Notes under the pieces: model-generated | What the model saw: only the letters and a program-made list of their open reading frames with translations | The model's database searches: none | Told to the model about the DNA's origin: nothing | Program-made: the position numbers and the translations under genes | Shown here: positions 1-64,000 of the stretch, one piece after another | Layout of the letters: each line of letters opens with the position of its first letter | Position numbering within the stretch: position 1 is the first letter of the stretch | Assembly: GCF_000425365.1 (NCBI RefSeq) | Contig: NZ_AUDH01000018.1 | Location: 1 to 64,000, forward strand | Length of the DNA stretch: 64,000 nucleotides | Direction: 5' to 3' | Source of the DNA: Rubritepida flocculans DSM 14296 | GTDB lineage: Bacteria > Pseudomonadota > Alphaproteobacteria > Acetobacterales > Acetobacteraceae

Positions 1-125
1 GCCGTCCAGCCATCATCCAGCAGCAGAAGCGCGTTCATCCGCCGGTGCACCGCGCTGTTCCCCTGCCGGCGCATCGCCGAAAGGAAATAGGCCCGGTCCT
101 CAGGGGTCAGCACAGCGCCAGACAT
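1..125 (-). CDS. IS630-family transposase, N-terminal fragment (cut by window edge)
   Basis: Read leftwards from an ATG at 125, this gives MSGAVLTPEDRAYFLSAM followed by RRQGNSAVHRRMNALLLLDD, and stays open to the edge. The segment resembles the first helix-turn-helix region of IS630-type transposases, where an LTPEDR-like start leads into an HRRMNALLLLDDGW-like helix. Only about 41 residues are present, so the DDE catalytic domain cannot be checked and I cannot say whether the element is intact. No terminal inverted repeat could be identified with confidence between the start codon and position 217. Family assignment is by recognition of the N-terminus only. Confidence 0.6.
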   Translation of the reverse strand, partial: MSGAVLTPEDRAYFLSAMRRQGNSAVHRRMNALLLLDDGWT

Positions 126-187
126 GAACAGAGCGAATCAGCACACCCCGCGTCGCCGCAAGCTGAGTTCGGCGGAGTCGGGGTTTA

Positions 188-211
188 CAAGGGGGGCGCA
201 GCCGCGCCCCC
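188..211 (-). terminator. Probable terminator of the amino-acid-binding protein gene
   Basis: On the minus strand just past the stop at 218, GGGGGCGC (211-204), loop GGCT and GCGCCCCC (199-192) form a perfect 8-bp stem. It is followed by CTTGT, a weak T-tract. This fits an intrinsic terminator, although the T run is short. Confidence 0.5.
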
Positions 212-217
212 GCTTCC

Positions 218-1246
218 TCAGCGCATCGGCAGCGCGTACATCAGCCCGCCATTGGTCCAGAGATGGTTGGGCCCGCGCGGCAGCGCCACCGGCGTGTTCT
301 CGCCCATGGTGCGCTCGTAGATCTCGCCATAATTGCCGATGGCGCGGATCACGTTGTAGGCCCAGGCGGGATCGAGCTTCAGCGCCTGGCCGAGTTCCGG
401 CGTCACGCCCAGCAGGCGGCGCGTGTTGGGGTTGGTGCTGGTGCGGCGCATCTCCTCGGCGTTGGCGCGGGTGATGCCCTGCTCCTCCGCCTCGATCACG
501 GCATAGGTGTACCAGCGCACCAGCTCGAACCAGTCCTCGTCGCCGCGGCGGACATAGGCGCCATAGGGCTCCTTCGAGAACCGCTCGGGCAGCACCACCC
601 ATTCGCGCGGATTCGCCATCTGCGAGCGCGCGGCGGCGAGCTGCGAGGCGTCGGAGCCGAAGGCGTCGCAGCGCCCCGCCTGCAGCGCGGGCAGCACCTG
701 GTCCAGCCGCTCGAACACCACGGGGCGGAAGCGCACGTTCACGCTGCGGAAGTAGTCGGCCGTCACCTGCTCGTTGGTGGTGCCCTGGATCAGGCAGATC
801 GTCGCGTCCGCCATGTCGCGCACGCGCTGCACGCCCATGTTGGCGCGCACCAGGAAGCCGTGGCCGTCGTAGAAATAGGTGGTGGCGTGGCGCAGACCGA
901 GCGTGGTGTCGCGCAGCATGGTCTGCGTCGAGGTGCGGAACAGCACGTCCACCTCGCCCGAACCGAGCGCGGTGAAGCGCGTGGAGGAGGAGAGCGGCAC
1001 GAAGCGCACGCGGTTCGCGTCGTTGAAGATGGCGACCGCGAGGCCCCGGCACAGCTCCACGTCGAGCCCCTGCCAGACGCCGCGGCTGTCGGGCAGGGCG
1101 AAGCCCGCCACGCCGGTATGGATGCCGCAGACAAGCGTGCCGCGCGCGCGCACCTGGTCGAGAGTGGGGCCGGCCTGCGCCGCGCCGCCGAACCCCAGAA
1201 CGCACAGCGCCGCCAGCGCGGCGCGAAGCCCTCGCTTCCAGAACAT
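218..1246 (-). CDS. General L-amino-acid ABC transporter substrate-binding protein (AapJ/BztA-like)
   Basis: A periplasmic solute-binding protein of the SBP_bac_3 class, resembling the broad-specificity amino-acid receptors AapJ/BztA. The chosen ATG at 1246 gives MFWKRGLRAALAALCVLGF and a signal peptide ending AQA. It is preceded by GAAGGCAAGG; an upstream start at 1312 is less likely. Diagnostic stretches are TLDQVRARGTLVCGIHTGV, GFALPDSRGVWQGLDVELC and the aromatic YFYDGHGFLV. Length (342 aa) matches the family. The usual partners aapQ, aapM and aapP are not next to it, so it appears to be an orphan receptor. Ligand specificity is inferred from family only. Confidence 0.82.
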   Translation of the reverse strand: MFWKRGLRAALAALCVLGFGGAAQAGPTLDQVRARGTLVCGIHTGVAGFALPDSRGVWQGLDVELCRGLAVAIFNDANRVRFVPLSSSTRFTALGSGEVDVLFRTSTQTMLRDTTLGLRHATTYFYDGHGFLVRANMGVQRVRDMADATICLIQGTTNEQVTADYFRSVNVRFRPVVFERLDQVLPALQAGRCDAFGSDASQLAAARSQMANPREWVVLPERFSKEPYGAYVRRGDEDWFELVRWYTYAVIEAEEQGITRANAEEMRRTSTNPNTRRLLGVTPELGQALKLDPAWAYNVIRAIGNYGEIYERTMGENTPVALPRGPNHLWTNGGLMYALPMR

Positions 1247-1286
1247 CCTTGCCTTCCCCAACCCTGCGGATCGTTGAGCGCGATGG

Positions 1287-1307
1287 TCATGCTTCGCCGC
1301 AGCATGA
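1287..1307. promoter_or_regulatory. Inverted repeat upstream of the amino-acid-binding protein
   Basis: TCATGCT and AGCATGA are perfect 7-bp arms separated by 7 nt, about 40 nt upstream of the start codon at 1246. This could be an operator or a leader hairpin. No regulator is identified, so the call is tentative. Confidence 0.25.
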
Positions 1308-1374
1308 GTCAACGGCGCGCGGGGCGGGTGACGAAGGTGTAACCGCGCGGCGAACCCATGCCGCGCAAATGGGC

Positions 1375-2070
1375 TCAGCGCGCCTGCTCCAGCGCGGCGT
1401 GGACGATGCGCCCATCCTCCATCGCCACGATGCGGTCCGCGAGGTCGAGGATGCGCGGATCGTGCGTCACGAGCAGGATGGGCACGCCATTGCCCTTCGC
1501 GAGGTCGCGCAGCAGGCGCACCACCTCCTGGCCCGTCTGCTTGTCGAGGGCGGCGGTGGGCTCGTCGGCCAGGATCAGCCCCGGCGCGCCGGCGAGCGCG
1601 CGGGCGATGGCCACGCGCTGGCGCTGCCCGCCCGAGAGCTGGGCGGGGCGCTTCTCCGCATGCCCGGCAAGGCCCACCGCCTCCAGCATCGCCCCCGCGC
1701 GCGCGAGGCGCTCGCGCTCGGAGAGCGCGCCGTCCAGTTCCAGCGCCATCGCGACGTTCTGCCGCGCGGTGAGGAAGCCGAGCAGGTTGTGGTTCTGGAA
1801 GATGAAGCCGATGCGCCGGCGCAGCCGCACCCGCGCGGCCTCGCTCGCGCCCAGCAGCTCCTGCCCCAGCACCCGGGCGGAGCCGAGCTGCATGGCGCGC
1901 AGCGCCCCGATGAGGGTGAGCAGCGTGGTCTTTCCCGAGCCCGAGGGGCCGGTGAGGATGACGATCTCGCCCGGCGCCACGCGCAGGTCCACCTCGCGCA
2001 GCACGAGCCGGCGCAGCTCCCCGCTGCCGTAGGCGAAGCTCACCTCGCGCAGTTCGACCGGGGCCTGCAT
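1375..2070 (-). CDS. devA: DevA-family ABC exporter, ATP-binding subunit
   Basis: ATPase of a DevBCA-type exporter (231 aa). Walker A is GPSGSGKTT, the signature is LSGGQRQRVAIARAL and Walker B is LILADEPTAALD, followed by the LVTHDPRI switch histidine. FAYGSGELRRLVLREVDL near the start fits the DevA/LolD/MacB branch. The ATG (2070-2068) shares one base with the TGA of the permease gene (TGATG), so the two are translationally coupled. It is the last gene of a tetR-devB-devC-devA operon. The family usually works with a TolC-like outer-membrane channel, which is not encoded nearby. The exported substrate cannot be told from sequence. Confidence 0.9.
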   Translation of the reverse strand: MQAPVELREVSFAYGSGELRRLVLREVDLRVAPGEIVILTGPSGSGKTTLLTLIGALRAMQLGSARVLGQELLGASEAARVRLRRRIGFIFQNHNLLGFLTARQNVAMALELDGALSERERLARAGAMLEAVGLAGHAEKRPAQLSGGQRQRVAIARALAGAPGLILADEPTAALDKQTGQEVVRLLRDLAKGNGVPILLVTHDPRILDLADRIVAMEDGRIVHAALEQAR

Positions 2071-3332
2071 CAGAACATGTCCGCCGGGTTCGCGTCGCGC
2101 AGCTTGCGCACGGCGAGCAGCCCCGCAGCGAAGCACATGCCGAAGATCAGCAGGAAGACGCCCAGCGCGCGCTCGGTGGTCATCACCAGCGGCAGGAAGG
2201 TGGCGCCCGCCACGAAATCGTAGAGGAAGAGGCAGAGCAGGAAGCCCGGAAGGAACCCCACCACCGCGAGGATGAGCGCCGCGCCCAGCACCACCCGCGC
2301 GAGGTAGCCGTCGCTGTAGCCCATGGCCTTGAGCGTGGCGTATTCGCTGAGATGCCCCGCGATGTCGGCGAACAGGATCTGATAGACGATCACCATGCCC
2401 ACCACGAGGCCCATGACCGAGCCGAACAGGAAGATGAAGCCGATGGGCGTGCCTTCCTCCCAGTAGCGGCGCTCCTTCTGCACCAGCTCGGCATGCGTCA
2501 GCACGGCCACGTCGCCGGGCAGCAGGGCGCGCAGCCGGGCCTGCACGGCCGCGGGCTCCGCCCCCGGGCGGAGCTGGATGGCGACGAGGTCTATGTTCGA
2601 GGGCCGGCGCTCGAAGACCCGGCGGAAGTTCACCTCGCTCATCACCACATTGCCGTCCGCGCCGAAGGAGGGGCCGATCTCGACGAGGCCCACCAGCTCC
2701 ATCTCGCGCCCGTTCAGCTCGATCGGGAAGGGCCCGCGCTCGCGGAACAGCCGCGCCACGGGGCCGAATTCCGGCCGCGAGCGCAGGTCGAAGGCGAAAG
2801 TGTCCGGCCGGGTCAGCGCCCCGGCCACCTGCTCGATGCCGGGGAAGCGCAGCGCCCCCGCCGCCGCGTCGAAGCCGATCACCTGCACGGCGCGCTTCGT
2901 GCCCGTCTCGGGATTCCGCAGCGTCACCTGCGTGAGATAGACGGGGATGGACTGCGCCACATCCGGATCGGCCAGGGCCTGATGGGCGCGGCTGCGCGGC
3001 ATGCGCTCGGGGCGGAAGCTCGCCTCGGTCAGAGGGTGCCAGAGGAAGAGATCGGCGCGCAGCGCCTGCAGCAGGTTGGTCGCGCTGTCGAACAGCGCGC
3101 CCTTGAAGCCGAGCTGCATGAACACCAGCACGCAGGCGAACATCACCCCCGCGATGGCGGTGGCCAGCCGCGCGCGGTCGGCGCGAAGCTGCCGCCAGGC
3201 CAGGCGCAGCGCGAGGCCGAGCTGCGCGAGCGCCCCGGGCGCGCGCCGCTCCGGCCCCGGGGCGGGCGCGGCCTCGCCCGTGCGCTCGGGGGCCCAGGGC
3301 AGCAGGGCGGCAGGGGCGGGAATCTCGTTCAT
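2070..3332 (-). CDS. devC: DevC-family ABC exporter permease
   Basis: Inner-membrane permease of the FtsX/MacB-like DevC family, 420 aa. After a Pro/Ala-rich N-terminus comes LALRLAWRQLRADRARLATA and a first membrane segment (about residues 55-80). A large periplasmic domain follows (about 90-290), then three C-terminal membrane segments; GFIFLFGSVMGLVVGMVIVY is the clearest. The cytoplasmic coupling region HLSEYATLKAMGYSDGYL is typical of DevC. It overlaps devB by 4 bases (ATGA) and devA by 1 base. Confidence 0.9.
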   Translation of the reverse strand: MNEIPAPAALLPWAPERTGEAAPAPGPERRAPGALAQLGLALRLAWRQLRADRARLATAIAGVMFACVLVFMQLGFKGALFDSATNLLQALRADLFLWHPLTEASFRPERMPRSRAHQALADPDVAQSIPVYLTQVTLRNPETGTKRAVQVIGFDAAAGALRFPGIEQVAGALTRPDTFAFDLRSRPEFGPVARLFRERGPFPIELNGREMELVGLVEIGPSFGADGNVVMSEVNFRRVFERRPSNIDLVAIQLRPGAEPAAVQARLRALLPGDVAVLTHAELVQKERRYWEEGTPIGFIFLFGSVMGLVVGMVIVYQILFADIAGHLSEYATLKAMGYSDGYLARVVLGAALILAVVGFLPGFLLCLFLYDFVAGATFLPLVMTTERALGVFLLIFGMCFAAGLLAVRKLRDANPADMF

Positions 3333-4384
3333 CGGCCGGCCAGCGGCGCGGGGCCGGGCAGGATGGCCACCTGCACCTGCATGTTGCTGCGCCGGCGCAG
3401 CAGCGCCGCCGCCTCCTCCGAGAGCGCAAGGCGCACCTCCACCGTGCGCGCGTCCACCGCCGCCACCGGGTCGGTGCCGGCCTGGGTGGTGCGCCGCACC
3501 TGCCAGCCGATCTCGCGCACCGTGGCGGCGAGGCGGCGCGGCTCGCCGGGCACGATCACCTCGGCCCGCGCGCCGGGCGCGACGCGGGGGAGGTCCGTCT
3601 CATAGACATCGGCCACCACCTCCATGCGCGTGAGGTCCGCCATCTCGAGCAGCCCCTCCGCGCCCACCCGGTCGCCGGGCCTGGCGAAGATGCGCAGGAT
3701 GGTGCCGGCGATGGGCGCGTGCAGGCGCGAGATGGCGGCATCCGCCCGCGCCTTCTCCAGCGCGGCGCGGGCGGAGGCGAGGCGCGCCTCGGCGAGCGCG
3801 ATGTCCTCCGGCCGGGCGGAGGAGAGGGTGGCGAGGTCGGCCTCGGCCTGGGCGCGCTCGGCGGCAAGGCGCTGCACCAGGAAGCGCGCCCGCTCGGCCA
3901 CCGCCTCCGCGCCCGCGCCGGAGGGAACCAGGCGGTCGGCGCGGATCGCGTCGCGCCGGGCGATCTCCTCCTGCGCGGCGAGGCTTGCGATGCGCGCGCG
4001 CTGGGCCTCGATCTCGCTGGGGCGGGCGGCGTTGCGCAGCCGCTCCAGCGCGGCCTGCTGCTCGCGCAGCGCCGCCTCGGCCTGGGCCACGGCGGCGTCC
4101 TTCTGCGGCGCGTCGGCGAAGACGGCGAGGAGCTGGCCGGCGGCCACCTCGTCGCCCTCCTGCACATGCAGCTCGGCGAGGCGGTCGATGTTCATGCCCC
4201 CCGGCGCGGCGAGGCGGCGGATGCGCGAGGCGGGCTCCACCCGCCCCAGCGCGCCCACGCCGAGCGGCGCGGCCGGGGCCGCGGCGGCGGGGGCGGGCGG
4301 CGGCGGGGCGGGGCGCAGCGCCACCCAGGCGCCGGCCCCGGCCAGCACCGCCACCCCCGCGAGCAGCCAGAGGCGGCGGCTCAT
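3329..4384 (-). CDS. devB: DevB-family membrane fusion protein (HlyD-like)
   Basis: Periplasmic adaptor of the DevBCA exporter (351 aa). One N-terminal membrane anchor (LWLLAGVAVLAGAGAWVAL) is followed by a Pro/Ala linker and a first lipoyl half (HVQEGDEVAAGQLLAVF). A long coiled-coil hairpin spans about residues 95-215, then comes the second lipoyl half (LHAPIAGTILRIFARPGDRV) and a beta-barrel segment ending near VQVAILPGP. The ATG overlaps the TGA of tetR by 4 bases, so adaptor and repressor are translationally coupled. Confidence 0.88.
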   Translation of the reverse strand: MSRRLWLLAGVAVLAGAGAWVALRPAPPPPAPAAAAPAAPLGVGALGRVEPASRIRRLAAPGGMNIDRLAELHVQEGDEVAAGQLLAVFADAPQKDAAVAQAEAALREQQAALERLRNAARPSEIEAQRARIASLAAQEEIARRDAIRADRLVPSGAGAEAVAERARFLVQRLAAERAQAEADLATLSSARPEDIALAEARLASARAALEKARADAAISRLHAPIAGTILRIFARPGDRVGAEGLLEMADLTRMEVVADVYETDLPRVAPGARAEVIVPGEPRRLAATVREIGWQVRRTTQAGTDPVAAVDARTVEVRLALSEEAAALLRRRSNMQVQVAILPGPAPLAGR

Positions 4385-4980
4385 GCCGGCATCTCGGCGA
4401 GGCGCGAGAGGGCGGCGCGCAGCGCGGCCATCTCCTCGGCCTCGGGCGCATACATGCCGAACACCCGGGCCATGAACAGCCCGTCCCCGGCCGCCATCAC
4501 CGCCAGGGCGTGGCCGGGCGGCAGCGCGTCCTGCCGCAGCCGGTCGCGGATGCGGCGGAACACGGCGCGGATGGGGTCGAGCAGCGCCGGGTCATGGTGG
4601 AAGGCGGCGAGGAAGACGGCCGCCGCGCGCTGGTGGTTCTCGCAGGCCGCCTCCGGGTGGTCGAAGATCCAGGCCAGCACCGCGCGGGTGGCGCGGGCGG
4701 GGTGCGGCGGCTCGGCCTCCAGCACCGCCAGGAACTCGGCCTCCACATGGTCGGCGAGGCGGTTGAGCAGCCCGGCCAGGAGCGCCTCCTTCGAGGCGAA
4801 ATGGTAGAGCAGCCCCCCCTTGGAGACCCCGGCCTCGCGCGCCGCGGCCTCCAGCGTCAGGGCGGGCACGCCGCGCGCCTGCACGATGCGCTCGGCGGCG
4901 TCGAGGATGCGGGTGCGCGCATCCGCGGCCTCGGGGCCGCGGGGGCGGGGTTCGGCGGCGGGGCTCGATCCGTCGGGCAT
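4381..4980 (-). CDS. TetR-family transcriptional regulator of the devBCA operon
   Basis: A TetR repressor of about 199 aa. The N-terminal helix-turn-helix is clear: ARTRILDAAERIVQARGV, then LTLEAAAREAGVSKGGLLYH, then FASKEALLAGLL. The C-terminal ligand domain is variable, so no inducer can be inferred. I chose the ATG at 4980; a TTG nine bases upstream is possible. The gene is first in its operon and lies directly under two identical palindromic operators (4994-5027), which strongly suggests autoregulation together with devBCA. Confidence 0.88.
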   Translation of the reverse strand: MPDGSSPAAEPRPRGPEAADARTRILDAAERIVQARGVPALTLEAAAREAGVSKGGLLYHFASKEALLAGLLNRLADHVEAEFLAVLEAEPPHPARATRAVLAWIFDHPEAACENHQRAAAVFLAAFHHDPALLDPIRAVFRRIRDRLRQDALPPGHALAVMAAGDGLFMARVFGMYAPEAEEMAALRAALSRLAEMPA

Positions 4981-4985
4981 GCCGC

Positions 4986-5027
4986 TCAACTGGACCGTCC
5001 GGACGGTTTGTCAACCGTCCGGACGGT
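4986..5027 (-). promoter_or_regulatory. Twin TetR operators overlapping the tetR-devBCA promoter
   Basis: The 14-bp perfect palindrome ACCGTCCGGACGGT occurs twice, at 4994-5007 and 5014-5027, exactly 20 bp apart (about two helical turns). On the minus strand a perfect -35 box TTGACA (5014-5009) lies at the junction of the two. The second palindrome fills the 17-bp spacer before a weak -10 (AGTTGA, 4991-4986). A start about 7 nt later would fall at or next to the tetR ATG, implying a leaderless or near-leaderless mRNA. The palindromes are seen directly; binding by the adjacent TetR is inferred. Confidence 0.8.
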
Positions 5028-5052
5028 GCAGTCAGGCCAGCGGCCGCGCGGA

Positions 5053-6030
5053 TCAGCCCGCCGGCGCGAGCAGCCGGTCGAGCAGCGCCTCCGCCTCCGC
5101 CTCCCGCTCCCAGGCGAGGCGGATGCTCACCACCCGCACCCCGTCGCGGAAGGGGGCGGGGATGCGCACCCAGTCCTTGCGGGTGGTGACGGGGATGGCG
5201 GAAAGGCGCTCCGCCTGGGCGAGGATGTCGCGCAGATCGCCCTCGTCGAAGGGGTAGTGGTCGGCGAAGCTCTCCGTGCCGGCCAGCACCGCCCCGCCCT
5301 GGCGCAGGGTCGCGAAGAATTTGCGCGGGTTGGCGATGCCGCAGAAGGCGAAGACGTTCTCGCCGGAGAGCTCGGCCATCTCCGGGCCGGGCACGAGATC
5401 GCAGCGCAGCACGGGCAGATCGGGCGGCAGCGCGGCGAGCGCGCCGGTCTCGTCGGGGCCGATCAGCACCGCCGCGCCGCAGCGCGCGGCGGCGGCGGCC
5501 ACGCTCTCGCGCAGCGGGCCGGCCGGGATGACGCGGCCGTTGCCGAAGCCCGCATTGCCGTCGATGGTCAGCAGCGAGAGGGTCTTTTCCAGCGTCGGGT
5601 TCTGCAGCCCGTCATCCATCACGAGGCAGCCCGCCCCGGCAGCGATGGCGAGCCGCGCGCCCGCCGCGCGATCGGCGCTGACCCAGGTGGGGGCCACATC
5701 GGCCAGCAGCAGCGCCTCATCGCCCACCGCCTCGCTGTCGTGGCGGGCGGGGTTCACCTGCACCGGGCCCTTCACGCTGCCGGCATAGCCGCGCAGCAGG
5801 AAATGCGGGGCGCGCCCGCGCGCGGCGAGGCGACGGCCCATGTCGAGGGCCAGGGTGGTCTTGCCCGCACCGCCCGCTGTCGCGCCGCCGCAGCACAGCA
5901 CGGGCACCGGGGCGCGCCAGCCGGGCCGCGCCATGCGGCGCGCCGTGGCGCCCGCGTAGATGGCCGCGAATGGGGAGAGCAGCCTGGGCCAGACCCCCCC
6001 GTCGCGGCCCCAGAAATCCGGGGCTCGCAT
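5053..6030 (-). CDS. lpxK: Tetraacyldisaccharide 4'-kinase
   Basis: Phosphorylates the lipid A disaccharide at the 4' position, at the inner membrane (325 aa). It begins MRAPDFWGRDGGVWPRLLSP, the usual LpxK N-terminus with a membrane-associated helix. The P-loop is CGGATAGGAGKTTLALDM; HFLLRGYAG, VGDEALLLA and MDDGLQNP follow as in other LpxK proteins. It is the last gene of an acyltransferase-waaA-lpxK operon read leftwards, 22 bp after waaA. The tetR promoter begins just beyond its stop. Confidence 0.93.
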   Translation of the reverse strand: MRAPDFWGRDGGVWPRLLSPFAAIYAGATARRMARPGWRAPVPVLCCGGATAGGAGKTTLALDMGRRLAARGRAPHFLLRGYAGSVKGPVQVNPARHDSEAVGDEALLLADVAPTWVSADRAAGARLAIAAGAGCLVMDDGLQNPTLEKTLSLLTIDGNAGFGNGRVIPAGPLRESVAAAAARCGAAVLIGPDETGALAALPPDLPVLRCDLVPGPEMAELSGENVFAFCGIANPRKFFATLRQGGAVLAGTESFADHYPFDEGDLRDILAQAERLSAIPVTTRKDWVRIPAPFRDGVRVVSIRLAWEREAEAEALLDRLLAPAG

Positions 6031-6052
6031 GCCGATCGTCAGCGTTCCTTCC

Positions 6053-7354
6053 CTACCCTTCGGCCTTCTCGGCGCGCGGCCCGGCCCTGTCCGACCCGTG
6101 GCCGAGCAGGGCGAGCACCTCCTCGGCCAGCCGGCCGGGCAAATCCCGCGCCGGAGACACCGCCGCCGCCGCGGCCGCCGCCATGGCGGCCGCCTCCTCG
6201 GGTCTGGTTAGCACATCGGCCACGGCCGCCGCCAGCGCGGCGGGATCGGCGCCCACCCGCCGCGCCCCGCCCGCCCGCTCCAGCAGCGCCGTGGCCTCTG
6301 CGAAGTTCTCCATGTGCGGGCCGAGCAGGATGGGGCAGCCGAGCCGCGCCGGCTCCAGCGGGTTCTGCCCGCCATGCGGCACGAGGCTGCCGCCCACCAG
6401 CGCCACGTCGGCGAGCCGGTAAAGCAGGCCGAGCTCGCCCATGGTGTCCGCGATGTACACGCCCCCCGCATCGGGCGGCGCGCCCTGGCTGCGACGCGCC
6501 GCCCCGGGCGCGAGCGCGGCCAGCTCCGCCCCGCGCTCCGGGTGGCGGGGGGCGAGAATCGCCAGCAGCCCCGGGTGGCGCGGGCGCAGCAGCGCGGCGG
6601 CCTGCAGCACCAGCGCCTCCTCGCCCGGATGGGTGGAGGCGGCGAGCCAGACGGGCCGCCCGCCGATGGCCGCGCGCAGCGCCGCCAGCGCGCCCGGATC
6701 GGCCGGGAGGGGTTCGGCGGCGAGCTTGAGATCGCCCGGCGGCGCGAGGCGTGGCGCGCCCAGCGCCTTGAGCCGGGCCGCATCCTCGGCCGAGCGCGGC
6801 ACGATCAGCGCGAAGAGCCCGAGCAGCCGCCGCGCGAGCCCGGGCGCGAAACGCCCCCAGCGCGCCGCCGAGCGCGCCGAGAGGCGGGCGTTCACCAGCA
6901 CCAGAGGAACGCCCCGCGCCGCGCAGGCGGCAAGCGTGTTGGGCCAGAGCTCGCCCTCGATCCGCAGCGCGAGGGCGGGCCGCCAGCCCTCGAGGAAGCG
7001 CGCCACCCAGCCCGGCACGTCGAGCGGCGCATAGCGGTGGATCACGCGCCCCCGCAGAGCGGGGGAGAGCCAGCGCGGAAGCTCCGCCGCCGAGGTGGTG
7101 GTGCCGGTGGTGACGAGGAAGACGAGAGTCGGCGCGCGGGCGGCCAGGGCCTCCAGCAGCGGCAGCAGGGCGCGCGCCTCTCCCACGCTGGCCGCGTGCA
7201 GCCAGAGCAGCGGCCCCGGCGGGCGGGCCGCGCCATGGCCCTCGCGCTCGGGCAGGCGCGCCGCCTCCTCCTTCCCGCGCGCCGCGCGGCGGCGGAGATG
7301 CAGCCGCAGCAGCGGCGCGGCCAGCGTGGCCAGAAACCGCCAGGCGCCGAGCAT
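6053..7354 (-). CDS. waaA: 3-deoxy-D-manno-octulosonic acid (Kdo) transferase
   Basis: Transfers Kdo from CMP-Kdo to lipid A precursors (433 aa, GT30). An N-terminal membrane helix is followed by LLWLHAASVGEARALLPLL, LVTTGTTTSA, RYAPLDVPGWVARFLEGW and the IEGELWPN acidic motif. The C-terminal nucleotide-binding half has ASTHPGEEALVLQA, IADTMGELGLLYRLADVALV and GGQNPLEPARLGCPILLGPH. It starts 6 nt after the DUF374 gene and precedes lpxK, a common alphaproteobacterial order. Confidence 0.93.
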   Translation of the reverse strand: MLGAWRFLATLAAPLLRLHLRRRAARGKEEAARLPEREGHGAARPPGPLLWLHAASVGEARALLPLLEALAARAPTLVFLVTTGTTTSAAELPRWLSPALRGRVIHRYAPLDVPGWVARFLEGWRPALALRIEGELWPNTLAACAARGVPLVLVNARLSARSAARWGRFAPGLARRLLGLFALIVPRSAEDAARLKALGAPRLAPPGDLKLAAEPLPADPGALAALRAAIGGRPVWLAASTHPGEEALVLQAAALLRPRHPGLLAILAPRHPERGAELAALAPGAARRSQGAPPDAGGVYIADTMGELGLLYRLADVALVGGSLVPHGGQNPLEPARLGCPILLGPHMENFAEATALLERAGGARRVGADPAALAAAVADVLTRPEEAAAMAAAAAAAVSPARDLPGRLAEEVLALLGHGSDRAGPRAEKAEG

Positions 7355-7360
7355 CGCCGC

Positions 7361-8047
7361 TCAGCCGCGCCGGGTCCGGCCGAGCCGCGCATCGGCGGCG
7401 TCGCTGGCCGCATCCAGCGCGGCGGCGATGGCGGGCAGCGCCGCCGCGCCGCCGCCCGGGGGCACCCGCAGGGCCGGGCCGATCACCAGCGCGGCGCGGC
7501 CGAAGGGCAGCGGCAGCTCCATCCGGTCCCAGGTGGAGAGGCCCAGCGCGGGGCGCATCCGCGCGCCCACGGGAAAGACCGGCGCGCCGGAAAGCGCCGC
7601 GAGCTCCGCCACCCCCGGCGCGGGCTGGCGGCGCGGGCCGCGCGGGCCGTCCGGGGTGATGGCCACCGCCTCGCCCTGCGCCAGCAGCCGGGCGAGCTGC
7701 ACGAGCCCCGCCCCGCCATGGCGCGAGGAGGAGCCGATGGCGAGCCTCAGTCCGAAACGCCCGACGATGCGCCCGATCAGCGCCCCGTCCCGGCTGGAGG
7801 AGACGAGCACATGCGCGCTCTCCGCGAGGCCGCGGCGGCGCACCTCCAGCATGAGCCAGGGCATGAGCGGCAGCGCCTCGTGCCAGAAGGCGAGGATGGC
7901 GCGGCCCTCGGCGCGATAGAGCGCCGCCGCCTCGTCATAGCCGATCAGCTCCCAGCGGGCGGTGCGATAGACCAGGGCGAGATAGGCGCCGAGCAGCCAG
8001 GTGGCCGCGGAGAGCACGGCCGGGCGCCGGATCAGCCGTCGGAGCAT
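7361..8047 (-). CDS. DUF374 lysophospholipid acyltransferase family protein
   Basis: 228 aa with an N-terminal hydrophobic segment (AATWLLGAYLALVYRTARW). The DUF374 signatures are visible: AILAFWHEALPLMPWLML, SSSRDGALIGRIVGRFG and AITPDGPRGPRRQPAPG. The family is related to PlsC-type acyltransferases and in many alphaproteobacteria is encoded just before waaA, as here. The acyl acceptor is not established; lipid A or another envelope lipid is inferred from context. A dispersed hairpin element (8121-8285) fills the upstream region. Confidence 0.8.
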   Translation of the reverse strand: MLRRLIRRPAVLSAATWLLGAYLALVYRTARWELIGYDEAAALYRAEGRAILAFWHEALPLMPWLMLEVRRRGLAESAHVLVSSSRDGALIGRIVGRFGLRLAIGSSSRHGGAGLVQLARLLAQGEAVAITPDGPRGPRRQPAPGVAELAALSGAPVFPVGARMRPALGLSTWDRMELPLPFGRAALVIGPALRVPPGGGAAALPAIAAALDAASDAADARLGRTRRG

Positions 8048-8120
8048 GGGCGGGGGGCGGGCATGGCGCGCGGGTCGCTCGCATGCCGCCGCCGCGCCGG
8101 CAAGAGGGGGGCGGCCCTCT

Positions 8121-8285
8121 CATGCCAGCGGCCGCTGATTTCCACTCCTGAGGAGCCGGTGCGGCCGCTGGCATGCCTCTGTTTCGGCGCGCAGCCGCCA
8201 CGCCGGGTCCCACCGAAGCAAAGCTTCGATGGGTGCCCGCCAACTCTGCGCGCGATACGGTTGGCATGTCGTGCCGGCCGCATCA
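8121..8285. repeat. Dispersed three-hairpin element, copy 1
   Basis: Hairpin 1 has perfect 15-bp arms CATGCCAGCGGCCGC (8121-8135) and its complement (8161-8175). Hairpin 2 has arms GCGCGCAG (8187-8194) and CTGCGCGC (8246-8253). Hairpin 3 (8254-8285) is the GATACGG...CATCA terminal palindrome. The loop of hairpin 2 carries a 37-bp insertion absent from the other copies. The last three bases are the TGA stop of the convergently read glycosyltransferase gene. Homologous copies lie at 12824-12980 and 29211-29391. Confidence 0.88.
8205..8241. repeat. 37-bp palindromic insertion nested in repeat copy 1
   Basis: Compared with copies 2 and 3, copy 1 carries 37 extra bases between CGCCACGCC and AACTCTGCG. 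The extra piece is itself a near-palindrome: CCCACCGAAGC, loop AAA, GCTTCGATGGG, with GGGT and GCCC outside. It looks like a second, smaller mobile palindrome that landed in the loop of hairpin 2. Confidence 0.65.
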
Positions 8286-9284
8286 GCCCAGCATGGGTAC
8301 GAGCTGGCTGCGAAAGGTCTCGGCGCAGGCGGGCCAGGAGAAGCGCTCGGCCTGGGCGCGGGCGCGGGTGCGCGGCACCTCCAGCGCGGCGAGGCTGGCG
8401 CGGCGCAAATCCTCGTCCAGCACCCCGCCCGGGCCCACCACGTCCTTGGGCCCCATCACCGGATAGGCGGCCACCGGCGTGCCGCAGGCCATGGCCTCCA
8501 GCAGCACGAGGCCGAAGGTGTCGGTGCGCGAGGGGAAGACGAAGACATCCGCGCCGCGATAGGCGTCGGCCAGCGCCGCGCCGTGCCGCCAGCCGGCGAA
8601 ATGCACGGAAGGATGCGCAAGCTGCAGCGCCGCGCGCTGCGGCCCGTCCCCCACCACCACCTTGGAGCCGGGCAGCTCGAGCGCGAGGAAGGCGCCGATG
8701 TTCTTCTCCACCGCCACCCGCCCCGCGTAGAGAAAGACCGGCCGCGGCAGCCCGGCCCAGGCGTCGCGCGGGCCCTGGTCGGAGAACAGCGCGAGGTCCA
8801 CGCCCCGGCTCCAGGGCAGGATGCGGCGGAAGCCGCGGGCGGCCAGCTCCTCGCGCAGGCTGGGCGTGGCGGCGAAGACGCCCTGCCCCGCGTTGTGGAA
8901 CCGCCGCAGCCAGGCCCAGATCCAGCGCGGCGGAAGGCCGGTGCGCGCCGAGACGTATTCGGCGAAGCGCGTGTGGAAGCTGGTGGTGAAGCGCCAGCCC
9001 CTCTCCCGGCAGAGGGCGCGCGCGGCGAGGCCCAAGGGGCCTTCTGTGGCGATGTGCAGCGCCTCCGGCCGCGCCGCGTCCAGCATGGCCGCGAGCCGCG
9101 CGCGCGGCAGGAAGGCGAGGCGGATGTCGGCGTAGCCGGGCATGGGAAAGCTGCGGAAGCGGTCGGGGCCGATCACCTCCACCGAATCGCCCAGCGCCTG
9201 CATCTCCTGCATCACGCGCTCCAGCGTGCGGACCACGCCGTTCACCTGCGGCCGCCAGGCGTCCGTGACGATGACGACCCTCAT
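8283..9284 (-). CDS. GT4-family glycosyltransferase, probable lipid glycosyltransferase
   Basis: 333 aa. The N-terminal Rossmann half starts RVVIVTDAWRPQVNGVVRTL and contains HIATEGPLGLAARAL and TTSFHTRFAEYVSARTGLP. The C-terminal half has FLYAGRVAVEKNI, VVVGDGPQRAAL, FAGWRHGAALADAYRGADVF, and the EX7E-like FPSRTDTFGLVLLEAMACG. It is closest in style to glycosyltransferases acting on diacylglycerol or phosphatidylinositol. It follows the PlcP-like gene by 13 nt in the same operon, which suggests it glycosylates the diacylglycerol that PlcP releases. That function is inferred. Its TGA is the outermost part of repeat copy 1. Confidence 0.82.
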   Translation of the reverse strand: MRVVIVTDAWRPQVNGVVRTLERVMQEMQALGDSVEVIGPDRFRSFPMPGYADIRLAFLPRARLAAMLDAARPEALHIATEGPLGLAARALCRERGWRFTTSFHTRFAEYVSARTGLPPRWIWAWLRRFHNAGQGVFAATPSLREELAARGFRRILPWSRGVDLALFSDQGPRDAWAGLPRPVFLYAGRVAVEKNIGAFLALELPGSKVVVGDGPQRAALQLAHPSVHFAGWRHGAALADAYRGADVFVFPSRTDTFGLVLLEAMACGTPVAAYPVMGPKDVVGPGGVLDEDLRRASLAALEVPRTRARAQAERFSWPACAETFRSQLVPMLG

Positions 9285-9297
9285 GCGGAGCGGCGCA

Positions 9298-10089
9298 TCA
9301 GGCGGGCAGCGCCTCGCGCTGGCGGGAGGGCGCGCGCTGCACCGCCGCCCAGTCGAGCAGCTCGAAGCGGCCGTCCTGGTGTTCGAGCAGCGCCGTGCAG
9401 CTTTCCACCCAGTCGCCGTCGTTCATGTACATCACGCCGTTCACCATGCGCATCTCGGCGTGGTGGATGTGGCCGCAGATCACCCCGTCATAGCCGCGGC
9501 GCCGCGCCTCTCCGGCCAGCGCCGTCTCGAAGCGGTCGATCGCCTTCACCGCCTCCTTCACCTGGCGCTTCAGCCACTGCGAGAGCGACCAGTAGGGCAG
9601 GCCCAGCCGCCGCCGCGCCAGGTTGAACCAGCGGTTCAGCACCAGCGCCGTGTCGTAGGCCCAGTCGCCCAGATAGGCGAGGAACTTGGCGTAGCGGATC
9701 ACGCCGTCGAACTCGTCGCCGTGCAGGACGAGGAAGCGCCTGCCGTCCGCCGCCAGATGCTCGGCCTCGCGCACCAGCTTCACGCCCTGGATTTCGAGGC
9801 CGAGCCAGTCGCGGAACATCTCGTCGTGGTTGCCCGGGATGTAGATCACCTCGGTGCCGTTCTGCGCGAGGTCGAGCACGGCGCGGATCACCGCGTCGAA
9901 CTCGGGGTGCCAGTACCAGGATTTGCGCAGCCGCCAGCCGTCCACCACGTCGCCCACCAAGTAGAGGCGCTCGCAGCGCACGCGCGAGAGGAAGTCGAGC
10001 AGCATGTCGGAGCGCGAGCCGCGCGTGCCGAGGTGGATGTCGGAGAGAAAGACGCTTCGCACGACCATCGGCGCTTCGCGGGTGGGCAT
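9298..10089 (-). CDS. plcP: PlcP-like metallophosphoesterase (phospholipase C type)
   Basis: A calcineurin-like phosphoesterase related to UDP-2,3-diacylglucosamine hydrolases and to the phospholipase C PlcP of rhizobia and roseobacters. Metal motifs are present in order: FLSDIHLGTRGSRSDMLLDF, YLVGDVVDGWRLR, IYIPGNHDEMF, FLVLHGDEFDGV and ICGHIHHAEMR. The C-terminal NDGDWVESCTALLEH is also conserved in this subgroup. I start at the ATG at 10089; ATGs at 10068, 10098 and 10182 are also in frame and the true start is uncertain. Co-transcription with a GT4 glycosyltransferase matches the known plcP-agt pairing used to replace phospholipids with glycolipids under phosphate shortage. No clear Pho box was seen upstream. 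Confidence 0.8.
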   Translation of the reverse strand: MPTREAPMVVRSVFLSDIHLGTRGSRSDMLLDFLSRVRCERLYLVGDVVDGWRLRKSWYWHPEFDAVIRAVLDLAQNGTEVIYIPGNHDEMFRDWLGLEIQGVKLVREAEHLAADGRRFLVLHGDEFDGVIRYAKFLAYLGDWAYDTALVLNRWFNLARRRLGLPYWSLSQWLKRQVKEAVKAIDRFETALAGEARRRGYDGVICGHIHHAEMRMVNGVMYMNDGDWVESCTALLEHQDGRFELLDWAAVQRAPSRQREALPA

Positions 10090-10246
10090 TCCGGCCATCC
10101 GTGGGCTGTGGATGACGCGCGCAATGCGAGGGATTTCCGCGCTTCGCACGTGAAGCTTGCGTGACCTCCGCGCCCTGCGCATGTCTCGCGGACGACGCGG
10201 AACCGAAAGCGAATCGCCACGATCGCCCTGCTATCGGCTCCGGTTC

Positions 10247-11110
10247 ATGTGGATCGTGTTCAACCCGACGGCAGGCGCCGCGCGGCGCCGCCGCCTGGAG
10301 CGCGCGGCCGCCCTTCTCCCCTCCGCCCGCATCGTCGAGACCGGCGCCCCCGGCGACGCCACGCGCCTCGCCGCGGGCGCGGCGGCGGAGGGCGCGCGGG
10401 TGGTGGTGGCGGCCGGCGGCGACGGCACCATCGCCGAGGTGGCGGCCGGGCTCGCGGGCAGCGGCGCCGCGCTCGGCATCCTGCCCTTCGGCACGGCGAA
10501 TGTCCTGGCGCGCGAGCTCGGCCTGCCGCTCGATGCCGAGGGCGCGGCGCGCGTGATCGCCACGGGGCGGCGGGGGATGCTCCGGCCCGGCCTCGCGCGC
10601 GACGCGGCGGGGAACGCGCGGCTCTTCGTTCAGATGCTGGGGGTGGGCCTGGATGCGGCGGTGGTGCACGCGCTGCCGCCCGGGCTGAAGCGGCGGCTCG
10701 GCGCGCTCGCCTATGTGGTGCAGACGCTGCGGCTGCTGCCCAGGCACCCCTTCGCGCCGCTGCGCCTGCGCGCCGATGGCGGGCCCTGGGAGGAATGCGT
10801 GGCGCTGCTGGCGATGAAGGGGCGGCTCTACGCCGGGCCCTTCGTGGTGGCGCCCGAGGCGCGGGCGGGGATGGAGGGGTTCATCCTCGTCCTGCAGCGC
10901 CGCGGCGGCGCGGGGGCGGCGCTGCTCGCCGGGGCGGCGCTGCCGCTCGGCCTGCTGCCGCGCCTGCCCTTCATCGAGCGGCGCGCCTGCCGCGCGCTGG
11001 AGGTGGAGGGCGCGGGGCTGCTCGCCCAGGCGGATGGCGACGCCGCGCCCGCGCCGCCGCTGCGGCTCAGCGACGCGCCCGCGCCGCTGCCGGTGCTGCT
11101 GCCCCGATAA
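10247..11110 (+). CDS. Diacylglycerol kinase-family lipid kinase (YegS/DgkB-like)
   Basis: 287 aa beginning MWIVFNPTAGAARRRRLERA, the usual first strand of DAGK_cat proteins; upstream in-frame codons read into non-conserved sequence. Nucleotide-binding motifs VVAAGGDGTIAEVAAGLAG and LPFGTANVLARELGLPL are intact, and VQMLGVGLDAAVV matches the conserved GxGxDA turn. The C-terminal half is the beta-rich YegS-like domain. It is divergent from the plcP-glycosyltransferase operon. A role in re-phosphorylating diacylglycerol made by PlcP is attractive but inferred. Confidence 0.8.
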   Translation: MWIVFNPTAGAARRRRLERAAALLPSARIVETGAPGDATRLAAGAAAEGARVVVAAGGDGTIAEVAAGLAGSGAALGILPFGTANVLARELGLPLDAEGAARVIATGRRGMLRPGLARDAAGNARLFVQMLGVGLDAAVVHALPPGLKRRLGALAYVVQTLRLLPRHPFAPLRLRADGGPWEECVALLAMKGRLYAGPFVVAPEARAGMEGFILVLQRRGGAGAALLAGAALPLGLLPRLPFIERRACRALEVEGAGLLAQADGDAAPAPPLRLSDAPAPLPVLLPR

Positions 11111-11262
11111 GGCAGGGGCTTCGCCCTTTCGCCCCCACCGTGCCGAGACTTCCCGAAGCCCCCGGCGCGCGCCGCGGGGCGAGGACGCGTTGGACAGGGA
11201 CATCGGGCCGCAGGCCCCCGCGCGAACGACCCACCCGACGGCCACCGCCCGCCGCGCGGCGC

Positions 11263-11652
11263 GCTTTCGCCCGCGCCGCCCTGCCCGCCGCCCAGGCCGA
11301 GAGCCGCAACGCCGAGGCGCTGCTCGCCGCCGCCGAGGCGGGCCGGGAGGAGCTGCGCCTCATCGCCCGCCAGATCGAGGCGCTGGAGCCGCAGGCGCGC
11401 GAACTCGCCGCAGGCGCGCGAGCTCGCCACCGCGCGCGACGAGGCCGACCGCACGCGGCGCATGCCTCTGGACGGCGTGGTGAACCGCGTCTCCGTCGAT
11501 CCGGGCGAATATGTGCTGGCGGGCCAGCGGATCATGCTGGTGCACGACCCCTCCGCCATCCGCATCGAGGCCGATGCGAAGCAGACGGAGCTGCGCCACT
11601 TCCGCATCGGCGCCCCGGTGCGCGTGACGCTGGATGCCTGGGGCTGGCGCGC
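11263..11652 (+). pseudogene. HlyD/EmrA-type membrane fusion protein remnant, frameshifted
   Basis: One frame gives a coiled-coil segment (AAQAESRNAEALLAAAEAG, LRLIARQIEALEPQARELA). The +1-shifted frame continues ELATARDEADRTRRMPLDG, VVNRVSVDPGEYVLAGQRIM and LRHFRIGAPVRVTLDAW, a lipoyl/barrel half typical of HlyD/EmrA adaptors. The break coincides with a 19-bp direct duplication (11391-11409 and 11410-11428, one mismatch); removing one unit joins the frames exactly. The N-terminal anchor and the C-terminus are missing, so this is a decayed fragment. It lies between the lipid kinase gene and a convergent gene. Confidence 0.75.
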
Positions 11653-11684
11653 GGTGTTCTTCCTCAGCCGCCAAGCGGCGCTCC

Positions 11685-12734
11685 TCAGCGCCCCAGCGCC
11701 GCGATCTCCTTCTCCAGCGCGGCGATCTCGCTGCGCAGGCGCTGCAGATAGGCGTCGCGCTGGGCGATTTCCGCGCGGGTCTTGAGCTTCCAGTTGTGCG
11801 CGGTGGTGATGTCCTGCCGCTTGCGGCGGATCAGTTCGCGCAGCTCCTCGCGCCGGGCGGCGCGATACTCGGCCTCCGGGTCGCGCAGGGTGGGCGGGGG
11901 CAGCGGGTCGAGATGCGGTCGGGGCGGGGCCTCCTCCGCGGCTGCGGGCTCGGGCGCGGGCGGCTCGGGCACCCAGAGCGCGCCGCCCGCCGCCACCGCC
12001 TCGAAGAGGCGGATCAGCACGGACCAGCGCATCAGCCGCGCCTCGGAGAGCGGAAGGGCCTCGGGCGCATCCTCCCCGCCGCGCAGCGTCCAGCCGGCGC
12101 TGCGCCGCGCCTCCACCGCCGCGCGGAAGCGCGCCGCGGCGCTTCTTCCGTAATGCTCGGCCAGGAAGCCCTCCACCTCGGCGAGGCCCGCCACCGGGAG
12201 GCCCCGGCGGTGGCGGCGCCAGGCGCGCATCACCTCGCGCGCGTCGAGCAGCGCCTCCAGCCGCTCCCAGGCGCCGTCATGGAAGGGCTCGGCAAGCCAG
12301 AGCCCCGCCCAGCGCAGCAGATAGGCGAGGCGGGCCGCGCCCTCGGCCAGCATCTCCGGCGCGCCGCCCCAGCGCAGCACGCCCCAGAGCGCCGCGGCCC
12401 CGAGCACGGCCAGCCCCGCCGTGACCGCGAGGGTGCCGGCGCTCAGCCCCACCGCGGCGAAGCCCAGCGCGGCGAGGGCGGCGGCGTCCAGCAGCAGCAG
12501 CAGCCCGGCGCGCAGCCGCGCCCGCAGCCCCACCCGGCGCGGCCGCCGCCGCCGCGTCATGCGCGAGGGGGCGGGGGCGGGCCGGGCGCCGGCCGCCGCG
12601 CCCTGGGCGGCCAGCAGGGCGCGCGAGCGGGCGAGCAGCCGCGCGACATCCTCCCGCCGCTCGGCAAGGCCGCTCTGCTCCAGCCGCGCGACCAGCGCGC
12701 GCAATTCCGCCTGGCGGGCCGCCTCCGCGCGCAT
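11685..12734 (-). CDS. Hypothetical membrane protein with terminal coiled coils
   Basis: 349 aa; I do not recognise a family. The ATG at 12734 has an excellent AGGAGG five bases upstream, so I prefer it to the GTG at 12740, which overlaps that site. Residues 1-40 form a charged helix, followed by a basic RRRRPRRVGLRARLR stretch. Two adjacent hydrophobic segments follow (LLLLLDAAALAALGFAAVGL and TLAVTAGLAVLGAAALWGVL). The middle is Ala/Arg-rich and ends in a Pro-rich linker. The last 70 residues are a predicted coiled coil ending LRSEIAALEKEIAALGR. Repeat copy 2 lies upstream. Confidence 0.7.
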   Translation of the reverse strand: MRAEAARQAELRALVARLEQSGLAERREDVARLLARSRALLAAQGAAAGARPAPAPSRMTRRRRPRRVGLRARLRAGLLLLLDAAALAALGFAAVGLSAGTLAVTAGLAVLGAAALWGVLRWGGAPEMLAEGAARLAYLLRWAGLWLAEPFHDGAWERLEALLDAREVMRAWRRHRRGLPVAGLAEVEGFLAEHYGRSAAARFRAAVEARRSAGWTLRGGEDAPEALPLSEARLMRWSVLIRLFEAVAAGGALWVPEPPAPEPAAAEEAPPRPHLDPLPPPTLRDPEAEYRAARREELRELIRRKRQDITTAHNWKLKTRAEIAQRDAYLQRLRSEIAALEKEIAALGR

Positions 12735-12823
12735 CCGCACCTCCTGCGGCCACTCTGCGCGGCGGAGCTTGACAGGCGGTGAATCGGCGCGAACCCGCGG
12801 CCGCCCGCCGACCCGGCCTGCGC

Positions 12824-12980
12824 GATAGGTCCGGCGTGGCCGCCGGCCGTATCATACCAGCGGCCGCTGATTTCGACTCCTGAGGAGCCGGTGCGGCCGC
12901 TGGTATGCTTGTGTTTTGGCGCGCAGCCGCCACACCAACCCTGCGCGCGATACGGTCGGCATGTGATGCCGCCCGTATCA
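12824..12980. repeat. Dispersed three-hairpin element, copy 2 (most complete)
   Basis: Order: outer palindrome (12824-12854, GATAGG...CGTATCA); hairpin 1 (arms CATACCAGCGGCCGC 12853-12867 and complement 12893-12907); hairpin 2 (GCGCGCAG 12919-12926 and CTGCGCGC 12941-12948); outer palindrome (12949-12980, GATACGG, inner CGGCAT-GTG-ATGCCG, CCGTATCA). Both ends read TGAT inward. The right end supplies the TGA stop of the M48 peptidase gene. The left end lies 90 bp upstream of a start codon, so no stop is involved there. Confidence 0.88.
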
Positions 12981-13943
12981 CGCCGCGAGCGGCCCCGGAT
13001 CCTCCCCGCCGGCGTAGCGCACCATCGCCGCCACGCGCGCGGCGATGGGCGGATGGGTGGCCCAGAGCGCCGGCCCGCGCGCCAGAGCGGCGTCGTCCAG
13101 CATCATCGCCCGCACCAGGCTGGGCAGTTCCGGCAGGGCGCTGCGCCCTTCGATGCGGCGCAGCGCGCGGATCATCGCGTTCGCGTCGCCGGTGAGGCGC
13201 ACCGCCTCGGCATCCGCCTGGAACTCGCGGTTGCGCGACAGGGCGAAGCGCAGCACCGCCCCGAGCGCGGCCGCGAGCAGGATGAGCAGCAGCCCGACCA
13301 GCGCCGCCGCCCCCGCGCCCCCGCGCCGGTCGCCGCCGCCGCGCGGCAGACGGAAGCGCGCGCGGGAGAAGGCCTCGACGAAGAAGGTCAGCATCCCCGC
13401 GAAGATCGCCGCCACCACCCCGAGCCGCGCATCCCCGCCGCGGATGTGCGCGAGCTCATGCGCCAGCACGGCGCGCAGCTCCTCGCGGCCCAGCGCGTCG
13501 AGGAGGCCGCGCGTCACCGTCACCTGGCCCTCGGCGCGCGAGAGGCCGGAGGCGAAGGCGTTCAGCGCGGGCACCTCCATCACCGCCAGCCGCGGCATGC
13601 GCTCGCCGCGGCTGATGCACAGCGCCTCCATCTCGTTCCACAGCAGCGGCTCCTCGCGCCGCGTCACGGGGCGCGCGCCGGTCACGCCGTCGAGCAGGCG
13701 CTGGTGCGCGGCCCAGGCGATGGCGAACCACAGCAGCGCGAGCAGGAGGCCCGCGAGCAGGGCGCCCGGCAGCGCATTCCAGGCGAGGCGGAAGGCCTGC
13801 GCCTCCGTCTCCGCCACCCCGGCGGCGAAGAGCAGCGCGAGGCCGAAGATCAGCAGCGCCAGCAGAAGCGGGAAGCCCGCCAGCAGCAGCGCGCATTTCC
13901 AGTTGTTGTTCCAGACGCGGGTGGAGAGGCCGATGGCCCGCAT
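12978..13943 (-). CDS. M48-family metallopeptidase (HtpX-like)
   Basis: A membrane zinc peptidase of 321 aa. Two N-terminal membrane segments (about residues 20-42 and 58-80) precede the peptidase domain. The zinc motif is VLAHELAHIRGGD (HExxH), with REFQADAEAVRLTGD supplying the third ligand glutamate. A further hydrophobic pair lies between (AALVGLLLILLAAALGAVL). MPRLAVMEVPALNAFASGLS is typical of HtpX-type proteins. It follows lemA after 3 nt; lemA-htpX pairs are common and are linked to membrane protein quality control. Its stop codon is part of repeat copy 2. Confidence 0.9.
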   Translation of the reverse strand: MRAIGLSTRVWNNNWKCALLLAGFPLLLALLIFGLALLFAAGVAETEAQAFRLAWNALPGALLAGLLLALLWFAIAWAAHQRLLDGVTGARPVTRREEPLLWNEMEALCISRGERMPRLAVMEVPALNAFASGLSRAEGQVTVTRGLLDALGREELRAVLAHELAHIRGGDARLGVVAAIFAGMLTFFVEAFSRARFRLPRGGGDRRGGAGAAALVGLLLILLAAALGAVLRFALSRNREFQADAEAVRLTGDANAMIRALRRIEGRSALPELPSLVRAMMLDDAALARGPALWATHPPIAARVAAMVRYAGGEDPGPLAA

Positions 13944-13946
13944 CCC

Positions 13947-14504
13947 TCAGAACTTCACCTCCGGCGGGGCCTGGGTGGCGGCGCGCTCGGCCTCGCCCAG
14001 CTCGAAGAAGCCGCGCGGGGCGAAGCCGAGCGGGCGGGCGAGGAAGACCATGGGCAACTGCTCGGTGGCCGTGTTGTATTCCTGCACCGCGTTGTTGAAG
14101 AAGCGCCTTGCGGCGGCGATGCGGTTCTCGAGCTCCGACAGCTCGCGCTGCAGCTCGAGGAAGTTCGTGTTGGCCTTGAGCTCCGGGTAGGATTCCGCGA
14201 GCGCGAAGAGCTGCCGCAGCGCCCCCTGCAGCGCCCCTTCGGCCGCGCCCGCCGCCTCGGGCCCCTGCGCGGAGAGCGCGGCGTTGCGCGCGCGCACCAC
14301 GGCCTCCAGCGTCTCGCGCTCATGGCCGGCATAGCCCTTCACCGTGGCGACCAGGTTCGGGATCACGTCATGCCGCTGCTTGAGCTGCACCTCGACATCC
14401 GCCCAGGCCTGGTTCGTGACCTGCCGCAGCGCGACCAGGCGGTTGTAGAGCAGCACCAGAAGCCCGACCGCCGCCAGGGCGAGGGCGAGAATGATCCATT
14501 CCAT
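13947..14504 (-). CDS. lemA: LemA family protein
   Basis: 185 aa: a short N-terminal membrane helix ([20 protein letters not shown]) and a long helical LemA domain. Conserved features include [36 protein letters not shown], the [20 protein letters not shown] segment and [16 protein letters not shown]. The C-terminus ends in the usual [20 protein letters not shown]. The precise activity is unknown. It is encoded immediately ahead of the M48 peptidase, so the two probably act together. Confidence 0.92.
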
Positions 14505-14655
14505 CGGCGGTCTCTCCTGCGGCGGCGCGCGCAGGCTAGCCGCATCGGCCCGCCCCCGCCCAGCGCCCCTTGCGCCGCGGGCCCGCTTGGCCTATGCGCG
14601 CCGCTTCAACGGCCGGGCCGCCATCGCGGCCTGCCGCATCCCACAAGGCCGCGCC

Positions 14656-14880
14656 ATGAAGCCCGACACCCATCCCGACTATCACGAGATCACCGTCATC
14701 ATGACGGACGGCAGCAGCTTCACCACGCGGAGCTGCTGGGGCAAGCCGGGCGACACGCTGCGCCTCGACATCGACCCGAAGAGCCATCCGGCCTGGACGG
14801 GCGTGCAGCGCATCATCGACACGGGCGGCCAGGTGGCCAAGTTCAACAAGAAGTTCGGCGGGCTCGGCATCAAGAAGTAG
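14656..14880 (+). CDS. rpmE: 50S ribosomal protein L31
   Basis: 74 aa: [20 protein letters not shown], then [20 protein letters not shown] and [17 protein letters not shown]. Size and the N-terminal HPDYHEI motif identify L31. The zinc-binding CxxC pairs of the C+ form are absent (a single Cys remains), as in the C-minus type common in alphaproteobacteria. It is a monocistronic gene; GC-rich inverted repeats follow it (about 14933-14967) without a clear T-tract. Confidence 0.93.
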
Positions 14881-14983
14881 CCGCCCGGCGCGCCCGGCGG
14901 CCGCATCGCGGCCGGCGCCCCGCTCGCTTCGCGCGCCCCGCCGGGCTGGCCTCGGGCGGGGCGCGTCGCGTTGCGCCGCCCCC

Positions 14984-15012
14984 CTTGAAGCCGGGCGGCG
15001 GCCTGCCTAGCT
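14984..15012 (+). promoter_or_regulatory. Sigma32-type heat-shock promoter of the Hsp20 gene
   Basis: CCCCCTTGAAG (CTTGAAG at 14984-14990) matches the RpoH -35 consensus, including the preceding C run. CCTAGCT at 15006-15012, 16 nt further on, is a plausible -10. The predicted start would fall at about 15018-15021, immediately before the first leader hairpin. Seen by consensus matching only. Confidence 0.6.
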
Positions 15013-15019
15013 CATGGAT

Positions 15020-15127
15020 CGCCAGGGCGCCCGGACGGGGCCCTGGCGCGGACCCGAAGCGACGCCGCCCGCGTGGGGCGTCGCGGCAGGGCCGCCCCAC
15101 ACGAACCTTGCTCCTGAAGGGGGTTCC
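15020..15127 (+). promoter_or_regulatory. ROSE-like RNA thermometer in the Hsp20 leader
   Basis: The leader folds into stacked hairpins: 15020-15048 (CGCCAGGG...CCCTGGCG) and 15059-15084 (GCGACGCC...GGCGTCGC). The final one is 15103-15126, where GAACC pairs with GGTTC and CTCC with the GGGG of the ribosome-binding site. The final arm contains TTGCTCC, the ROSE hallmark (UUGCU facing the Shine-Dalgarno). The ATG follows at 15128. ROSE elements repress small heat-shock genes at low temperature by hiding the ribosome-binding site. Structure by eye; not computed. Confidence 0.75.
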
Positions 15128-15592
15128 ATGAACGCGATCGACTTCTCCCCGCTGCTGCGCACCGCCATCGGCTTCGACCGCTTCGCCCGCCTGCTCGACG
15201 GCGCGCGGATGCAGGCCGACGCCCAGGCCTACCCGCCCTACAACATCGAGGTGACGGGCGATGACAGCTACGTGCTCACCATGGCCGTGGCCGGCTTCGC
15301 GCCCGAGGACATCGAGGTGGTGGTGCGCGAGGACACGCTGACCATCAGCGGCAAGGCCAGCCAGCCCCAGCCCGAGACCGAGCGGCGATTCCTGCACCGC
15401 GGCATCGCCGGCCGCGCCTTCGAGCGCCGCTTCGTGCTCGCCGACCATCTCGTGGTCCAGGGTGCGCGGCTGGAGAACGGGCTGCTGCACATCGCCCTGA
15501 AGCGCGAGGTGCCCGAGGCTCTGAAGCCCCGGCGCATCGCCATCCAGACCGCCGCGCCCGCCGCGCGGCCGGTGATCGAGCAGGCGGCCTGA
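15128..15592 (+). CDS. Hsp20/alpha-crystallin family small heat-shock protein (IbpA-like)
   Basis: 154 aa molecular chaperone that holds unfolding proteins. It opens with MNAIDFSPLLRTAIGFDRFA, like IbpA (the class A N-terminus). The alpha-crystallin domain runs from about residue 36 (YNIEVTGDDSYVLTMAVAGF) to 132, with AFERRFVLADHLVVQGARLE and the ENGLLHIALKREVPE strand. The C-terminal I-x-I-like anchor is RRIAIQT. The start at 15128 is the one preceded by the AAGGGGG site held in the ROSE-like hairpin. It is a single-gene unit closed by the terminator at 15624. Confidence 0.93.
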   Translation: MNAIDFSPLLRTAIGFDRFARLLDGARMQADAQAYPPYNIEVTGDDSYVLTMAVAGFAPEDIEVVVREDTLTISGKASQPQPETERRFLHRGIAGRAFERRFVLADHLVVQGARLENGLLHIALKREVPEALKPRRIAIQTAAPAARPVIEQAA

Positions 15593-15623
15593 TCCGCGGG
15601 CCGGCCAGGCGCCCATGCCCGAG

Positions 15624-15656
15624 GGGCCGGCGGGGGAGACCCTGCCGGCCCTTTTT
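15624..15656 (+). terminator. Rho-independent terminator of the Hsp20 gene
   Basis: GGGCCGGC (15624-15631), a 12-nt loop and GCCGGCCC (15644-15651) form a perfect 8-bp stem, followed directly by TTTTT (15652-15656). It sits 31 nt after the Hsp20 stop. Confidence 0.88.
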
Positions 15657-15770
15657 CCTGCGGCCCTGTCGCGCAAGCGGCATGCGATGCCGCCCCCAAT
15701 CATCGGGCGTTGCGCCCCCGCGCCGCCCGCCGCCAATATCCCCCGTGAAGCCGGTGCGGGGAGGCGCGGG

Positions 15771-16493
15771 ATGCGGGCTGTGCGGCAGGGTGTGGCGGTG
15801 GCGGTCGCGGTCGCGGCCTCCGGCCTGGAGGCCGCGGCGCAGGACCGCGTGATCCGCCGCGAGACCTCCGGCGCCTGGCAGGTCGAGGAAAGCGCCCGCG
15901 GCAGCGAGCCCAACCTCTGCATGATGTCGAGCTCCACGCCGGATGGGCGTTCCTTCGCCGTCACCTTCCTCGGCGGGGCGAATGCGCTGACGGTGGTGGT
16001 CTCCAGCCGCGGCTGGCGCATTCCCTCCGGGCTGCGCGTGCCGATCCGCTACTGGATCGACGGCAACACCCCCTGGAACGCCCAGGCCCAGGCCTCGCGC
16101 GACGGGCAGGCGCTGGTCTTCACCATCGGGCGGGACACCATGGCCGAGTGGGAGCGCCAGTGGCGGCTGGGCGCGGTGATGACCATCAGCTTCCCGCAGG
16201 GAAACGAGGCGCCCTGGCGCTTCACCCTGACGGGCACCAACGCCGCCACCAGCCTGTTCGTGGCGTGCATGGGGCGGGCCAACGCCACCGCCCGCGCGCC
16301 CGGCGCGCCCTCGCAGCCGCATGGCGGCCCCTCGCAGCCCTTCGGCGCGCCCGCGCCCCAGCCCGCGCCGCCGGCCGGGCCGCCCACCAAGGGGGCCGCC
16401 CCGGCCCCCGTGCCCGCGCCGGGGCCCGCGCCAGCGCCCTCGCCCATGCCTGCCCCCGCCTTCCAGCCGCGCGCGGGCGAGCTGCGGACATGA
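15771..16493 (+). CDS. Secreted hypothetical protein with Pro/Ala-rich tail
   Basis: 240 aa from an ATG preceded by GGGAGG. A signal peptide (MRAVRQGVAVAVAVAASGLE, cleavage near AAAQ) is followed by a globular part of about 140 residues. That part contains CMMSSSTPDGRSFAVTFLGG, ALTVVVSSRGWRIPSGLRVP and RYWIDGNTPWNAQAQASRDG, and resembles periplasmic proteins of unknown function with invasion-associated IalB-like folds. The last 65 residues are low-complexity Pro/Ala/Gly (APAPVPAPGPAPAPSPMPAP). No enzymatic motif is visible. The resemblance is weak and no function is assigned. Confidence 0.7.
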   Translation: MRAVRQGVAVAVAVAASGLEAAAQDRVIRRETSGAWQVEESARGSEPNLCMMSSSTPDGRSFAVTFLGGANALTVVVSSRGWRIPSGLRVPIRYWIDGNTPWNAQAQASRDGQALVFTIGRDTMAEWERQWRLGAVMTISFPQGNEAPWRFTLTGTNAATSLFVACMGRANATARAPGAPSQPHGGPSQPFGAPAPQPAPPAGPPTKGAAPAPVPAPGPAPAPSPMPAPAFQPRAGELRT

Positions 16494-16522
16494 CGAGACG
16501 GCCGGCCTGACCGCCGCCCGGA

Positions 16523-17722
16523 TCAGCCCTCCCGCCCGGCCTCCGGCAGCATGTGGCCGAAACGCTCCGCCTTGGTGGCGAGGTAGCGGTCATTCACCCC
16601 ATTGCCCGCGAAGGCGTGCGCCTCGCGCCCCGCCACCTCGATGCCGCAGGCGGCCAGCGCCGCCAGCTTGTCCGGGTTGTTGGTGAGCAGCCGCACGCGC
16701 GGGATGCCGAGTTCGCGCAGCATGGTGGCGGCGACGAGGAAGTTCCGCTCATCCGCCCCGTAGCCGAGGGCGCGGTTGGCGTCGAGCGTGTCCAGCCCCG
16801 CATCCTGCAGCGTGTAGGCGCGCAGCTTGTTCACGAGGCCGATGCCGCGCCCCTCCTGCGCCAGGTAGAGCAGCACCCCGGCCCCCGCCTCCGCCATCCG
16901 GCGCAGCGCGCCGCGCAACTGCGGCCCGCAGTCGCAGCGCAGCGAACCGAGCAGATCGCCCGTGAAGCATTCGGAATGCACCCGCGCGAGCGGCGCGCCG
17001 CCCTCGGCCACCAGATGCTCGGGCGCGCCCACCAGCATGGCCAAGTGCTCGATGCCGCCATCGGCCGCGCGGAAGGCGACGATGCGCGTGTCCTTCGCGT
17101 CCTCCAGCGGCACATGCGCCTCGCCCACGCGGCGCAGCGTGGTGGCGGCCGAGAGCGGGTAGGCGGCGAGCGCCCCCGCATCGAGCGCCATGATCGCCCC
17201 GCCCTGGGGCGAGGCCCGCTCGCGCGCGGGCGCGGCGACCAGGGCGGGCAGCAGCCGGCCGAGCTTGGCGAGCGAAAGGGCGAGCGCTCCCAGCGCCGGG
17301 GTGGGGGCGCGCTCTCCCGGCTGGCCCTCGGGGCCGAGCAGCAGCTCGGCCGTCGGGTCCGCCAGGGCGCGCAGCCGCTCGGGGCTGGCGAGTTCCGCCG
17401 GCAGGCGCAGCGCCACCGCCTCGCCATCGGCCGAGAGGGCGGGCATGGGGCGATGCGCCAGCGCGGCCGCGCGCACGGGGGAGAGCAGCAGCACCGGCGG
17501 CGCGGCGGCGGCGGCCATGATCTCGGCGAGGCCCTGGGCCCCCACCGTCTCGGCCGCGGCGACCAGAAGCCCCGGCCCCGCGCCCCCCTGCACCAGCACC
17601 GGCGTGCCCCGGCGCAGGTCGGAGACGGCGCGGTGCACCGCGCGCATGGCCAGGGCCTCGGGCGGAAGGGGGGCTTCGCGGCGCTCCGCAGTGGCGGCTT
17701 GGGCGTTCATGTGAGAGGGCAT
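16523..17722 (-). CDS. ribA: GTP cyclohydrolase II with N-terminal extension
   Basis: Opens GTP in the first step of riboflavin synthesis. The catalytic domain occupies the C-terminal half: LARVHSECFTGDLLGSLRCD with CGPQL (the zinc cysteines), VLLYLAQEGRGIGLVNKLRA, LDTLDANRALGYGADERNF and RVRLLTNNPDKLAAL. About 190 residues precede it; they contain AVHRAVSDLRRGTPVLVQGG and LLVAAAETVGAQGLAEI and look like a degenerate DHBP-synthase-type domain seen in alphaproteobacterial RibA. Start at 17722 (MPSHMNA) or 17710 (MNAQAAT). It is divergent from the response regulator gene. Confidence 0.9.
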   Translation of the reverse strand: MPSHMNAQAATAERREAPLPPEALAMRAVHRAVSDLRRGTPVLVQGGAGPGLLVAAAETVGAQGLAEIMAAAAAPPVLLLSPVRAAALAHRPMPALSADGEAVALRLPAELASPERLRALADPTAELLLGPEGQPGERAPTPALGALALSLAKLGRLLPALVAAPARERASPQGGAIMALDAGALAAYPLSAATTLRRVGEAHVPLEDAKDTRIVAFRAADGGIEHLAMLVGAPEHLVAEGGAPLARVHSECFTGDLLGSLRCDCGPQLRGALRRMAEAGAGVLLYLAQEGRGIGLVNKLRAYTLQDAGLDTLDANRALGYGADERNFLVAATMLRELGIPRVRLLTNNPDKLAALAACGIEVAGREAHAFAGNGVNDRYLATKAERFGHMLPEAGREG

Positions 17723-17886
17723 TCCCTTCGACGCTTCAGACAGAGTTCCTTCGGAATGTGGCGCGCCGATGCCGACTGCCAGGGTGGGCGGATGAAGTTT
17801 TCTTCGTCTTGGCGCATGGTCCGGCCCATGGGCGTATGGTCGCGCCGCGCGGGCGGGGATTCGGTCGGGAAGGGGGCGGTTTCGAC

Positions 17887-18588
17887 ATGGCGGCGCGACG
17901 CCTTCTGCTGCTGACCGAGGATCCCGCGCTGGCCGCGCTGCTGCCGGCGCAGCTCGCGCAAGGAACGGAGTTCCGCGCCGAGCCCGAGCCCCCTTCGGCC
18001 GGCGAGGCGCGGCTCGCCGCCGCCGAGGGCCGGCTGGAGGCCACGCTGCTCGACGCCGACGCCCCCCCGGGCCCCGCCCATTGGGCCCCCCGGCTGCGCG
18101 CCGCCGGGGCCGGCCGGCCGGTGCTGGTGCTCGGCGCTGCAACCCCCCCCGAGGGCGCGGCGGACGCCCTGCCCAAGCCGCTGCGCCTGCCCGATCTCGT
18201 GGCCCGGCTGCGCAGCGCCCTGGCCGCCTTCGAGGCCTCGCCGGAGGCCACCATCCCGTTCGGCGGCCTCGCCTTCCACCCGGTCGGCCGCTTTCTCGCC
18301 GCGCCCGAGGGCCCGCGCATCCGCCTGACGGAAAAGGAGGCCGCCATCCTGCTGCACCTGCACCGGGCCGAGGGGCGCAGCGTGCCGCGCGCGGAGCTGC
18401 TGGGCGAGGTGTGGGGCTATGCGCGCAGCGTCAGCACCCACACGCTGGAGACGCACATCTACCGGCTGCGCCGGAAGATCGAGGCCGCGCCGGGCGGCGC
18501 GGGGCTGCTGGTGACGGAGGAGGGCGGCTACCGCCTCGGCGCCGCCCCCGCTTCCGGTCAGGCGAACTGCGCCGGGCGCGGCACGTAG
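17887..18588 (+). CDS. OmpR/PhoB-type response regulator
   Basis: 233 aa. The receiver domain (about residues 1-115) is divergent. It keeps an acidic start (LLLTEDPALAALL), a candidate phospho-acceptor Asp in EATLLDADAPP and a Lys in ALPKPLRLPDLV, but it is short and Ala/Pro-rich. The C-terminal winged helix is clear: IRLTEKEAAILLHLHRAEG, PRAELLGEVWGYARSVSTHT and LETHIYRLRRKIEAAPG. No sensor kinase is adjacent. Its 3' end overlaps the convergent MBL gene by 31 bp. Start at 17887 is chosen because MAARRLLLL begins the receiver strand. Confidence 0.85.
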   Translation: MAARRLLLLTEDPALAALLPAQLAQGTEFRAEPEPPSAGEARLAAAEGRLEATLLDADAPPGPAHWAPRLRAAGAGRPVLVLGAATPPEGAADALPKPLRLPDLVARLRSALAAFEASPEATIPFGGLAFHPVGRFLAAPEGPRIRLTEKEAAILLHLHRAEGRSVPRAELLGEVWGYARSVSTHTLETHIYRLRRKIEAAPGGAGLLVTEEGGYRLGAAPASGQANCAGRGT

Positions 18589-19553
18589 AGGAAGCCCTCG
18601 CCGTCCCGGATGATGCGGCCGAAGCCGGGCCAGGGCACATGCACGCCGCCCATCAGGATGCGCTCCTCGGCCAGCATGGTCAGGGTGCGCACGCGGCTCT
18701 CGACGCCCATCGCCGAATCCACGTCCACGCCCACGCGCCAGCGCGGCCGGGCGAGCTGGATCACCATCTGGTGCGCGATGTCGCCCCAGATCAGGATGGA
18801 CTGGTTCTGGCTGGTGACGCGGAAGCTGACATGGCCGGGCGTGTGGCCGGGCGCGGGCTCCAGGAAAACGCCCGGGATCACCTCCAGCCCCTGGCGCATC
18901 TCGACCGTGCGGATGCGGCCCGGATAGGGGCGGATGGCGCGGCGCGCCGCCTCGATGAAGCGCTGGCCCTGCGGCACCCGACTCTCCATCGCGGGGTCGG
19001 TCCAGAACTGGTGGTCGATCTGCGTGACCACCACCTCGGCATTGGGGAAGTTGCGCGTCGTGCCGTCATAGCTGAGGCCGAGCGCGTGCTCAGGGTGGAT
19101 GTGCGTCAGCAGCACCGTGTCCACCTGCTCGGGCGTGTAGCCGGAGGCGCGCAGCGCGGCCAGCGTCTGGCCCGTGGTGGGGATGAAGCTCGAATGCCCG
19201 CCGCAGTCGATCAGCGCGAGGTTGCGGCCCGTGTTGAGCAGATAGGCGCCGACCGGCTGGTGCAGCCCCGCCTCGATGGCGAAGGCGCGCTCGCGCAGCG
19301 GTGCGATCTCGGCCGGGGTGCTGTCGGGGAAGAAGTTCTGGATATTGGCGTTGGTGCCCTGCATCGCGCCGTCGAGAAGGGTGGTCACCTCCACATCGCC
19401 CACCTTGAGGCGGTGGAAGCGCGGCGGCATCGGGCCGCGCTGCGGCGGAACCCCGTTGGCCTGGGCCGCGCCGGGCAGGGCGGCCAGGGTGGCGGCGCCC
19501 GCGGCGCCGAGCAGCGCGGCGCGGCGGGCCAAGGGCAGCGTGCTCTCGTTCAT
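18558..19553 (-). CDS. Exported MBL-fold metallo-hydrolase
   Basis: 331 aa with a Tat-like leader (LARRAALLGAAGAATLAALP, cleavage near AQA). The metallo-beta-lactamase fold is recognisable: VGAYLLNTGRNLALIDCG, the first metal motif LLTHIHPEHALGL, VVVTQIDHQFW, EPAPGHTPGHVSFRV with a metal His, and ILIWGDIAH with the bridging Asp. The first motif reads HxHxEH instead of the standard HxHxDH. The final metal His may be in GGVHVPWPGFG. Substrate unknown; quorum lactonase-like and other MBL hydrolases share this layout. SD GGGAG lies nine bases upstream of the ATG. Confidence 0.8.
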   Translation of the reverse strand: MNESTLPLARRAALLGAAGAATLAALPGAAQANGVPPQRGPMPPRFHRLKVGDVEVTTLLDGAMQGTNANIQNFFPDSTPAEIAPLRERAFAIEAGLHQPVGAYLLNTGRNLALIDCGGHSSFIPTTGQTLAALRASGYTPEQVDTVLLTHIHPEHALGLSYDGTTRNFPNAEVVVTQIDHQFWTDPAMESRVPQGQRFIEAARRAIRPYPGRIRTVEMRQGLEVIPGVFLEPAPGHTPGHVSFRVTSQNQSILIWGDIAHQMVIQLARPRWRVGVDVDSAMGVESRVRTLTMLAEERILMGGVHVPWPGFGRIIRDGEGFLYVPRPAQFA

Positions 19554-19670
19554 GAGGACCGTCTCCCGTTGCGGTGGCGCAAGTTCTACTGTGGCGGTCG
19601 GGAAATGTCAGCCCGTTCATCTTGTAACCATGTGTGACATCATCGCGTGTCGCCGGCAGGGAGCCGCCCC

Positions 19671-20687
19671 ATGAAGGCCATCGCCTACCGCCACAGCCGC
19701 CCCCTCGGCGAACCCGACGCTCTGGAGGATGTGACGCTGCCCGCCCCGCCCGCTCCGCAGGGGCGCGACCTGCGCGTGCGGGTCGAGGCCGTCTCGGTGA
19801 ATCCGGTGGACGCGAAGCTGCGCGCCAAGGCCGACCCGGGCGGCGAGCCGCGCGTGCTCGGCTTCGACGGCGCGGGCGTGGTGGAAAGCGCGGGACCGGA
19901 CTGCACCCTCTTCCGCCCCGGCGACCGCGTGGTGTGGGCCGGCGTGCCCAACCGCCCGGGCAGCAACGCCGAACTCCAGCTCGTGGACGAGCGCATCGTC
20001 GGACGCATGGCGCGCTCCCTTTCCTTCGCCGAGGCGGCCGCCCTGCCGCTGACGACGCTCACCGCCTACGAGGCGCTGTTCGACCGGCTGCGCATCCCGC
20101 GCGCCACGCTCAGGCGGGGCGAGGCAGTGCTGATCCTGGGCGGCGCGGGCGGGGTGGGCTCCATGGCGGTGCAGCTCGCCGCGCGGCTCACGGGGCTCTC
20201 GGTCGTCGCCACCGCCTCCCGCCCCGAGAGCGCGGCCTGGTGCCGGGAACTCGGCGCGCAGCACGTGCTGGACCATGCGGGGGATCTCGTCGCGCAAGCG
20301 AAGGCGCTGGGGCTTTCGGTGCCCTGCATCTTCTCGACCACGCAGACGGCGCGGCACTGGCCCGCGCTGTGCGAAATCCTGGCGCCGCAGGGGATGATCT
20401 GCGCCATAGACGAGGCGCCGGGCCTCGACATCGCGCGGCTGCGGGCCAAATCCGCGGGGTTCCACTGGGAGGGGATGTTCGCCCGCGCCCTGTTCCGAAC
20501 CCGCGACATGGCGCGTCAGCACGCCATCCTGAACGAGCTGGCCGATCTGCTGGAGGCGGGGGCGCTGCGCACCACCCTGACCCGGAACCTGGGCCGCATC
20601 TGCGCTGCGAGCCTGCTCGCCGGCCATGCGCTGGTGGAGGAGGGGCGGATGATCGGCAAGGCGGTGGCCGAGGGCTGGCCGGATTGA
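19671..20687 (+). CDS. Zinc-binding alcohol dehydrogenase family / quinone oxidoreductase-like protein
   Basis: 338 aa MDR-superfamily oxidoreductase. The N-terminal GroES-like domain has VRVEAVSVNPVDAKLRAKA and VLGFDGAGVVESAG. The nucleotide-binding fold has VLILGGAGGVGSMAVQLAAR and the ASRPESAAWCRELGAQHVLD segment. No catalytic or structural zinc cysteine set is visible, so it probably reduces quinones or enals with NADPH. This matches the adh_fam_1 type of subfamily. The ATG is preceded by AGGGAG. The stop overlaps the TTG start of hrpB. Confidence 0.85.
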   Translation: MKAIAYRHSRPLGEPDALEDVTLPAPPAPQGRDLRVRVEAVSVNPVDAKLRAKADPGGEPRVLGFDGAGVVESAGPDCTLFRPGDRVVWAGVPNRPGSNAELQLVDERIVGRMARSLSFAEAAALPLTTLTAYEALFDRLRIPRATLRRGEAVLILGGAGGVGSMAVQLAARLTGLSVVATASRPESAAWCRELGAQHVLDHAGDLVAQAKALGLSVPCIFSTTQTARHWPALCEILAPQGMICAIDEAPGLDIARLRAKSAGFHWEGMFARALFRTRDMARQHAILNELADLLEAGALRTTLTRNLGRICAASLLAGHALVEEGRMIGKAVAEGWPD

Positions 20688-23125
20688 CCCTGCCTGTCGA
20701 GGAGGCGCTGCCCGCCCTGCGCGCCGCGCTGGCCGAGGGCGCGACCGCCGTGCTGGTCGCGCCCCCCGGCGCGGGCAAGACCACGCGCGTGCCGCTCGCA
20801 TTGCTCGAGGAGCCCTGGGCGCGCGAGGGCAGGCTTCTGGTGCTGGAGCCGCGCCGCGTCGCCGCCCGCGCCGCCGCCCGCCGCATGGCCGAGACGCTGG
20901 GCGAGCCGCTGGGCCGAACCATCGGCCTCGCCACGCGGCTCGATCGCGTCGTCTCCGCCGCCACGCGCGTCGAGGTGATCACCGAGGGGCTGCTGGTGCG
21001 CCGCCTGCAGTCCGACCCCGGGCTGGAGGGCGTGGCCGGGGTGCTGTTCGACGAGGCGCATGAGCGGCATCTGGAGACGGATCTCGGCCTCGCCCTCTGC
21101 CTCGACCTGCAGCGCGGATTGCGGCCGGAGTTGCGGCTGCTCGCCATGTCCGCCACGCTGGACGCGCGCGGCTTCTGCGACCTCATGGGCGCGCCGCTGA
21201 TCGAGAGCGCGGGCCGGGCCCATCCCGTGCGCGTCGAGCACGCGAAGCGCGACATCCAGGACCCGCGCGACCTGCCCGAGGCCATGGCCGCCGCCATCCG
21301 CGGCGTGATGGCGCGCGAGGGCGGCGATGTGCTGGCCTTCCTCCCCGGCTGGGGCGAAATCCGCCGCACCGCCGAGCGCCTTGGCGGGATCGAGGCCGAT
21401 GTGCTGCCGCTGCACGGCGAGCTTTCGCCCGCCGAGCAGGACCGCGCCCTCACCCTGGGCCCGCGGCGGCGCGTGGTGCTGGCGACCTCCATCGCCGAGA
21501 CCTCGCTGACGGTGCCCGGCGTGCGCATCGTGGTGGATGGCGGCTTCCGCCGCGCCCCGCGGCTCGATCCGGCGACGGGGCTCACGCGCCTCGTCACGCT
21601 GCGCATCAGCCGCGCGGCGGCCGAGCAGCGGGCGGGGCGCGCCGGCCGCACCGGGCCGGGCGTGGCCATCCGCCTCTGGAGCGAGGCGCTGCACCGCGGC
21701 CTCGCCCTGCAGGACCGGCCGGAGATGCTGGAATCCGAGCTTTCCGCCCTCGCCCTCGACTGCGCGGCCTGGGGGGCGGACCCCGCGACCCTGCCCTTCC
21801 TCGACCCCCCGCCCCCCGGCGCGCTGGCCGCCGCCCGCGCCCTGCTGCGCGACCTGGACGCGCTGGACGAGGCGGGGCGCATCACGGCCATGGGCCAGCG
21901 CATGGCGCGGCTCGGCGCGCATCCGCGCCTGGCGCGCATGATGGCGGCGGCGGAGAACGAGGGCGAGGCCGCGCTCGCCGCCGACCTCGCGGCGCTGCTG
22001 GAGGAGCGCGACCCGCTGCGCCGCGCGAGCGCGCGCGGGGCACAGACGCGCGAGCCGCCGGCCGACATCACGCTGCGCCTCGACGCGCTGCACGGCCATG
22101 GCCGCGAGGAGGCGGACCCCCAGGCGCTGCGCGCCATCCGCCGCACCGCCGCGCTGCACCGCCGGCGGCTCGGCGTGCATGGCAACACCGCGCCCGAGGG
22201 CGATGCGGGCGCGCTGCTCGCCGCCGGCTTCCCGGACCGGATCGCGCTGAAGCGCGGCGCGATGGACGGCGCCTTCCGCATGGCCTCCGGCCAGGGCGCG
22301 CGGCTCAGCGTGGCGGACCCGCTGGCGAAATCCCCCCTGCTGGCGGTGGCGGACCTGGAACTGCGCGGGACGGAGGCGCGCATCCGCATGGCCGCGCCGA
22401 TCTCCCGCGCCGCGCTGGAGGCGCGCTTCCCCGGGCGTTTCCGCACCGTCGAGGGCGCGGCCTTCGACGCGCGGGCGGGCGCGGTGCTGGCGCGGCGGCG
22501 GCTGATGTTCGGGCCCCTCGTTCTGGAGGAGACGCCGCTGCCCCAGGCGGACCCCGCCGTGATCGCCGTCGCGCTCGCCCGCGCCGCCGCCGAGCGCGGC
22601 TTCCGCGACCTCGACTGGAGCGAATCGGCGCGGCAGCTCCGCGCCCGCATCGCGCGGATGCGCGCCCTGGAGGGCGAGCCCTGGCCCGATGTGAGCGACG
22701 CCGCCCTGGCCGCGCGGGCGGAGGAATGGCTCGCCCCCTGGCTCTCGGGAATGACGAAGCTGGCCGAGCTCAAGGGCGTGGATGTGGCGCAGGCGCTGCT
22801 GCCGGGCGAGCTGCGCCGGCGGCTCGACGCCGCGCTGCCCGCGCGCATCGCCCTGCCCCAGGGGCGCAGCGCGGCGGTGGACTACACGGCCGAGATTCCC
22901 ACGCTGGAGGCGCGCGCCCAGCACCTCTACGGGATGCGGGAGATGCCGAAGCTCGCCGAGGGGCGGGTGCCGCTGCAGGTGGCGCTGCTCTCGCCCGCCG
23001 GGCGGCCCATCGCCATCACCCGGGATCTGGCGGGCTTCTGGAAGACGGGCTGGGCCGATGCGCGCAAGGACATGCGCGGCCGCTACCCGAAGCATGACTG
23101 GCCGGAGGATCCCTCGGCGGTCTGA
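20684..23125 (+). CDS. hrpB: ATP-dependent helicase HrpB
   Basis: 813 aa DEAH-box helicase. Motif I is LVAPPGAGKTTRVPLALLEE, motif II is VLFDEAHERHLETDLGL, motif III is AMSATLD, motif V is LATSIAETSLTVPGVR and motif VI is EQRAGRAGRTGPG. The HA2 region and the HrpB-specific C-terminus (LPLDY-like AAVDYTAEIPTLEARAQHLYG, then GYWKT-like DLAGFWKTGWADARKDMRGR) follow. The start is a TTG at 20684 overlapping the previous TGA (TTGA), which gives LTLPVEEALPALRAAL as in other HrpB proteins; no better ATG exists. Biological role poorly defined. Confidence 0.92.
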   Translation: MTLPVEEALPALRAALAEGATAVLVAPPGAGKTTRVPLALLEEPWAREGRLLVLEPRRVAARAAARRMAETLGEPLGRTIGLATRLDRVVSAATRVEVITEGLLVRRLQSDPGLEGVAGVLFDEAHERHLETDLGLALCLDLQRGLRPELRLLAMSATLDARGFCDLMGAPLIESAGRAHPVRVEHAKRDIQDPRDLPEAMAAAIRGVMAREGGDVLAFLPGWGEIRRTAERLGGIEADVLPLHGELSPAEQDRALTLGPRRRVVLATSIAETSLTVPGVRIVVDGGFRRAPRLDPATGLTRLVTLRISRAAAEQRAGRAGRTGPGVAIRLWSEALHRGLALQDRPEMLESELSALALDCAAWGADPATLPFLDPPPPGALAAARALLRDLDALDEAGRITAMGQRMARLGAHPRLARMMAAAENEGEAALAADLAALLEERDPLRRASARGAQTREPPADITLRLDALHGHGREEADPQALRAIRRTAALHRRRLGVHGNTAPEGDAGALLAAGFPDRIALKRGAMDGAFRMASGQGARLSVADPLAKSPLLAVADLELRGTEARIRMAAPISRAALEARFPGRFRTVEGAAFDARAGAVLARRRLMFGPLVLEETPLPQADPAVIAVALARAAAERGFRDLDWSESARQLRARIARMRALEGEPWPDVSDAALAARAEEWLAPWLSGMTKLAELKGVDVAQALLPGELRRRLDAALPARIALPQGRSAAVDYTAEIPTLEARAQHLYGMREMPKLAEGRVPLQVALLSPAGRPIAITRDLAGFWKTGWADARKDMRGRYPKHDWPEDPSAV

Positions 23126-23130
23126 ACGCG

Positions 23131-23158
23131 AAAAGGGCGGCGCCCGGCGGCGCCGCCC
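23131..23158 (-). terminator. Terminator between convergent hrpB and terC
   Basis: GGGCGGCGCC (23135-23144), tetraloop CGGC and GGCGCCGCCC (23149-23158) make a perfect 10-bp stem. On the minus strand it is followed by TTTT (23134-23131), so it terminates terC and may also stop hrpB transcripts. Confidence 0.8.
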
Positions 23159-23187
23159 CCCCCCTGCTTCCTCGCCTGGCGCGCGGA

Positions 23188-24204
23188 TCAATCCGCGCCG
23201 GCGATCTTGGCCTCCTTGGTCTCGCCGCGGGTCTTCCACAGCGAGAAGAGCACCCCGCCCAGGATCAGCGCGAGCGTGACGCCGAGCGAGATCGCGGGGT
23301 CGAGCTTGCCCACGATGTTGTTCCAGAAGATCTTGGCGCCGATGAACACCAGCACCATGGCGAGCGCGTATTTCAGATACTCGAAGCGGTGCACCATCGC
23401 CGCCAGCGCGAAGTAGAGCGCGCGCAGGCCGAGGATCGCCATGATGTTCGCCGTATAGACCACGAAGGTGTCGGTGGTGATGGCGAAGATCGCCGGCACG
23501 CTGTCCACCGCGAAGATCAGGTCGGCGATGTTGATGACCACGAGCGCGACGAAGAGCGGCGTGGCCGCCAGCACCATCCGGCCCTTGGCCTCGTCCCTCT
23601 CGCGCACGAAGAACTTCTGGCCGTGCAGCTCCTTCGTCACGCGCATGCGCTTGTTGAGGAACTTCACGACCGGGTTCTTCGACACGTCCGGGTCGCTTTC
23701 GGGCACCACCAGCATCTTGATGCCGGTGGCGATCAGGAAGGCGCCGAAGAAGTAGAGGATCCAGTCGTATTCCTGCACCAGCGCGGCGCCGACGCCGATC
23801 ATGACGCCGCGCAGCACGATCACCGCGATGATGCCCCAGACCAGGGCGCGATACTGGTATTTCCGGGGGATCGCGAAGTAGGTGAAGATCAGGCTGATGA
23901 CGAAGACGTTGTCGATGGACAGCGCCTTCTCGATGAAGAAGCCCGTGAAATAGGTGATGCCGGCATGGGTGCCGTCGCTGGTGGTGATGTGCCCGGCCTC
24001 ATAGGCCCACCAGATGGCGCCGCCATAGACGATGGCGAAGCCGATGTAGAAGGCGGAGAGCACGAGGCTCTCCTTGATGTCCATCTCCTTGTTCTCCTTG
24101 TTGAGAACGCCGAGATCGAAGGCCAGCAGGGCGAGCACGACGGCGATGAAGCCCACCCACATCCAGATGGGCTTGCCGACCCATTCGAGGGCCAGAAATT
24201 CCAT
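23188..24204 (-). CDS. TerC family integral membrane protein (Alx-like)
   Basis: 338 aa with about nine membrane segments. Diagnostic stretches are AFDLGVLNKENKEMDIKESL, YFTGFFIEKALSIDNVFVIS and DLIFAVDSVPAIFAITTDTF, the two Asp-containing repeats of TerC/Alx proteins. The family is linked to manganese export and tellurite resistance. The 5' leader holds an inverted repeat (24248-24276), but no yybP-ykoY signature was recognised. The C-terminal KTRGETKEAKIAGAD is a soluble tail. Confidence 0.92.
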   Translation of the reverse strand: MEFLALEWVGKPIWMWVGFIAVVLALLAFDLGVLNKENKEMDIKESLVLSAFYIGFAIVYGGAIWWAYEAGHITTSDGTHAGITYFTGFFIEKALSIDNVFVISLIFTYFAIPRKYQYRALVWGIIAVIVLRGVMIGVGAALVQEYDWILYFFGAFLIATGIKMLVVPESDPDVSKNPVVKFLNKRMRVTKELHGQKFFVRERDEAKGRMVLAATPLFVALVVINIADLIFAVDSVPAIFAITTDTFVVYTANIMAILGLRALYFALAAMVHRFEYLKYALAMVLVFIGAKIFWNNIVGKLDPAISLGVTLALILGGVLFSLWKTRGETKEAKIAGAD

Positions 24205-24247
24205 GACGCTTCTCCTCCGCGGCGGGTCGAATGCTTCCTGGCCGCCG

Positions 24248-24276
24248 CGATGTTGGCAGGAAGATCCGACATCGCG
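24248..24276 (-). promoter_or_regulatory. Hairpin in the terC leader
   Basis: GCGATGT and ACATCGC are perfect 7-bp arms, extended by two further pairs (GG/CC), enclosing a loop of about 10 nt. It lies 45-75 nt upstream of the terC start. It could be a regulatory leader structure or a protein-binding site; the sequence does not match the manganese riboswitch consensus as I know it. Confidence 0.35.
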
Positions 24277-24462
24277 GTGAACGGGGGATTGCCCGCCCAG
24301 CCGCCAGAGGGGCCCGGATCGCGCCGCTACATGGCGCAGCCGTAACGCGGATGCAAGGGGGAACTGAACCGGGGCTGAACCGATCCGTGACGCTGCCGGA
24401 AGAAGGGCGCGGCCTCATTGCATCGCGCCGCGCCCCGCCCCACATGGCGGGCGCGGGACGGT

Positions 24463-24491
24463 TTGCGCTCGCGCCGCGCGCGCACTAGTTT
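24463..24491 (+). promoter_or_regulatory. Possible sigma70 promoter of tatA
   Basis: TTGCGC (24463-24468), a 17-bp spacer and TAGTTT (24486-24491) lie about 40 nt upstream of the tatA ATG. This is the only reasonable -35/-10 pair with 17-bp spacing seen in this stretch. Confidence 0.4.
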
Positions 24492-24530
24492 CCCGGCACG
24501 AAAAAGCTCTCACGGGATCGAGGCGCGACG

Positions 24531-24812
24531 ATGGGTTCCTTCAGCATCTGGCATTGGTTGGTCGTTCTGCTCGTCGTGCTGCTGCTCTTCGGCAGCGGCA
24601 AGATCAGCAGCCTGATGGGCGACCTCGCCACCGGCATCAAGTCGTTCAAGAAGAACATCAAGGACGACGAGAAGCCCGCCGACGCCTCGATGACGGCGGA
24701 ATCCGCCCCGCCCGCCGCCCCGGCCGGCACCATCCCCGGCCCGCAGGGCGCGACCGCCACGGCGGCCCAGGCCCAGCCCGAGGGCGCCTCGGGCCCGCGC
24801 CCCGCGGCCTGA
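24531..24812 (+). CDS. tatA: Sec-independent protein translocase TatA
   Basis: 93 aa. The N-terminal membrane helix [20 protein letters not shown] is followed by the hinge [20 protein letters not shown] and a charged amphipathic helix, the standard TatA layout. The tail is Ala/Pro-rich. tatB and tatC are not adjacent; in many alphaproteobacteria they are elsewhere. The family proteins form the pore-lining oligomer for folded proteins such as the Tat-leader MBL hydrolase predicted at 18558-19553. Confidence 0.93.
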
Positions 24813-24829
24813 TCGCGTCATCCCGCCAG

Positions 24830-24856
24830 GGCCGGCGCGCCCCCGCGCCGGCCTTT
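24830..24856 (+). terminator. Terminator after tatA
   Basis: GGCCGGCGCG (24830-24839), a 4-nt C loop and CGCGCCGGCC (24844-24853) form a perfect 10-bp stem followed by TTT. It ends only 8 nt before the mtnB start codon, so it separates tatA from the mtn genes unless read through. Confidence 0.7.
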
Positions 24857-24864
24857 CGCATGTC

Positions 24865-25479
24865 ATGACCCCCATTCCGATCGAGGCCATCGAGGCGATC
24901 CGCGCCGCCGGGCGCCGCATGGACGCGCGCGGCTGGGTTCCGGCCACCGCCGGCAACATCTCGCTGCGCCTCGCGGACGGGCGCATCGCCATCACCCGCT
25001 CGGGCGTCCACAAGGGCTTCATCCCCGAGGACGGGGTGATGACGGTGGACCTCGAGGGCAGGCCGGAGGCCTCCAACCTCCGCCCCTCGGCCGAGACGGG
25101 GCTGCATTGCGGCATCTACCGCCGCTTCCCCGGCGCGGGGGCGGCGCTGCACGGGCATTCCGTGGCCGCCACCACCCTCTCGCGCCGCCGCGGCGACCAT
25201 GTGCTGCTCGCGGGCTATGAGCTGCTCAAGGCCTTCCCCGGCCTGGCCACGCATGAGGCCGCCATCCGCCTGCCCATCCTGGACAACGACCAGGACATCG
25301 CGCGGCTTCAGGCCCGGGTGGAACAGGTCTGGGATGCCGACCCCGCGCATCCTCCGGGCTACATCCTGCGCGGCCATGGCGTATATGTCTGGGCCGAGGA
25401 CATGCCGGGGGCGCTGATGCGCCTCGAGGCGCTCGAATTCATGCTGGCCTGCGAACTCGAAGCCGCGCGCCTGCCCTGA
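24865..25479 (+). CDS. mtnB: Methylthioribulose-1-phosphate dehydratase
   Basis: 204 aa class II aldolase-fold enzyme of methionine salvage, cytoplasmic and zinc-dependent. GWVPATAGNISLRLADGRI and TRSGVHKGFIPEDG are the conserved N-terminal motifs. ALHGHSVAATTLS supplies metal histidines and YILRGHGVYVWAEDMPGAL the third ligand, followed by the EALEFMLACELEAARL helix. It is first of mtnB-mtnD-mtnC. mtnA, mtnP and mtnK are not in the window. Confidence 0.93.
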   Translation: MTPIPIEAIEAIRAAGRRMDARGWVPATAGNISLRLADGRIAITRSGVHKGFIPEDGVMTVDLEGRPEASNLRPSAETGLHCGIYRRFPGAGAALHGHSVAATTLSRRRGDHVLLAGYELLKAFPGLATHEAAIRLPILDNDQDIARLQARVEQVWDADPAHPPGYILRGHGVYVWAEDMPGALMRLEALEFMLACELEAARLP

Positions 25480-25507
25480 CCACCCCGCTTGGAAGGGAGA
25501 GACCGCC

Positions 25508-26047
25508 ATGAGCCGCCTCACCGTCTGGGACGCCGACACCAAGGCCGAGCTGCTCCGCACCGAGAACCCGGAGGAGATCGCCGCCACCCTCAAGGCCGTG
25601 GGCGTGCGCTTCGAGCGCTGGCCCGTGGCCGATCTGCCCGAGGGCGCCGGGCCCGAGCAGGTGCTCGAGGCCTATCGCCCGCGCCTCGACGCCTTCCTGG
25701 CCGAGACCAAGGCCGGCACGGCGGACGTGATCCAGCTCACGCCCGACCACCCGATGAAGGACGCGCTGCGCGACAAGTTCCTCAAGGAGCACACCCACAC
25801 CGAGGACGAGGTGCGCTTCTTCCACGAGGGTGCCGGCAATTTCGTGCTGCACATGAACGGCAAGGTCTATGACGCCCACTGCACGAGGGGCGACCTGATC
25901 AGCGTGCCCGCGAACACCCGCCACTGGTTCGACAGCGGCGAGGCGCCGCGCTTCACCGTGCTGCGCGTCTTCACCGACAGCTCGGGCTGGACGCCGCACT
26001 ATACCGGCACGGACATGGCCGAGCGCTTTCCCGTCGTCGTCGGATAG
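25508..26047 (+). CDS. mtnD: Acireductone dioxygenase
   Basis: 179 aa cupin that oxidises acireductone to the keto-acid precursor of methionine (Fe form) or makes CO (Ni form). The metal motif is HTHTEDEVRFFHEGAGNFVL with the third His in ISVPANTRHWFD. LSTHxHPDHP-like sequence LTPDHPMKDALRDKFLKEHT is also typical. The ATG follows a strong GGAAGGGAGAG. It lies 28 bp after mtnB in the same direction. Confidence 0.94.
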   Translation: MSRLTVWDADTKAELLRTENPEEIAATLKAVGVRFERWPVADLPEGAGPEQVLEAYRPRLDAFLAETKAGTADVIQLTPDHPMKDALRDKFLKEHTHTEDEVRFFHEGAGNFVLHMNGKVYDAHCTRGDLISVPANTRHWFDSGEAPRFTVLRVFTDSSGWTPHYTGTDMAERFPVVVG

Positions 26048-26094
26048 TCTCGGGGCGGGGCCGGCGGCCCCGCCTCCCCCGCGCGGACGCCCCG

Positions 26095-26760
26095 ATGATC
26101 ACGCATCTGCTCACCGACATCGAGGGCACCACCACCTCGATCGCCTTCGTCCATCGCACCCTCTTTCCCTACGCCGCCGAGGCGCTGGAAGGCTTCCTCG
26201 CGGCGCATGGCGAAGACCCCGAGGTCGCGGCCCTTCTCGCCGAGGTGCCTGGCCCCGACCGCCTCGCCACGCTGCGCGAGTGGATGGCGCGCGACGTGAA
26301 GGCCACGCCGCTCAAGGCGTTGCAGGGGCTGATCTGGCGCGCGGGCTACGCCTCGGGCGCGCTGCGCGGCCATCTTTGGCCCGATGTGCCGGGGGCGCTG
26401 CGCGCCTGGCGGGCGCGCGGCCTGCGCCTCGCCGTCTATTCCTCCGGCAGCGAGGAGGCGCAGCGCCTGCTGTTCCGGCACTCCGAGGCGGGCGATCTCG
26501 AACCCCTCTTCGAGGGCTTCTTCGACACGCGCATGGGCGGCAAGCGCGAGGCGGAGAGCTACGCGCGCATCGCCGCCGCCTGGGGCGCGCCGGCGGGGGC
26601 CGCCCTCTTCCTCTCCGACGTGGCGGAGGAGCTCGACGCCGCCCGCGCCGCGGGCTTCGCCACCTGCCAGCTCGTCCGGCCCGAGGACGGGACCACCCCT
26701 TCGGGCCGCCACCCGGAAGCCCGTGATTTCAACGATGTGACAGCCCGCCTCGGCGGGTGA
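26095..26760 (+). CDS. mtnC: Enolase-phosphatase E1
   Basis: 221 aa HAD-superfamily enzyme that enolises and dephosphorylates diketo-methylthiopentyl-1-phosphate. Motif I is LLTDIEGTTTSIAFV, motif II is LAVYSSGSEEAQRLLF, motif III includes FFDTRMGGKREAESY, and motif IV is ALFLSDVAEELDAARAAG. A strong GC hairpin (26054-26074) lies between mtnD and mtnC without a T-tract and might tune expression. It supplies the substrate of MtnD directly. Confidence 0.93.
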   Translation: MITHLLTDIEGTTTSIAFVHRTLFPYAAEALEGFLAAHGEDPEVAALLAEVPGPDRLATLREWMARDVKATPLKALQGLIWRAGYASGALRGHLWPDVPGALRAWRARGLRLAVYSSGSEEAQRLLFRHSEAGDLEPLFEGFFDTRMGGKREAESYARIAAAWGAPAGAALFLSDVAEELDAARAAGFATCQLVRPEDGTTPSGRHPEARDFNDVTARLGG

Positions 26761-26818
26761 CAGGCCGCCCGCCCACCGCTACACGCCCCCCACGTCCCGA
26801 CAGCGCGGAGCCTCGTGC

Positions 26819-27805
26819 ATGCTCACGACCTACACCGTCGAGAACGGCAAGCTCGCCCTGCGCGAGGGCATGCGCGAGGCCGAGGCGCTGCGCGCCGCCG
26901 TCTGGATCGACCTGCTGAACCCGACCCTGGAGGAGGAGCGCAGCGTCCAGGACGCGCTGGGCTTCGAGCTTCCCACCCGCGAGGAGATGCAGGAGATCGA
27001 AAGCTCCTCCCGCCTCTACCGCGAGGGCGACGTGCTGTTCCTCACGGCGAGCTTCCTGCACGGCGCCGACACGGAGGACTACGCCTCCTCCCCCATCACC
27101 TTCGTGCTCTCGCCCTCGGCGCTGGTCACGGTCCGGCACGCCACGCCCAAGGCCTTCATGGTGTTCGGCGCGCGCTGCCAGCGCACGCCCGCCCAGCTCC
27201 TCACCAGCCCGGACGCGGTGATGCTGCACCTGTTCGAGCAGATCGTGGACCGGCTGGCCGACATCCTGGAGCGCACGGGTGCGGACATGGACCGCGCCAT
27301 GCACGCCGCCTTCAAGACCGCGCGCAGCGGCGAGAAGGTGGACAAGAAGGACCGCGACCTGCGCGCCGCCCTGCTCTCGCTCGGCACGGTGGGCGAGGTG
27401 ACCGCCCGCACCGCCGAGACGCTGCTCGGGCTCACCCGCATCCTCACCTTCGTCAGCGCCGAGAAGGCGAACGCGGTGCGCAAGGAGAACCAGCCCCTGC
27501 TCAAGACGCTGGTGCGCGATGTGCGCAGCCTGGCCGAGCACGGCAACTCCCTGAACCACAAGGCGACCTTCCTGCTGGACGCCGTGCTCGGCATCATCAA
27601 CGTCGAGCAGATGAACATCATCAAGACCTTCACCGTGGTCAGCGTGGCGCTGATGCCGCCCACGCTGATCGCCAGCATCTACGGAATGAACTTCCAGTTC
27701 ATGCCCGAGCTGGAATGGACCCTGGGCTATCCGCTCGCCATCGTGATGATGCTGGCCAGCGCCATGGGGCCGATCTGGTATTTCCGCCGCAAGGGCTGGC
27801 TGTAG
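26819..27805 (+). CDS. corA: CorA-type magnesium/divalent metal transporter
   Basis: 328 aa. A soluble N-terminal domain with WIDLLNPTLEEERSVQDALG and ELPTREEMQEIESSSRLY is followed by the long stalk helix. Two C-terminal membrane segments flank the signature YGMNFQFMPEL (GMN selectivity loop). The C-terminus ends in a basic YFRRKGWL. Pentameric inner-membrane channel by family knowledge. The ATG is 58 bp after mtnC. The convergent TPR gene begins 5 bp past the stop. Confidence 0.93.
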   Translation: MLTTYTVENGKLALREGMREAEALRAAVWIDLLNPTLEEERSVQDALGFELPTREEMQEIESSSRLYREGDVLFLTASFLHGADTEDYASSPITFVLSPSALVTVRHATPKAFMVFGARCQRTPAQLLTSPDAVMLHLFEQIVDRLADILERTGADMDRAMHAAFKTARSGEKVDKKDRDLRAALLSLGTVGEVTARTAETLLGLTRILTFVSAEKANAVRKENQPLLKTLVRDVRSLAEHGNSLNHKATFLLDAVLGIINVEQMNIIKTFTVVSVALMPPTLIASIYGMNFQFMPELEWTLGYPLAIVMMLASAMGPIWYFRRKGWL

Positions 27806-27810
27806 CGGCG

Positions 27811-28380
27811 CTACATCTCCTCGCCTTCGGCCGCGCGGATCAGCTCGCGCAGCCGCTCGGCCCCGCCGGGCAGGCGCGGATGGATGGCCAGCGCGGCCTC
27901 GAAGCTGCGCAGCGCGCCGCGCGCGTCGCCCGCCTCCTCCTGCAGGCGCGAGAGGGTGACGAGGGCGGGGAAGTGGCGCGGCTCCAGCCGCAGGCATTCG
28001 CGCAGATCGGCCGCCGCCGCCGCCGCGTCGCCCGCCGCCGCATGGGCCTGGGCGCGCCAGTGCCAGGCGTCCGCGAGGCCGGGGGCCAGCACGATCGCCG
28101 CGTCGAAATCCTCCAGCGCATCGGCCGGGTTGCTGGCGCGCAGGTTGCGGATGCCGCGGTTGAGCAGCAGCGCCACCGCCGCCGTGGCCTGCCGCGCCCA
28201 GAGCTGGCGCACCACCGATTCGGCCAGCCGCGCGCCCTGCTCGTCGGGGGCTTCGCGCAGCGCCTCGAAGGCGCGATCGAGGTCGCGCGCCAGCGCGGCC
28301 CCGGGCCCTGACGGGGCTTGTGCCGCGGCGGGGCCCGCGAGCAGGATCAGGCACAGCAACGCGGCGAGGGCGTGGCGCAT
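27811..28380 (-). CDS. Secreted tetratricopeptide-repeat protein
   Basis: 189 aa. The start at 28380 gives a signal peptide (MRHALAALLCLILLAGPAAA). The mature part consists of about four TPR-like helical hairpins: LLNRGIRNLRASNPADALED, FDAAIVLAPGLADAWHWRAQ, AHAAAGDAAAAAADLRECLR and LSRLQEEAGDARGALRSFEA. It is probably a periplasmic scaffold; no partner is evident. It is divergent from the EcsC gene. Confidence 0.82.
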   Translation of the reverse strand: MRHALAALLCLILLAGPAAAQAPSGPGAALARDLDRAFEALREAPDEQGARLAESVVRQLWARQATAAVALLLNRGIRNLRASNPADALEDFDAAIVLAPGLADAWHWRAQAHAAAGDAAAAAADLRECLRLEPRHFPALVTLSRLQEEAGDARGALRSFEAALAIHPRLPGGAERLRELIRAAEGEEM

Positions 28381-28430
28381 GGCCGGATGTTCCGCGCCCC
28401 CGCGCCCCCGCGCAAGGACCAAGAGCGCCC

Positions 28431-29213
28431 GTGACCCAGGCCCTGATTCCCGCCGCGCCGCTCGACCCCGACGCCGTGCTCGACCGCGCGGCGGCGGAGT
28501 ATCTGGCGGCCCGCGGCGCGCTCACCACCGCCCTCGACCGCGCGGCGAGCGCCGTCCAGCGCGGCATGATGCGCCTGCCGCCGGAGATCCAGCGCCTCGC
28601 GGCCGAGCGCGCGCGCGAGGGGCTGGAGCTGGCCTGGCGCGTCGCCATCCTCGGCCTCGACCCCGAGACGCGGCGCGAGCACGGGGCGGCCTACCGCCTC
28701 ACCGGCGCGCTCTCCGGCGCGCTGGGCGGCTTCGGCGGGCTGCCGACCACCCTGGCCGAGCTGCCGGTCACTACCAGCCTCATCATGCGCTCGGTCGCCG
28801 ACATCGCGCGGGCGCGGGGGCTCGATCTCGGCGCGGAGGAGGTGCGGCGCGCCTGCATCGAGGTCTTCGCCTTCGGCGGCCCGCTGGAGGAGGATGACGA
28901 CGCCGACCTCGCCTTCTGGATGACGCGGCTGGCGGGGCAGGAGGTGGCGCAGCTCATCGCCGCCGTCATCGCGCGCTACGCGCCGGTGCTGGTGACGAAG
29001 CTCGGCGCCCAGGCCGCGCCGCTGGTGGGGGCGGCGGTGGGGGCCGGGCTCAACCTCGTCTACATGGCCTTCTACCAGCGCATGGCGCGGGTGGTGTTCG
29101 ATCTGCTGCCGCTGGAGCGCGCCCTGGGGCGCGAGGCCGCGCGCCGCGCCTTCGCCGCGCGGGTGGACGCGAAGCGCCGCGCCCGCGGGGAGGATGCGCG
29201 GTTCCGGCGCTGA
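28431..29213 (+). CDS. EcsC family protein
   Basis: 260 aa from a GTG start preceded by AAGAG (an AAGGA lies further up). The EcsC domain is visible in GALGGFGGLPTTLAELPVTT, SLIMRSVADIARARGLDLGA and IEVFAFGGPLEEDDDADLAF. A C-terminal hydrophobic stretch (APLVGAAVGAGLNLVYMAFY) suggests membrane association. Function unknown. The TGA stop at 29211-29213 is the first triplet of repeat copy 3. Confidence 0.82.
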   Translation: MTQALIPAAPLDPDAVLDRAAAEYLAARGALTTALDRAASAVQRGMMRLPPEIQRLAAERAREGLELAWRVAILGLDPETRREHGAAYRLTGALSGALGGFGGLPTTLAELPVTTSLIMRSVADIARARGLDLGAEEVRRACIEVFAFGGPLEEDDDADLAFWMTRLAGQEVAQLIAAVIARYAPVLVTKLGAQAAPLVGAAVGAGLNLVYMAFYQRMARVVFDLLPLERALGREAARRAFAARVDAKRRARGEDARFRR

Positions 29214-29391
29214 TGCGGGCGGCATGACATGCCGACCGTATCGCGCGCAGGGTTGGCGTGGCGGCTGCGCGCCAGAACACAGGCATGCCAGCGGCCGCAC
29301 CGCAGCTTCAGGAGTTAAGATCAGCGGCCGCTGGTATGAGGCCCGCGGCACACAGGCGTGATGCGGGCGGCATGTCGCGCCGGCCGGATCA
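29211..29391. repeat. Dispersed three-hairpin element, copy 3 (stops at both ends)
   Basis: Inverted relative to copies 1 and 2. Left outer palindrome 29211-29242 (TGATGCGG...CCGTATC). Hairpin 2 has arms 29243-29250 and 29265-29272. Hairpin 1 has arms 29284-29298 and 29324-29338 with one mismatch. Right outer palindrome 29359-29391 (TGATGCGG...CCGGATCA). The left end is the TGA of the EcsC gene and the right end is the TGA of the Bug gene on the other strand, so the element exactly fills the gap between two convergent genes. Confidence 0.88.
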
Positions 29392-30372
29392 CCCCCGCCC
29401 CAGCCGCAGCCCCGTCTCGCGCACGATGGAGCGGAACTTCTCCACCTCCGCCGCCACGAAGGCGCGGGTGCTCTCGGGGCTGGAGGGCTCGGCCGGGTCG
29501 ATGCCCGCGGCGGCGAGGCGCCGGCGCAGCTCGGGATCGGCCAGCGCCTCCATCGCCGCGCGGTTCAGCCGCTCCACGATGGGGGCGGGGATGCCGCGCG
29601 GGCCCTGCAGCACGTTCCAGGTGATGATGTCGAAGCCCTCGAGCCCCGCCTCGTGCAGGCTCGGCACCTCGGGAAGCTGCGGGTGCCGCGCGCGGGAGGT
29701 GACGGCGAGCGGACGCGAGGAGCCGTCGCGCAGATGCGGCAGGGCGCTGGCCAGCACTTCGAAGGAGAAGTCGATCTCCGCCTTCTTCATCGCCTCCAGC
29801 ACGGCCGCGCCGCCGCGATAGGGCACGTATTCGCCCCGGAAACCCGCGCGGTGGGCGAAGAGCTCGCCCGTCAGGTGGCCGATGCCGCCGGAGCCCGAGC
29901 TGCCCCAGAGCAGCGGCGCGCGCGCGGCCTTCGCGGCGGCCGCCAGCTCCGCCACGCTGCGGTGCGGGGAGCTGCCCGGCACGGCCACCACCAGCGGCCC
30001 GCCGCCCAGGATGGCGATGTGCGTGAAATCCGCCACCGGATCGTAGCGCACCGTCTCGGGCAGGGCGGCCGGGTTGGTCGCGTGCGAGGAGGCGGAGGAC
30101 ATGGTGAGCAGATGCCCGTCCGGGTTCTGCCGCGCCACGAACTCCGCCCCCACCGAACCGCCCGCCCCGGGCCGGTTCTCCACGATCATGCGCGCCTGGG
30201 GGCCGAGGCGCGGGGCCATGCGCTCGATCAGCAGCCGCGTGCCGATGTCCACCGAGCCGCCGGGCAGGAAGCCGACGACGACGCTGATCGGCCGGTCCGG
30301 CCAGGCGGGCTGGGCGAGGGCCGGCGCGGCGGCCAGCAGGGCGGGCGTGGCGAGCAGGGCGCGGCGGCGCAT
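29389..30372 (-). CDS. Bug-family tripartite tricarboxylate transporter substrate-binding protein
   Basis: 327 aa periplasmic receptor. The signal peptide is MRRRALLATPALLAAAPALA. PDRPISVVVGFLPGGSVDIG, MIVENRPGAGGSVGAEFVAR and DGHLLTMSSASSHATNPA follow, all typical of Bug/TctC proteins. No TctA/TctB membrane genes are nearby, as is usual for orphan Bug proteins in this group of bacteria. The ligand is unknown. The gene follows glcF by 40 nt, so it may belong to the glycolate operon and bind a small carboxylate, but that is speculation. Confidence 0.88.
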   Translation of the reverse strand: MRRRALLATPALLAAAPALAQPAWPDRPISVVVGFLPGGSVDIGTRLLIERMAPRLGPQARMIVENRPGAGGSVGAEFVARQNPDGHLLTMSSASSHATNPAALPETVRYDPVADFTHIAILGGGPLVVAVPGSSPHRSVAELAAAAKAARAPLLWGSSGSGGIGHLTGELFAHRAGFRGEYVPYRGGAAVLEAMKKAEIDFSFEVLASALPHLRDGSSRPLAVTSRARHPQLPEVPSLHEAGLEGFDIITWNVLQGPRGIPAPIVERLNRAAMEALADPELRRRLAAAGIDPAEPSSPESTRAFVAAEVEKFRSIVRETGLRLGRG

Positions 30373-30380
30373 GGCGTTCT

Positions 30381-30402
30381 CTCCCGAGGGTTTTCCCGGG
30401 AG
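30381..30402 (-). promoter_or_regulatory. Hairpin sequestering the Bug gene ribosome-binding site
   Basis: On the minus strand CTCCCG (30402-30397) pairs with CGGGAG (30386-30381) around a 10-nt loop. The CGGGAG arm contains the GGGAG that is the Shine-Dalgarno of the ATG at 30372. It may lower translation of the binding protein relative to glcF. Structure by eye only. Confidence 0.4.
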
Positions 30403-30411
30403 ATACGCCCC

Positions 30412-31719
30412 TCAGCCGCGCCGGTCGAGGGCGGCGGGGCGCGGCCCGCCCGCCATCCAGTCCAGCAGCTCCACCGTGTGCACCACCGCCATCCCCTCGC
30501 CGGCGAGCTGCGTCATGCAGCCGATGTTGCCGGCGGCGATCACCTCGGCGCCGGTGCGCTGCAGGTTCTCGAGCTTGCGCGCGCGGAGCCGGCCGGCGAT
30601 CTCGGGCTGCATCAGGTTGTAGGTGCCCGCGCTGCCGCAGCAGAGATGCGCCTCCGCCGGCTCCTTCACCGCGAAGCCGGCGCGGGCGAGGAGCTGCTTG
30701 GGCAGCGCCGTGATCTTCTGCCCGTGCTGCAGCGAGCAGGCGGAGTGGTAGGCGACGGTGAGGCCCGGCGGCTCGCGCGTCGGCGCATAGCCGAAGCGGT
30801 CCAGCACCTCGGTGATGTCCATGGCGAGGGCGGCGACGCGGGCGGCGGCCTCGGCCTCGGGCTCCGTGCGGAACATGAAGCCGTAGTCCTTCAGCGTGGT
30901 GCCGCAGCCCGAGGCGTTGACCACGATGGCGTCCAGCCCCTCGCCCGCGATCTCGGCCGACCAGGCGGCGATGTTGGCGCGCGCGGCGGCCATGGCGGGA
31001 TCGTGCTGCCCCATGTGGTGCGTCAGCGCGCCGCAGCAGCCCTGGCCGGGGGTGATCACCACCTCGAGCCCCATGCGCGTGAGCAGGCGGATGGTCGCCT
31101 CGTTGATGGCGGGGTTCAGCACCTTCTGCGCGCAGCCCGTCAGCAGGCCGACGCGGCCGCGGCGCGGCCCCTGGGCGCGGTGCACCTGCGCCTCCTGCAT
31201 CGGGCTCGGCGGCGGCAGGGAGGCGGGGGCGAGGGCGAGCATGGCGCGCAGCCGCTGCGCCGTGGCCGAGCCGCCCGGGATCAGCCGCGCGAAGGGGCGG
31301 CCCAGCCGGGCGGCGCGCAGCGCCGCGCGGAACAGCCCGGGCCGCGGCAGCACCGCGCCCAGCACGCGGCGCAGCAGCCGCTCGGGCCAGGGGCGCGTGT
31401 AGGTCTCCTCGATGTGGCGGCGCGCATGGTCCACCAGGTGCATGTAGTGCACGCCCGAGGGGCAGGTGGTCATGCAGGAGAGGCAGGAGAGGCAGCGGTC
31501 GATGTGCCGCGCCTCCAGCTCCGTGGCCGGGCGGCCGTTCTCCAGCATGTCCTTGATGAGGTAGATGCGCCCGCGCGGGGAATCCAGCTCGTCCCCCAGC
31601 AGCAGGAAGGTGGGGCAGGTGGCGGTGCACATGCCGCAATGGACGCAGCTGCGGAGGATCCTGTTCGCCTCCGCGATGTCCGGGTCCTGGAGCTGTTCGG
31701 CGGTGAAGCTGGTCTGCAT
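30412..31719 (-). CDS. glcF: Glycolate oxidase iron-sulfur subunit
   Basis: 435 aa electron-transfer subunit of glycolate oxidase. Two 4Fe-4S motifs are near the N-terminus: LRSCVHCGMCTATCPTF and CLSCLSCMTTCPSGVHY. Two CCG-type domains follow: VVITPGQGCCGALTHHMGQH with VNASGCGTTLKDYG, and VAYHSACSLQHGQKITAL with AHLCCGSAGTYNLMQPEI. It is encoded in the glcD-glcE-membrane protein-glcF run, 9 bp after the small membrane protein. Confidence 0.94.
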   Translation of the reverse strand: MQTSFTAEQLQDPDIAEANRILRSCVHCGMCTATCPTFLLLGDELDSPRGRIYLIKDMLENGRPATELEARHIDRCLSCLSCMTTCPSGVHYMHLVDHARRHIEETYTRPWPERLLRRVLGAVLPRPGLFRAALRAARLGRPFARLIPGGSATAQRLRAMLALAPASLPPPSPMQEAQVHRAQGPRRGRVGLLTGCAQKVLNPAINEATIRLLTRMGLEVVITPGQGCCGALTHHMGQHDPAMAAARANIAAWSAEIAGEGLDAIVVNASGCGTTLKDYGFMFRTEPEAEAAARVAALAMDITEVLDRFGYAPTREPPGLTVAYHSACSLQHGQKITALPKQLLARAGFAVKEPAEAHLCCGSAGTYNLMQPEIAGRLRARKLENLQRTGAEVIAAGNIGCMTQLAGEGMAVVHTVELLDWMAGGPRPAALDRRG

Positions 31720-31728
31720 CCGGCGGGG

Positions 31729-32142
31729 TCAGAGGCGCGTGAGGGTGAGGGCGAGCAGCAGGGCCCCCAGCACGCCCATCGCCGCCGGCCCCGCCACGCC
31801 GACGTGATAGGCGTTCTCCGGCCGCTCGCACAGGGCCGCGGAGACGCGCCAGGCGGCGCGCGCGAAGCCCAGGCAGGCAAGGAGCGCGCCCAGCACCGCC
31901 AGCAGCGCCGTCGCCAGCCCCGGATGCCGCGCCTCGAAGCCGCGCCCGGCCTCGATCACCGCCACCACGGCCGGCGTCATCTCCACCGTCGCCAGCAGGG
32001 CGGCGGCGAACCAGGCGGCGGCGCCCGCGAAGGCGTAGGGCAGCACCGCGGGCAGCCAGCCCAGCCCCGGCGCGGTGCCGTAGCGTTGCATCTGCGCCAG
32101 GGTGAAGGTGGCGAGCATGAGGGCGAGCGGAATCCAGATCAT
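31729..32142 (-). CDS. Small multi-pass membrane protein within the glc operon
   Basis: 137 aa from an ATG with AGGAAAGG upstream. It has about four hydrophobic segments: IPLALMLATFTLAQM, LPAVLPYAFAGAAAWFAAAL, TALLAVLGALLACLGFARAA and VAGPAAMGVLGALLLALTL. I do not recognise a family. It sits between glcE and glcF, 9 bp before glcF, so it is almost certainly co-transcribed with the glycolate oxidase subunits and might anchor the complex or move its substrate. Both roles are inference. Confidence 0.7.
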   Translation of the reverse strand: MIWIPLALMLATFTLAQMQRYGTAPGLGWLPAVLPYAFAGAAAWFAAALLATVEMTPAVVAVIEAGRGFEARHPGLATALLAVLGALLACLGFARAAWRVSAALCERPENAYHVGVAGPAAMGVLGALLLALTLTRL

Positions 32143-32263
32143 GCGGGGCGGCCTTTCCTGAGCCTGGGCGCGGCGCGACGGGCGGGCCGCAAGACCCAGC
32201 ACCGCGCTCGGATATGACGGCCAAACCGGGCTTGCAAAGCCCCGCGGACGTGTTCCGCCCGGA

Positions 32264-33430
32264 TCAGGCCCGCATCCGCCCCGGGTTCAGGATCCCCGCC
32301 GGATCGAGCACCGCCTTCACCCGCGCGCCGATGGCCGCCAGCGCCGGCGCCTCCTCCGGCAGCACGGGCAGGGCGGCGCGCAGCGCCTCGGGCGCGCGGA
32401 ACAGGGCGAAGGCGCCGCCCGCCGCCGCGCGCGTCACCGCCGCATGGGCCGCCTCCGTCGCCGGCCCCGCCACCCAGACGAGCCCCCCGCCCCAGTCGAG
32501 CAGCAGCTTCGCCCCGAAGGCCGCGCCCAGCGCCGCGCAGGCGGCCGGCGCGGCCGAGGGGGCGAGGGAGAGGCGCCACACCGCCTCCTCCGGCGCGGCG
32601 GCCAGCGGCTCGGCGTCGCGCACCGCGCGCCAGAGCGCCACCGAGGCCGCCTCATCGAGCCGCGCGACCTCGCCGAAGCCGCCCAGCGTCTCGCTCAGCC
32701 GATCGAGCCGGTAGCGCACCGAGGGGGCGAGATCCTCCACCCGCACCAGCGCCAGGCAGCCCGTCAGCGCCCCGAACCCCGCGGGCAGCAGCGCCGCGCC
32801 CGAGACGCCGAAGGGCGAGCCCAGCGCGGCCGAGAGAGCGCGCACCCCGGCCGCGATGTCCGGCACGCGCAGGGCCAGGCTGCCCGAGGTCTCGGCCCGG
32901 GGCAGCACCTTGAGCGTGATCTCGGTCAGCACGCCCAGCGTGCCGTGCGCGCCGGTGAGCAGCTTGCACAGGTCGAGCCCGGTGACGTTCTTCAGCACCC
33001 GCCCGCCGGAGCGGAACACCTCGCCCTCGCCGGTGACGGCGCGGATGCCGAGCACATGGTCGCGCGTCGCGCCCCAGGCGATGCGGCGCGGCCCCGAGAG
33101 ATTGGCCCCCACCACCCCGCCCAGCGTGGCGGGCAGATCGCCGCCGAAGAGCGGGCGCGGATCGGGCGGCTCGGCGATGAGCTGCTGGTTGTGCGCGGCG
33201 AGCGCCGCCTCGATCTCCGGGATGGGCGTGCCCGCGCGGGCGCTGATCACGAGCTCCGTGGGCCGATAGAGGGTGATGCCGGTCAGCGCGCGGGTGGAGA
33301 GGGTGCGCGCGGCCTGGACAGGCCGCAGCATGGCGCGCTTGGTGCCATGGCCCTCGACGGCGAGCGGCTCGCGCGCCGCGGCCGCGGCGCGCAGCGCGGC
33401 CGCGACCTCCTCCTCGGTGGCGGGGAGCAT
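32264..33430 (-). CDS. glcE: Glycolate oxidase FAD-binding subunit
   Basis: 388 aa. The FAD-binding PCMH fold is shown by TELVISARAGTPIPEIEAAL, FGGDLPATLGGVVGANLSG and ITLKVLPRAETSGSLAL, ending in DPAGILNPGRM like GlcD C-termini. GlcE is shorter than GlcD and partners it in the GlcDEF complex. The start is ATG 33430 (sharing one base with the glcD stop, TGATG) or the GTG directly before it. Confidence 0.93.
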   Translation of the reverse strand: MLPATEEEVAAALRAAAAAREPLAVEGHGTKRAMLRPVQAARTLSTRALTGITLYRPTELVISARAGTPIPEIEAALAAHNQQLIAEPPDPRPLFGGDLPATLGGVVGANLSGPRRIAWGATRDHVLGIRAVTGEGEVFRSGGRVLKNVTGLDLCKLLTGAHGTLGVLTEITLKVLPRAETSGSLALRVPDIAAGVRALSAALGSPFGVSGAALLPAGFGALTGCLALVRVEDLAPSVRYRLDRLSETLGGFGEVARLDEAASVALWRAVRDAEPLAAAPEEAVWRLSLAPSAAPAACAALGAAFGAKLLLDWGGGLVWVAGPATEAAHAAVTRAAAGGAFALFRAPEALRAALPVLPEEAPALAAIGARVKAVLDPAGILNPGRMRA

Positions 33431-34869
33431 CACGCCGCGCGCCTTTCCCCGTCCGTCAGCGGGAACACCTTGGCGGTGTTCAGCAGCCAGCCGGGATCGA
33501 AGGCGGACTTGATGGCGCGCTGCAGATCGAGCTCGGCGGCGGTGAACTGCACCCCCATGAGGTCGCGCTTCTCCACGCCCACGCCGTGCTCGCCGGTGAG
33601 GCAGCCGCCCACCTCGACGCAGAGCTTCAGGATGTCGGCGCCGAAGGCCTCGGCCTTGCGGAAGCTCTCGGGGTCGTTGGCGTCGAACATGATCAGCGGG
33701 TGCAGGTTGCCGTCCCCCGCGTGGAATACGTTGGCGACGCCGAGGCCGTATTGCGCGCTCATCTCGCCGATGCGCTTCAGCACGAAGGGCAGCGCGCCCG
33801 TGGGGATGGTGCCGTCCATGCAGAGATAGTCGGGGCTGATGCGCCCCACCGCGCCGAAGGCCCCCTTGCGCCCCTTCCAGATGGCGAGGGACTGCTCGGC
33901 GCTTTCGGCCAGCTTCATGCTGCTCGGCGAGAAGCGCGCGCAGATGTCGCGGATCATGCCGAGCTGCATGTCCTGCTCGGCCTCCGAGCCCTCCACCTCG
34001 ATGATCAGCATGGCCTCGGCGTCCAGCGGGTAGCCGGCATGGGCGAAGGCCTCGCAGGCATGGATGCAGGGCTTGTCCATGAACTCGAGCGCGACGGGGA
34101 TGATTCCGCTGCCGATGATCGCGGCCACCGCCTGGCCGGCCACCTCGACGGAATCGAAGGCGGCGAGCATGGCGCGCGCGCCCTCGGGCGAGCGCAGCAG
34201 CCGCACCGTCACCTCGGTGACGATGCCGAGCTGCCCCTCGCTGCCGGTGATGAGGCCGAGCCAGTCATAGCCCGCGGCGTCGAGATGGGCGCCGCCGATG
34301 CGCAGCACCTCGCCCTCGATGGTGACGAAGGTGAGGCCGAGCAGGTTGTTGGCCGTCACGCCGTATTTCAGGCAATGCGCGCCGCCCGAGTTCATCATCA
34401 CATTGCCGCCGATCATGCAGGCGAGCTGCGAGGACGGGTCGGGCGCATAGAAGAAGCCCTCGGCCTCCACCGCCCTGGTGATGCCGATGTTGGTCACCCC
34501 CGCCTCCACCACCGCGTAGCGGTCGGGCAGGTTCACCTCCAGGATGCGGTTCATCCGCATCAGGCCGATCACCACCGCATCCGCCAGCGGCAGCGCGCCG
34601 CCCGAGAGGCTGGTGCCCGCCCCGCGCGGCACCACCCGGATGCCGTTCGCGTGGCAGTAGCGCAGCACCGCCGCCACCTCCTCCGTGCTGCGCGGCAGCA
34701 CGACGGCGAGCGGCATCTGCCGATAGGCGCTGAGCCCGTCCGTCTCATAGGGCTTGAGGCGGATGGGTTCGCCGATCACCGCATCCCCGGGCAGCAGCCG
34801 CGCGAGATCGGCCAGGATGGCGGGGCGGCGGGCGAGGATCTCGGCCTTGGGCTCGGGCAGTCGGATCAT
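33430..34869 (-). CDS. glcD: Glycolate oxidase FAD-linked catalytic subunit
   Basis: 479 aa flavoprotein oxidising glycolate (or D-lactate) to glyoxylate. VVPRGAGTSLSGGALPLADA is the FAD pyrophosphate loop; CMIGGNVMMNSGGAHCLKYG and GSEGQLGIVTEVTVRLL follow. NVFHAGDGNLHPLIMFDAND and LTGEHGVGVEKRDLM supply the C-terminal catalytic motifs. It is first of the operon, and the upstream spacer to the VTT gene is 66 bp in the same direction. Confidence 0.95.
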   Translation of the reverse strand: MIRLPEPKAEILARRPAILADLARLLPGDAVIGEPIRLKPYETDGLSAYRQMPLAVVLPRSTEEVAAVLRYCHANGIRVVPRGAGTSLSGGALPLADAVVIGLMRMNRILEVNLPDRYAVVEAGVTNIGITRAVEAEGFFYAPDPSSQLACMIGGNVMMNSGGAHCLKYGVTANNLLGLTFVTIEGEVLRIGGAHLDAAGYDWLGLITGSEGQLGIVTEVTVRLLRSPEGARAMLAAFDSVEVAGQAVAAIIGSGIIPVALEFMDKPCIHACEAFAHAGYPLDAEAMLIIEVEGSEAEQDMQLGMIRDICARFSPSSMKLAESAEQSLAIWKGRKGAFGAVGRISPDYLCMDGTIPTGALPFVLKRIGEMSAQYGLGVANVFHAGDGNLHPLIMFDANDPESFRKAEAFGADILKLCVEVGGCLTGEHGVGVEKRDLMGVQFTAAELDLQRAIKSAFDPGWLLNTAKVFPLTDGERRAA

Positions 34870-34935
34870 GGGGCGGGGTCCGGGAGGCTGCGGCGGAAGA
34901 TGCGGCCTCCGCCGCCCCGCCGCAAGGCGCGGCGC

Positions 34936-35619
34936 TCAGCGCGGCGCGGCCTCTCCGGCCTCCACCGTGCGCCCGGCGCGGTGGCGGCGCATCAGCCAGA
35001 GGCCGAGGCCGATGCTCCCCGCCAGCAGCGCGGCCGAAAGCGCCATCTGCCAGGCCCCGTCCACCCGCACCCCCTTGCCGAGCAGGGCGAAGACCAGCGT
35101 CTGCGGCAGGTAGCCCAGCGCCGAGGCCAGCAGGAAGGGCGCGGCCGCCACCCCCGCCATGCCCGCCAGCAGGTTCAGCGCGAGGTTGCTGCCCACGGGA
35201 AAGAGGCGCAGCGCCAGCGTCGCGCCGAAGGCGTTCTCGCGCAGCAGCCCGACCATGGGGCGCAGCCGCGGGCCGAAACGCCCGGCCAGCCGCCGCTCCA
35301 CCCAGCCCTGCCCCACGGCGCGCGCCCAGAAGAACACCCCCGCGCAGCCAAGCAGCGTGGCGAGCAGCGCGAGCGCGAGGCCCAGCGCCGCGCCGAAGGC
35401 GTAGCCGCCCAGGAAGGCCACCGCCTGGCGCGGCATCCCGGCCGCCGTGGCCGCCGCGCCCGCCAGCACGAAGAGCGTCTCGCCCAGCAGCCCCTGGTCG
35501 CGCACATAGCGGTCCACCCACTCGGTGCCGGGGGCGGCGCCGATCTCGCGCAGCAGCAGCCCGCCGAGCACCAGCCCCGCCACCAGCAGCAGCAGCTTGC
35601 CGAGCGCGGCGCGCGTCAC
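34936..35619 (-). CDS. VTT/DedA-like (SNARE-associated) membrane protein
   Basis: 227 aa with about five membrane segments. The VTT-domain motifs are GMPRQAVAFLGGYAFGAALG, FFWARAVGQGWVERRLAGRF and LALRLFPVGSNLALNLLAGM (the conserved R-x-x-P). DedA/TVP38 proteins move or flip lipids, and some act on undecaprenyl phosphate. The GTG start at 35619 overlaps the TGA of the GT2 gene (GTGA), so the two are translated together. The start would look odd without this overlap. Confidence 0.85.
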   Translation of the reverse strand: MTRAALGKLLLLVAGLVLGGLLLREIGAAPGTEWVDRYVRDQGLLGETLFVLAGAAATAAGMPRQAVAFLGGYAFGAALGLALALLATLLGCAGVFFWARAVGQGWVERRLAGRFGPRLRPMVGLLRENAFGATLALRLFPVGSNLALNLLAGMAGVAAAPFLLASALGYLPQTLVFALLGKGVRVDGAWQMALSAALLAGSIGLGLWLMRRHRAGRTVEAGEAAPR

Positions 35620-36332
35620 GGCTCGATCACCTCGGGCCGGCGGCCCCGGCGCTGCAGCCAGGCGACGCCCAGCACGTCCAGCACGCTCACCGCCAGCCGG
35701 TCGAAGGTGCCGTAGTTGGAGCGCCCATGCCGGCGCGGCCGGTGGTTGACCGGCACGCTCACCACCCGCGCCCCCGCGCGCAGGGCGAGCGCGGGGAGGA
35801 AGCGGTGCATGTGGTCGAAATGCGGCATCTCGAGGAAGAGCGCGCGCGGGAAGACCTTGAGCCCGCAGCCGGAATCGGGTGTGGCGTCCCGCAGCAGCCG
35901 GGCGCGGATGCGGTTGGCGAGGCGCGAGGTGAGGCGCTTCACCGCCCCGTCGCGGCGGGTGACGCGATGGCCCGCCACCAGCACGCGCGGCCCCTCGCGG
36001 GCGGCCACGGCCAGCAGGGCGGGGATGTCGGCCGGGTCGTTCTGCCCGTCGCCGTCCAGGGTGGCGATCCACTCGCCGCGCGCCGCCTTCACGCCCGTGA
36101 TCACCGCGGCGGACTGGCCGCAGCCCTGGCGGTGGCGCAGCACGCGCAGGGGGGCGGCGCGCGCGGCCTCGGCGAGGATGGCGGGGGTGGCGTCGGTCGA
36201 GCCGTCGTCCACGCAGAGGATTTCGTGCGCAACCCCGGCCAGGGCGGCCTCGATCTCGCCGATCAGGGGGCCGATGTTCTCCGCCTCGTTGCGCACGGGG
36301 ATCACGACCGAGACACGGGGCGCTTCCAGCAT
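35616..36332 (-). CDS. GT2 glycosyltransferase, dolichol-phosphate mannosyltransferase-like
   Basis: 238 aa soluble GT2. VSVVIPVRNEAENIGPLIGE, LCVDDGSTDATPAILAEAAR and WIATLDGDGQNDPADIPALL carry the nucleotide and DxD motifs. PDSGCGLKVFPRALFLEMPH, FDHMHRFLPALALRAGARV and NHRPRRHGRSNYG match the polyprenyl-phosphate transferase branch. No C-terminal membrane anchor is present. The pair with a VTT-type lipid protein suggests making and translocating a polyprenyl-phosphate sugar for envelope glycans; inferred. Confidence 0.87.
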   Translation of the reverse strand: MLEAPRVSVVIPVRNEAENIGPLIGEIEAALAGVAHEILCVDDGSTDATPAILAEAARAAPLRVLRHRQGCGQSAAVITGVKAARGEWIATLDGDGQNDPADIPALLAVAAREGPRVLVAGHRVTRRDGAVKRLTSRLANRIRARLLRDATPDSGCGLKVFPRALFLEMPHFDHMHRFLPALALRAGARVVSVPVNHRPRRHGRSNYGTFDRLAVSVLDVLGVAWLQRRGRRPEVIEP

Positions 36333-36440
36333 CGGCGGGGCGTTACCAGCGCGGGCAGGCGGCCACAAGGGAAGGGGATTCGCGCGGCGCGTGCATTTCC
36401 ATGGGTTAACCGGGGCGGGTGGGCGTAATATGTGAGGCCC

Positions 36441-37535
36441 ATGCCCTTCGACGCACGGACCTTCCCCGCCCTCTCCCCGGCCGAGCGCGGCGACCGCAAC
36501 AACCCCCGCGCGGTGGCCCTCTGGCTGCTCGCCGTGGCGGGGCTCATCTGGATCATGGTGGCCATCGGCGGCGCCACGCGGCTGACCGGCTCGGGCCTCT
36601 CGATCATGGAGTGGGCGCCGCTCTCCGGCACCCTGCCCCCGCTCTCGGAGGCGGAGTGGCAGAGGCTTTACGACCTCTACCGGACCATCCCGCAATACCA
36701 CCTGCTCAACGCCGGATTCGGGATGGAAGGCTTCAAGCGCATCTTCTGGCTGGAATGGATCCACCGCTTCTGGGGGCGGCTGATCGGGCTGGCCTATCTG
36801 CTTCCCTTCCTGTGGCTGTGGTGGCGCGGCGCGATCCCTCGCGCGCTGATGCCGCGGCTGTGGCTGCTGTTCTTCCTGGGCGGGCTGCAGGGGGCGATCG
36901 GCTGGTTCATGGTCGCCTCCGGCTTCGAGGCGGACCGCACGGCCGTCTCGCCCTACCGGCTGGTGCTGCACCTCTCCATGGCCTTCCTGCTCTTCGGGCT
37001 GATCCTCTGGACGGCGCTCGGCCTGCTGCGGCCCGCGCCCGAGCGCCTGCCGCCCGAGGCCGAGGCCGCGCGCGGGCGGGTGCGCCGGCAGGTGCAGGCC
37101 GTGTTCTGGCTGGCGGTGGCGACCATGCTCGCGGGCGGCTTCGTCGCCGGCATCCGGGCGGGCTTCACCTACAACACCTTCCCGCTGATGGACGGGCGGC
37201 TGATCCCGGCCGGCTATCTCGACCTCTCGCCGCTGTGGAAGAACCTGACGGCGAACATCGCGGCGGTGCAGTTCAACCACCGGCTGCTGGCGACGCTGAC
37301 GGGCCTCGCCGCGGCCGGCGCGGCGCTGGCGGCCTGGCGGCATCTGCCGCCGGGGCGGCTGCGCGGCCTGGTCTGGCTGCTGGCCGGTGCCGTGGCCGCG
37401 CAATACGCGCTGGGCGTGCTGACGCTGCTGCATGTGGTGCCGGTGGGGCTCGGCACCCTGCACCAGACGGTGGCGGTGGGGGTGCTCGCCGCCGGGCTGG
37501 TGGCCTGGCACGGGCTGCGGGCGCCGCGGACATGA
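36441..37535 (+). CDS. ctaA: Heme A synthase
   Basis: 364 aa COX15/CtaA protein that oxidises heme O to heme A for cytochrome oxidase. Eight membrane segments; conserved heme-ligand histidines appear in LEWIHRFWGRLIGLAYL, YRLVLHLSMAFLLFG, AVQFNHRLLATLTGLA and GLGTLHQTVAVGVLAAG. AIGGATRLTGSGLSIMEWAP is the family signature. I use the ATG at 36441; a GTG nine bases upstream is possible. The stop overlaps the start of the PAS kinase by 4 bases (ATGA), coupling the two. Confidence 0.94.
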   Translation: MPFDARTFPALSPAERGDRNNPRAVALWLLAVAGLIWIMVAIGGATRLTGSGLSIMEWAPLSGTLPPLSEAEWQRLYDLYRTIPQYHLLNAGFGMEGFKRIFWLEWIHRFWGRLIGLAYLLPFLWLWWRGAIPRALMPRLWLLFFLGGLQGAIGWFMVASGFEADRTAVSPYRLVLHLSMAFLLFGLILWTALGLLRPAPERLPPEAEAARGRVRRQVQAVFWLAVATMLAGGFVAGIRAGFTYNTFPLMDGRLIPAGYLDLSPLWKNLTANIAAVQFNHRLLATLTGLAAAGAALAAWRHLPPGRLRGLVWLLAGAVAAQYALGVLTLLHVVPVGLGTLHQTVAVGVLAAGLVAWHGLRAPRT

Positions 37536-40500
37536 CGCTGGAAGCGGCCTGGGATCTCCATCGGGGCGTCCTGGCCGCGCTGCCGCTTCCGCTGCTCGCC
37601 TTCGACGCCGAGGGCCGGCTGTTCCACGCCAACCCCGCGCTGCACGAGGCGGCGGGAACAAGGCCCTGCGATCTGCCGCCCGGGCTCGGGCGGGCGGAGA
37701 CGCTGCGCCGCCTCGCCGCCGCCGGGCTGTTCGGCCCCGGGCGCGGGGAGCCGCCCGAGGGGCTCGCACCGGGCATGCGCTTCGCCAACGCCGCCGGCCG
37801 CCGCTTCGCCTGGGCCGAGGCGCCGCTGCCCGGCGGCGGCCAGATCGCGCTGCTGCGCGACCTCGGGGATGTCGCCGAGGCGCTGGAGGCCGCCGAGCGC
37901 GAGGCGCGCGACATCCAGGCCGTGCTCGACCGGCTGGGCAGCGGCGTCGCGGTCTATGGGCCGGAGGGGCGGCTGCGCCTCTTCAACGCCACCTTCCCCA
38001 GGCTGGTGGGGCTGCCCGCCTCGCTGCCGCGGCCTGGCCTGCCCTTCCAGTCCCTGCTGGAGGCGCAGATCGCGGCCGGCGATTACCGGGCCGAGGATGT
38101 GCCGCGCGTGCTCGCCAACCTGCGCGAGGGCCGCCCGCCGCGCGACGCCACGCATGAGCGCGAGCGCGCCAATGGCCGCGTCCTGCGCATCCGCAACCAG
38201 GGCCTGCCCGATGGCGGCTGGCTCGCGGAGGTGCTGGACATCACCGCCGAGCGCCGGGCCGAGCAGGAGGCGCGCCAGCGCGCCGCCATGCAGGAGGCGA
38301 TGCTGGAGGCGCTGCCCGTCGGCGTGGCCGTCTACGGGCCGGACCGCGTGCTGCGCTTCGTCAACGCCGCCTACAACCGCATCCTGGCCGACACCCCCGC
38401 CCGGGTGGGCGAACATCTGCGCGACATCCTGACGCGCCGCGCCCTGGCCGGCGAGTTCGGCGAGGCGGACCCCGAGGCGGAGGTGGCGGCCCGTCTGGAG
38501 CGCGTGGACCGCCCGCTGCGCTTCGAGTGGCGGCGGCCGAACGGCGCCATCCTCGCCTTCAACAGCGTGCCCCTGCCCGATGGCGGCCACGCCGTGGTGG
38601 TGACCGACATCTCCGAGCTCTCGGCCGCCCAGGCGGAGGCCCGCGCGCGGGCCGAGCAGCTCGCCACCACCCTGGAGACCACGCGGCACGGCATCGCCAT
38701 GTTCGACGCCGAGGGGCGGGTGGTGCTCGCGAACCGCCTCGCCGCGCATTTCTGCGACGTGCCGGCCGAGCGCTTCGTCCCCGGCGTGCATGTCAGCGAG
38801 CTGCGGCGCATCCAGTTCGACCGCGGCATCTACGAGCGCCGCCCGGGGGACGAGGCGGCGCTGCAGGCGCACATCCACGGCCCGCTCAAGGCCCCCGATC
38901 GCTACCGGCGGCCCGGCCCGGGCGGAACGGTGGTGGAGGTGATCACCGACCCGCTGCCCGGCGGCGGCTTCGTGCGCAGCTACAGCGACGTGACCGCCCT
39001 GGTCCGCGCCGAGGAGGAGGCGAGCGCGCGCGCCGCCACGCTGCAGACGGTGCTGGACAGCATCCGCCACGGCGTCATCCTCTACGACGAGGAAGGCTAT
39101 GTGCGCGTGGCCAACGCGCTGGGCGCGAAGCTGGCCGGGCTGCCGCCCGAGGCGGTGAAGCCGGGCGTGCATTTCGACACGCTGCGCGACATGCAGGCCG
39201 CGCTGGGCGAGCACGGCGAGGGGCCGGCGCGCGACGCCTATCTCCGCCACCGGGTGCGCGAACCCTGGAAGGGGGACGGCACCTACATCCGCCGCCGGCC
39301 GGACGGCACCATGGTCGAGGTCCGCACCGACCTCACGCCCGGCGGCGGCTGCGTGCGCACCTTCACCGACATCACGCCGCTGGCCGCCGCGCAGGCCGAG
39401 CTCGCGCAGCGCAACGCGATGATGCGCGCCATGCTCGAGAACATGCGCCACGGCATCGCGCTGTTCGACGCCGAGCACCGGCTGATCGCCGCCAACCGTC
39501 TGATCGGCGAGATGATGGGGGTGGGCGACATCCCGCTCGGAACGCCGCGCGCCGAGATCACGCGGCTGCAGGCCGAGCGCGGCGAGTTCGGGGAGGGGCC
39601 GGCGCGCGAGGAGCATCTGCGGCGCTTCTCGGAGATGGACTGGAACAGGCCGCACCGCTACCGCCGCACCCGGCCGGACGGCACGGAGCTCGAGGGCGTG
39701 GTGAGCCCCGTGCCCGGCGGCGGCTTCGTGCTGACCCTGACCGACATCACCGAGCGCGTGCGCGCCGAAGCCGAGATCGAGCGCCGCGCCGCCATGCTCG
39801 CGGGCATCGTCAACGCCGCGCGCCAGGCGCTGACGCTCTTCGACGCCGAGGGCCGCGTGATCGCCGCGAACGACCTCGCGGCGCAGATCGCGGGCTTCCG
39901 CAAGGCGGAGGAGATCGTCGGCCTCACCCATGCCGAGCTGGTCGCGGCCACGCGCCGCGTGGAGGGGGCGACGGGGCCGCAGGGCTTCAACCTCGATCCG
40001 AGCCTCGCCTACAACCGCATCGACCGCTCGCGCCCCGTGCGCTACCAGCGCCGCCGGGCGGATGGGCGCGTCATCGAGGTCTCCTCCGACCCCGCCCCCG
40101 GCGGCGGCTATGTGGTGGGCATTGCGGACATCACCGAGCTCGTGGAGGCGCGGGAGGCGGCGCAGCGCCGGGCCGAGGTGCTCTCCGCCGCGCTCAACGC
40201 CACGCGCCACACCATTACCCTCTACGACCGCGATCAGCGGGTGGTGGCCACCAACCGCTTCGCCGCGGAGCTCGCCGGCTTCGAGAACGCCGAGGCCATG
40301 GTGGGGCTGACGCTGCGCGAAGTGCTCTCCCGCCAGGCGCAGAGGGAGCACCCCGATGATCCGGCGGCGCAGGCGCGATTCCTGGACGCCTATCTCGGCT
40401 TCGACCGCACGGTACCGCAGCGCTACCAGCGCCGCCATCCCGATGGGCGGGTGTTCGACGTGCAGTCCGACCCCACGCCCGATGGCGGCTTCGCCGTCTC

Positions 40501-42412
40501 GGTCGCCGATGTGACGGAGCTGGTGCGCGCGCAGGAGGAGGCGGAGCGCCGCGCCCTGGTGCTGCAGGCGATGATCGACAACAACCGCCACGGCATCGTG
40601 CTCTACGACAGGGAGCACCGCCTGGTGGCGGCGAACGCGCTGGCGGGCGAGCTGATGGGCGTGCCCGACCTCCTCTCCCGCCCCGGCACGCCGCATGTGG
40701 AGATCCTCGCCGCGCAGCGCGCCCGCGGGATGTACGCCGACGCCGAGGGCGGGGCGGCGACGGAGCGCGCCTTCCTCGCCGTGGACCGCACCCGGCCGCA
40801 CCGCACCCAGCGCACCCTGCCCGACGGCCGGCGCTTCGACATCGCCTCCGACCCCACGCCCGATGGCGGCTTCGTCGTCTCCATCGCCGATGTCACCGCC
40901 CTGGCGCGGGCCGAGGCGGAGGCCGAGCGCCGCGCCGGGCTGCTGCGCACCATGCTGGACAACAACAGCTCCGGCATCCTGCTCTACGACAGGGAGCACC
41001 GGCTGGCCGCCTTCAACCGGCTCGCCGCCGAGATGATGGCGCTGCCCGACCTCGACTCGCTCGTCGGCCGGCATTTCCACGAGATCCTCGACCTGCAGCG
41101 GGCGCGCGGCAATCTCGGCCCCGGCGAGACGGGCGAGGAGCACTGGAAGCGGCTGCGCAGCCTCGACCGGCGCCTGCCCCACCGCGACCGCCGGGTGACG
41201 GGCGACGGGCGGGTGCTCAACTACGCCTCCGACCCCACGCCGGACGGCGGCTTCGTGATCTCCCTCACTGACGTGACGCCGCTCGCCCGCGCGCAGCAGG
41301 AGGCCGCCGAGCGCGCGGCCATCCTCGGCGTGATGCTGGGCAACATCCGCCACGGCATCGTGCTCTTCGACCGGGAGGGCAGGCTGGTGGCGCGCAACGA
41401 CAAGCTGCTCGAGATGCTCGACCTGCCGGAGCGGATGATGCGGCCCGGCCTCAGCGAGCGCGAGATGGTCGCGTACATGCACGCGCGCGGCGATTACGGC
41501 GAGGGCCCCGCGGCGGAGGCGCGCATGGCGGCCATCCTCGCGCGGCGGCGCGACGTGCCGCACAGCTCCGTGCGCCGCCGCCCGGACGGGCGCATCCTCG
41601 AAGTCGTCTCCGACCCCACGCCCGATGGCGGCTTCGTCCTCACCTACACCGACGTGACCGAGGACCGCCGCATCCGCGAGGAGCTGGAGGCCGCGCGCGC
41701 GGCGGCGGAGGCGGCGAGCCTCGCCAAATCCCGCTTCCTCGCCACCATGAGCCACGAGCTGCGCACGCCGCTGAACGCCGTGATCGGCTTCTCCGAGGTG
41801 CTGCGCGCCGATGCGCCGCCCGAGCAGACCGAGGAGTTCGCCCGCGCCATCCAGGAGGCGGGGCGGCATCTGCTCTCGCTGATCGACGACATCCTCGACG
41901 TCACCCGCGCCGAGAGCGGGCAGCTTCCGGTGAGCCTCGAGGCGGTGGCGCTCGGCCCGCTGCTCGCGGGGGTGGAGCGCATGCTGCGCCCGGCGGCGGA
42001 GAAGGCGGGCCTCAGCCTCTCGCTGCGCCTGCCCGAGCGGCCGCCCCGGCTGCGGGCGGACGAGCGCCGGCTGCGCCAGGTGCTGATCAACCTCGTCAAC
42101 AACGCGCTGAAGTTCACCCCGGCGGGCGGGGAGGTCAGCCTCTCGCTGCGGCAGGGCGAGGACGGCGTGACCATCGAGGTGGCCGATACGGGCATCGGCA
42201 TCGCCGCGGCGGATCTCTCGCGCGTCTTCGAGCCCTTCACCCAGCTCGACAGCCAGCTCGCCCGCCGCTACCCGGGCGCGGGGCTCGGCCTCTATCTCTG
42301 CCGCGTGCTGGCCGAGGCGCAGGGCGCGAGCCTGACGCTGGAGAGCGAACCCCAGCGCGGCACCCGCGCGCTGCTGCGCTTCCCCGCCGCCTCCCTCCTC
42401 CCCGACGCCTGA
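37532..42412 (+). CDS. Giant soluble histidine kinase with eleven tandem PAS-like modules
   Basis: 1626 aa. Eleven successive modules of about 120-127 residues, beginning near residues 13, 132, 258 and so on to about 1263, share one pattern. Each has a start like RHGIVLYDREHRLVAANRLA, a middle RRPDGRxxEVxSDPTPDGGF and an end DVTxLxRAxxEAExRA, like PF12860-type PAS_7 domains. The kinase follows: SLAKSRFLATMSHELRTPLN with phospho-acceptor His1408, then N-box LINLVNNALKFTPAGGEVSL, G1 VADTGIGIAAADL, F-box VFEPF and G2 PGAGLGLYLCRVLAEAQ. No membrane segment and no receiver domain are visible. It overlaps ctaA by 4 bases. The signal is unknown; most canonical residues for PAS cofactors cannot be judged by eye. 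Confidence 0.92.
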   Translation: MTLEAAWDLHRGVLAALPLPLLAFDAEGRLFHANPALHEAAGTRPCDLPPGLGRAETLRRLAAAGLFGPGRGEPPEGLAPGMRFANAAGRRFAWAEAPLPGGGQIALLRDLGDVAEALEAAEREARDIQAVLDRLGSGVAVYGPEGRLRLFNATFPRLVGLPASLPRPGLPFQSLLEAQIAAGDYRAEDVPRVLANLREGRPPRDATHERERANGRVLRIRNQGLPDGGWLAEVLDITAERRAEQEARQRAAMQEAMLEALPVGVAVYGPDRVLRFVNAAYNRILADTPARVGEHLRDILTRRALAGEFGEADPEAEVAARLERVDRPLRFEWRRPNGAILAFNSVPLPDGGHAVVVTDISELSAAQAEARARAEQLATTLETTRHGIAMFDAEGRVVLANRLAAHFCDVPAERFVPGVHVSELRRIQFDRGIYERRPGDEAALQAHIHGPLKAPDRYRRPGPGGTVVEVITDPLPGGGFVRSYSDVTALVRAEEEASARAATLQTVLDSIRHGVILYDEEGYVRVANALGAKLAGLPPEAVKPGVHFDTLRDMQAALGEHGEGPARDAYLRHRVREPWKGDGTYIRRRPDGTMVEVRTDLTPGGGCVRTFTDITPLAAAQAELAQRNAMMRAMLENMRHGIALFDAEHRLIAANRLIGEMMGVGDIPLGTPRAEITRLQAERGEFGEGPAREEHLRRFSEMDWNRPHRYRRTRPDGTELEGVVSPVPGGGFVLTLTDITERVRAEAEIERRAAMLAGIVNAARQALTLFDAEGRVIAANDLAAQIAGFRKAEEIVGLTHAELVAATRRVEGATGPQGFNLDPSLAYNRIDRSRPVRYQRRRADGRVIEVSSDPAPGGGYVVGIADITELVEAREAAQRRAEVLSAALNATRHTITLYDRDQRVVATNRFAAELAGFENAEAMVGLTLREVLSRQAQREHPDDPAAQARFLDAYLGFDRTVPQRYQRRHPDGRVFDVQSDPTPDGGFAVSVADVTELVRAQEEAERRALVLQAMIDNNRHGIVLYDREHRLVAANALAGELMGVPDLLSRPGTPHVEILAAQRARGMYADAEGGAATERAFLAVDRTRPHRTQRTLPDGRRFDIASDPTPDGGFVVSIADVTALARAEAEAERRAGLLRTMLDNNSSGILLYDREHRLAAFNRLAAEMMALPDLDSLVGRHFHEILDLQRARGNLGPGETGEEHWKRLRSLDRRLPHRDRRVTGDGRVLNYASDPTPDGGFVISLTDVTPLARAQQEAAERAAILGVMLGNIRHGIVLFDREGRLVARNDKLLEMLDLPERMMRPGLSEREMVAYMHARGDYGEGPAAEARMAAILARRRDVPHSSVRRRPDGRILEVVSDPTPDGGFVLTYTDVTEDRRIREELEAARAAAEAASLAKSRFLATMSHELRTPLNAVIGFSEVLRADAPPEQTEEFARAIQEAGRHLLSLIDDILDVTRAESGQLPVSLEAVALGPLLAGVERMLRPAAEKAGLSLSLRLPERPPRLRADERRLRQVLINLVNNALKFTPAGGEVSLSLRQGEDGVTIEVADTGIGIAAADLSRVFEPFTQLDSQLARRYPGAGLGLYLCRVLAEAQGASLTLESEPQRGTRALLRFPAASLLPDA

Positions 42413-42423
42413 AACGGATCGCC

Positions 42424-43860
42424 ATGCCGCTGGACACGCCGCTCTCCACGACCGACCGTCTTTTCCACGCCGATCTCGACCCTGAGACCGCGCTGCGCCG
42501 GCTGCGCGAAGCCACCGCGGGCTGCGAGGACGGGGAGCTCTTCCTCGAATACCGCGAGAGCGAGGCGATCGGCCTCGAGGACGGGCGCATCCGCGCCGCG
42601 AGCTACGACGTGCAGCGCGGCTTCGGCCTGCGCGCCGTGCAGGGCGAGGCGGCGGGTTACGCCCATGCGGGCGAGATCAGCGAGGCGGCGCTGGCGCGCG
42701 CGGCCGAGACGGTGAAGGCGGTGCGCCAGGGGCGTTCGGGCGTGCTCGACATCGCGCCGCGCGCCACCAACGCGCGGCTCTACGAGCCCGCCAACCCGCT
42801 GCTCGCCATGGATTTCGCGGCCAAGACGGCGCTGCTGCTGGAGCTGGACGCGCATGCGCGCGCGCTCGATCCGCGCGTGGTGCAGGTGATGGCCTCGCTC
42901 TCGGGCGAGTGGCAGGCGGTGCAGATCCTGCGCCCCGACGGCGCGCGCGTGGCCGATCTGCGCCCGCTCGTGCGCTTCAACGTGAGCGTGGTGGTGGAGC
43001 AGGGCGGCCGGCGGGAGACGGGCGGCTTCGGCGCCGGCGGGCGCTTCGCCTATGCGCGCGTGCTGGAGAATGGCGGCTGGCAGCGCGGCGTGGCCGAGGC
43101 GCTGCGCCAGGCGCTGGTGAACCTCGAGAGCGAGCCCGCCCCGGCGGGCGAGACGGAGGTGGTGCTCGGCCCCGGCTGGCCGGGCATCCTGCTGCACGAG
43201 GCGATCGGTCACGGGCTGGAGGGCGACTTCAACCGCAAGAAGACCAGCGCCTTCGCGGGGCTGATCGGCACGCGCATCGCCGCCCCCGGCGTGACGGTGG
43301 TGGATGACGGCACGATCCCGGACCGGCGCGGCTCGATCACGGTGGACGACGAGGGCACGCCCTCCTCCCGCACCGTGCTGATCGAGGACGGCTATCTGCG
43401 CGGCTTCATCCAGGACCGGCAGAATGCGCGGCTGATGGGGGTGGCGCCCACGGGCAACGGACGCCGCCAGTCCTACGCGCATGCGCCCATGCCGCGCATG
43501 ACGAACACCATCATGCTCTCGGGCGCGCATGAGCCGGCCGAGATCATCGCCTCGGTGAAGCGGGGCATCTACGCCGTCAACTTCGGCGGCGGGCAGGTGG
43601 ACATCACCAGCGGCAAGTTCGTCTTCTCGATGAGCGAGGCCTACCGCATCGAGAACGGAAAGCTCGGCGCCCCGGTGAAGGGGGCCACGCTGATCGGCAA
43701 CGGGCCGGACGCCCTGACGAAGATCACCATGATCGGCAATGACAGCGGCATGGACCCGGGGATCGGCACCTGCGGCAAGAACGGCCAGGGCGTGCCGGTG
43801 GGGGTGGGGCAGCCCACCCTGAAGATGACCGGCCTGACGGTGGGCGGGACGAGCCTTTAG
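42424..43860 (+). CDS. tldD: Metalloprotease TldD
   Basis: 478 aa subunit of the TldD/TldE protease. The zinc motif is GILLHEAIGHGLEGDFNRKK (HExxxH), with ISSGKxVFSMSEAY-like sequence ITSGKFVFSMSEAYRIENG and the C-terminal GNDSGMDPGIGTCGKNGQGV. TldD-family proteins mature antibiotic peptides and degrade small proteins, with TldE as partner, which is not here. It follows the kinase after 11 nt, so it probably shares its transcript; a tRNA gene lies downstream on the other strand. Confidence 0.94.
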   Translation: MPLDTPLSTTDRLFHADLDPETALRRLREATAGCEDGELFLEYRESEAIGLEDGRIRAASYDVQRGFGLRAVQGEAAGYAHAGEISEAALARAAETVKAVRQGRSGVLDIAPRATNARLYEPANPLLAMDFAAKTALLLELDAHARALDPRVVQVMASLSGEWQAVQILRPDGARVADLRPLVRFNVSVVVEQGGRRETGGFGAGGRFAYARVLENGGWQRGVAEALRQALVNLESEPAPAGETEVVLGPGWPGILLHEAIGHGLEGDFNRKKTSAFAGLIGTRIAAPGVTVVDDGTIPDRRGSITVDDEGTPSSRTVLIEDGYLRGFIQDRQNARLMGVAPTGNGRRQSYAHAPMPRMTNTIMLSGAHEPAEIIASVKRGIYAVNFGGGQVDITSGKFVFSMSEAYRIENGKLGAPVKGATLIGNGPDALTKITMIGNDSGMDPGIGTCGKNGQGVPVGVGQPTLKMTGLTVGGTSL

Positions 43861-43898
43861 CCGGTTCTCGGCGGGGCGTCAGGACCGGGCGGGAGGGG

Positions 43899-43974
<76 letters not shown>

Positions 43975-44092
43975 CCGGGGAGTGGCGGGCGTATAGCCCC
44001 CACCGCCGCGCCCCGCAACCCCACCCGCGGCCTTTCTTGCGCCGGGCATCGCGGCTAGCTTCCCCCCGACCAGCACGCGAGGAATTGGCGAG

Positions 44093-44830
44093 ATGCGAAA
44101 GGTCTATCCCGACGCGACGGCGGCGCTTGCCGGCCTGCTGCGCGACGGCATGGTGATCCACTCCGGCGGCTTCGGCCTCTGCGGCATCCCCGCCGCGCTG
44201 ATCGATGCGGTGAAGGAGAGCGGGGTGAAGAACCTCACCGTCGTCTCCAACAACGCCGGCATCGACGATGTGGGGCTGGGCAAGCTGCTGCGCACCCGCC
44301 AGATCCGCAAGATGATCGCGAGCTATGTGGGCGAGAACGCGGAGTTCGCGCGCCAGTATCTCGCGGGCGAGCTCGAGATCGAGTTCAACCCCCAGGGCAC
44401 GCTGGCCGAGCGCATCCGCGCCGGCGGCGCGGGCATCCCCGCCTTCTACACGAAGACCGGCGTGGGCACCGCCGTGGCCGAGGGCAAGCCCACCGCCGAG
44501 TTCGACGGCGAGACCTATGTGATGGAGCGCGGCATCGTGGCCGACCTCGCCCTCGTCCACGCCTGGATGGGCGACACCGAGGGCAACCTGATCTACCGGC
44601 GCACCGCGCGGAACTTCAACCCGGTCATGGCCACCGCCGCGAAGGTGACGGTGGCGCAGGTGGAGCATCTGGTCCCCGCCGGCCAGCTCGACCCCGACCA
44701 CATCCACACCCCCGGCATCTACGTGAAGCGCATCGTCGCGCTGCCGCCGGGCTACGAGAAGCTGATCGAGAACCGCACCGTCCGCCCGCGCAGCGCCGCC
44801 GCCGCCGCCGGCAGCGACCCGACCGCCTGA
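44093..44830 (+). CDS. scoA: Succinyl-CoA:3-ketoacid CoA transferase subunit A
   Basis: 245 aa alpha subunit of a class I CoA transferase. The oxyanion/CoA loop is [58 protein letters not shown] and [15 protein letters not shown] are typical of ScoA/AtoD. The C-terminus has [20 protein letters not shown]. It lies 13 bp before scoB. The role is activation of acetoacetate with succinyl-CoA, in ketone-body or PHB turnover. Confidence 0.94.
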
Positions 44831-44843
44831 GAGGAGACGCCCC

Positions 44844-45506
<663 letters not shown>

Positions 45507-45526
45507 ACGCCCGCCCCGGCGCGCCC

Positions 45527-46993
45527 GTGACCTGGCTGCGCCGCTTCTGGCCCGAGGCGCTGCTGGCGCTGCTGCTGGCGCTTCCCTGGGCGGCGCTCTT
45601 CGCGCTGGGCTTCGTCTGGCTCTGGAACGAGGGGCGGGTGCTGGAATGGGCGCTCGCCTCCGCCGCCCTGCTGCTGGCGGGGCTGCCCCTGCGCCGGCTG
45701 GTCCGCCGCCGCGCCGAGGCGCGCCTCGCGCCCGATCTCTCGCCCGATCCGCGCTGGGACGCGGAGGAGGAGGAGGCCTGGGCCAAGGTCAAGGCGCTGG
45801 CCGAGGCCACGCCCCCGCTGGGCTGGGAGGAGGCGGCGCGCGCGGAATCGCTCGCGCGCGAGACGATCGTCCTCGTCGCCCGCCACTTCCACCCGAAGGA
45901 GGCGGACCCGGTGGCGCATGTCACGCTGCCGGAGGCGCTGCTGCTGGGCGAGCTCGTCTCGCGCCGGCTGCGCCGCTGGGTGCTGGAGAACGGGGCGATG
46001 GCGAGCCGGGTTCGCGTCAGCCGGGTGCTCTGGGCCAAGCGGCAGTATGACCGCTACGGCGCCCTCGCCGCCACCGCCTGGAAGATCGGCGAGCCGCTGT
46101 GGCGCGCCTTCCGCTTCGCGAAGAATCCGCCCGTTGCCGTCGCGCAGGAGGTGAGCCGCGCTCTGGGCGGCCAGGCAGCCAACCTGCTGGGCGAGCGGCT
46201 GCGCCGCGTGGCGACGCAGGAGCTGATCCTGCGCACGGGCCGCACGGCGATCGACCTCTACGCGGGGCATCTGCGCCGCTCGGCCTCCGAGCTCGCGGCC
46301 CTTATCCGCGAGGACGCCGCCGCCGCCGAGGCCGAGCCCCCGCCGCGCCTGCTGCTGGCGGGGCCGGAGAATGCGGGGAAATCCTCGCTGCTCAACGCGC
46401 TCGCCCGCGCCACCCGCGCGCATGTGGACGAGGCGCCGAGCCGCGGCGCGCTGCGCGAGCATCTGGTCGAGGCGCCCGGCCGCCCCGCCTTCATCCTGGC
46501 CGAGCTGCCGCCGGCCGAGCTGGAGCAGCGCTTCCTCGGCGAGGCGCGGCGGGCGGACATGATCCTCTGGGTGGCCTCCGCCACCGCGCGGGACCGGCGC
46601 GCCGAGCAGCAGGCGCTCGCCGCGCTGCGCGGCTGGGCGGCGGGGCAGAAACGCCGGCGCGTGCCGCCCTTCCTGCTGGCGATGACGGGGTGCGACCGGC
46701 TGGGCCACCCGCTCAGCGCCTCCGCCCCGGGGGTGGTCGCCGCCCGCGCGGCGCTCGCGGAGGCCCTCGAACTGCCGGAGGAGGACGTGATCCCGCTCGC
46801 CCTGCCCGAGGGCATGGCGGCCTGGAACCTCAACGCGCTCGAGGAGCGGCTGGAGGCCGAGCGGGAGCGCGCCCGCCAGGTGCGCGAGGCGCGGCTGGCC
46901 GAGCGCGACCACCGCCGCCCCCTGCTGCGCGAGCTGCAGGCGCTGGGCCGCGGCGCCTGGAAGGGCGCGCGGCGCCTTTTCGGCGGGGGCTGA
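45527..46993 (+). CDS. Membrane-anchored P-loop GTPase-like protein
   Basis: 488 aa from a GTG start. Two N-terminal membrane segments (PEALLALLLALPWAALFALG and ALASAALLLAGLPLRRLV) are followed by a helical region of about 200 residues. A P-loop domain from about residue 275 has LLLAGPENAGKSSLLNALAR (Walker A) and a downstream AFILAELPPAEL strand where DxxG would be. It has LLAMTGCDRLGHPLS in place of the usual NKxD. The switch and base-recognition motifs are therefore degenerate. It resembles the YcjX/YeeP-like or dynamin-like GTPase group only loosely. It follows scoB by 20 bp but seems unrelated in function. Confidence 0.72.
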   Translation: MTWLRRFWPEALLALLLALPWAALFALGFVWLWNEGRVLEWALASAALLLAGLPLRRLVRRRAEARLAPDLSPDPRWDAEEEEAWAKVKALAEATPPLGWEEAARAESLARETIVLVARHFHPKEADPVAHVTLPEALLLGELVSRRLRRWVLENGAMASRVRVSRVLWAKRQYDRYGALAATAWKIGEPLWRAFRFAKNPPVAVAQEVSRALGGQAANLLGERLRRVATQELILRTGRTAIDLYAGHLRRSASELAALIREDAAAAEAEPPPRLLLAGPENAGKSSLLNALARATRAHVDEAPSRGALREHLVEAPGRPAFILAELPPAELEQRFLGEARRADMILWVASATARDRRAEQQALAALRGWAAGQKRRRVPPFLLAMTGCDRLGHPLSASAPGVVAARAALAEALELPEEDVIPLALPEGMAAWNLNALEERLEAERERARQVREARLAERDHRRPLLRELQALGRGAWKGARRLFGGG

Positions 46994-47008
46994 GGCGCGC
47001 CGCCAATA

Positions 47009-48016
47009 TCAGGCCGCGACGGGCAGTTTCATCCGCTCGGCGATCTGCACCGCGTTCAGCGCAGCGCCCTTGAGGAGCTGGTCGCCGCAGAGGAAGAGGT
47101 CGAGCCCGCGCTCGCCGAAGACCGGATTCGCGCGGATGCGCCCCGCCTCCACATCGTCCTGGCCCGTTGCGGTCAGCGGCATGGGGTAGCGCTGCAGCGC
47201 CGGCTCATCCACCAGCTTCACGCCGGGGGCGCGCGCCAGCACCTCGCGCGCGGCCTCGGGCGTCACCGGGCGCTCGGTCTCGATGGTCACGGCCTCGGCG
47301 TGCACGCGCATGGTGGGGATGCGCACCGCGGTGCAGGAGACGGGCAGATCGGGCAGCCCCATGATCTTCCGGCTCTCCCAGACCACCTTCATCTCCTCGC
47401 GCGTGTAGCCGTTGGGCTGGAAGGCGTCGATCTGCGGGATGACGTTGAAGGCGAGCGGGTGCGCGAACACCTCGTGCCGCGCGGGCTGGCCCTCGACCAG
47501 CACGCGGCGCGTCTCGCGCTCCAGCTCCGCCATCCCCTCCGCCCCGGCGCCCGAGGCCGCCTGGTAGGTGGAGACGATCACGCGGCGCAGCCCGAAGGCC
47601 TGGCGCAGCGGCTCCAGCGCCACCACGAGGATGGCAGTGGTGCAGTTGGGGTTGGCGATGAGCCGCGCCTCGCCGATGGCCTCGGCGTTCACCTCCGGCA
47701 CCACCAGCGGCACATCGGGCTCGAGCCGCAGCGCGGAGGAGTTGTCCACCACCGCCACGCCCTCGGCGGCGAGCGCCCGCGCGTGCTGCTTGGCGAAATC
47801 GCCCGAGACGGCGAGCAGGGCGAGGTCGAGCGTCCGGGCCGCCTCGGGGCTGAAGGCCTCGATGGTCACTTCGCCGAAGGGTGTGGCGACTTTCGTGCCG
47901 GCGCTGCGCTGGGAGGCGAAGAGCTTGAGTTCCGTCACCGGGAAGCGGCGACGGCCGAGCACCTCGACGAGTTCCTGACCCACGGCGCCCGAGGCACCGA
48001 TCACGCCCACACGCAT
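47009..48016 (-). CDS. asd: Aspartate-semialdehyde dehydrogenase
   Basis: 335 aa NADP-dependent enzyme for lysine, threonine, methionine and peptidoglycan precursors. [20 protein letters not shown] is the NADP-binding start, the active-site Cys is in [37 protein letters not shown] and [20 protein letters not shown] follow, with [20 protein letters not shown] near the catalytic His. SD AAGGAG lies 8 nt before the ATG. Confidence 0.95.
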
Positions 48017-48158
48017 GGCATGGCTCCTTTCGCGCGGCGAGCATTACGGCTTCGCGTCGCCGCGCGGAAGGCCCGCGCGGCATGGCTGGGGCGCGCGGGG
48101 CGTTCCCCTGCGCGGGCGGGGCGGTCTAGGCTTTCGGGGCAGAGGAGGAACGAGCCGC

Positions 48159-49100
48159 ATGCCCAGCCGTCGCAACACCCTGGTGGCGGGGCTTGCCACC
48201 GCGGCCGCCCTGCCGGGCGGCGTCACACGCGCGCAGGCCCAGCAGGCCCCGCAGCCCCAGCAGCCGCCGGCCGCCCCGGCGCTGCCCTATCGCGCGCATA
48301 CGATCCGCACGCCGGACGGGCTCTCCCTCGCCGCCTACGAATACGGCAACCCGAACGGCATCCCCATCCTCTTCATCCATGGCTACGCCCAGGCCGCCCT
48401 CTCCTGGGACCGCCAGACCCGCGACCCGGAGCTGGCGCGCGACTTCCGCATGGTGGCGCTCGACCTGCGCGGCCATGGCATGAGCGACAAGCCCGTGGGC
48501 AACGAGCACTACCGCACCGGCAAGCTCTGGGCGGACGACATCCAGGCCACCATCGCGCAGCTCGGCCTCGACCGGCCGGTGCTGGTGGGCTGGTCCTATG
48601 GCGGGCGGGTGATGGGGGACTACATCACCGAATACGGCACGGGGCGCATCCGCGGCATGAACTGGGTGGCGGCCACCAGCTCCACCGCCGACACCTCGCG
48701 CTTCGGCCGGGCGGTGCGGCATCTGGGCGCCATGACCAGCACGGACCCCGCCACCGCCATCCAGGCCACCATCGCCTTCCTGCGCGACTGCTTCGAGGTG
48801 CAGCCCAGCGCCAACGACTTCGAGGTGATGCTGGCCTTCAACATGATGGTGCCGCGCCATGTGCGCGTCGGCCTGGGCGGGCGGGCCATCACCTTCGAGG
48901 ACCGGCTGCGCCGCGTGGATGTGCCCGTGCTGGTGACCCATGGGGTGCTGGACAAGGTGTCCGACATCAGCATGGGCCGCCACACGGCGGCGCTCGTGCC
49001 CGGGGCGCGGCTCAGCGAATACGCCTTCATCGGCCACGCCCCCTTCTTCGAGGACGCGCCGCGCTTCAACCGGGAGCTGGCGGCCTTCGCGCGCGGTTAG
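48159..49100 (+). CDS. Exported alpha/beta hydrolase
   Basis: 313 aa with a signal peptide (MPSRRNTLVAGLATAAALPG, cleavage near AQA; a Tat-like RR is present). The hydrolase core shows ILFIHGYAQAALSWDRQ, MVALDLRGHGMSDKP, nucleophile VLVGWSYGGRVMGDY (GxSxG), Asp in VTHGVLDKVSDI and His in AFIGHAPFFEDAP. A related chloroperoxidase/esterase activity is likely; substrate unknown. AGGAGGAA precedes the ATG. Confidence 0.87.
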   Translation: MPSRRNTLVAGLATAAALPGGVTRAQAQQAPQPQQPPAAPALPYRAHTIRTPDGLSLAAYEYGNPNGIPILFIHGYAQAALSWDRQTRDPELARDFRMVALDLRGHGMSDKPVGNEHYRTGKLWADDIQATIAQLGLDRPVLVGWSYGGRVMGDYITEYGTGRIRGMNWVAATSSTADTSRFGRAVRHLGAMTSTDPATAIQATIAFLRDCFEVQPSANDFEVMLAFNMMVPRHVRVGLGGRAITFEDRLRRVDVPVLVTHGVLDKVSDISMGRHTAALVPGARLSEYAFIGHAPFFEDAPRFNRELAAFARG

Positions 49101-49119
49101 CGCGCCGGCGGGGGCGGGA

Positions 49120-49196
49120 TGGTCGGAGCGGCGGGATTCGAACCCACGACCCCCAGTCCCCCAGACTGATGCGCTACCAGGCTGCGCTACGCTCCG
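49120..49196 (-). tRNA. tRNA-Pro (GGG anticodon)
   Basis: 77 nt with encoded CCA. Acceptor CGGAGCG/CGCTCCG, D-arm TAGCGCAGCCTGGTAGCGCA, anticodon stem TCAGT/ACTGG around CTGGGGG with anticodon GGG, and T-arm GTGGGTTCGAATCCCGC. The C1:G72 pair is typical of bacterial proline tRNAs. Confidence 0.96.
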
Positions 49197-49269
49197 ACCG
49201 TGCCGGGGCCTTTATCACCCGGGGGGCGCTTGGCAAAGGGGGCGGGCGCGGGGCAGGGCTGCGCGCGCC

Positions 49270-49630
49270 TCAGCGCCGGATGTCGGAACGCCCCGTCAGC
49301 CGGCCCTGGGCGTCGTAGTGGCGCTGGGTGTCGCCGCGCGTCTCGGTGCGGCCGGTCAGCCGGCCCTGGGCGTCGTAATGGCGCTGCGTGTCGCCGCGGA
49401 TTTCGGTGCGGCCCGTGGCGCGGCCCTGGGCGTCATACTGGCGGATGGTGTCGCCGCGCTGCTCGGCCCGGCCGGTGGCGCGGCCCTGGGCGTCGTAGAA
49501 GCGCTGCGTGTCCCCCCGCAGCTCGGTGCGGCCGGTGCTGCGCCCCTGCGCGTCGTAGTGCCGCAGCGTGCCGCCGCGCTGCTCGCTCCGCCCCTCGAAG
49601 CGCCCCTGCGCGTCGTGGTCGCGCCGGGTC
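49270..49630 (-). repeat. Tandem 60-bp repeats encoding the YDAQGR units
   Basis: The coding DNA is six imperfect 60-bp units. On the plus strand each is recognisable by CGGCCCTGGGCGTC or CGCCCCTGCGCGTC. The two units nearest the 3' end of the gene are most alike, suggesting recent duplication by slippage or recombination. Confidence 0.8.
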
Positions 49631-49716
49631 TGCGCCTCGGCGGGGATGGAGAGCAGCAGGGCGGCGAGGAAGGCGGGCCACATGCGCAGGAGGCTGCCGA
49701 GGCCATGTGGCGGCAT
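49270..49716 (-). CDS. Secreted protein made of 20-residue YDAQGR repeats
   Basis: 148 aa: a signal peptide (MWPAFLAALLLSIPAEAQ after an optional 11-residue lead) then six tandem 20-residue units with the pattern YDAQGRxTGRxExRGDTxR. The first unit is degenerate and the last is cut short. The units recall YD/MORN-like beta-hairpin repeats. The ATG at 49716 shares a base with the previous stop (TGATG); 49683 is an alternative. Function unknown; coupling to the methyltransferase gene is structural only. The repeat number probably varies between strains. Confidence 0.75.
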   Translation of the reverse strand: MPPHGLGSLLRMWPAFLAALLLSIPAEAQTRRDHDAQGRFEGRSEQRGGTLRHYDAQGRSTGRTELRGDTQRFYDAQGRATGRAEQRGDTIRQYDAQGRATGRTEIRGDTQRHYDAQGRLTGRTETRGDTQRHYDAQGRLTGRSDIRR

Positions 49717-50357
49717 CAGGGCAGCAATCGGGCGATGGTGACCTCGCGCAGCGTGCGGTCCTCCAGTTCGAGCGAGGTCGGCACCGCGTGGCGCGAAAGG
49801 GGCGCAAGGCCCTCGCGCGGCAGATAGGCCCGGCCCGGATCGGCCAGCAGCACCCGCACCCCCGCCGCCGCCATGGCGCGCAGCCAGGGGAGGATGTGCG
49901 CCGTCATCGGCGCCTCGTAGCAGACATCGCCGGCGAGGATCACGTCCCAGCGCGCGGGCTGGCCGACCACGTCCTGGGCGAGCGACTCCACCGCCACCCC
50001 GTTCAGCGCGGCGTTGAGGCGCACCGCCTCCGCCGCGATGGGGTCGATCTCGGCGGCCTCCACCCGCGCCGCCCCGGCCATGGCGGCGGCGATGGCCGCG
50101 ATGCCGCAGCCGGCCGCGAAATCGAGCACGCGGAGGCCGCGCACCGTCTCCGGCGCGTCGAGGAGCGCGCGCGCCAGCGCCTGGCCGCCCGGCCAGGCGA
50201 AGGCCCAGAAGGGCGGCTCCACCCCATGCGCGGCGAGGAAGGCCTCGGTGGCCTGCCAGATGGGCGTGATCTCGGTGGCGAGGTGCAGCGCGATCTCGGG
50301 CACCAGCGGCGCGGCCGCCACCGTGGTCTGCGCGCGGATGAAGTCGCGCGCCGTCAC
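49716..50357 (-). CDS. ETF-beta lysine methyltransferase-like protein (METTL20 type)
   Basis: 213 aa SAM-dependent methyltransferase. FWAFAWPGGQALARALLDAP is the signature start shared with bacterial ETF-beta lysine methyltransferases; motif I is VLDFAAGCGIAAIAAAMAGA, with VEAAEIDPIAAEAVRLNAAL and the post-II motif VILAGDVCYEAPM. These enzymes modify the electron-transfer flavoprotein beta subunit in Agrobacterium and humans; a ribosomal L11-type substrate cannot be ruled out. The GTG start at 50357 overlaps the ubiA stop (GTGA). Confidence 0.75.
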   Translation of the reverse strand: MTARDFIRAQTTVAAAPLVPEIALHLATEITPIWQATEAFLAAHGVEPPFWAFAWPGGQALARALLDAPETVRGLRVLDFAAGCGIAAIAAAMAGAARVEAAEIDPIAAEAVRLNAALNGVAVESLAQDVVGQPARWDVILAGDVCYEAPMTAHILPWLRAMAAAGVRVLLADPGRAYLPREGLAPLSRHAVPTSLELEDRTLREVTIARLLP

Positions 50358-51283
50358 ATCCGCCCGAGCAGGATGGCGAGGGCGACGGCGAGCCCCACCT
50401 CGCGGTTCGCCTTGAACAGCACCAGGCAATGCGCGGGGTCGCGGATGTCGAGCGCCGCGACCTGCCGCGCCAGCAGCGCCGCCGGCAGCAGCAGCGCCGC
50501 GAAGTAGGGCACGGCGAGCCCCGCGAGCCAGCCCGCGAGCCCGAGCAGCGCGAGCGTCATCGCATAGCAGGCGGCGAGGAAGGGGCGCGTGCGCTCGCCG
50601 AAGCGCAGCGCGGTGGAGCGGATGCCGACCAGCGCGTCGTCCTCGCGGTCCTGGTGCGCGTAGATCGTGTCGTAGCCGAGGATCCAGAAGATGGCGGCGG
50701 CGTAGAGCGGCAGCGCCCAGAGCGGCAGCGTGCCGGTGGCCGCCGCCGGCCCCATCAGCGCGCCCCAGCCGAAGGTGAAGCCGAGCACGAGCTGCGGATA
50801 ATCCGTCACGCGCTTCGCGAGCGGATAGAGCACCACCGGCAGCAGCGAGAGCACGCCGAGCCAGATCGCCGCTGCGCGAAGCTGCAGCAGGATCGTCAGC
50901 CCGATGACGCAGAGCGCCGCGAGGAAGGCCACCGCCTGGCGCGGCGAGACCGCGCCCGAGGCGAGCGGCCGGCCGCGCGTGCGCTCCACGCGCCTGTCCA
51001 GGTCGCGGTCCCACAGGTCGTTCACCACGCAGCCCGCGCCGCGCATCACGAAGGCGCCGAGGAAGAAGAGCAGCGTCAGCCACGCGCCCTCCGCCCACGA
51101 GGCGGCGCCGAGCGCGATGCCCCAGAGCCCGGGCAGGAAGAGCAGCCAGGCGCCGATGGGCCGGTCGGCGCGCATCAGCAGCGCATAGGGCCGCCAGGCG
51201 GCGGGCAGCCGCGCGACCCACCCCCCGCTGCGGATGTCGGTGTAGCCTTGCACGGCGGCAGTCAGCACGGCACAGGGGCGCAT
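50354..51283 (-). CDS. ubiA: 4-hydroxybenzoate polyprenyltransferase
   Basis: UbiA prenyltransferase for ubiquinone synthesis, with about eight membrane segments. The first Asp-rich motif is VVNDLWDRDLDRRVERTRGR and the second is LGYDTIYAHQDREDDALVG. TDIRSGGWVARLPAAWRPYA is conserved in alphaproteobacterial UbiA. The 5' end is uncertain: ATG 51283 or 51289 would overlap the rsmE start on the other strand, while GTGs at 51268 and 51250 begin nearer the conserved TDIRSGGW. Confidence 0.93.
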   Translation of the reverse strand: MRPCAVLTAAVQGYTDIRSGGWVARLPAAWRPYALLMRADRPIGAWLLFLPGLWGIALGAASWAEGAWLTLLFFLGAFVMRGAGCVVNDLWDRDLDRRVERTRGRPLASGAVSPRQAVAFLAALCVIGLTILLQLRAAAIWLGVLSLLPVVLYPLAKRVTDYPQLVLGFTFGWGALMGPAAATGTLPLWALPLYAAAIFWILGYDTIYAHQDREDDALVGIRSTALRFGERTRPFLAACYAMTLALLGLAGWLAGLAVPYFAALLLPAALLARQVAALDIRDPAHCLVLFKANREVGLAVALAILLGRM

Positions 51284-52046
51284 GTCCATCCCGCGGATTC
51301 ACGTGGCCGGCGCGCTGGCGGAAGGGGCGGAGGTCGCGCTCACGCCCGCGCAGGCGCATCACCTGGGCGTGGTGCTGCGCCGCACACCTGGCGCCGCGCT
51401 GCTGGCCTTCAACGCGCGCGAGGGCGAGTTCGACGCCACCCTCGCCGTCCTGCGCAAGGAGCGCGGCGCGCTGCGAATCGGGGCGCGCCGCCGCGCCCCC
51501 GCGCCGGAGGCGGAGATTCGCGTCCTGATCGCGGCGCTGAAGCGCGAGGCGATGGACTGGGCGGTGGAGAAGGCCACCGAGCTCGGCGCCACGCGCATCC
51601 TGCCCGTGCTGACGCGCCGCTGCGTGAGCGAGCGGGCGAATGTCGAGCGCCTCTCGGCCATCGCCCGCGCCGCGGCCGAGCAGTGCGAGCGCCTCTCCGT
51701 GCCGGAGGTGGAGGAGGCGCGCCCGCTGCACGCGCGGCTCGATGGCTGGGACGGCGCGCCGCTCATCGTCGCCGCCGAGCGGCGGGAGGCGCCGCCCCTG
51801 CATGACAGGCTCGCGACGCTCGATGCGCCCTGCGGCTTCCTGGTCGGCCCCGAGGGCGGCTTCGACCCGGCCGAGCTTGACGATCTGGCCCGGCGCCCCT
51901 TTGTATCGCTTGCCTCGCTGGGCCCGCGCATCCTGCGCGCGGAGACGGCGCTGGTGGCGGGCCTCGCGGCGATCATGCTCTCGCTCGACGCCCGATGCCG
52001 AGTTCAGGAACGAAAGCGACCCGATGTCCAATCCCGGCCAGGCTGA
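51282..52046 (+). CDS. rsmE: 16S rRNA (uracil(1498)-N(3))-methyltransferase
   Basis: 254 aa SPOUT-family methyltransferase. The N-terminal PUA-like part has LTPAQAHHLGVVLRRTPG; the catalytic knot has KREAMDWAVEKATELGATRI, LTRRCVSERANVERLSAIAR, FLVGPEGGFDPAELDDLA and LGPRILRAETALVAGLAAI. It is the first gene of rsmE-gshA-coaBC-dut-moeB-dsrE, overlapping gshA by 23 bp. Confidence 0.93.
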   Translation: MSIPRIHVAGALAEGAEVALTPAQAHHLGVVLRRTPGAALLAFNAREGEFDATLAVLRKERGALRIGARRRAPAPEAEIRVLIAALKREAMDWAVEKATELGATRILPVLTRRCVSERANVERLSAIARAAAEQCERLSVPEVEEARPLHARLDGWDGAPLIVAAERREAPPLHDRLATLDAPCGFLVGPEGGFDPAELDDLARRPFVSLASLGPRILRAETALVAGLAAIMLSLDARCRVQERKRPDVQSRPG

Positions 52047-53367
52047 TCCGACGCCGATCACCTCCGCGCGTCAGCTCGCCGAGTGGTTCGCCTCGGGCGC
52101 GAAGCCGCGCGCGCGCTGGCGCATCGGCACCGAGCACGAGAAGTTCGGCTTCCGGCGCGACACTCTGGCCCCGCCCGGCTACGAGGAGCGCGGCATCCGC
52201 GCCGTTCTCGAAGGCATCATGGCCAAGGGCTGGGATCCGATCGAGGACCAGGGAAGGCTCATCGGCCTGACGCGCGGCGCGGCCTCGGTGAGCCTGGAGC
52301 CGGGCGGGCAGCTCGAGCTCTCCGGCGCGGCGCTCGCCAACCTGCACGAGACGCGCATCGAGCTCGCCGCGCATCTGCGCGACGTGCACGAGGTGGCGGC
52401 GCCGCTCGGCCTCGGCTTCGCGGGGATGGGCTTCCACCCGCTCGTCGCGCGCGAGGCGATGCCCTGGATGCCCAAGTCGCGCTACGCGATCATGCGGCGC
52501 TACATGCCGCTGAAGGGCGCGCTCGGCCTCGACATGATGCTGCGCACCGCCACCGTGCAGGTGAACCTCGACTTCGCGGACGAGGCGGACATGGTGGAGA
52601 AGCTGCGCGTCTCGCTCGCGCTGCAGCCGCTCGCCACCGCGCTCTTCGCCTGCTCGCCCTTCCTGGAGGGGCGGCCCTCGGGCTTCCTCTCGCTGCGCGG
52701 CCGCGTCTGGACCGACACGGACCCCGACCGCACCGGCATCCCCGCCTGCGTCTTCGAGGAGGGATTCGGCTTCGAGCGCTTCGCCGAGTTCGTGCTCGAC
52801 GTGCCCATGTATTTCGTCGCGCGCGAGGGCAGGCTGCTCGACGTGGCGGGCGCGAGCTTCCGCGACTTCATCGCCGGGCGCGTGCCCGCGCTGGCCGGCA
52901 TCCCCGCCACCATGGGCGATGTGCAGGACCACGTGACCACCGTGTTCACCGATGTGCGCCTGAAGCGCTATCTGGAGATGCGCGGGGCGGATGCGGGCAG
53001 CGCGCCCATGCTGCTCGCCCAGCCCGCCTTCTGGGTGGGGCTGCTCTACGACGACGCGGCGCAGAAGGCCGCGCGCGCGCTGACCCGCGGCTGGACGCTG
53101 GAGGAGATCCGTCAGCTTCGCCTCGATGCGCCGCGCGAGGGGCTCGCCGCGCGCATCGCCGGCCGGAGCCTGCAGGAGGTGGCGCGCGACGCGCTGGCCA
53201 TCGCGCGCGACGGGCTCACGGCGCGCGGGCTGGGGGAGGAGGCCTATCTCGCCCCGCTCGACGAGATCGCGCTGAGCGGCAAGACCCAGGCGGAGCGCCT
53301 GCTCCAGCTCTACCATGGCCCCTGGGGCGGCGACGCGCGCGCCGCCCTGCCCTTCGCGGAGCTCTAG
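52024..53367 (+). CDS. gshA: Glutamate-cysteine ligase, plant/alphaproteobacterial type
   Basis: 447 aa; ligates glutamate and cysteine in the first step of glutathione synthesis. WRIGTEHEKFGFRRDTLAPP, VSLEPGGQLELSGAALANLH, MPKSRYAIMRRYMPLKGALG and TVQVNLDFADEADMVEKLRV match this class; FIAGRVPALAGIPATMGDVQ is also conserved. I start at the ATG 52024 (MSNPGQADPTPITS), inside the rsmE tail. The overlap indicates coupling. gshB is not here. Confidence 0.93.
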   Translation: MSNPGQADPTPITSARQLAEWFASGAKPRARWRIGTEHEKFGFRRDTLAPPGYEERGIRAVLEGIMAKGWDPIEDQGRLIGLTRGAASVSLEPGGQLELSGAALANLHETRIELAAHLRDVHEVAAPLGLGFAGMGFHPLVAREAMPWMPKSRYAIMRRYMPLKGALGLDMMLRTATVQVNLDFADEADMVEKLRVSLALQPLATALFACSPFLEGRPSGFLSLRGRVWTDTDPDRTGIPACVFEEGFGFERFAEFVLDVPMYFVAREGRLLDVAGASFRDFIAGRVPALAGIPATMGDVQDHVTTVFTDVRLKRYLEMRGADAGSAPMLLAQPAFWVGLLYDDAAQKAARALTRGWTLEEIRQLRLDAPREGLAARIAGRSLQEVARDALAIARDGLTARGLGEEAYLAPLDEIALSGKTQAERLLQLYHGPWGGDARAALPFAEL

Positions 53368-54552
53368 ATGCTGCGCGGCCGGCGCATCCTGCTGATCGTC
53401 TCGGGCAGCGTGGCGGCCTACAAGGTGCTGATCCTCGCCCGGCTGCTGCGCGCCGAGGGCGCGGAGCTGCGCGCGGTGCTCACGGCCGGGGGCGCGCGCT
53501 TCGTCACGAAGGAATCCCTCGCCGCCATCACCGGCGCGGCGGTGCAGGACGATCTCTGGGCCGCGGAGGCGGAGATCGGCCACATCCGCCTCGCGCGCTG
53601 GGCGGAGGCGGTGGTGGTCGCGCCCGCCTCGGCCAATCGCCTCGCGCAGATGGCGCAGGGGCTGGCGGATGATCTCGCGGGCTGCGTGCTGCTCGCCACC
53701 CGCGCGCCGGTGCTGGTCGCGCCCGCGATGAACCCCGCCATGTGGGAGCATCCGGCCACCCGCGCCAACATCGCGCTGCTCGCCGCGCGGGGCGTGCGCG
53801 TCGCGGGCCCCGATGACGGGCCGATGGCCGAGCCGGAGAGCGGGCCGGGGCGGCTCGTGGAGCCCGAGGCGCTGCGCGCGGCCATCGCCGCGCTCTTCGC
53901 CCCGCGCGGGCTTCTCGCGGGGCGGCACGCGCTCGTCACCAGCGGGCCCACGCAGGAGCCGATCGACCCCGTGCGCTACATCGCCAACCGCTCCAGCGGG
54001 CGGCAGGGCCACGCCATCGCCGCCGCCCTGGCGGCGGAGGGCGCGCGCGTCACCCTCGTCACCGGCCCTGTCGCCATTCCCGATCCGCCCGGCGTCTCGG
54101 TGGTGCGCGTAACCACGGCGCGCGAGATGCTCGCCGCCTGCGAGGCCGCGCTGCCGGCCGAGATCGCCGTCTGCGCCGCCGCCGTGGCGGACTGGCGCGT
54201 GGCCGAGGAGGCCGGGCAGAAGCTCAAGAAGACGCCGGGCGCCGCCGCGCCCACCCTCGCCATGGCGCTGAACCCGGACATCCTCGCCACGCTCTCGCGC
54301 CATGCGCGGCGGCCTCGCCTCGTCATCGGCTTCGCCGCGGAGACCGAGCACGTGCTGGAGCACGCGCGCGAGAAGCTGGAGCGCAAGGGCTGCGACTGGA
54401 TCGTGGCGAACGACGTCTCGGGCGATGTGATGGGCGGGGAGGAGAACGCGGTGCATCTCGTCACGCGCCAGGGCGTGGAGCAGTGGCCGCGCATGCCGAA
54501 GGCGCGCGTGGCCGAGCAGCTCGTCGCGCGCATCGCGGCCTTCGCGCCATGA
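53368..54552 (+). CDS. coaBC: Bifunctional phosphopantothenoylcysteine decarboxylase/synthetase
   Basis: 394 aa enzyme of coenzyme A synthesis. CoaC half: [40 protein letters not shown] with active-site region [20 protein letters not shown]. CoaB half: [59 protein letters not shown] and [18 protein letters not shown]. The ATG follows the gshA stop with no spacer (TAGATG). Confidence 0.94.
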
Positions 54553-54989
54553 TCCGCGTGCTCGTCCAGCGCCTGCCGCATGCGGAGGGGCTGCCGCTGC
54601 CGGCCTACGCCACCGAGGGCGCGGCGGGGATGGACCTCCTCGCCGCGCGCGAGGTGGTGATCCCGCCCGGCGGGCGCGCGCTGGTGCCGACGGGCCTCTG
54701 CATCGCGCTGCCCGCGGGGTACGAGATGCAGGTGCGCCCGCGCTCCGGCCTCGCGCTGCGGCATGGCGTGACGGTGCTGAACGCGCCGGGCACGGTGGAT
54801 TCCGACTACCGCGGCGAGGTGGGGGTGATCCTGCTCAACACGGGCGCCGAGCCCTTCCGCGCGGCGCGCGGCGAGCGCATCGCCCAGGCCGTCTTCGCCC
54901 CCGTCACCCGCGCGGCGTGGGAGGAGGTGGTGGTGCTGCCCGAAACGCGGCGCGGCGCGGGCGGCTTCGGCTCGACCGGGCGGCGCTGA
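54549..54989 (+). CDS. dut: Deoxyuridine 5'-triphosphate nucleotidohydrolase (dUTPase)
   Basis: 146 aa trimeric dUTPase. The five motifs are present: [58 protein letters not shown] and [11 protein letters not shown] (P-loop-like C-terminus). coaBC-dut is a common alpha/gammaproteobacterial pair; here they overlap by 4 bases (ATGA). The start is the overlapping ATG at 54549. Confidence 0.96.
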
Positions 54990-55006
54990 AGCCCCATATC
55001 CCGCCC

Positions 55007-55834
55007 ATGGACCTCGACTTCACCGAGAGCGACATCCAGCGCTACTCGCGCCACATCCTGCTGAAGGAGGTGGGCGCGACCGGCCAGGCCAGGCTGCGCG
55101 CCGCGCGGGTGCTGATCGTGGGCGCGGGCGGGCTCGGCTCGCCGCTCGCGCTCTATCTCGCGGCGGCGGGGGTGGGGACGCTCGGCCTCGTGGACCATGA
55201 CGCGCTGGAACTGTCGAACCTGCAGCGCCAGGTGGCGCACAGCACGGCGCGCATCGGCATGAACAAGGCGGAATCCGCGGCCGAGGCGCTGCGCGCGCTG
55301 AACCCGGAGGTGCGCCTCGAACTCCATCCGCGCCGGATGGACGCCGCGGCGGCGATGGAGCTCATCCCGCGCTACGATGTGGTGTGCGACGGCACGGACA
55401 ATTTCCCGACGCGCTTCCTTCTGGGCGATGCCTGCCACCTGCTCGGCCGCCCGCTGGTCAGCGCGGCGGTGCTGCGCTTCGAGGGGCAGCTCTCGGTGTT
55501 CCGCGCGCATGAGGGGGCGCCGCACCCGTGCCACCGCTGCCTGAACCCCGAGATGCCGCCCGAAGGGCTGGTGCCCACCTGCGCCCAGGCCGGGGTGCTG
55601 GGCGCCGTGGTGGGGGTGATGGGCACGCTGCAGGCGACGGAGGTGCTGAAGCTCATCCTCGGCATCGGCGAGGGCATGTCCGGCCGGCTGCTGCTGTGGG
55701 ACGCGCTGGACATGCGCTTCCGCATCGTGAAGCTGCGGCGCGACCCCGCCTGCGCCCTGTGCGGCGAGCGCGCGACCATCCGCGACCTCTCCGCGCATGC
55801 GGGCGCCTCCCCGCTGGTCTGCGCCGCGCCGTGA
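55007..55834 (+). CDS. moeB: ThiF/MoeB-family adenylyltransferase
   Basis: 275 aa E1-like enzyme that adenylates the C-terminus of MoaD/ThiS-type sulfur carriers. IQRYSRHILLKEVGATGQAR, LIVGAGGLGSPLALYLAAAG, LSNLQRQVAHSTARIGMNKA and VCDGTDNFPTRFLLGDACHL are all typical. The zinc cysteines are PCHRCL and PACALCGE; the conserved Cys lies in PTCAQAGVLGAVVGVMGTLQ. No rhodanese domain is fused. It overlaps the DsrE-like gene (GTGA), suggesting sulfur transfer linked to the latter. Confidence 0.9.
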   Translation: MDLDFTESDIQRYSRHILLKEVGATGQARLRAARVLIVGAGGLGSPLALYLAAAGVGTLGLVDHDALELSNLQRQVAHSTARIGMNKAESAAEALRALNPEVRLELHPRRMDAAAAMELIPRYDVVCDGTDNFPTRFLLGDACHLLGRPLVSAAVLRFEGQLSVFRAHEGAPHPCHRCLNPEMPPEGLVPTCAQAGVLGAVVGVMGTLQATEVLKLILGIGEGMSGRLLLWDALDMRFRIVKLRRDPACALCGERATIRDLSAHAGASPLVCAAP

Positions 55835-56202
55835 GCGCGCTCGGCGTGCTGCTGATCTCGGGCGGGCATGAGCGCGCGCATTATGCGCTGATGACGGCGG
55901 CGGCGGCGGCGGCGATCGGGCGGCGCGTGACGCTCTTCGCCACCAATGCGGGCTGCCGCCTCTTCCTCGAGCCGACGCCGCTGCGCGAGGACCCGCGCGA
56001 GGCCGCGCTGCGCGCGGCGGGCGTGGCCACCCTGGCGGAGCTTTCGGAGGCGGCGGCCGCGCTCGGCGTGCGGCGCATCGCCTGCGAGGCGGGGCTGCGC
56101 GTCGAGGGGCTTTCGGCCGCCGCGCTGGCGCCGGGGGTGGAGGTGGCGGGCCTCGTCACCTTCCTCGCCGCAACGGGCGAGGGGCCGGTGGTGACGCTCT
56201 GA
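55831..56202 (+). CDS. DsrE-fold protein coupled to moeB
   Basis: 123 aa from a GTG start overlapping the moeB TGA. LGVLLISGGHERAHYALMTA, AAAAIGRRVTLFATNAGCRL and EVAGLVTFLAATGEGPVVTL resemble DsrE/DsrF/YchN sulfur-relay proteins, although the conserved cysteines are not clearly placed (Cys in NAGCRLF and IACEAG). Role inferred as sulfur handling together with the MoeB-like enzyme. Family assignment moderate. Confidence 0.65.
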   Translation: MSALGVLLISGGHERAHYALMTAAAAAAIGRRVTLFATNAGCRLFLEPTPLREDPREAALRAAGVATLAELSEAAAALGVRRIACEAGLRVEGLSAAALAPGVEVAGLVTFLAATGEGPVVTL

Positions 56203-56225
56203 GACTGGCGACGAGACCCCCACCC

Positions 56226-56828
56226 CTATCCGACGGGCCGCGCCATGGCGGCGGTGAAACTCATGGCGAAGCGCACCGGCTCGCGCGGGGTCTGGTCGCG
56301 GCCGGGCGCCTGGTCGATGCGCGCGCCGATCACATGCGGGCCGTCGGCGCCCAGCGCCTCGGCCAGCAGCGCGTCGAACTCCGCCTCGTCCGCGGCCCAA
56401 TGCGCCTTCGCGATGCCGCTGGCGCGCGCGATGGCGATGAAGTCCGTCCCCGCGCGCGCGGCGGGCGTGCCCTGGCCGCCGGTGATCTGGTAGCTGCCAT
56501 TGTCCCACAGCACCAGGATGAGGTTGCGCGGCGCGCGCGCTGCGATGGTGGAGAGGCAGCCGAGCTGCATCAGCAGCGAACCATCGCCTTCCAGCGCCAG
56601 CACGCGCCGCTGCGGCTGGGCAAGCGCCACGCCGAGCGCGATGGGCGCGGCGAGGCCCATGCTGCCCAGCATGTAGAAGTTCTCCTCGCGGTGGCCGGCG
56701 CCCCAGAGATCCCAGTTGGAGTTGCCGATGCCGCCGATGATCGCCTCGCCGCGCGTGCAGCGGCCCACGATGCGCCGCGTCAGCGCCGCGCGGTTCATCA
56801 CCTGCGTGTTGGGGCGGGTCTCGGTCAT
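56226..56828 (-). CDS. ThDP-dependent decarboxylase, beta (ThDP-binding) subunit
   Basis: 200 aa, equivalent to the C-terminal half of ThDP decarboxylases. The pyrophosphate/Mg motif is LALEGDGSLLMQLGCLSTIA (GDG...) followed by LILVLWDNGSYQITGGQGTP (NN-like end). AIIGGIGNSNWDLWGAGHRE and NFYMLGSMGLAAPIALGVAL resemble sulfopyruvate/phosphonopyruvate decarboxylase beta subunits (ComE/Ppd-like). It overlaps its partner by 4 bases. The substrate cannot be settled here. Confidence 0.8.
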   Translation of the reverse strand: MTETRPNTQVMNRAALTRRIVGRCTRGEAIIGGIGNSNWDLWGAGHREENFYMLGSMGLAAPIALGVALAQPQRRVLALEGDGSLLMQLGCLSTIAARAPRNLILVLWDNGSYQITGGQGTPAARAGTDFIAIARASGIAKAHWAADEAEFDALLAEALGADGPHVIGARIDQAPGRDQTPREPVRFAMSFTAAMARPVG

Positions 56829-57346
56829 TGCGGGCGGGCCGTCAGCAGGGGGGAGAGGATGAGGCAGGCGGGCCAGCGCGTGGCGAAGGCCTGTTTCAGC
56901 GCGCGCTCGGCGATGAAGCCGGCCTCGTCGAGCCGCGTGAGGGTGTGGTGTTCGATGCCCATGCTGTCGAGGATGGGCCGCATGGTGCGGCAGACGATGG
57001 CCTGGCCCGGGTTGAACTCGCCCAGCGTGCCGCGCTCGCTCACCACCGTCACCACCGGGATCTGGAAGGCGCAGGCGAGTGAGGCGAGCGCGTTGGGAAG
57101 GGTGGCGAAGCCCGAGGTCTGCATCAGCGCCGCGCCGCGCATGCCGGCCATCACTCCGCCGGCGACGATGCCCACCGCCTCCTCCTCCCGCGCCACGGGA
57201 AAGGCGGTGAAGAAGGGATCGGCCTCGGCCGCGGCGATCAGCGGCTTGAGCACATTGTCCGGCACATAGGGCAGCAGGCGCAGCTCCTGCGCCTTGAAGG
57301 CCGCGAGCAGGGCGCCGTGCCAGGTGGCTGCGGCGGGCGTGGTCAT
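56825..57346 (-). CDS. ThDP-dependent decarboxylase, alpha (PYR) subunit
   Basis: 173 aa, matching the N-terminal half of ThDP decarboxylases (ComD/sulfopyruvate-type). The catalytic Glu lies in AFPVAREEEAVGIVAGGVMA; ALMQTSGFATLPNALASLAC, IPVVTVVSERGTLGEFNPGQ and MGIEHHTLTRLDEAGFIAER follow as in this subfamily. The gene is first of the two-gene operon. No phosphonate or coenzyme M genes adjoin, so the acid decarboxylated is unknown. Confidence 0.8.
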   Translation of the reverse strand: MTTPAAATWHGALLAAFKAQELRLLPYVPDNVLKPLIAAAEADPFFTAFPVAREEEAVGIVAGGVMAGMRGAALMQTSGFATLPNALASLACAFQIPVVTVVSERGTLGEFNPGQAIVCRTMRPILDSMGIEHHTLTRLDEAGFIAERALKQAFATRWPACLILSPLLTARPQ

Positions 57347-57477
57347 GGAAGGGGGCTCCGCGTCGTTCGATCCGGCGCCGAGCCTACGCCTCGCGCGCGG
57401 CTTGGGAAGCGCCCCCCGATGGACGCGCCCCGCCCTTCGCGCGCAGCATGGCGCGCCCAGGCAAGGAGGAGCCCCCG

Positions 57478-57738
57478 ATGAGCACGCTCGATTCGCGCAT
57501 GCGCCTCGCCGCGCTCGAGGCGGTGGTGGCGCGGCTGCTGCTGGCCGAGGCGCGGCGCGCCCCCGATCCCGCCCTGATGCTGGACGGCTTCGCGGGGCGG
57601 ATGCGCCGGCTGGCGGACTCCATCCCGCTCGATCCCGCGGACGAGGAGGAGGGGCGGATCCAGCTTGCCGCCGCCCTGCTCAACCTTGTCACGCTCGCCA
57701 AGGAACAGCTTCTGGCCGAGCAGTATTCGGGCGAGTAG
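57478..57738 (+). CDS. Hypothetical small helical protein
   Basis: 86 aa with an excellent AAGGAGGA upstream of ATG 57478. The sequence MSTLDSRMRLAALEAVVARL, FAGRMRRLADSIPLDPADEE and LAAALLNLVTLAKEQLLAEQ predicts a soluble helical protein without membrane segments. I do not recognise a family. A palindromic repeat follows. Confidence 0.65.
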   Translation: MSTLDSRMRLAALEAVVARLLLAEARRAPDPALMLDGFAGRMRRLADSIPLDPADEEEGRIQLAAALLNLVTLAKEQLLAEQYSGE

Positions 57739-57746
57739 GAAAGGCC

Positions 57747-57840
57747 AGAGCCGGTTCCGGATGACCGGAAACCGCTCTCGCCGCATCATTCCGAGCGGAT
57801 TCACGCCATGGCTGATTCCAGCGATGGGCGATCCGCTCTA
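57747..57840. repeat. Twin-hairpin intergenic repeat between convergent genes
   Basis: Hairpin A (57747-57778): AGAGCCGGTTCCGG against CCGGAAACCGCTCT. Hairpin B (57793-57838): GAGCGGAT pairs with ATCCGCTC, with an inner CGCCAT-GGCTG/CCAGC-ATGGGCG extension. The block resembles alphaproteobacterial intergenic palindromic repeats. It separates the small protein gene from the GGDEF/EAL gene, whose TAG stop (57840-57838) starts inside hairpin B. Unrelated in sequence to the element at 8121. Confidence 0.75.
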
Positions 57841-60342
57841 GGCGGGGCTGCGCAGGGCGAGCCAGCGCGCCGCCTCCTCCGTCGCCATGGGCCGGGCGAT
57901 GAGGAAGCCCTGCAGCCCCGTGCAGCCGGCGGCGCGCAGGGCGGCGCGCTGCGCCTCCGTCTCCACCCCCTCGGCGATGGTGGCGAGTCCGAGGCCGCGG
58001 GCCAGCGCGATGATGGTGCGCGCGATCATGCCGGAATCCGTCGCGCCATCCATCTCGGCCACGAAGGAGCGGTCGATCTTCAGGCAGCGCACCGGAAAGC
58101 GGCGCAGATGCCGCAGCGAGGCGTAGCCCGTGCCGAAATCGTCGAGCGCGATGCCGACTCCCTCCCGCGCCAGGCGCTGCAGCACCTGGCCGATCCGCTC
58201 GGCGTTGCGGTCGAGCAGCACGTTCTCCGTCACCTCGAGGGCGAGGCGCTGCGGCGGCAGGCCGCGCGCGGCCAGCGCGGCCAGGATGCGCTCGGCCGCA
58301 TCCTCGCAGAGGAGCTGGGCGGTGGCGACGTTCACCGCGACATGCCCGGGCTCCAGCCCGGCGGCGAGCAGCTCCCGCAGCGCGTCCAGCGCGCTCTCCA
58401 TCACCGACCAGCCGAGCGCGAGCGCGAGGCCGCGCTCCTCCGCGACCGGGACGAACTCGGCCGGCGGGATGGCCGCGCCGCACTCCTGCCAGCGGGCCAG
58501 CGCCTCGAAGCCCAGCACGCAGCCGTCCGTGCAGGAGACCTTGGGCTGCAGCGCGACCTCGATGCGCCCCTCGGCCAGCGCCCGCCGCAGGCGTTCGGCC
58601 AGCGCGAGGCGCTGCGCGATGCGCTGCGCCAGCGCGGAGTCGAAGAGCGCGATGCGGTCCCGCCCCTCGCGCTTGGCGGCGTAGAGGGCGGTGTCGGCGG
58701 CCTGGATCAGCGCGTCCACCGTCGCGCCGTCCTCCGGGAAGAAGGCCGCGCCCATGGAGAGGGAGGGCGTGGTGCGCTGCGCCCCGCAGGCGAAGGGGCC
58801 CTGCAGGGCGGCGCGGATGCGCTCGAGCAGCCGCAGCGCATCGGTCGATTTGGCGACGCCGGGCAGCAGCATGGCGAACTCGTCGCCGCCCATGCGGGCC
58901 AGCACATCGCCCGCGCGCGTGGCGCGGCGCAGCCGATCGGCGATCTCGCGCAGCAGGCGGTCGGCGAAAGGGTGGCCCAGCGTGTCGTTGATGGCCTTGA
59001 AGTGGTCGAGATCGAAGAGCACGAGGCAGCCCGGTGCGGCGTCCGCCGCGCGCCGGCCCGAGAGCGCCGCCTCCAGCCGCTGCAGGAAGGTGCGGCGGTT
59101 GCACAGCCCGGTGAGCTCGTCCTGCTCGGCGCTCCGCCGGGCCTCGGCCTCCGCCTGCTTGAGGCGGGTGATGTCGGTGCGCAGGCAGACGAGATGGCCG
59201 GAGGGCGTGCGCCGCTCCCGCGCCTGCGCCCAGCGCCCGCCGGGCAGCGAGATTTCCCGGCTCGGGCTGTCGGTGCCGGCGCCGCGGATGCGCGCGAGCA
59301 GATCGGCGATCCATCGGGCGCGCTGCGCGGGCGGCGTGTGCGGGCCGACTTCCTCGCCATAGGCGCCGCTGCCCACGCCGGCGGCAATGAGCCGCTCGAG
59401 CGTGGCGCCGGCGCGCAGCGTCGGCTCGAGACTCGGGAACATGGCCGTATAGGCCTCGTTCCAGAGGATGATGCGCTCCTCCGGATTGCAGACGTAGAGC
59501 GCGGAGGGCAATGCGTCGATGATCTCCCGCAGCACCGTTTCCGCCTCGGTGCGACGCGCGAGTTCGGCGGCGGCGGCCTGCTCCGCCGCCCGGCGGGCGG
59601 TGATGTCGCATTCCACCGCGATGAAGCCCCCGAGCGCGCCCTGTGGCGTCAGAATGGGCGTCGCGTTGATCTCGATCCAGTAGGGGCGGCCGTCCTTGCG
59701 GTGGTTGACGATCTCGGCCCGGAAGCCCTCGCCGGCGCGCACGGCCTCGCGCATGCGCGCCACGGTCTCCGGGTCCGTCTCGGGCCCCTGCAGCACCGAG
59801 CCGGGGGTGCGGCCGCGCAGCTCGTCCAGCGAGTAGCCCGTCACCCGCTCGAAGGCCTCGTTCACCCATTCGGTGCGCCCCGCCGCGTCGGTGATGAGCA
59901 CGGGCGTGGTCATCTGCCGGACGATGAGCGCGAGGCGGGCGTGCTCCTTCTCGCGCGCGGCGCGCTCGGTGACGTCCTCGATGGTGCCATAGAGAACCGC
60001 GGGGCCGTGCGGCCCCGGCGCCGCCCTTCCGCGGACGCGGACGATCAGCGGCCGGCCGCGTGCCGTGACGAAGGGGAGATCGAGATCCCAGCCTCCGCCG
60101 TCCCGCACGGAGCGCTTGAGCTGCTCTCGCAGCCGCTCGCGCCCTTCGGGCGGGTAGAAGGCGAGTGCGGATTCGATGGTCGGGACATAGCCATCCGGCA
60201 CCTCGTGCAGCGCTCGTGTCACCGGCGACCAGGAAAGGGCGCCATGCGGCAACTCCACCCGCCAGGCGCCGATGCCGGCCAGGGACAGCAAGGGGCAGGC
60301 GTCAAGAACCGCGTCAGCGCCAGGCGTGAGGAACCCGTCCAT
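57838..60342 (-). CDS. PAS-GGDEF-EAL cyclic di-GMP protein
   Basis: 834 aa from the ATG at 60342 (AAGGAGG lies 14 nt upstream); ATG 60381 is also in frame. Three PAS/PAC modules come first (FAWRV-like ending [33 protein letters not shown] ending [33 protein letters not shown] ending [13 protein letters not shown]). Then [45 protein letters not shown] and [16 protein letters not shown] domain: [41 protein letters not shown] and [10 protein letters not shown]. Both catalytic motifs are intact, so it may make and break cyclic di-GMP. Cytoplasmic; no membrane segment. Confidence 0.93.
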
Positions 60343-60472
60343 CGTGTCTTCTGCGCCCTCCTTCGGACCGCTTGGGCTCATCGAGCCAGGGGCCGCCAGC
60401 GGGCAGGCTGGCCGAAGCCGGTGAACGGACGGTGAAGCGCCGCGGCCTGCGGTCCCTGCCGGGAGGTCCGCC

Positions 60473-61357
60473 CTACTCCGCCGCGCTGCGCTGCCCGGCC
60501 TGGGGGCGGCGCGCGCGCAGCCGGCGGATGCGCCGCGCATCGGCGTCCAGCACCCGGAACTCCATGCCCGAGGGATGGGCGATGATCTCGCCGCGCGCCG
60601 GCACCCGGCCGGCCAGGGTGAAGACGAGGCCGCCCACCGTGTCGATGTCCGCCCCGCGCTCCTCCTCCGTCAGCACGGCGCCCACGCGCGCCTCGAAATC
60701 CGGGATGGGGGTGCGCGCATCCAGCTCCCACACCCCCTCGCCGCGGTCGAGGATCTGGGGCGCGCCCTCCTCGTCGTGCTCGTCGGCGATGTCGCCCACG
60801 ATGGTCTCGACCAGGTCCTCGATGGTGACCAGCCCGTCTATGCCGCCGTATTCGTCCACCACCAGGGCCATGTGCACGCGCTCCTGGCGCATGCGCAGCA
60901 GCAGGTCGAGCACGGGCACGGAGGGCACGACGAAGAGCGGCTTGCGCAGCACCGCGCGCAGCGAGAACTCCGCCTCCCGGCCCAGCGCGGCGATCACGTC
61001 CTTGATGTGGACCATGCCCAGCACCTCGTCGAGCTGGCCCTGATAGACGGGATAGCGGCTGTGCCCCTCGCGCTGGATCGCGGCCAGCACCTGGGCGAAG
61101 CTGAGGTCCACCGGCAGCGCCACGATGTCGGCGCGCGGCACCATCACGTCATAGGCGGTGGCGCCGCGCAGCTTCAGCACATTGGCGAGCAGCGCGCGCT
61201 CGTGCCGGTCCAGCGTGCGGGCCTCGGGCTGGGAGGCGGCGTCGGCGGCCTCGATCAGCTCCTCCACCCGGTCGCGCAGGCTTTCCTCGCGCTTGCCGAA
61301 CAGGCCGCGCAGGCGGCGGATCAGCTCCGGCCTGGCTTGGGAACCCTCCGAGGGCAT
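60473..61357 (-). CDS. corC: CorC/HlyC-type CBS-domain transporter-associated protein
   Basis: 294 aa without a membrane domain: two CBS domains ([80 protein letters not shown]) and a C-terminal CorC_HlyC domain ([20 protein letters not shown]). Role in magnesium/cobalt handling is from family knowledge. It follows ybeY by 2 bp in the conserved miaB-phoH-ybeY-corC cluster. Confidence 0.93.
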
Positions 61358-61359
61358 GC

Positions 61360-61869
61360 TCAGGCCGCCAGGCGCCAGCGCGGGCGCCAGGGGTTGGGCT
61401 GGCCGAGCCGGCGCAGGATGCGTGCCTCCGCCCGCTCCATCGCCGCCGCCTCGCCGGCGCTGAGATGGTCGTGGCCCAGCAGGTGCAGCGTGCCGTGCAC
61501 CACGAGATGCGCGAAATGCGCCGCGAGCGCCCGCCCCTCGGCCGCCGCCTCGCGCCGCAGCACGCCGAGCGAGACGGCAAGGTCACCCAGCGTCAGCGCG
61601 CCATAGGGCGCGGGGAAGGAGAGCACGTTGGTCGCCTTCTCCTTGCCGCGGAAGCCGGCGTTGAGGCGGCGGATGTCGGCGTCGTCGGTCAGCAGCAGCG
61701 TGACGTGGCCGGTCGCGCCCTGGTCGGCCAGCGCGGCGGCGACGCAGCGGCGCGCCAGCGCCTCCACACGCGGCAGGGCGGCGCGCCAGCCCGGCGCGCC
61801 GAACACCACCTCCACCACGGGCCCGGCGGCGACGATCCCGCCACCGGGCGCACTACTTCCCGGACCCAT
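61360..61869 (-). CDS. ybeY: Endoribonuclease YbeY
   Basis: 169 aa metalloprotein for 16S rRNA maturation and ribosome quality control. The zinc motif is FAHLVVHGTLHLLGHDHLSA (H3xH5xH). LTDDADIRRLNAGFRGKEKA and TNVLSFPAPYGALTLGDLAV are conserved. The ATG at 61869 has AAGGAGAGCG upstream and lies inside the phoH tail (17-bp overlap). Confidence 0.94.
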   Translation of the reverse strand: MGPGSSAPGGGIVAAGPVVEVVFGAPGWRAALPRVEALARRCVAAALADQGATGHVTLLLTDDADIRRLNAGFRGKEKATNVLSFPAPYGALTLGDLAVSLGVLRREAAAEGRALAAHFAHLVVHGTLHLLGHDHLSAGEAAAMERAEARILRRLGQPNPWRPRWRLAA

Positions 61870-62914
61870 CGCTCTCCTTCCCGGCCGGGCGGCGCGCCCG
61901 GGCCGATTCCGCCTGCCCATAGGCCGCGACGATGCGCCCGACCAGCGGGTGGCGCACCACGTCGCGCTCGTCGAAGCGGGTGAAGCCGATGCCCTGCACC
62001 CCGCGCAGCACCGACATGGCCTCCACCAGCCCCGATGTCACCCCCGCCGGCAGGTCCACCTGCGAGGGATCGCCGGTGATGGCCATGCGCGTGCCCTCGC
62101 CCATGCGGGTGAGGAACATCTTCATCTGCGCGGGGGTGGTGTTCTGCGCCTCGTCCAGGATGGCGAAACAATGTGCGAGGGTGCGCCCGCGCATGAAGGC
62201 GAGCGGGGCGATCTCGATCTCGCCGGCGGCGATGCGCCGCGCCACCTGCTCGGCCGGCAGCATGTCGTGCAGCGCGTCGTAGAGGGGGCGGAGGTAGGGG
62301 TCGACCTTCTCCTTCATGTCGCCGGGCAGGAAGCCCAGCCGCTCGCCCGCCTCCACGGCGGGGCGAGAGAGCACGATGCGGTCCACCCGCTGCGCGAGCA
62401 GCAGCGCGACACCCTGCGCCACGGCCAGATAGGTCTTGCCCGTGCCGGCGGGGCCGATGCCGAACACCATCTCGTGCCGCGCCAGCGCCTCCATGTAGGC
62501 GGCCTGGGCGGGGGTGCGGGGCGCGATGGCCCCGCGGCGGGTGCGGATCTGCGGGATGTCCTGCAGCGGCAGGCGCGGGTCGGCCTCGGCCTCGCCCTCG
62601 GCCATGCGGATGGCGGCCTCCACCTCCGCGCCGCTGATCGCGCCGCCGCGCTCGAGGTTCCGCCAGAGGCCGCGCAGCACCTGCTCGGCCATCTCGGTGC
62701 GGGCCGCGGCCCCCGAGATGGTCAGCCGGTTGCCCCGGCAGGCCAGCCGCACGCCCAATCGCCCCTCGATCCGCGCCAGATGCTTGTCGTGCTCGCCGCA
62801 GAGCAGCGGCAGCAGCGCGTTGTCCTCGAACTGCAGCGTCACGCTGCGGGATTCGGAGGAGGGCGGCCCGGAGGGGCCGGCGGCGCGGGCGCGGAGCGCG
62901 AGGGCGGTGCTCAA
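61853..62914 (-). CDS. phoH: PhoH-like ATPase
   Basis: 353 aa: an N-terminal KH-like region ([20 protein letters not shown]-type, then [16 protein letters not shown]) and the P-loop ATPase. Walker A is [60 protein letters not shown] and [20 protein letters not shown] follow. The start is a TTG at 62914 overlapping the miaB TGA (TTGA); a GTG at 62842 is a later alternative. Confidence 0.92.
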
Positions 62915-64000
62915 GCGGCGTGTTTCTCCTGGTCGGGCGGGTGGATGAGCTCTCCGGCGAGAGAGTTGGGGTGGGCGGCCGTGATCCGCACCCGGCGCAC
63001 CGCGCCGATCAGCCCTGTGGGGCCGGTGGCGTGGACGGGCTGGAGCCAGGGGCTGCGCCCGGCGAGCTGGCCCGGGTGGCGGCCGGGGCCGGTGAACAGC
63101 ACCTCCACCTCCTGCCCGGCCTTGGAGGCGTTGAAGGCGGCCTGCTGCGCGCGCAGCAGCGCCTGGATCTCGGCGAGGCGGCGGTCCTTCACCGCTTCCT
63201 CCACCTGGCCGGGGGCGGCGGCGGCGGGGGTGCCCGGGCGGGCGGAATACTTGAAGCTGAAGGCCTGGGCGAAGCCCACGCGCTCGATCAGCCGCAGCGT
63301 GGCCTGGTGGTCGGCCTCGGTCTCGCCGGGGTGGCCGGCGATGATGTCGGTGGAGAGGGCGATGTCGGGCCGCGCCTGCCGCAGCGCGTCCACGAGGCGC
63401 AGGTAGTCCTCGGCCTTGTGGCCGCGGTTCATCGCGGCCAGCACCCGGTCGCTGCCCGACTGCACGGGCAGGTGCAGGAAGGGCATGACGGCCGGGATGT
63501 CGCGGTGCGCGGCGATGAGCGCGGCGTCCATGTCGCGCGGGTGGGAGGTGGTGTAGCGCAGCCGCGCGAGGCCCGGGATCTCGGCCAGCGCCGCGAGCAG
63601 CCGCGCGAGGTTCCAGGCGCGGCCCTCCGGCCCCTCGCCGTGCCAGGCGTTCACGTTCTGGCCGAGCAGCGTGACCTCGCGCGCCCCGCCCGCGACGAGG
63701 CGCCGCGCCTCGGCCAGCACCGCCGCTGCCGGGCGCGAGTATTCCGCCCCGCGCGTGTAGGGCACCACGCAGAAGGCGCAGAACTTGTCGCACCCCTCCT
63801 GGATGGTGAGGAAGGCCGTGACCCCCTGCGGCGCGCTCGCCTCGGGCAGGTGGTCGAACTTGTCCTCGGGGGGGAACTCCGTCTCGATCACGGCGCCGGC
63901 GGCGCGGGAGACGCGCGCCAGAAGCTCGGGCAGGCGGTGGTAGCTCTGGGGCCCCAGCACCAGGTCCACATAAGGGGCGCGGGCGGTGATCTCGGCGCCC
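62911..64000 (-). CDS. miaB: tRNA-2-methylthio-N6-dimethylallyladenosine synthase, C-terminal part
   Basis: Radical SAM enzyme modifying tRNA A37; the 5' third is beyond the right edge. The SAM-cluster motif is [20 protein letters not shown] (CxxxCxxC). [45 protein letters not shown] and [19 protein letters not shown] are all typical, with the TRAM domain at the end ([20 protein letters not shown]). The frame stays open to 64000. It is the first gene visible of the cluster and overlaps phoH by 4 bases. Confidence 0.95.

Follow-up and report, generated by a model that had tools for sequence, protein, structure and literature searches.

Three copies of a hairpin-rich repeat lie in the window, i.e. 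the whole 64,000-nt stretch of Rubritepida flocculans DSM 14296 DNA that was analysed, and each begins exactly at the TGA stop codon of a gene. How does one repeat come to share its first bases with the stops of different genes, and does it replace these stops or leave them in place?

Architecture of the three copies

All three copies proposed by a sequence-only reading of this DNA were confirmed, each with a 15-bp-arm hairpin, a GCGCGCAG/CTGCGCGC hairpin and a TGAT(A/G)CGG palindrome. The palindrome pattern matched eight times in the window (four places, both strands), as compared to zero matches in 100 shuffles. Of the layout first described, these three components stand, but not the palindromes at both ends: in each unit only one end is a TGAT palindrome, the other being formed by the 15-bp hairpin (GGTA/TGA or GGCA/TGA). 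The second outer palindromes (12824-12854 and 29359-29391) are extra palindromes rather than parts of the unit, and copy 1 is without one. The unit runs TRA, hairpin 1, core hairpin 2, A-rich spacer, hairpin 3, TRA, and is mostly 129 or 166 nt long (53 of 67 copies). The element proper, which is non-coding, starts TAC... and ends ...GTA between the TRA duplications; the TGAT terminal inverted repeats initially assigned to it are thus not its termini. The features in the window are:

8120..8285, minus strand: copy 1, 166-nt form with a 37-bp inner hairpin and both 3-bp duplications
8283..8285, minus strand: left target duplication of copy 1, TGA, the stop of a GT4 glycosyltransferase gene (8283-9284, minus strand)
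8120..8122, minus strand: right target duplication of copy 1, TGA
12852..12980, minus strand: copy 2, 129-nt form with both duplications
12978..12980, minus strand: left target duplication of copy 2, TGA, the stop of an M48 peptidase gene (12978-13943, minus strand)
12949..12979, minus strand: hairpin 1 of copy 2 (GATACGG.CGGCAT/ATGCCG.CCGTATC)
12919..12948, minus strand: hairpin 2 of copy 2, the conserved core GCGCGCAGGGTTGGTGTGGCGGCTGCGCGC
12853..12907, minus strand: hairpin 3 of copy 2 (CATACCAGCGGCCGC/GCGGCCGCTGGTATG) with an inner hairpin and GAGTC
12852..12854, minus strand: right target duplication of copy 2, TGA, common to the extra palindrome
12824..12854, minus strand: extra palindrome TGATACGGCCGGCGGCCACGCCGGACCTATC beside copy 2, resembling hairpin 1 of a second subfamily
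29211..29339, plus strand: copy 3, 129-nt form with both duplications
29211..29213, plus strand: left target duplication of copy 3, TGA, the stop of an EcsC-family gene (28320-29213, plus strand)
29337..29339, plus strand: right target duplication of copy 3, TGA
29359..29391, plus strand: extra solo palindrome TGATGCGG...GGATCA near copy 3

The palindrome at 12824-12854 is probably the remnant of an older element that lay in tandem with copy 2 and has decayed. The TCA of the 29359-29391 palindrome is the stop of a TctC/Bug gene on the minus strand (29389-30372), so that the original count of four stops among six ends is correct, comprising three hairpin-1 ends (GT4, M48, EcsC) and the extra-palindrome end at the Bug/TctC gene. 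Folding of copy 2 (12853-12980) gave z = -7.98 as RNA and -7.49 as DNA, and copy 1 scored 165.9 bits with the CM R1, copy 1 itself being among the alignment members of this model.

Copy number, target duplication and empty sites

A genome-wide search, as the earlier reading had proposed, placed copies 1-3 in a family of about 95 copies in the (Roseococcus-like) R. flocculans DSM 14296 genome, a lower bound among the matches listed. A first set holds at least 70 composite copies and a second set at least 30 candidates among the matches listed, about four of the latter being spurious overlaps. Allowing up to three mismatches, the palindrome alone matched at least 102 times per strand genome-wide versus zero matches with a reversed-pattern control. 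In its exact form the pattern occurred in the host genome only among 397 Acetobacteraceae genomes, a sample that leaves out the relative SKW89 (G013). Copy 2 had no match among phages and plasmids at distant sensitivity. When elements from four loci of other genera, plus one piece of the core, were searched against plasmids, Thalassospira matched over a 29-nt core and Pararhizobium over a 31-nt core; the remaining matches were weak, many of them within genes.

Tabulation of the ends bore out the preference for gene ends. The left end coincided with a gene stop in 48 of the 70 copies, compared with 183 of 506 non-coding TGAs (36%; p = 3.7e-8). The proposal of a small, non-autonomous mobile element that prefers the ends of genes is supported, TGA occurring at the junction far more often than by chance. 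The second set behaved alike (19/30). TAG was found at none of the 48 stop-placed copies versus 47 of 237 other stops (p = 2.5e-5).

The triplets on either side of the element agree with each other. Among 67 host-genome copies, 57 are flanked by TGA/TGA and two by TAA/TAA (59/67 pairs in agreement; permutation p = 0.008), and the second set contains a third TAA/TAA copy. Some of the eight disagreeing pairs are mis-set right ends or later insertions, although not all are accounted for in this way. In G082, a genome of another genus, 12 of 13 pairs agree (permutation p = 2e-5), and the triplet varies between TGA, TAA and TTA around near-identical elements. Across nine other genomes 18/30 copies agree as set by the script, including 3/6 in G131 (a third genus), 0/3 in G157 and 2/5 in G162, all of these with rough right borders. 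The left triplets of the 70 copies were TGA (65), TAA (3), TCA (1) and ATG (1); rare targets may be under-counted here, since left ends were found with TGAT-favouring patterns (1-5 mismatches permitted). The element thus inserts with a 3-bp target duplication, at TRA (TGA far more often than TAA) in the host genome and at sites that fit TNA in G082, and nearly always in one orientation, with hairpin 1 directly 3′ of the TRA strand.

What the target looked like before insertion could be read from SKW89. Of the 70 copies, 19 had any flank match there and 12 sites were comparable. All 12 SKW89 genes stop with TGA, 11 of them at the matching codon and the twelfth a codon earlier, which argues against the suggestion that the element replaces the native stop; the stop is instead duplicated. 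Ten sites show no visible element, one has its own diverged element, and in one the stop is followed by TGATACC, which may be what is left of a decayed copy. For C27:28472 the empty site is exact, and for C22:44388 nearly so, with one neighbouring base differing. The bases that follow TGA at the 12 sites are T, G, G, G, G, T, T, G, G, C, C and G; thus, the T after TGA in the copies belongs to the element. Because SKW89 genes already end in TGA at sites that are empty, TGA is the target-site duplication, and because the triplet is duplicated, the stop survives insertion. In the window, copies 1 and 3 are missing in SKW89, and the GT4 orthologue there ends in TGA at the same codon position. The left flank of copy 2 had no match in the examined part of the SKW89 genome, and the Bug orthologue ends in TAG at the same codon position (read by eye).

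Mode of insertion and candidate mobilisers

We consider it highly probable that the repeat is a non-autonomous structured mobile element which inserts at TRA with a 3-bp duplication and thereby keeps the stop. An enzyme supplied in trans would make a 3-nt staggered join at TRA after recognising the folded ends, the conserved core hairpin or both. Stop codons may prevail as targets since, among the TRA sites at which insertion breaks neither a reading frame nor a gene-promoter link, they are the most frequent.

An element that carries its own TGA and replaces the stop of the gene ahead would likewise start exactly at a stop, as all three window copies and 48 of 70 genome-wide do. Yet the 12 SKW89 orthologues end in TGA, ten of them without a visible element, TAA/TAA copies exist, and the G082 triplet changes around near-identical elements, which together make this reading scarcely credible. 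Very improbable, too, is an immobile host transcription terminator or 3′-end mRNA hairpin whose overlap with the stop codon arose by evolution. Its location after stops, GC-rich hairpins and a slight excess between convergent genes (23/47 versus 80/235; p = 0.067) would suit such a role, but the empty sites in SKW89 refute it as the origin, though it may be a secondary role, none of 10 sites in G082 counted as a stop by the test applied, and 22 of the 70 copies are not at a called stop, three of these solely through a later IS110-type insertion. (The 23-residue start of an IS110-like gene, too short as a query, gave no Pfam match.) Scanning positions 12700-13100 around copy 2 for a U-tract terminator, with a T run after the hairpin, gave none.

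The palindromes, the polar insertion 3′ of a short motif and the strong folding of single-stranded DNA are also what would be expected of a REP/REPIN family whose mover is a RAYT transposase (Y1, IS200/IS605-type), with TGA as the recognised flank. However, IS200/IS605 insertion is not known to generate a target duplication, whereas both triplets co-vary here, and the palindrome feet read TRA-TACGG...CCGTA-TCG rather than bearing a GTAG/CGTC tag. Y1_Tnp (PF01797) had no match at E ≤ 1 in the host genome (G000, a 99.14%-complete draft of 74 contigs that may miss repeats), while the profile matched 10 of 14 control genomes; the TnpA_REP partner proposed earlier was accordingly not found in this genome. 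We regard a RAYT-moved family as very unlikely. A MITE that belongs to an IS5/IS1031- or PIF-Harbinger-type DDE insertion sequence is possible, if doubtful. These types have a 3-bp target, TNA, with which the duplication agrees, and the termini are TAC.../...GTA. A symmetrical TNA target, though, predicts TGA and TCA in equal numbers, against 65 TGA and one TCA among the left ends. DUF4096 matches occurred in six of seven genomes; of 22 such loci checked for an IS5-type partner, inverted repeats were clear at nine, beginning with AGAG, AGAA or CTAGGG and never with TACC or TACG, a weak test for the host genome because its six loci, which gave no clear inverted repeat, are mostly cut at contig ends. 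The element's own terminal inverted repeats are weak, with about 7 of 10 bases in agreement (TACGGNCGGC / TACCAGCGGC, by eye). Searching G082 for the end pattern (up to one mismatch) returned 67 matches versus 19 in a reversed-pattern control; no paired distant zero-mismatch ends were found in this genome, such ends forming short elements or one solo hairpin.

Conserved fold and relation to known repeats

The fold of the inserting element extends beyond the host genome. Structure-model matches were obtained in at least 38 of 150 Acetobacteraceae genomes; in other families, the core by itself turned up in 6 of 237 genomes. Since the consensus from RNAalifold on its own was poor, a manual structure was drawn up from folded members before counting: changes on both sides of a stem numbered 70 versus 30.5 in shuffles, with 0 of 500 shuffles as high, while two of five structure measures were not above shuffles (306/500 and 134/500 as high). 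The core loop is near-invariant (GGGTTGG...GGCGG), and its four G tracts (GGGTTGG-N1-4-GGCGG) could in principle form a two-tier quadruplex. GANTC occurs in 49 of 92 elements (87 own, 5 from SKW89), and 49 of 55 occurrences lie 28 nt from the right end, within hairpin 3. Rfam at the gathering threshold matched only two tRNAs and terC in the whole window, none of them the element, and at E ≤ 1 only tRNA in 10 element-bearing loci.

By published description, the closest parallels differ in build or target. CIR (CcrM-associated intergenic repeats) of Caulobacter, Brucella and other alphaproteobacteria are intergenic repeats of ~110 bp with two long hairpin arms, a linker and GANTC at or near the loop, and their table entry gives the target duplication as unknown and the terminal repeats as none (PMC2229807). 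The present element resembles this description in part, with two outer arms, a linker and, in 49 of 92 copies, GANTC; the 3-bp TRA duplication, the third (core) hairpin in the linker and the stop-codon placement set it apart. REP/REPIN and BIME repeats (GTAG and CGTC super-families, RAYT) are described as small, high-copy, polar palindromes and IS110 targets (PMC3733652, PMC1525189), features found here as well, and CGTC repeats are reported missing from Acetobacteraceae (PMC3733652); the three-hairpin unit, the 3-bp duplication and the lack of a detected Y1 gene differ. YPAL/RU-2 of Yersinia is described as a ~168-bp structured mobile repeat with empty sites, which may affect upstream transcripts, and with target duplications of 3-26 bp at or beside dyad symmetry (PMC2229807), unlike the fixed TRA target of the three-hairpin element. 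With MITEs in general it shares non-autonomy, shortness, clustering and nesting, and a target-site duplication, evidenced by the agreeing triplets in the host genome and G082 and the exact empty site, and more weakly by the nine genomes; it departs from them in a fold conserved across genera, its terminal inverted repeats are weak, and no parental insertion sequence was found among the DUF4096 loci with readable ends (9 of 22).

Tentatively, the core hairpin might mark an undescribed alphaproteobacterial super-family, moved in trans by a structure-reading enzyme rather than via terminal repeats and joined strand-specifically to a short motif. For Acetobacteraceae this motif would be TRA (hence stops), whereas certain other families would have insertions at tRNA 3′ ends. 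A fold common to Acetobacteraceae genera, with a near-invariant loop and co-varying stems, raises the question of which enzyme moves the element. Entry at gene ends costs little because what is duplicated as the target is the very stop codon: neither the stop nor the C-terminus is lost, and hairpins are placed in the 3′ untranslated region dozens of times in one genome. These dozens of insertions are natural replicate experiments on 3′-UTR function.

Copies of the element and their counterparts in a close relative

The three copies that the sequence-only reading had described in the window are present as described, with borders adjusted. From its left (palindrome) end, the element reads:

Left end: TRA, then hairpin 1, TACGGNCGGCAT-nnn-ATGCCGNCCGTA
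Hairpin 2, after hairpin 1: GCGCGC-A-GGGTTGGYGTGGCGGC-T-GCGCGC
Segment between hairpins 2 and 3: AAAACAAAGG
Hairpin 3, then the triplet repeated: CATACCAGCGGCCGC-25 nt-GCGGCCGCTGGTATG

With copy 2 as the query, the R. flocculans genome (3.83 Mb in 74 contigs) yielded at least 70 matching pieces, of which some 40 are complete or almost complete copies (best 40 of 275 candidates scored), and a palindrome pattern allowing up to three mismatches gave 102 matches per strand versus none for the reversed-pattern control. Palindromes collected from fetched stretches numbered 84, with the 70 that were followed by the core serving as the working set; a right-end search contributed 30 more candidates, some forming a second subfamily and about four being spurious overlaps. 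Of the copies with a located right end, 53 of 67 measure 129 or 166 nt, the longer form having a 37-bp hairpin inserted in the core loop.

Roseococcus sp. SKW89, reached via the EcsC protein (95% protein identity), is syntenic with R. flocculans at ~92% DNA identity, and its locus L060 and genome G013 give the same places. With ~629 kb of G013 plus earlier loci as the comparison base, 19 of the 70 copies had some flank match and 12 a usable left flank. No element is visible at 10 of these 12 sites in the relative. One site is exactly empty, reading CTGGAGGGG-TGA-GCGG where R. flocculans has CTGGAGGGG-TGA[TACGG...GGTA]TGA-GCGG, and the site at C22:44388 (contig:position in R. flocculans) is empty with one neighboring base changed. 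Among the 12, one carries a diverged element of the relative's own, and in another TGATACC follows the stop, which may be what is left of a decayed copy. The element is mobile, as copies present in R. flocculans are missing at the corresponding sites of SKW89, which has others of its own.

The proposal that the element replaces the native stop was not supported by this comparison: TGA closes all 12 orthologues in the relative, in 11 of them at the same codon and in the other a codon earlier. The Bug gene beside copy 3 likewise stops at the same codon in the relative, but with TAG (read by eye). Given the empty sites and the orthologues' stops, the native stop is older than the insertion.

Parts of the unit also occur by themselves. 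A solo hairpin 1 sits at C5:17481 as TGA-[27 bp]-TGA, and single parts therefore seem able to insert separately. At C44:4947 (locus L100, 1501-1635), the hairpin 3 arm is partly swapped for a second core piece (GCGCAGGGTTGGTGTGGCGGCTGCGCC), a sign of internal rearrangement. Outside the three-hairpin unit, the core hairpin occurs in tandem at C2:266416-266499 (L268) and C3:2647-2773 (L271), with 54- and 97-nt spacing, apparently belonging to a different larger structure. The window further contains an Rfam terC cis-regulatory RNA (24257-24325, minus strand, 49.2 bits).

Target triplet, gene ends and polarity

The flanking triplet is a 3-bp target duplication. Left and right triplets in the 67 R. 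flocculans copies were TGA/TGA in 57, TGA/TCA in four, TAA/TAA in two, and TGA/TAA, TGA/CGC, ATG/TGA and TCA/TGA once each; three further left ends of the 70 had no right end found, and a third TAA/TAA copy lies among the 30 second-set candidates. In G082, a genome of another Acetobacteraceae genus, 13 copies paired by hand and near-identical in their interiors (10 read) gave TGA/TGA five times, TAA/TAA five times, TTA/TTA twice and CGA/TGA once. Left-right agreement exceeded permutation in both genomes (p = 2e-5 in G082, 0.008 in R. flocculans). Counter to the duplication rule, script-set triplets agreed in only 18 of 30 fetched copies from nine other genomes, where right borders are rough (weakest in G131, 3/6; G157, 0/3; G162, 2/5).

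That the element settles at gene ends was borne out: by gene calls, the left triplet is a gene's stop in 48 of 70 copies, with 20 intergenic and two inside genes. Three of the intergenic ends are separated from a gene end, by 115 nt, only through an intervening IS110-type piece. When 34 ORFs of the window were used to train a codon model, the left triplet closed the best coding frame in 48 of 69 testable cases. The parts of these stretches that lie outside elements contain 183 TGAs serving as stops and 323 that are neither coding nor stops; a 36% share of stops is thus the expectation among non-coding TGAs (p = 3.7e-8 against the observed 48/70). TAG was used by none of the 48 stop-placed copies versus 47 of 237 other stops (p = 2.5e-5), and the DNA motif TRA, rather than termination as such, therefore seems to be read. 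Convergent gene ends made up 23 of 47 element-bearing versus 80 of 235 other ends (p = 0.067). The second candidate set lies at stops in 19 of 30 cases. Outside R. flocculans the figures are rough, the codon model having been trained on that genome: none of 10 fetched sites in G082 and 19 of 30 in nine other genomes were scored as stops (G087 4/4, G072 4/5, G152 3/3, G162 3/5, G157 2/3, G103 1/2, G041 1/1, G131 1/6, G054 0/1).

TGA and TCA are the same site seen on opposite strands. Hairpin 1 adjoins TGA or TAA in 68 of 70 R. flocculans copies, and in G082 10 of the 12 copies with agreeing triplets have it beside TGA/TAA and not TTA; insertion is thus strand-specific. Because the stop stays whole in either orientation, this polarity is unlikely to be a consequence of selection for intact genes.

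Candidate enzymes and IS110-type insertions

Such an element would be moved by an enzyme supplied in trans. The suggested TnpA_REP-like partner did not emerge, a search of R. flocculans for Y1 transposases finding none. DUF4096 insertion sequences occur in six of seven genomes checked; clear inverted repeats at nine of 22 DUF4096 loci included none matching the element ends, and the six R. flocculans loci showed no ends.

The element is itself a target. Several copies are preceded by ...GGTGGGTAAC joined to TGATACGG; the other end of this IS110-type piece, CTAGACAG, joins the gene, whose stop becomes C-TAG. In both comparable cases the gene stop is TGA in the relative and TAG in R. flocculans. 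Miniature and longer forms are found at:

C13:15121-15237, C3:254467-254583, C21:28306-28422 and others of R. flocculans: 117-bp IS110-type miniature (CTAGACAG...GTGGGTAAC) and longer copies
L166 860-1209: the same

Miniature and longer copies insert between C and T of ...CTGATACGG. One longer copy, at a contig end, has a reading frame starting MEVLHPRCAGLDVHKDSVTAAVR, which resembles IS110 transposases; Pfam gave no match for 23 residues of it. The non-coding end holds GGTCGGCATG and CGTATCAG, both also present in the target palindrome, as would be expected of a bridge RNA guide. IS110 elements targeting REPs are known (PMC1525189).

A fold shared beyond the palindrome letters

Copy 2 folded far better than shuffles (z = -7.98 as RNA, -7.49 as DNA). 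An alignment spanning 34 diverse members, 29 of them from R. flocculans (window included) and five from the relative, had 88.8% of cells paired. Both-side changes numbered 70 versus 30.5 in shuffles, with a covariation score of 0.108 versus 0.067, and neither value was reached in 500 shuffles; two measures counting pairs and types showed no excess. As shared ancestry of the rows can by itself lift an alignment above shuffles of this kind, with no selection involved, this covariation supports, rather than proves, a conserved fold.

The accessible parts of the open-licence literature, including PMC3733652, PMC2229807, PMC2759123, PMC1525189 and PMC10969869, showed no report of an Acetobacteraceae repeat that duplicates stop codons. 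Nearest in shape is CIR, with two arms, a linker and GANTC near a loop (compared by its description in PMC2229807); GANTC occurs in 49 of 92 elements here versus ~0.1 per 129 bp in flanks.

In G082, the elements at L182 and L184 are nested in the loop of a different palindrome (TAGAGCGCGATCGGTTTAA|GTCGATCACGCTCTA), itself repeated. At L253, L256, L259 and L220 (genomes G407 and G515 and a Pararhizobium plasmid), a core hairpin lies near a tRNA gene and on the strand opposite to it; the sites beside tRNA genes number two in G407 and one in G515, and TGGTGGAG stands on either side of the L253 unit. The core also occupies rRNA spacers of Thalassospira and Pararhizobium plasmids, its orientation with respect to the rRNA being reversed between the two.

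A model-free pattern, GCGCNNNGGGTTGGN{1,4}GGCGGCNNNGCGC, matched seven of 240 class genomes, six among the 237 outside the family, with no matches in controls; its unspecified NNN pairs fully at seven of eight places (GAT/ATC, ATT/AAT, GCG/CGC, GCC/GGC, GCA/TGC; G638 is the exception). The motif GGG(C)(T/A/C)TGG...GG-N-GG stands mid-element in 39 of 40 further places in 10 genomes versus nine per 80,000 flanking bases, a partly circular count as the core is in covariance model R1. The palindrome letters are private (two of 21 genus genomes; under a stricter pattern, one of 397 family genomes, R. flocculans itself, in a sample drawn outside G013). R1, under stricter filters, matched 38 of 150 family genomes and 32 of 102 genera at E<=0.01. 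The fold, unlike the palindrome letters, is not private.
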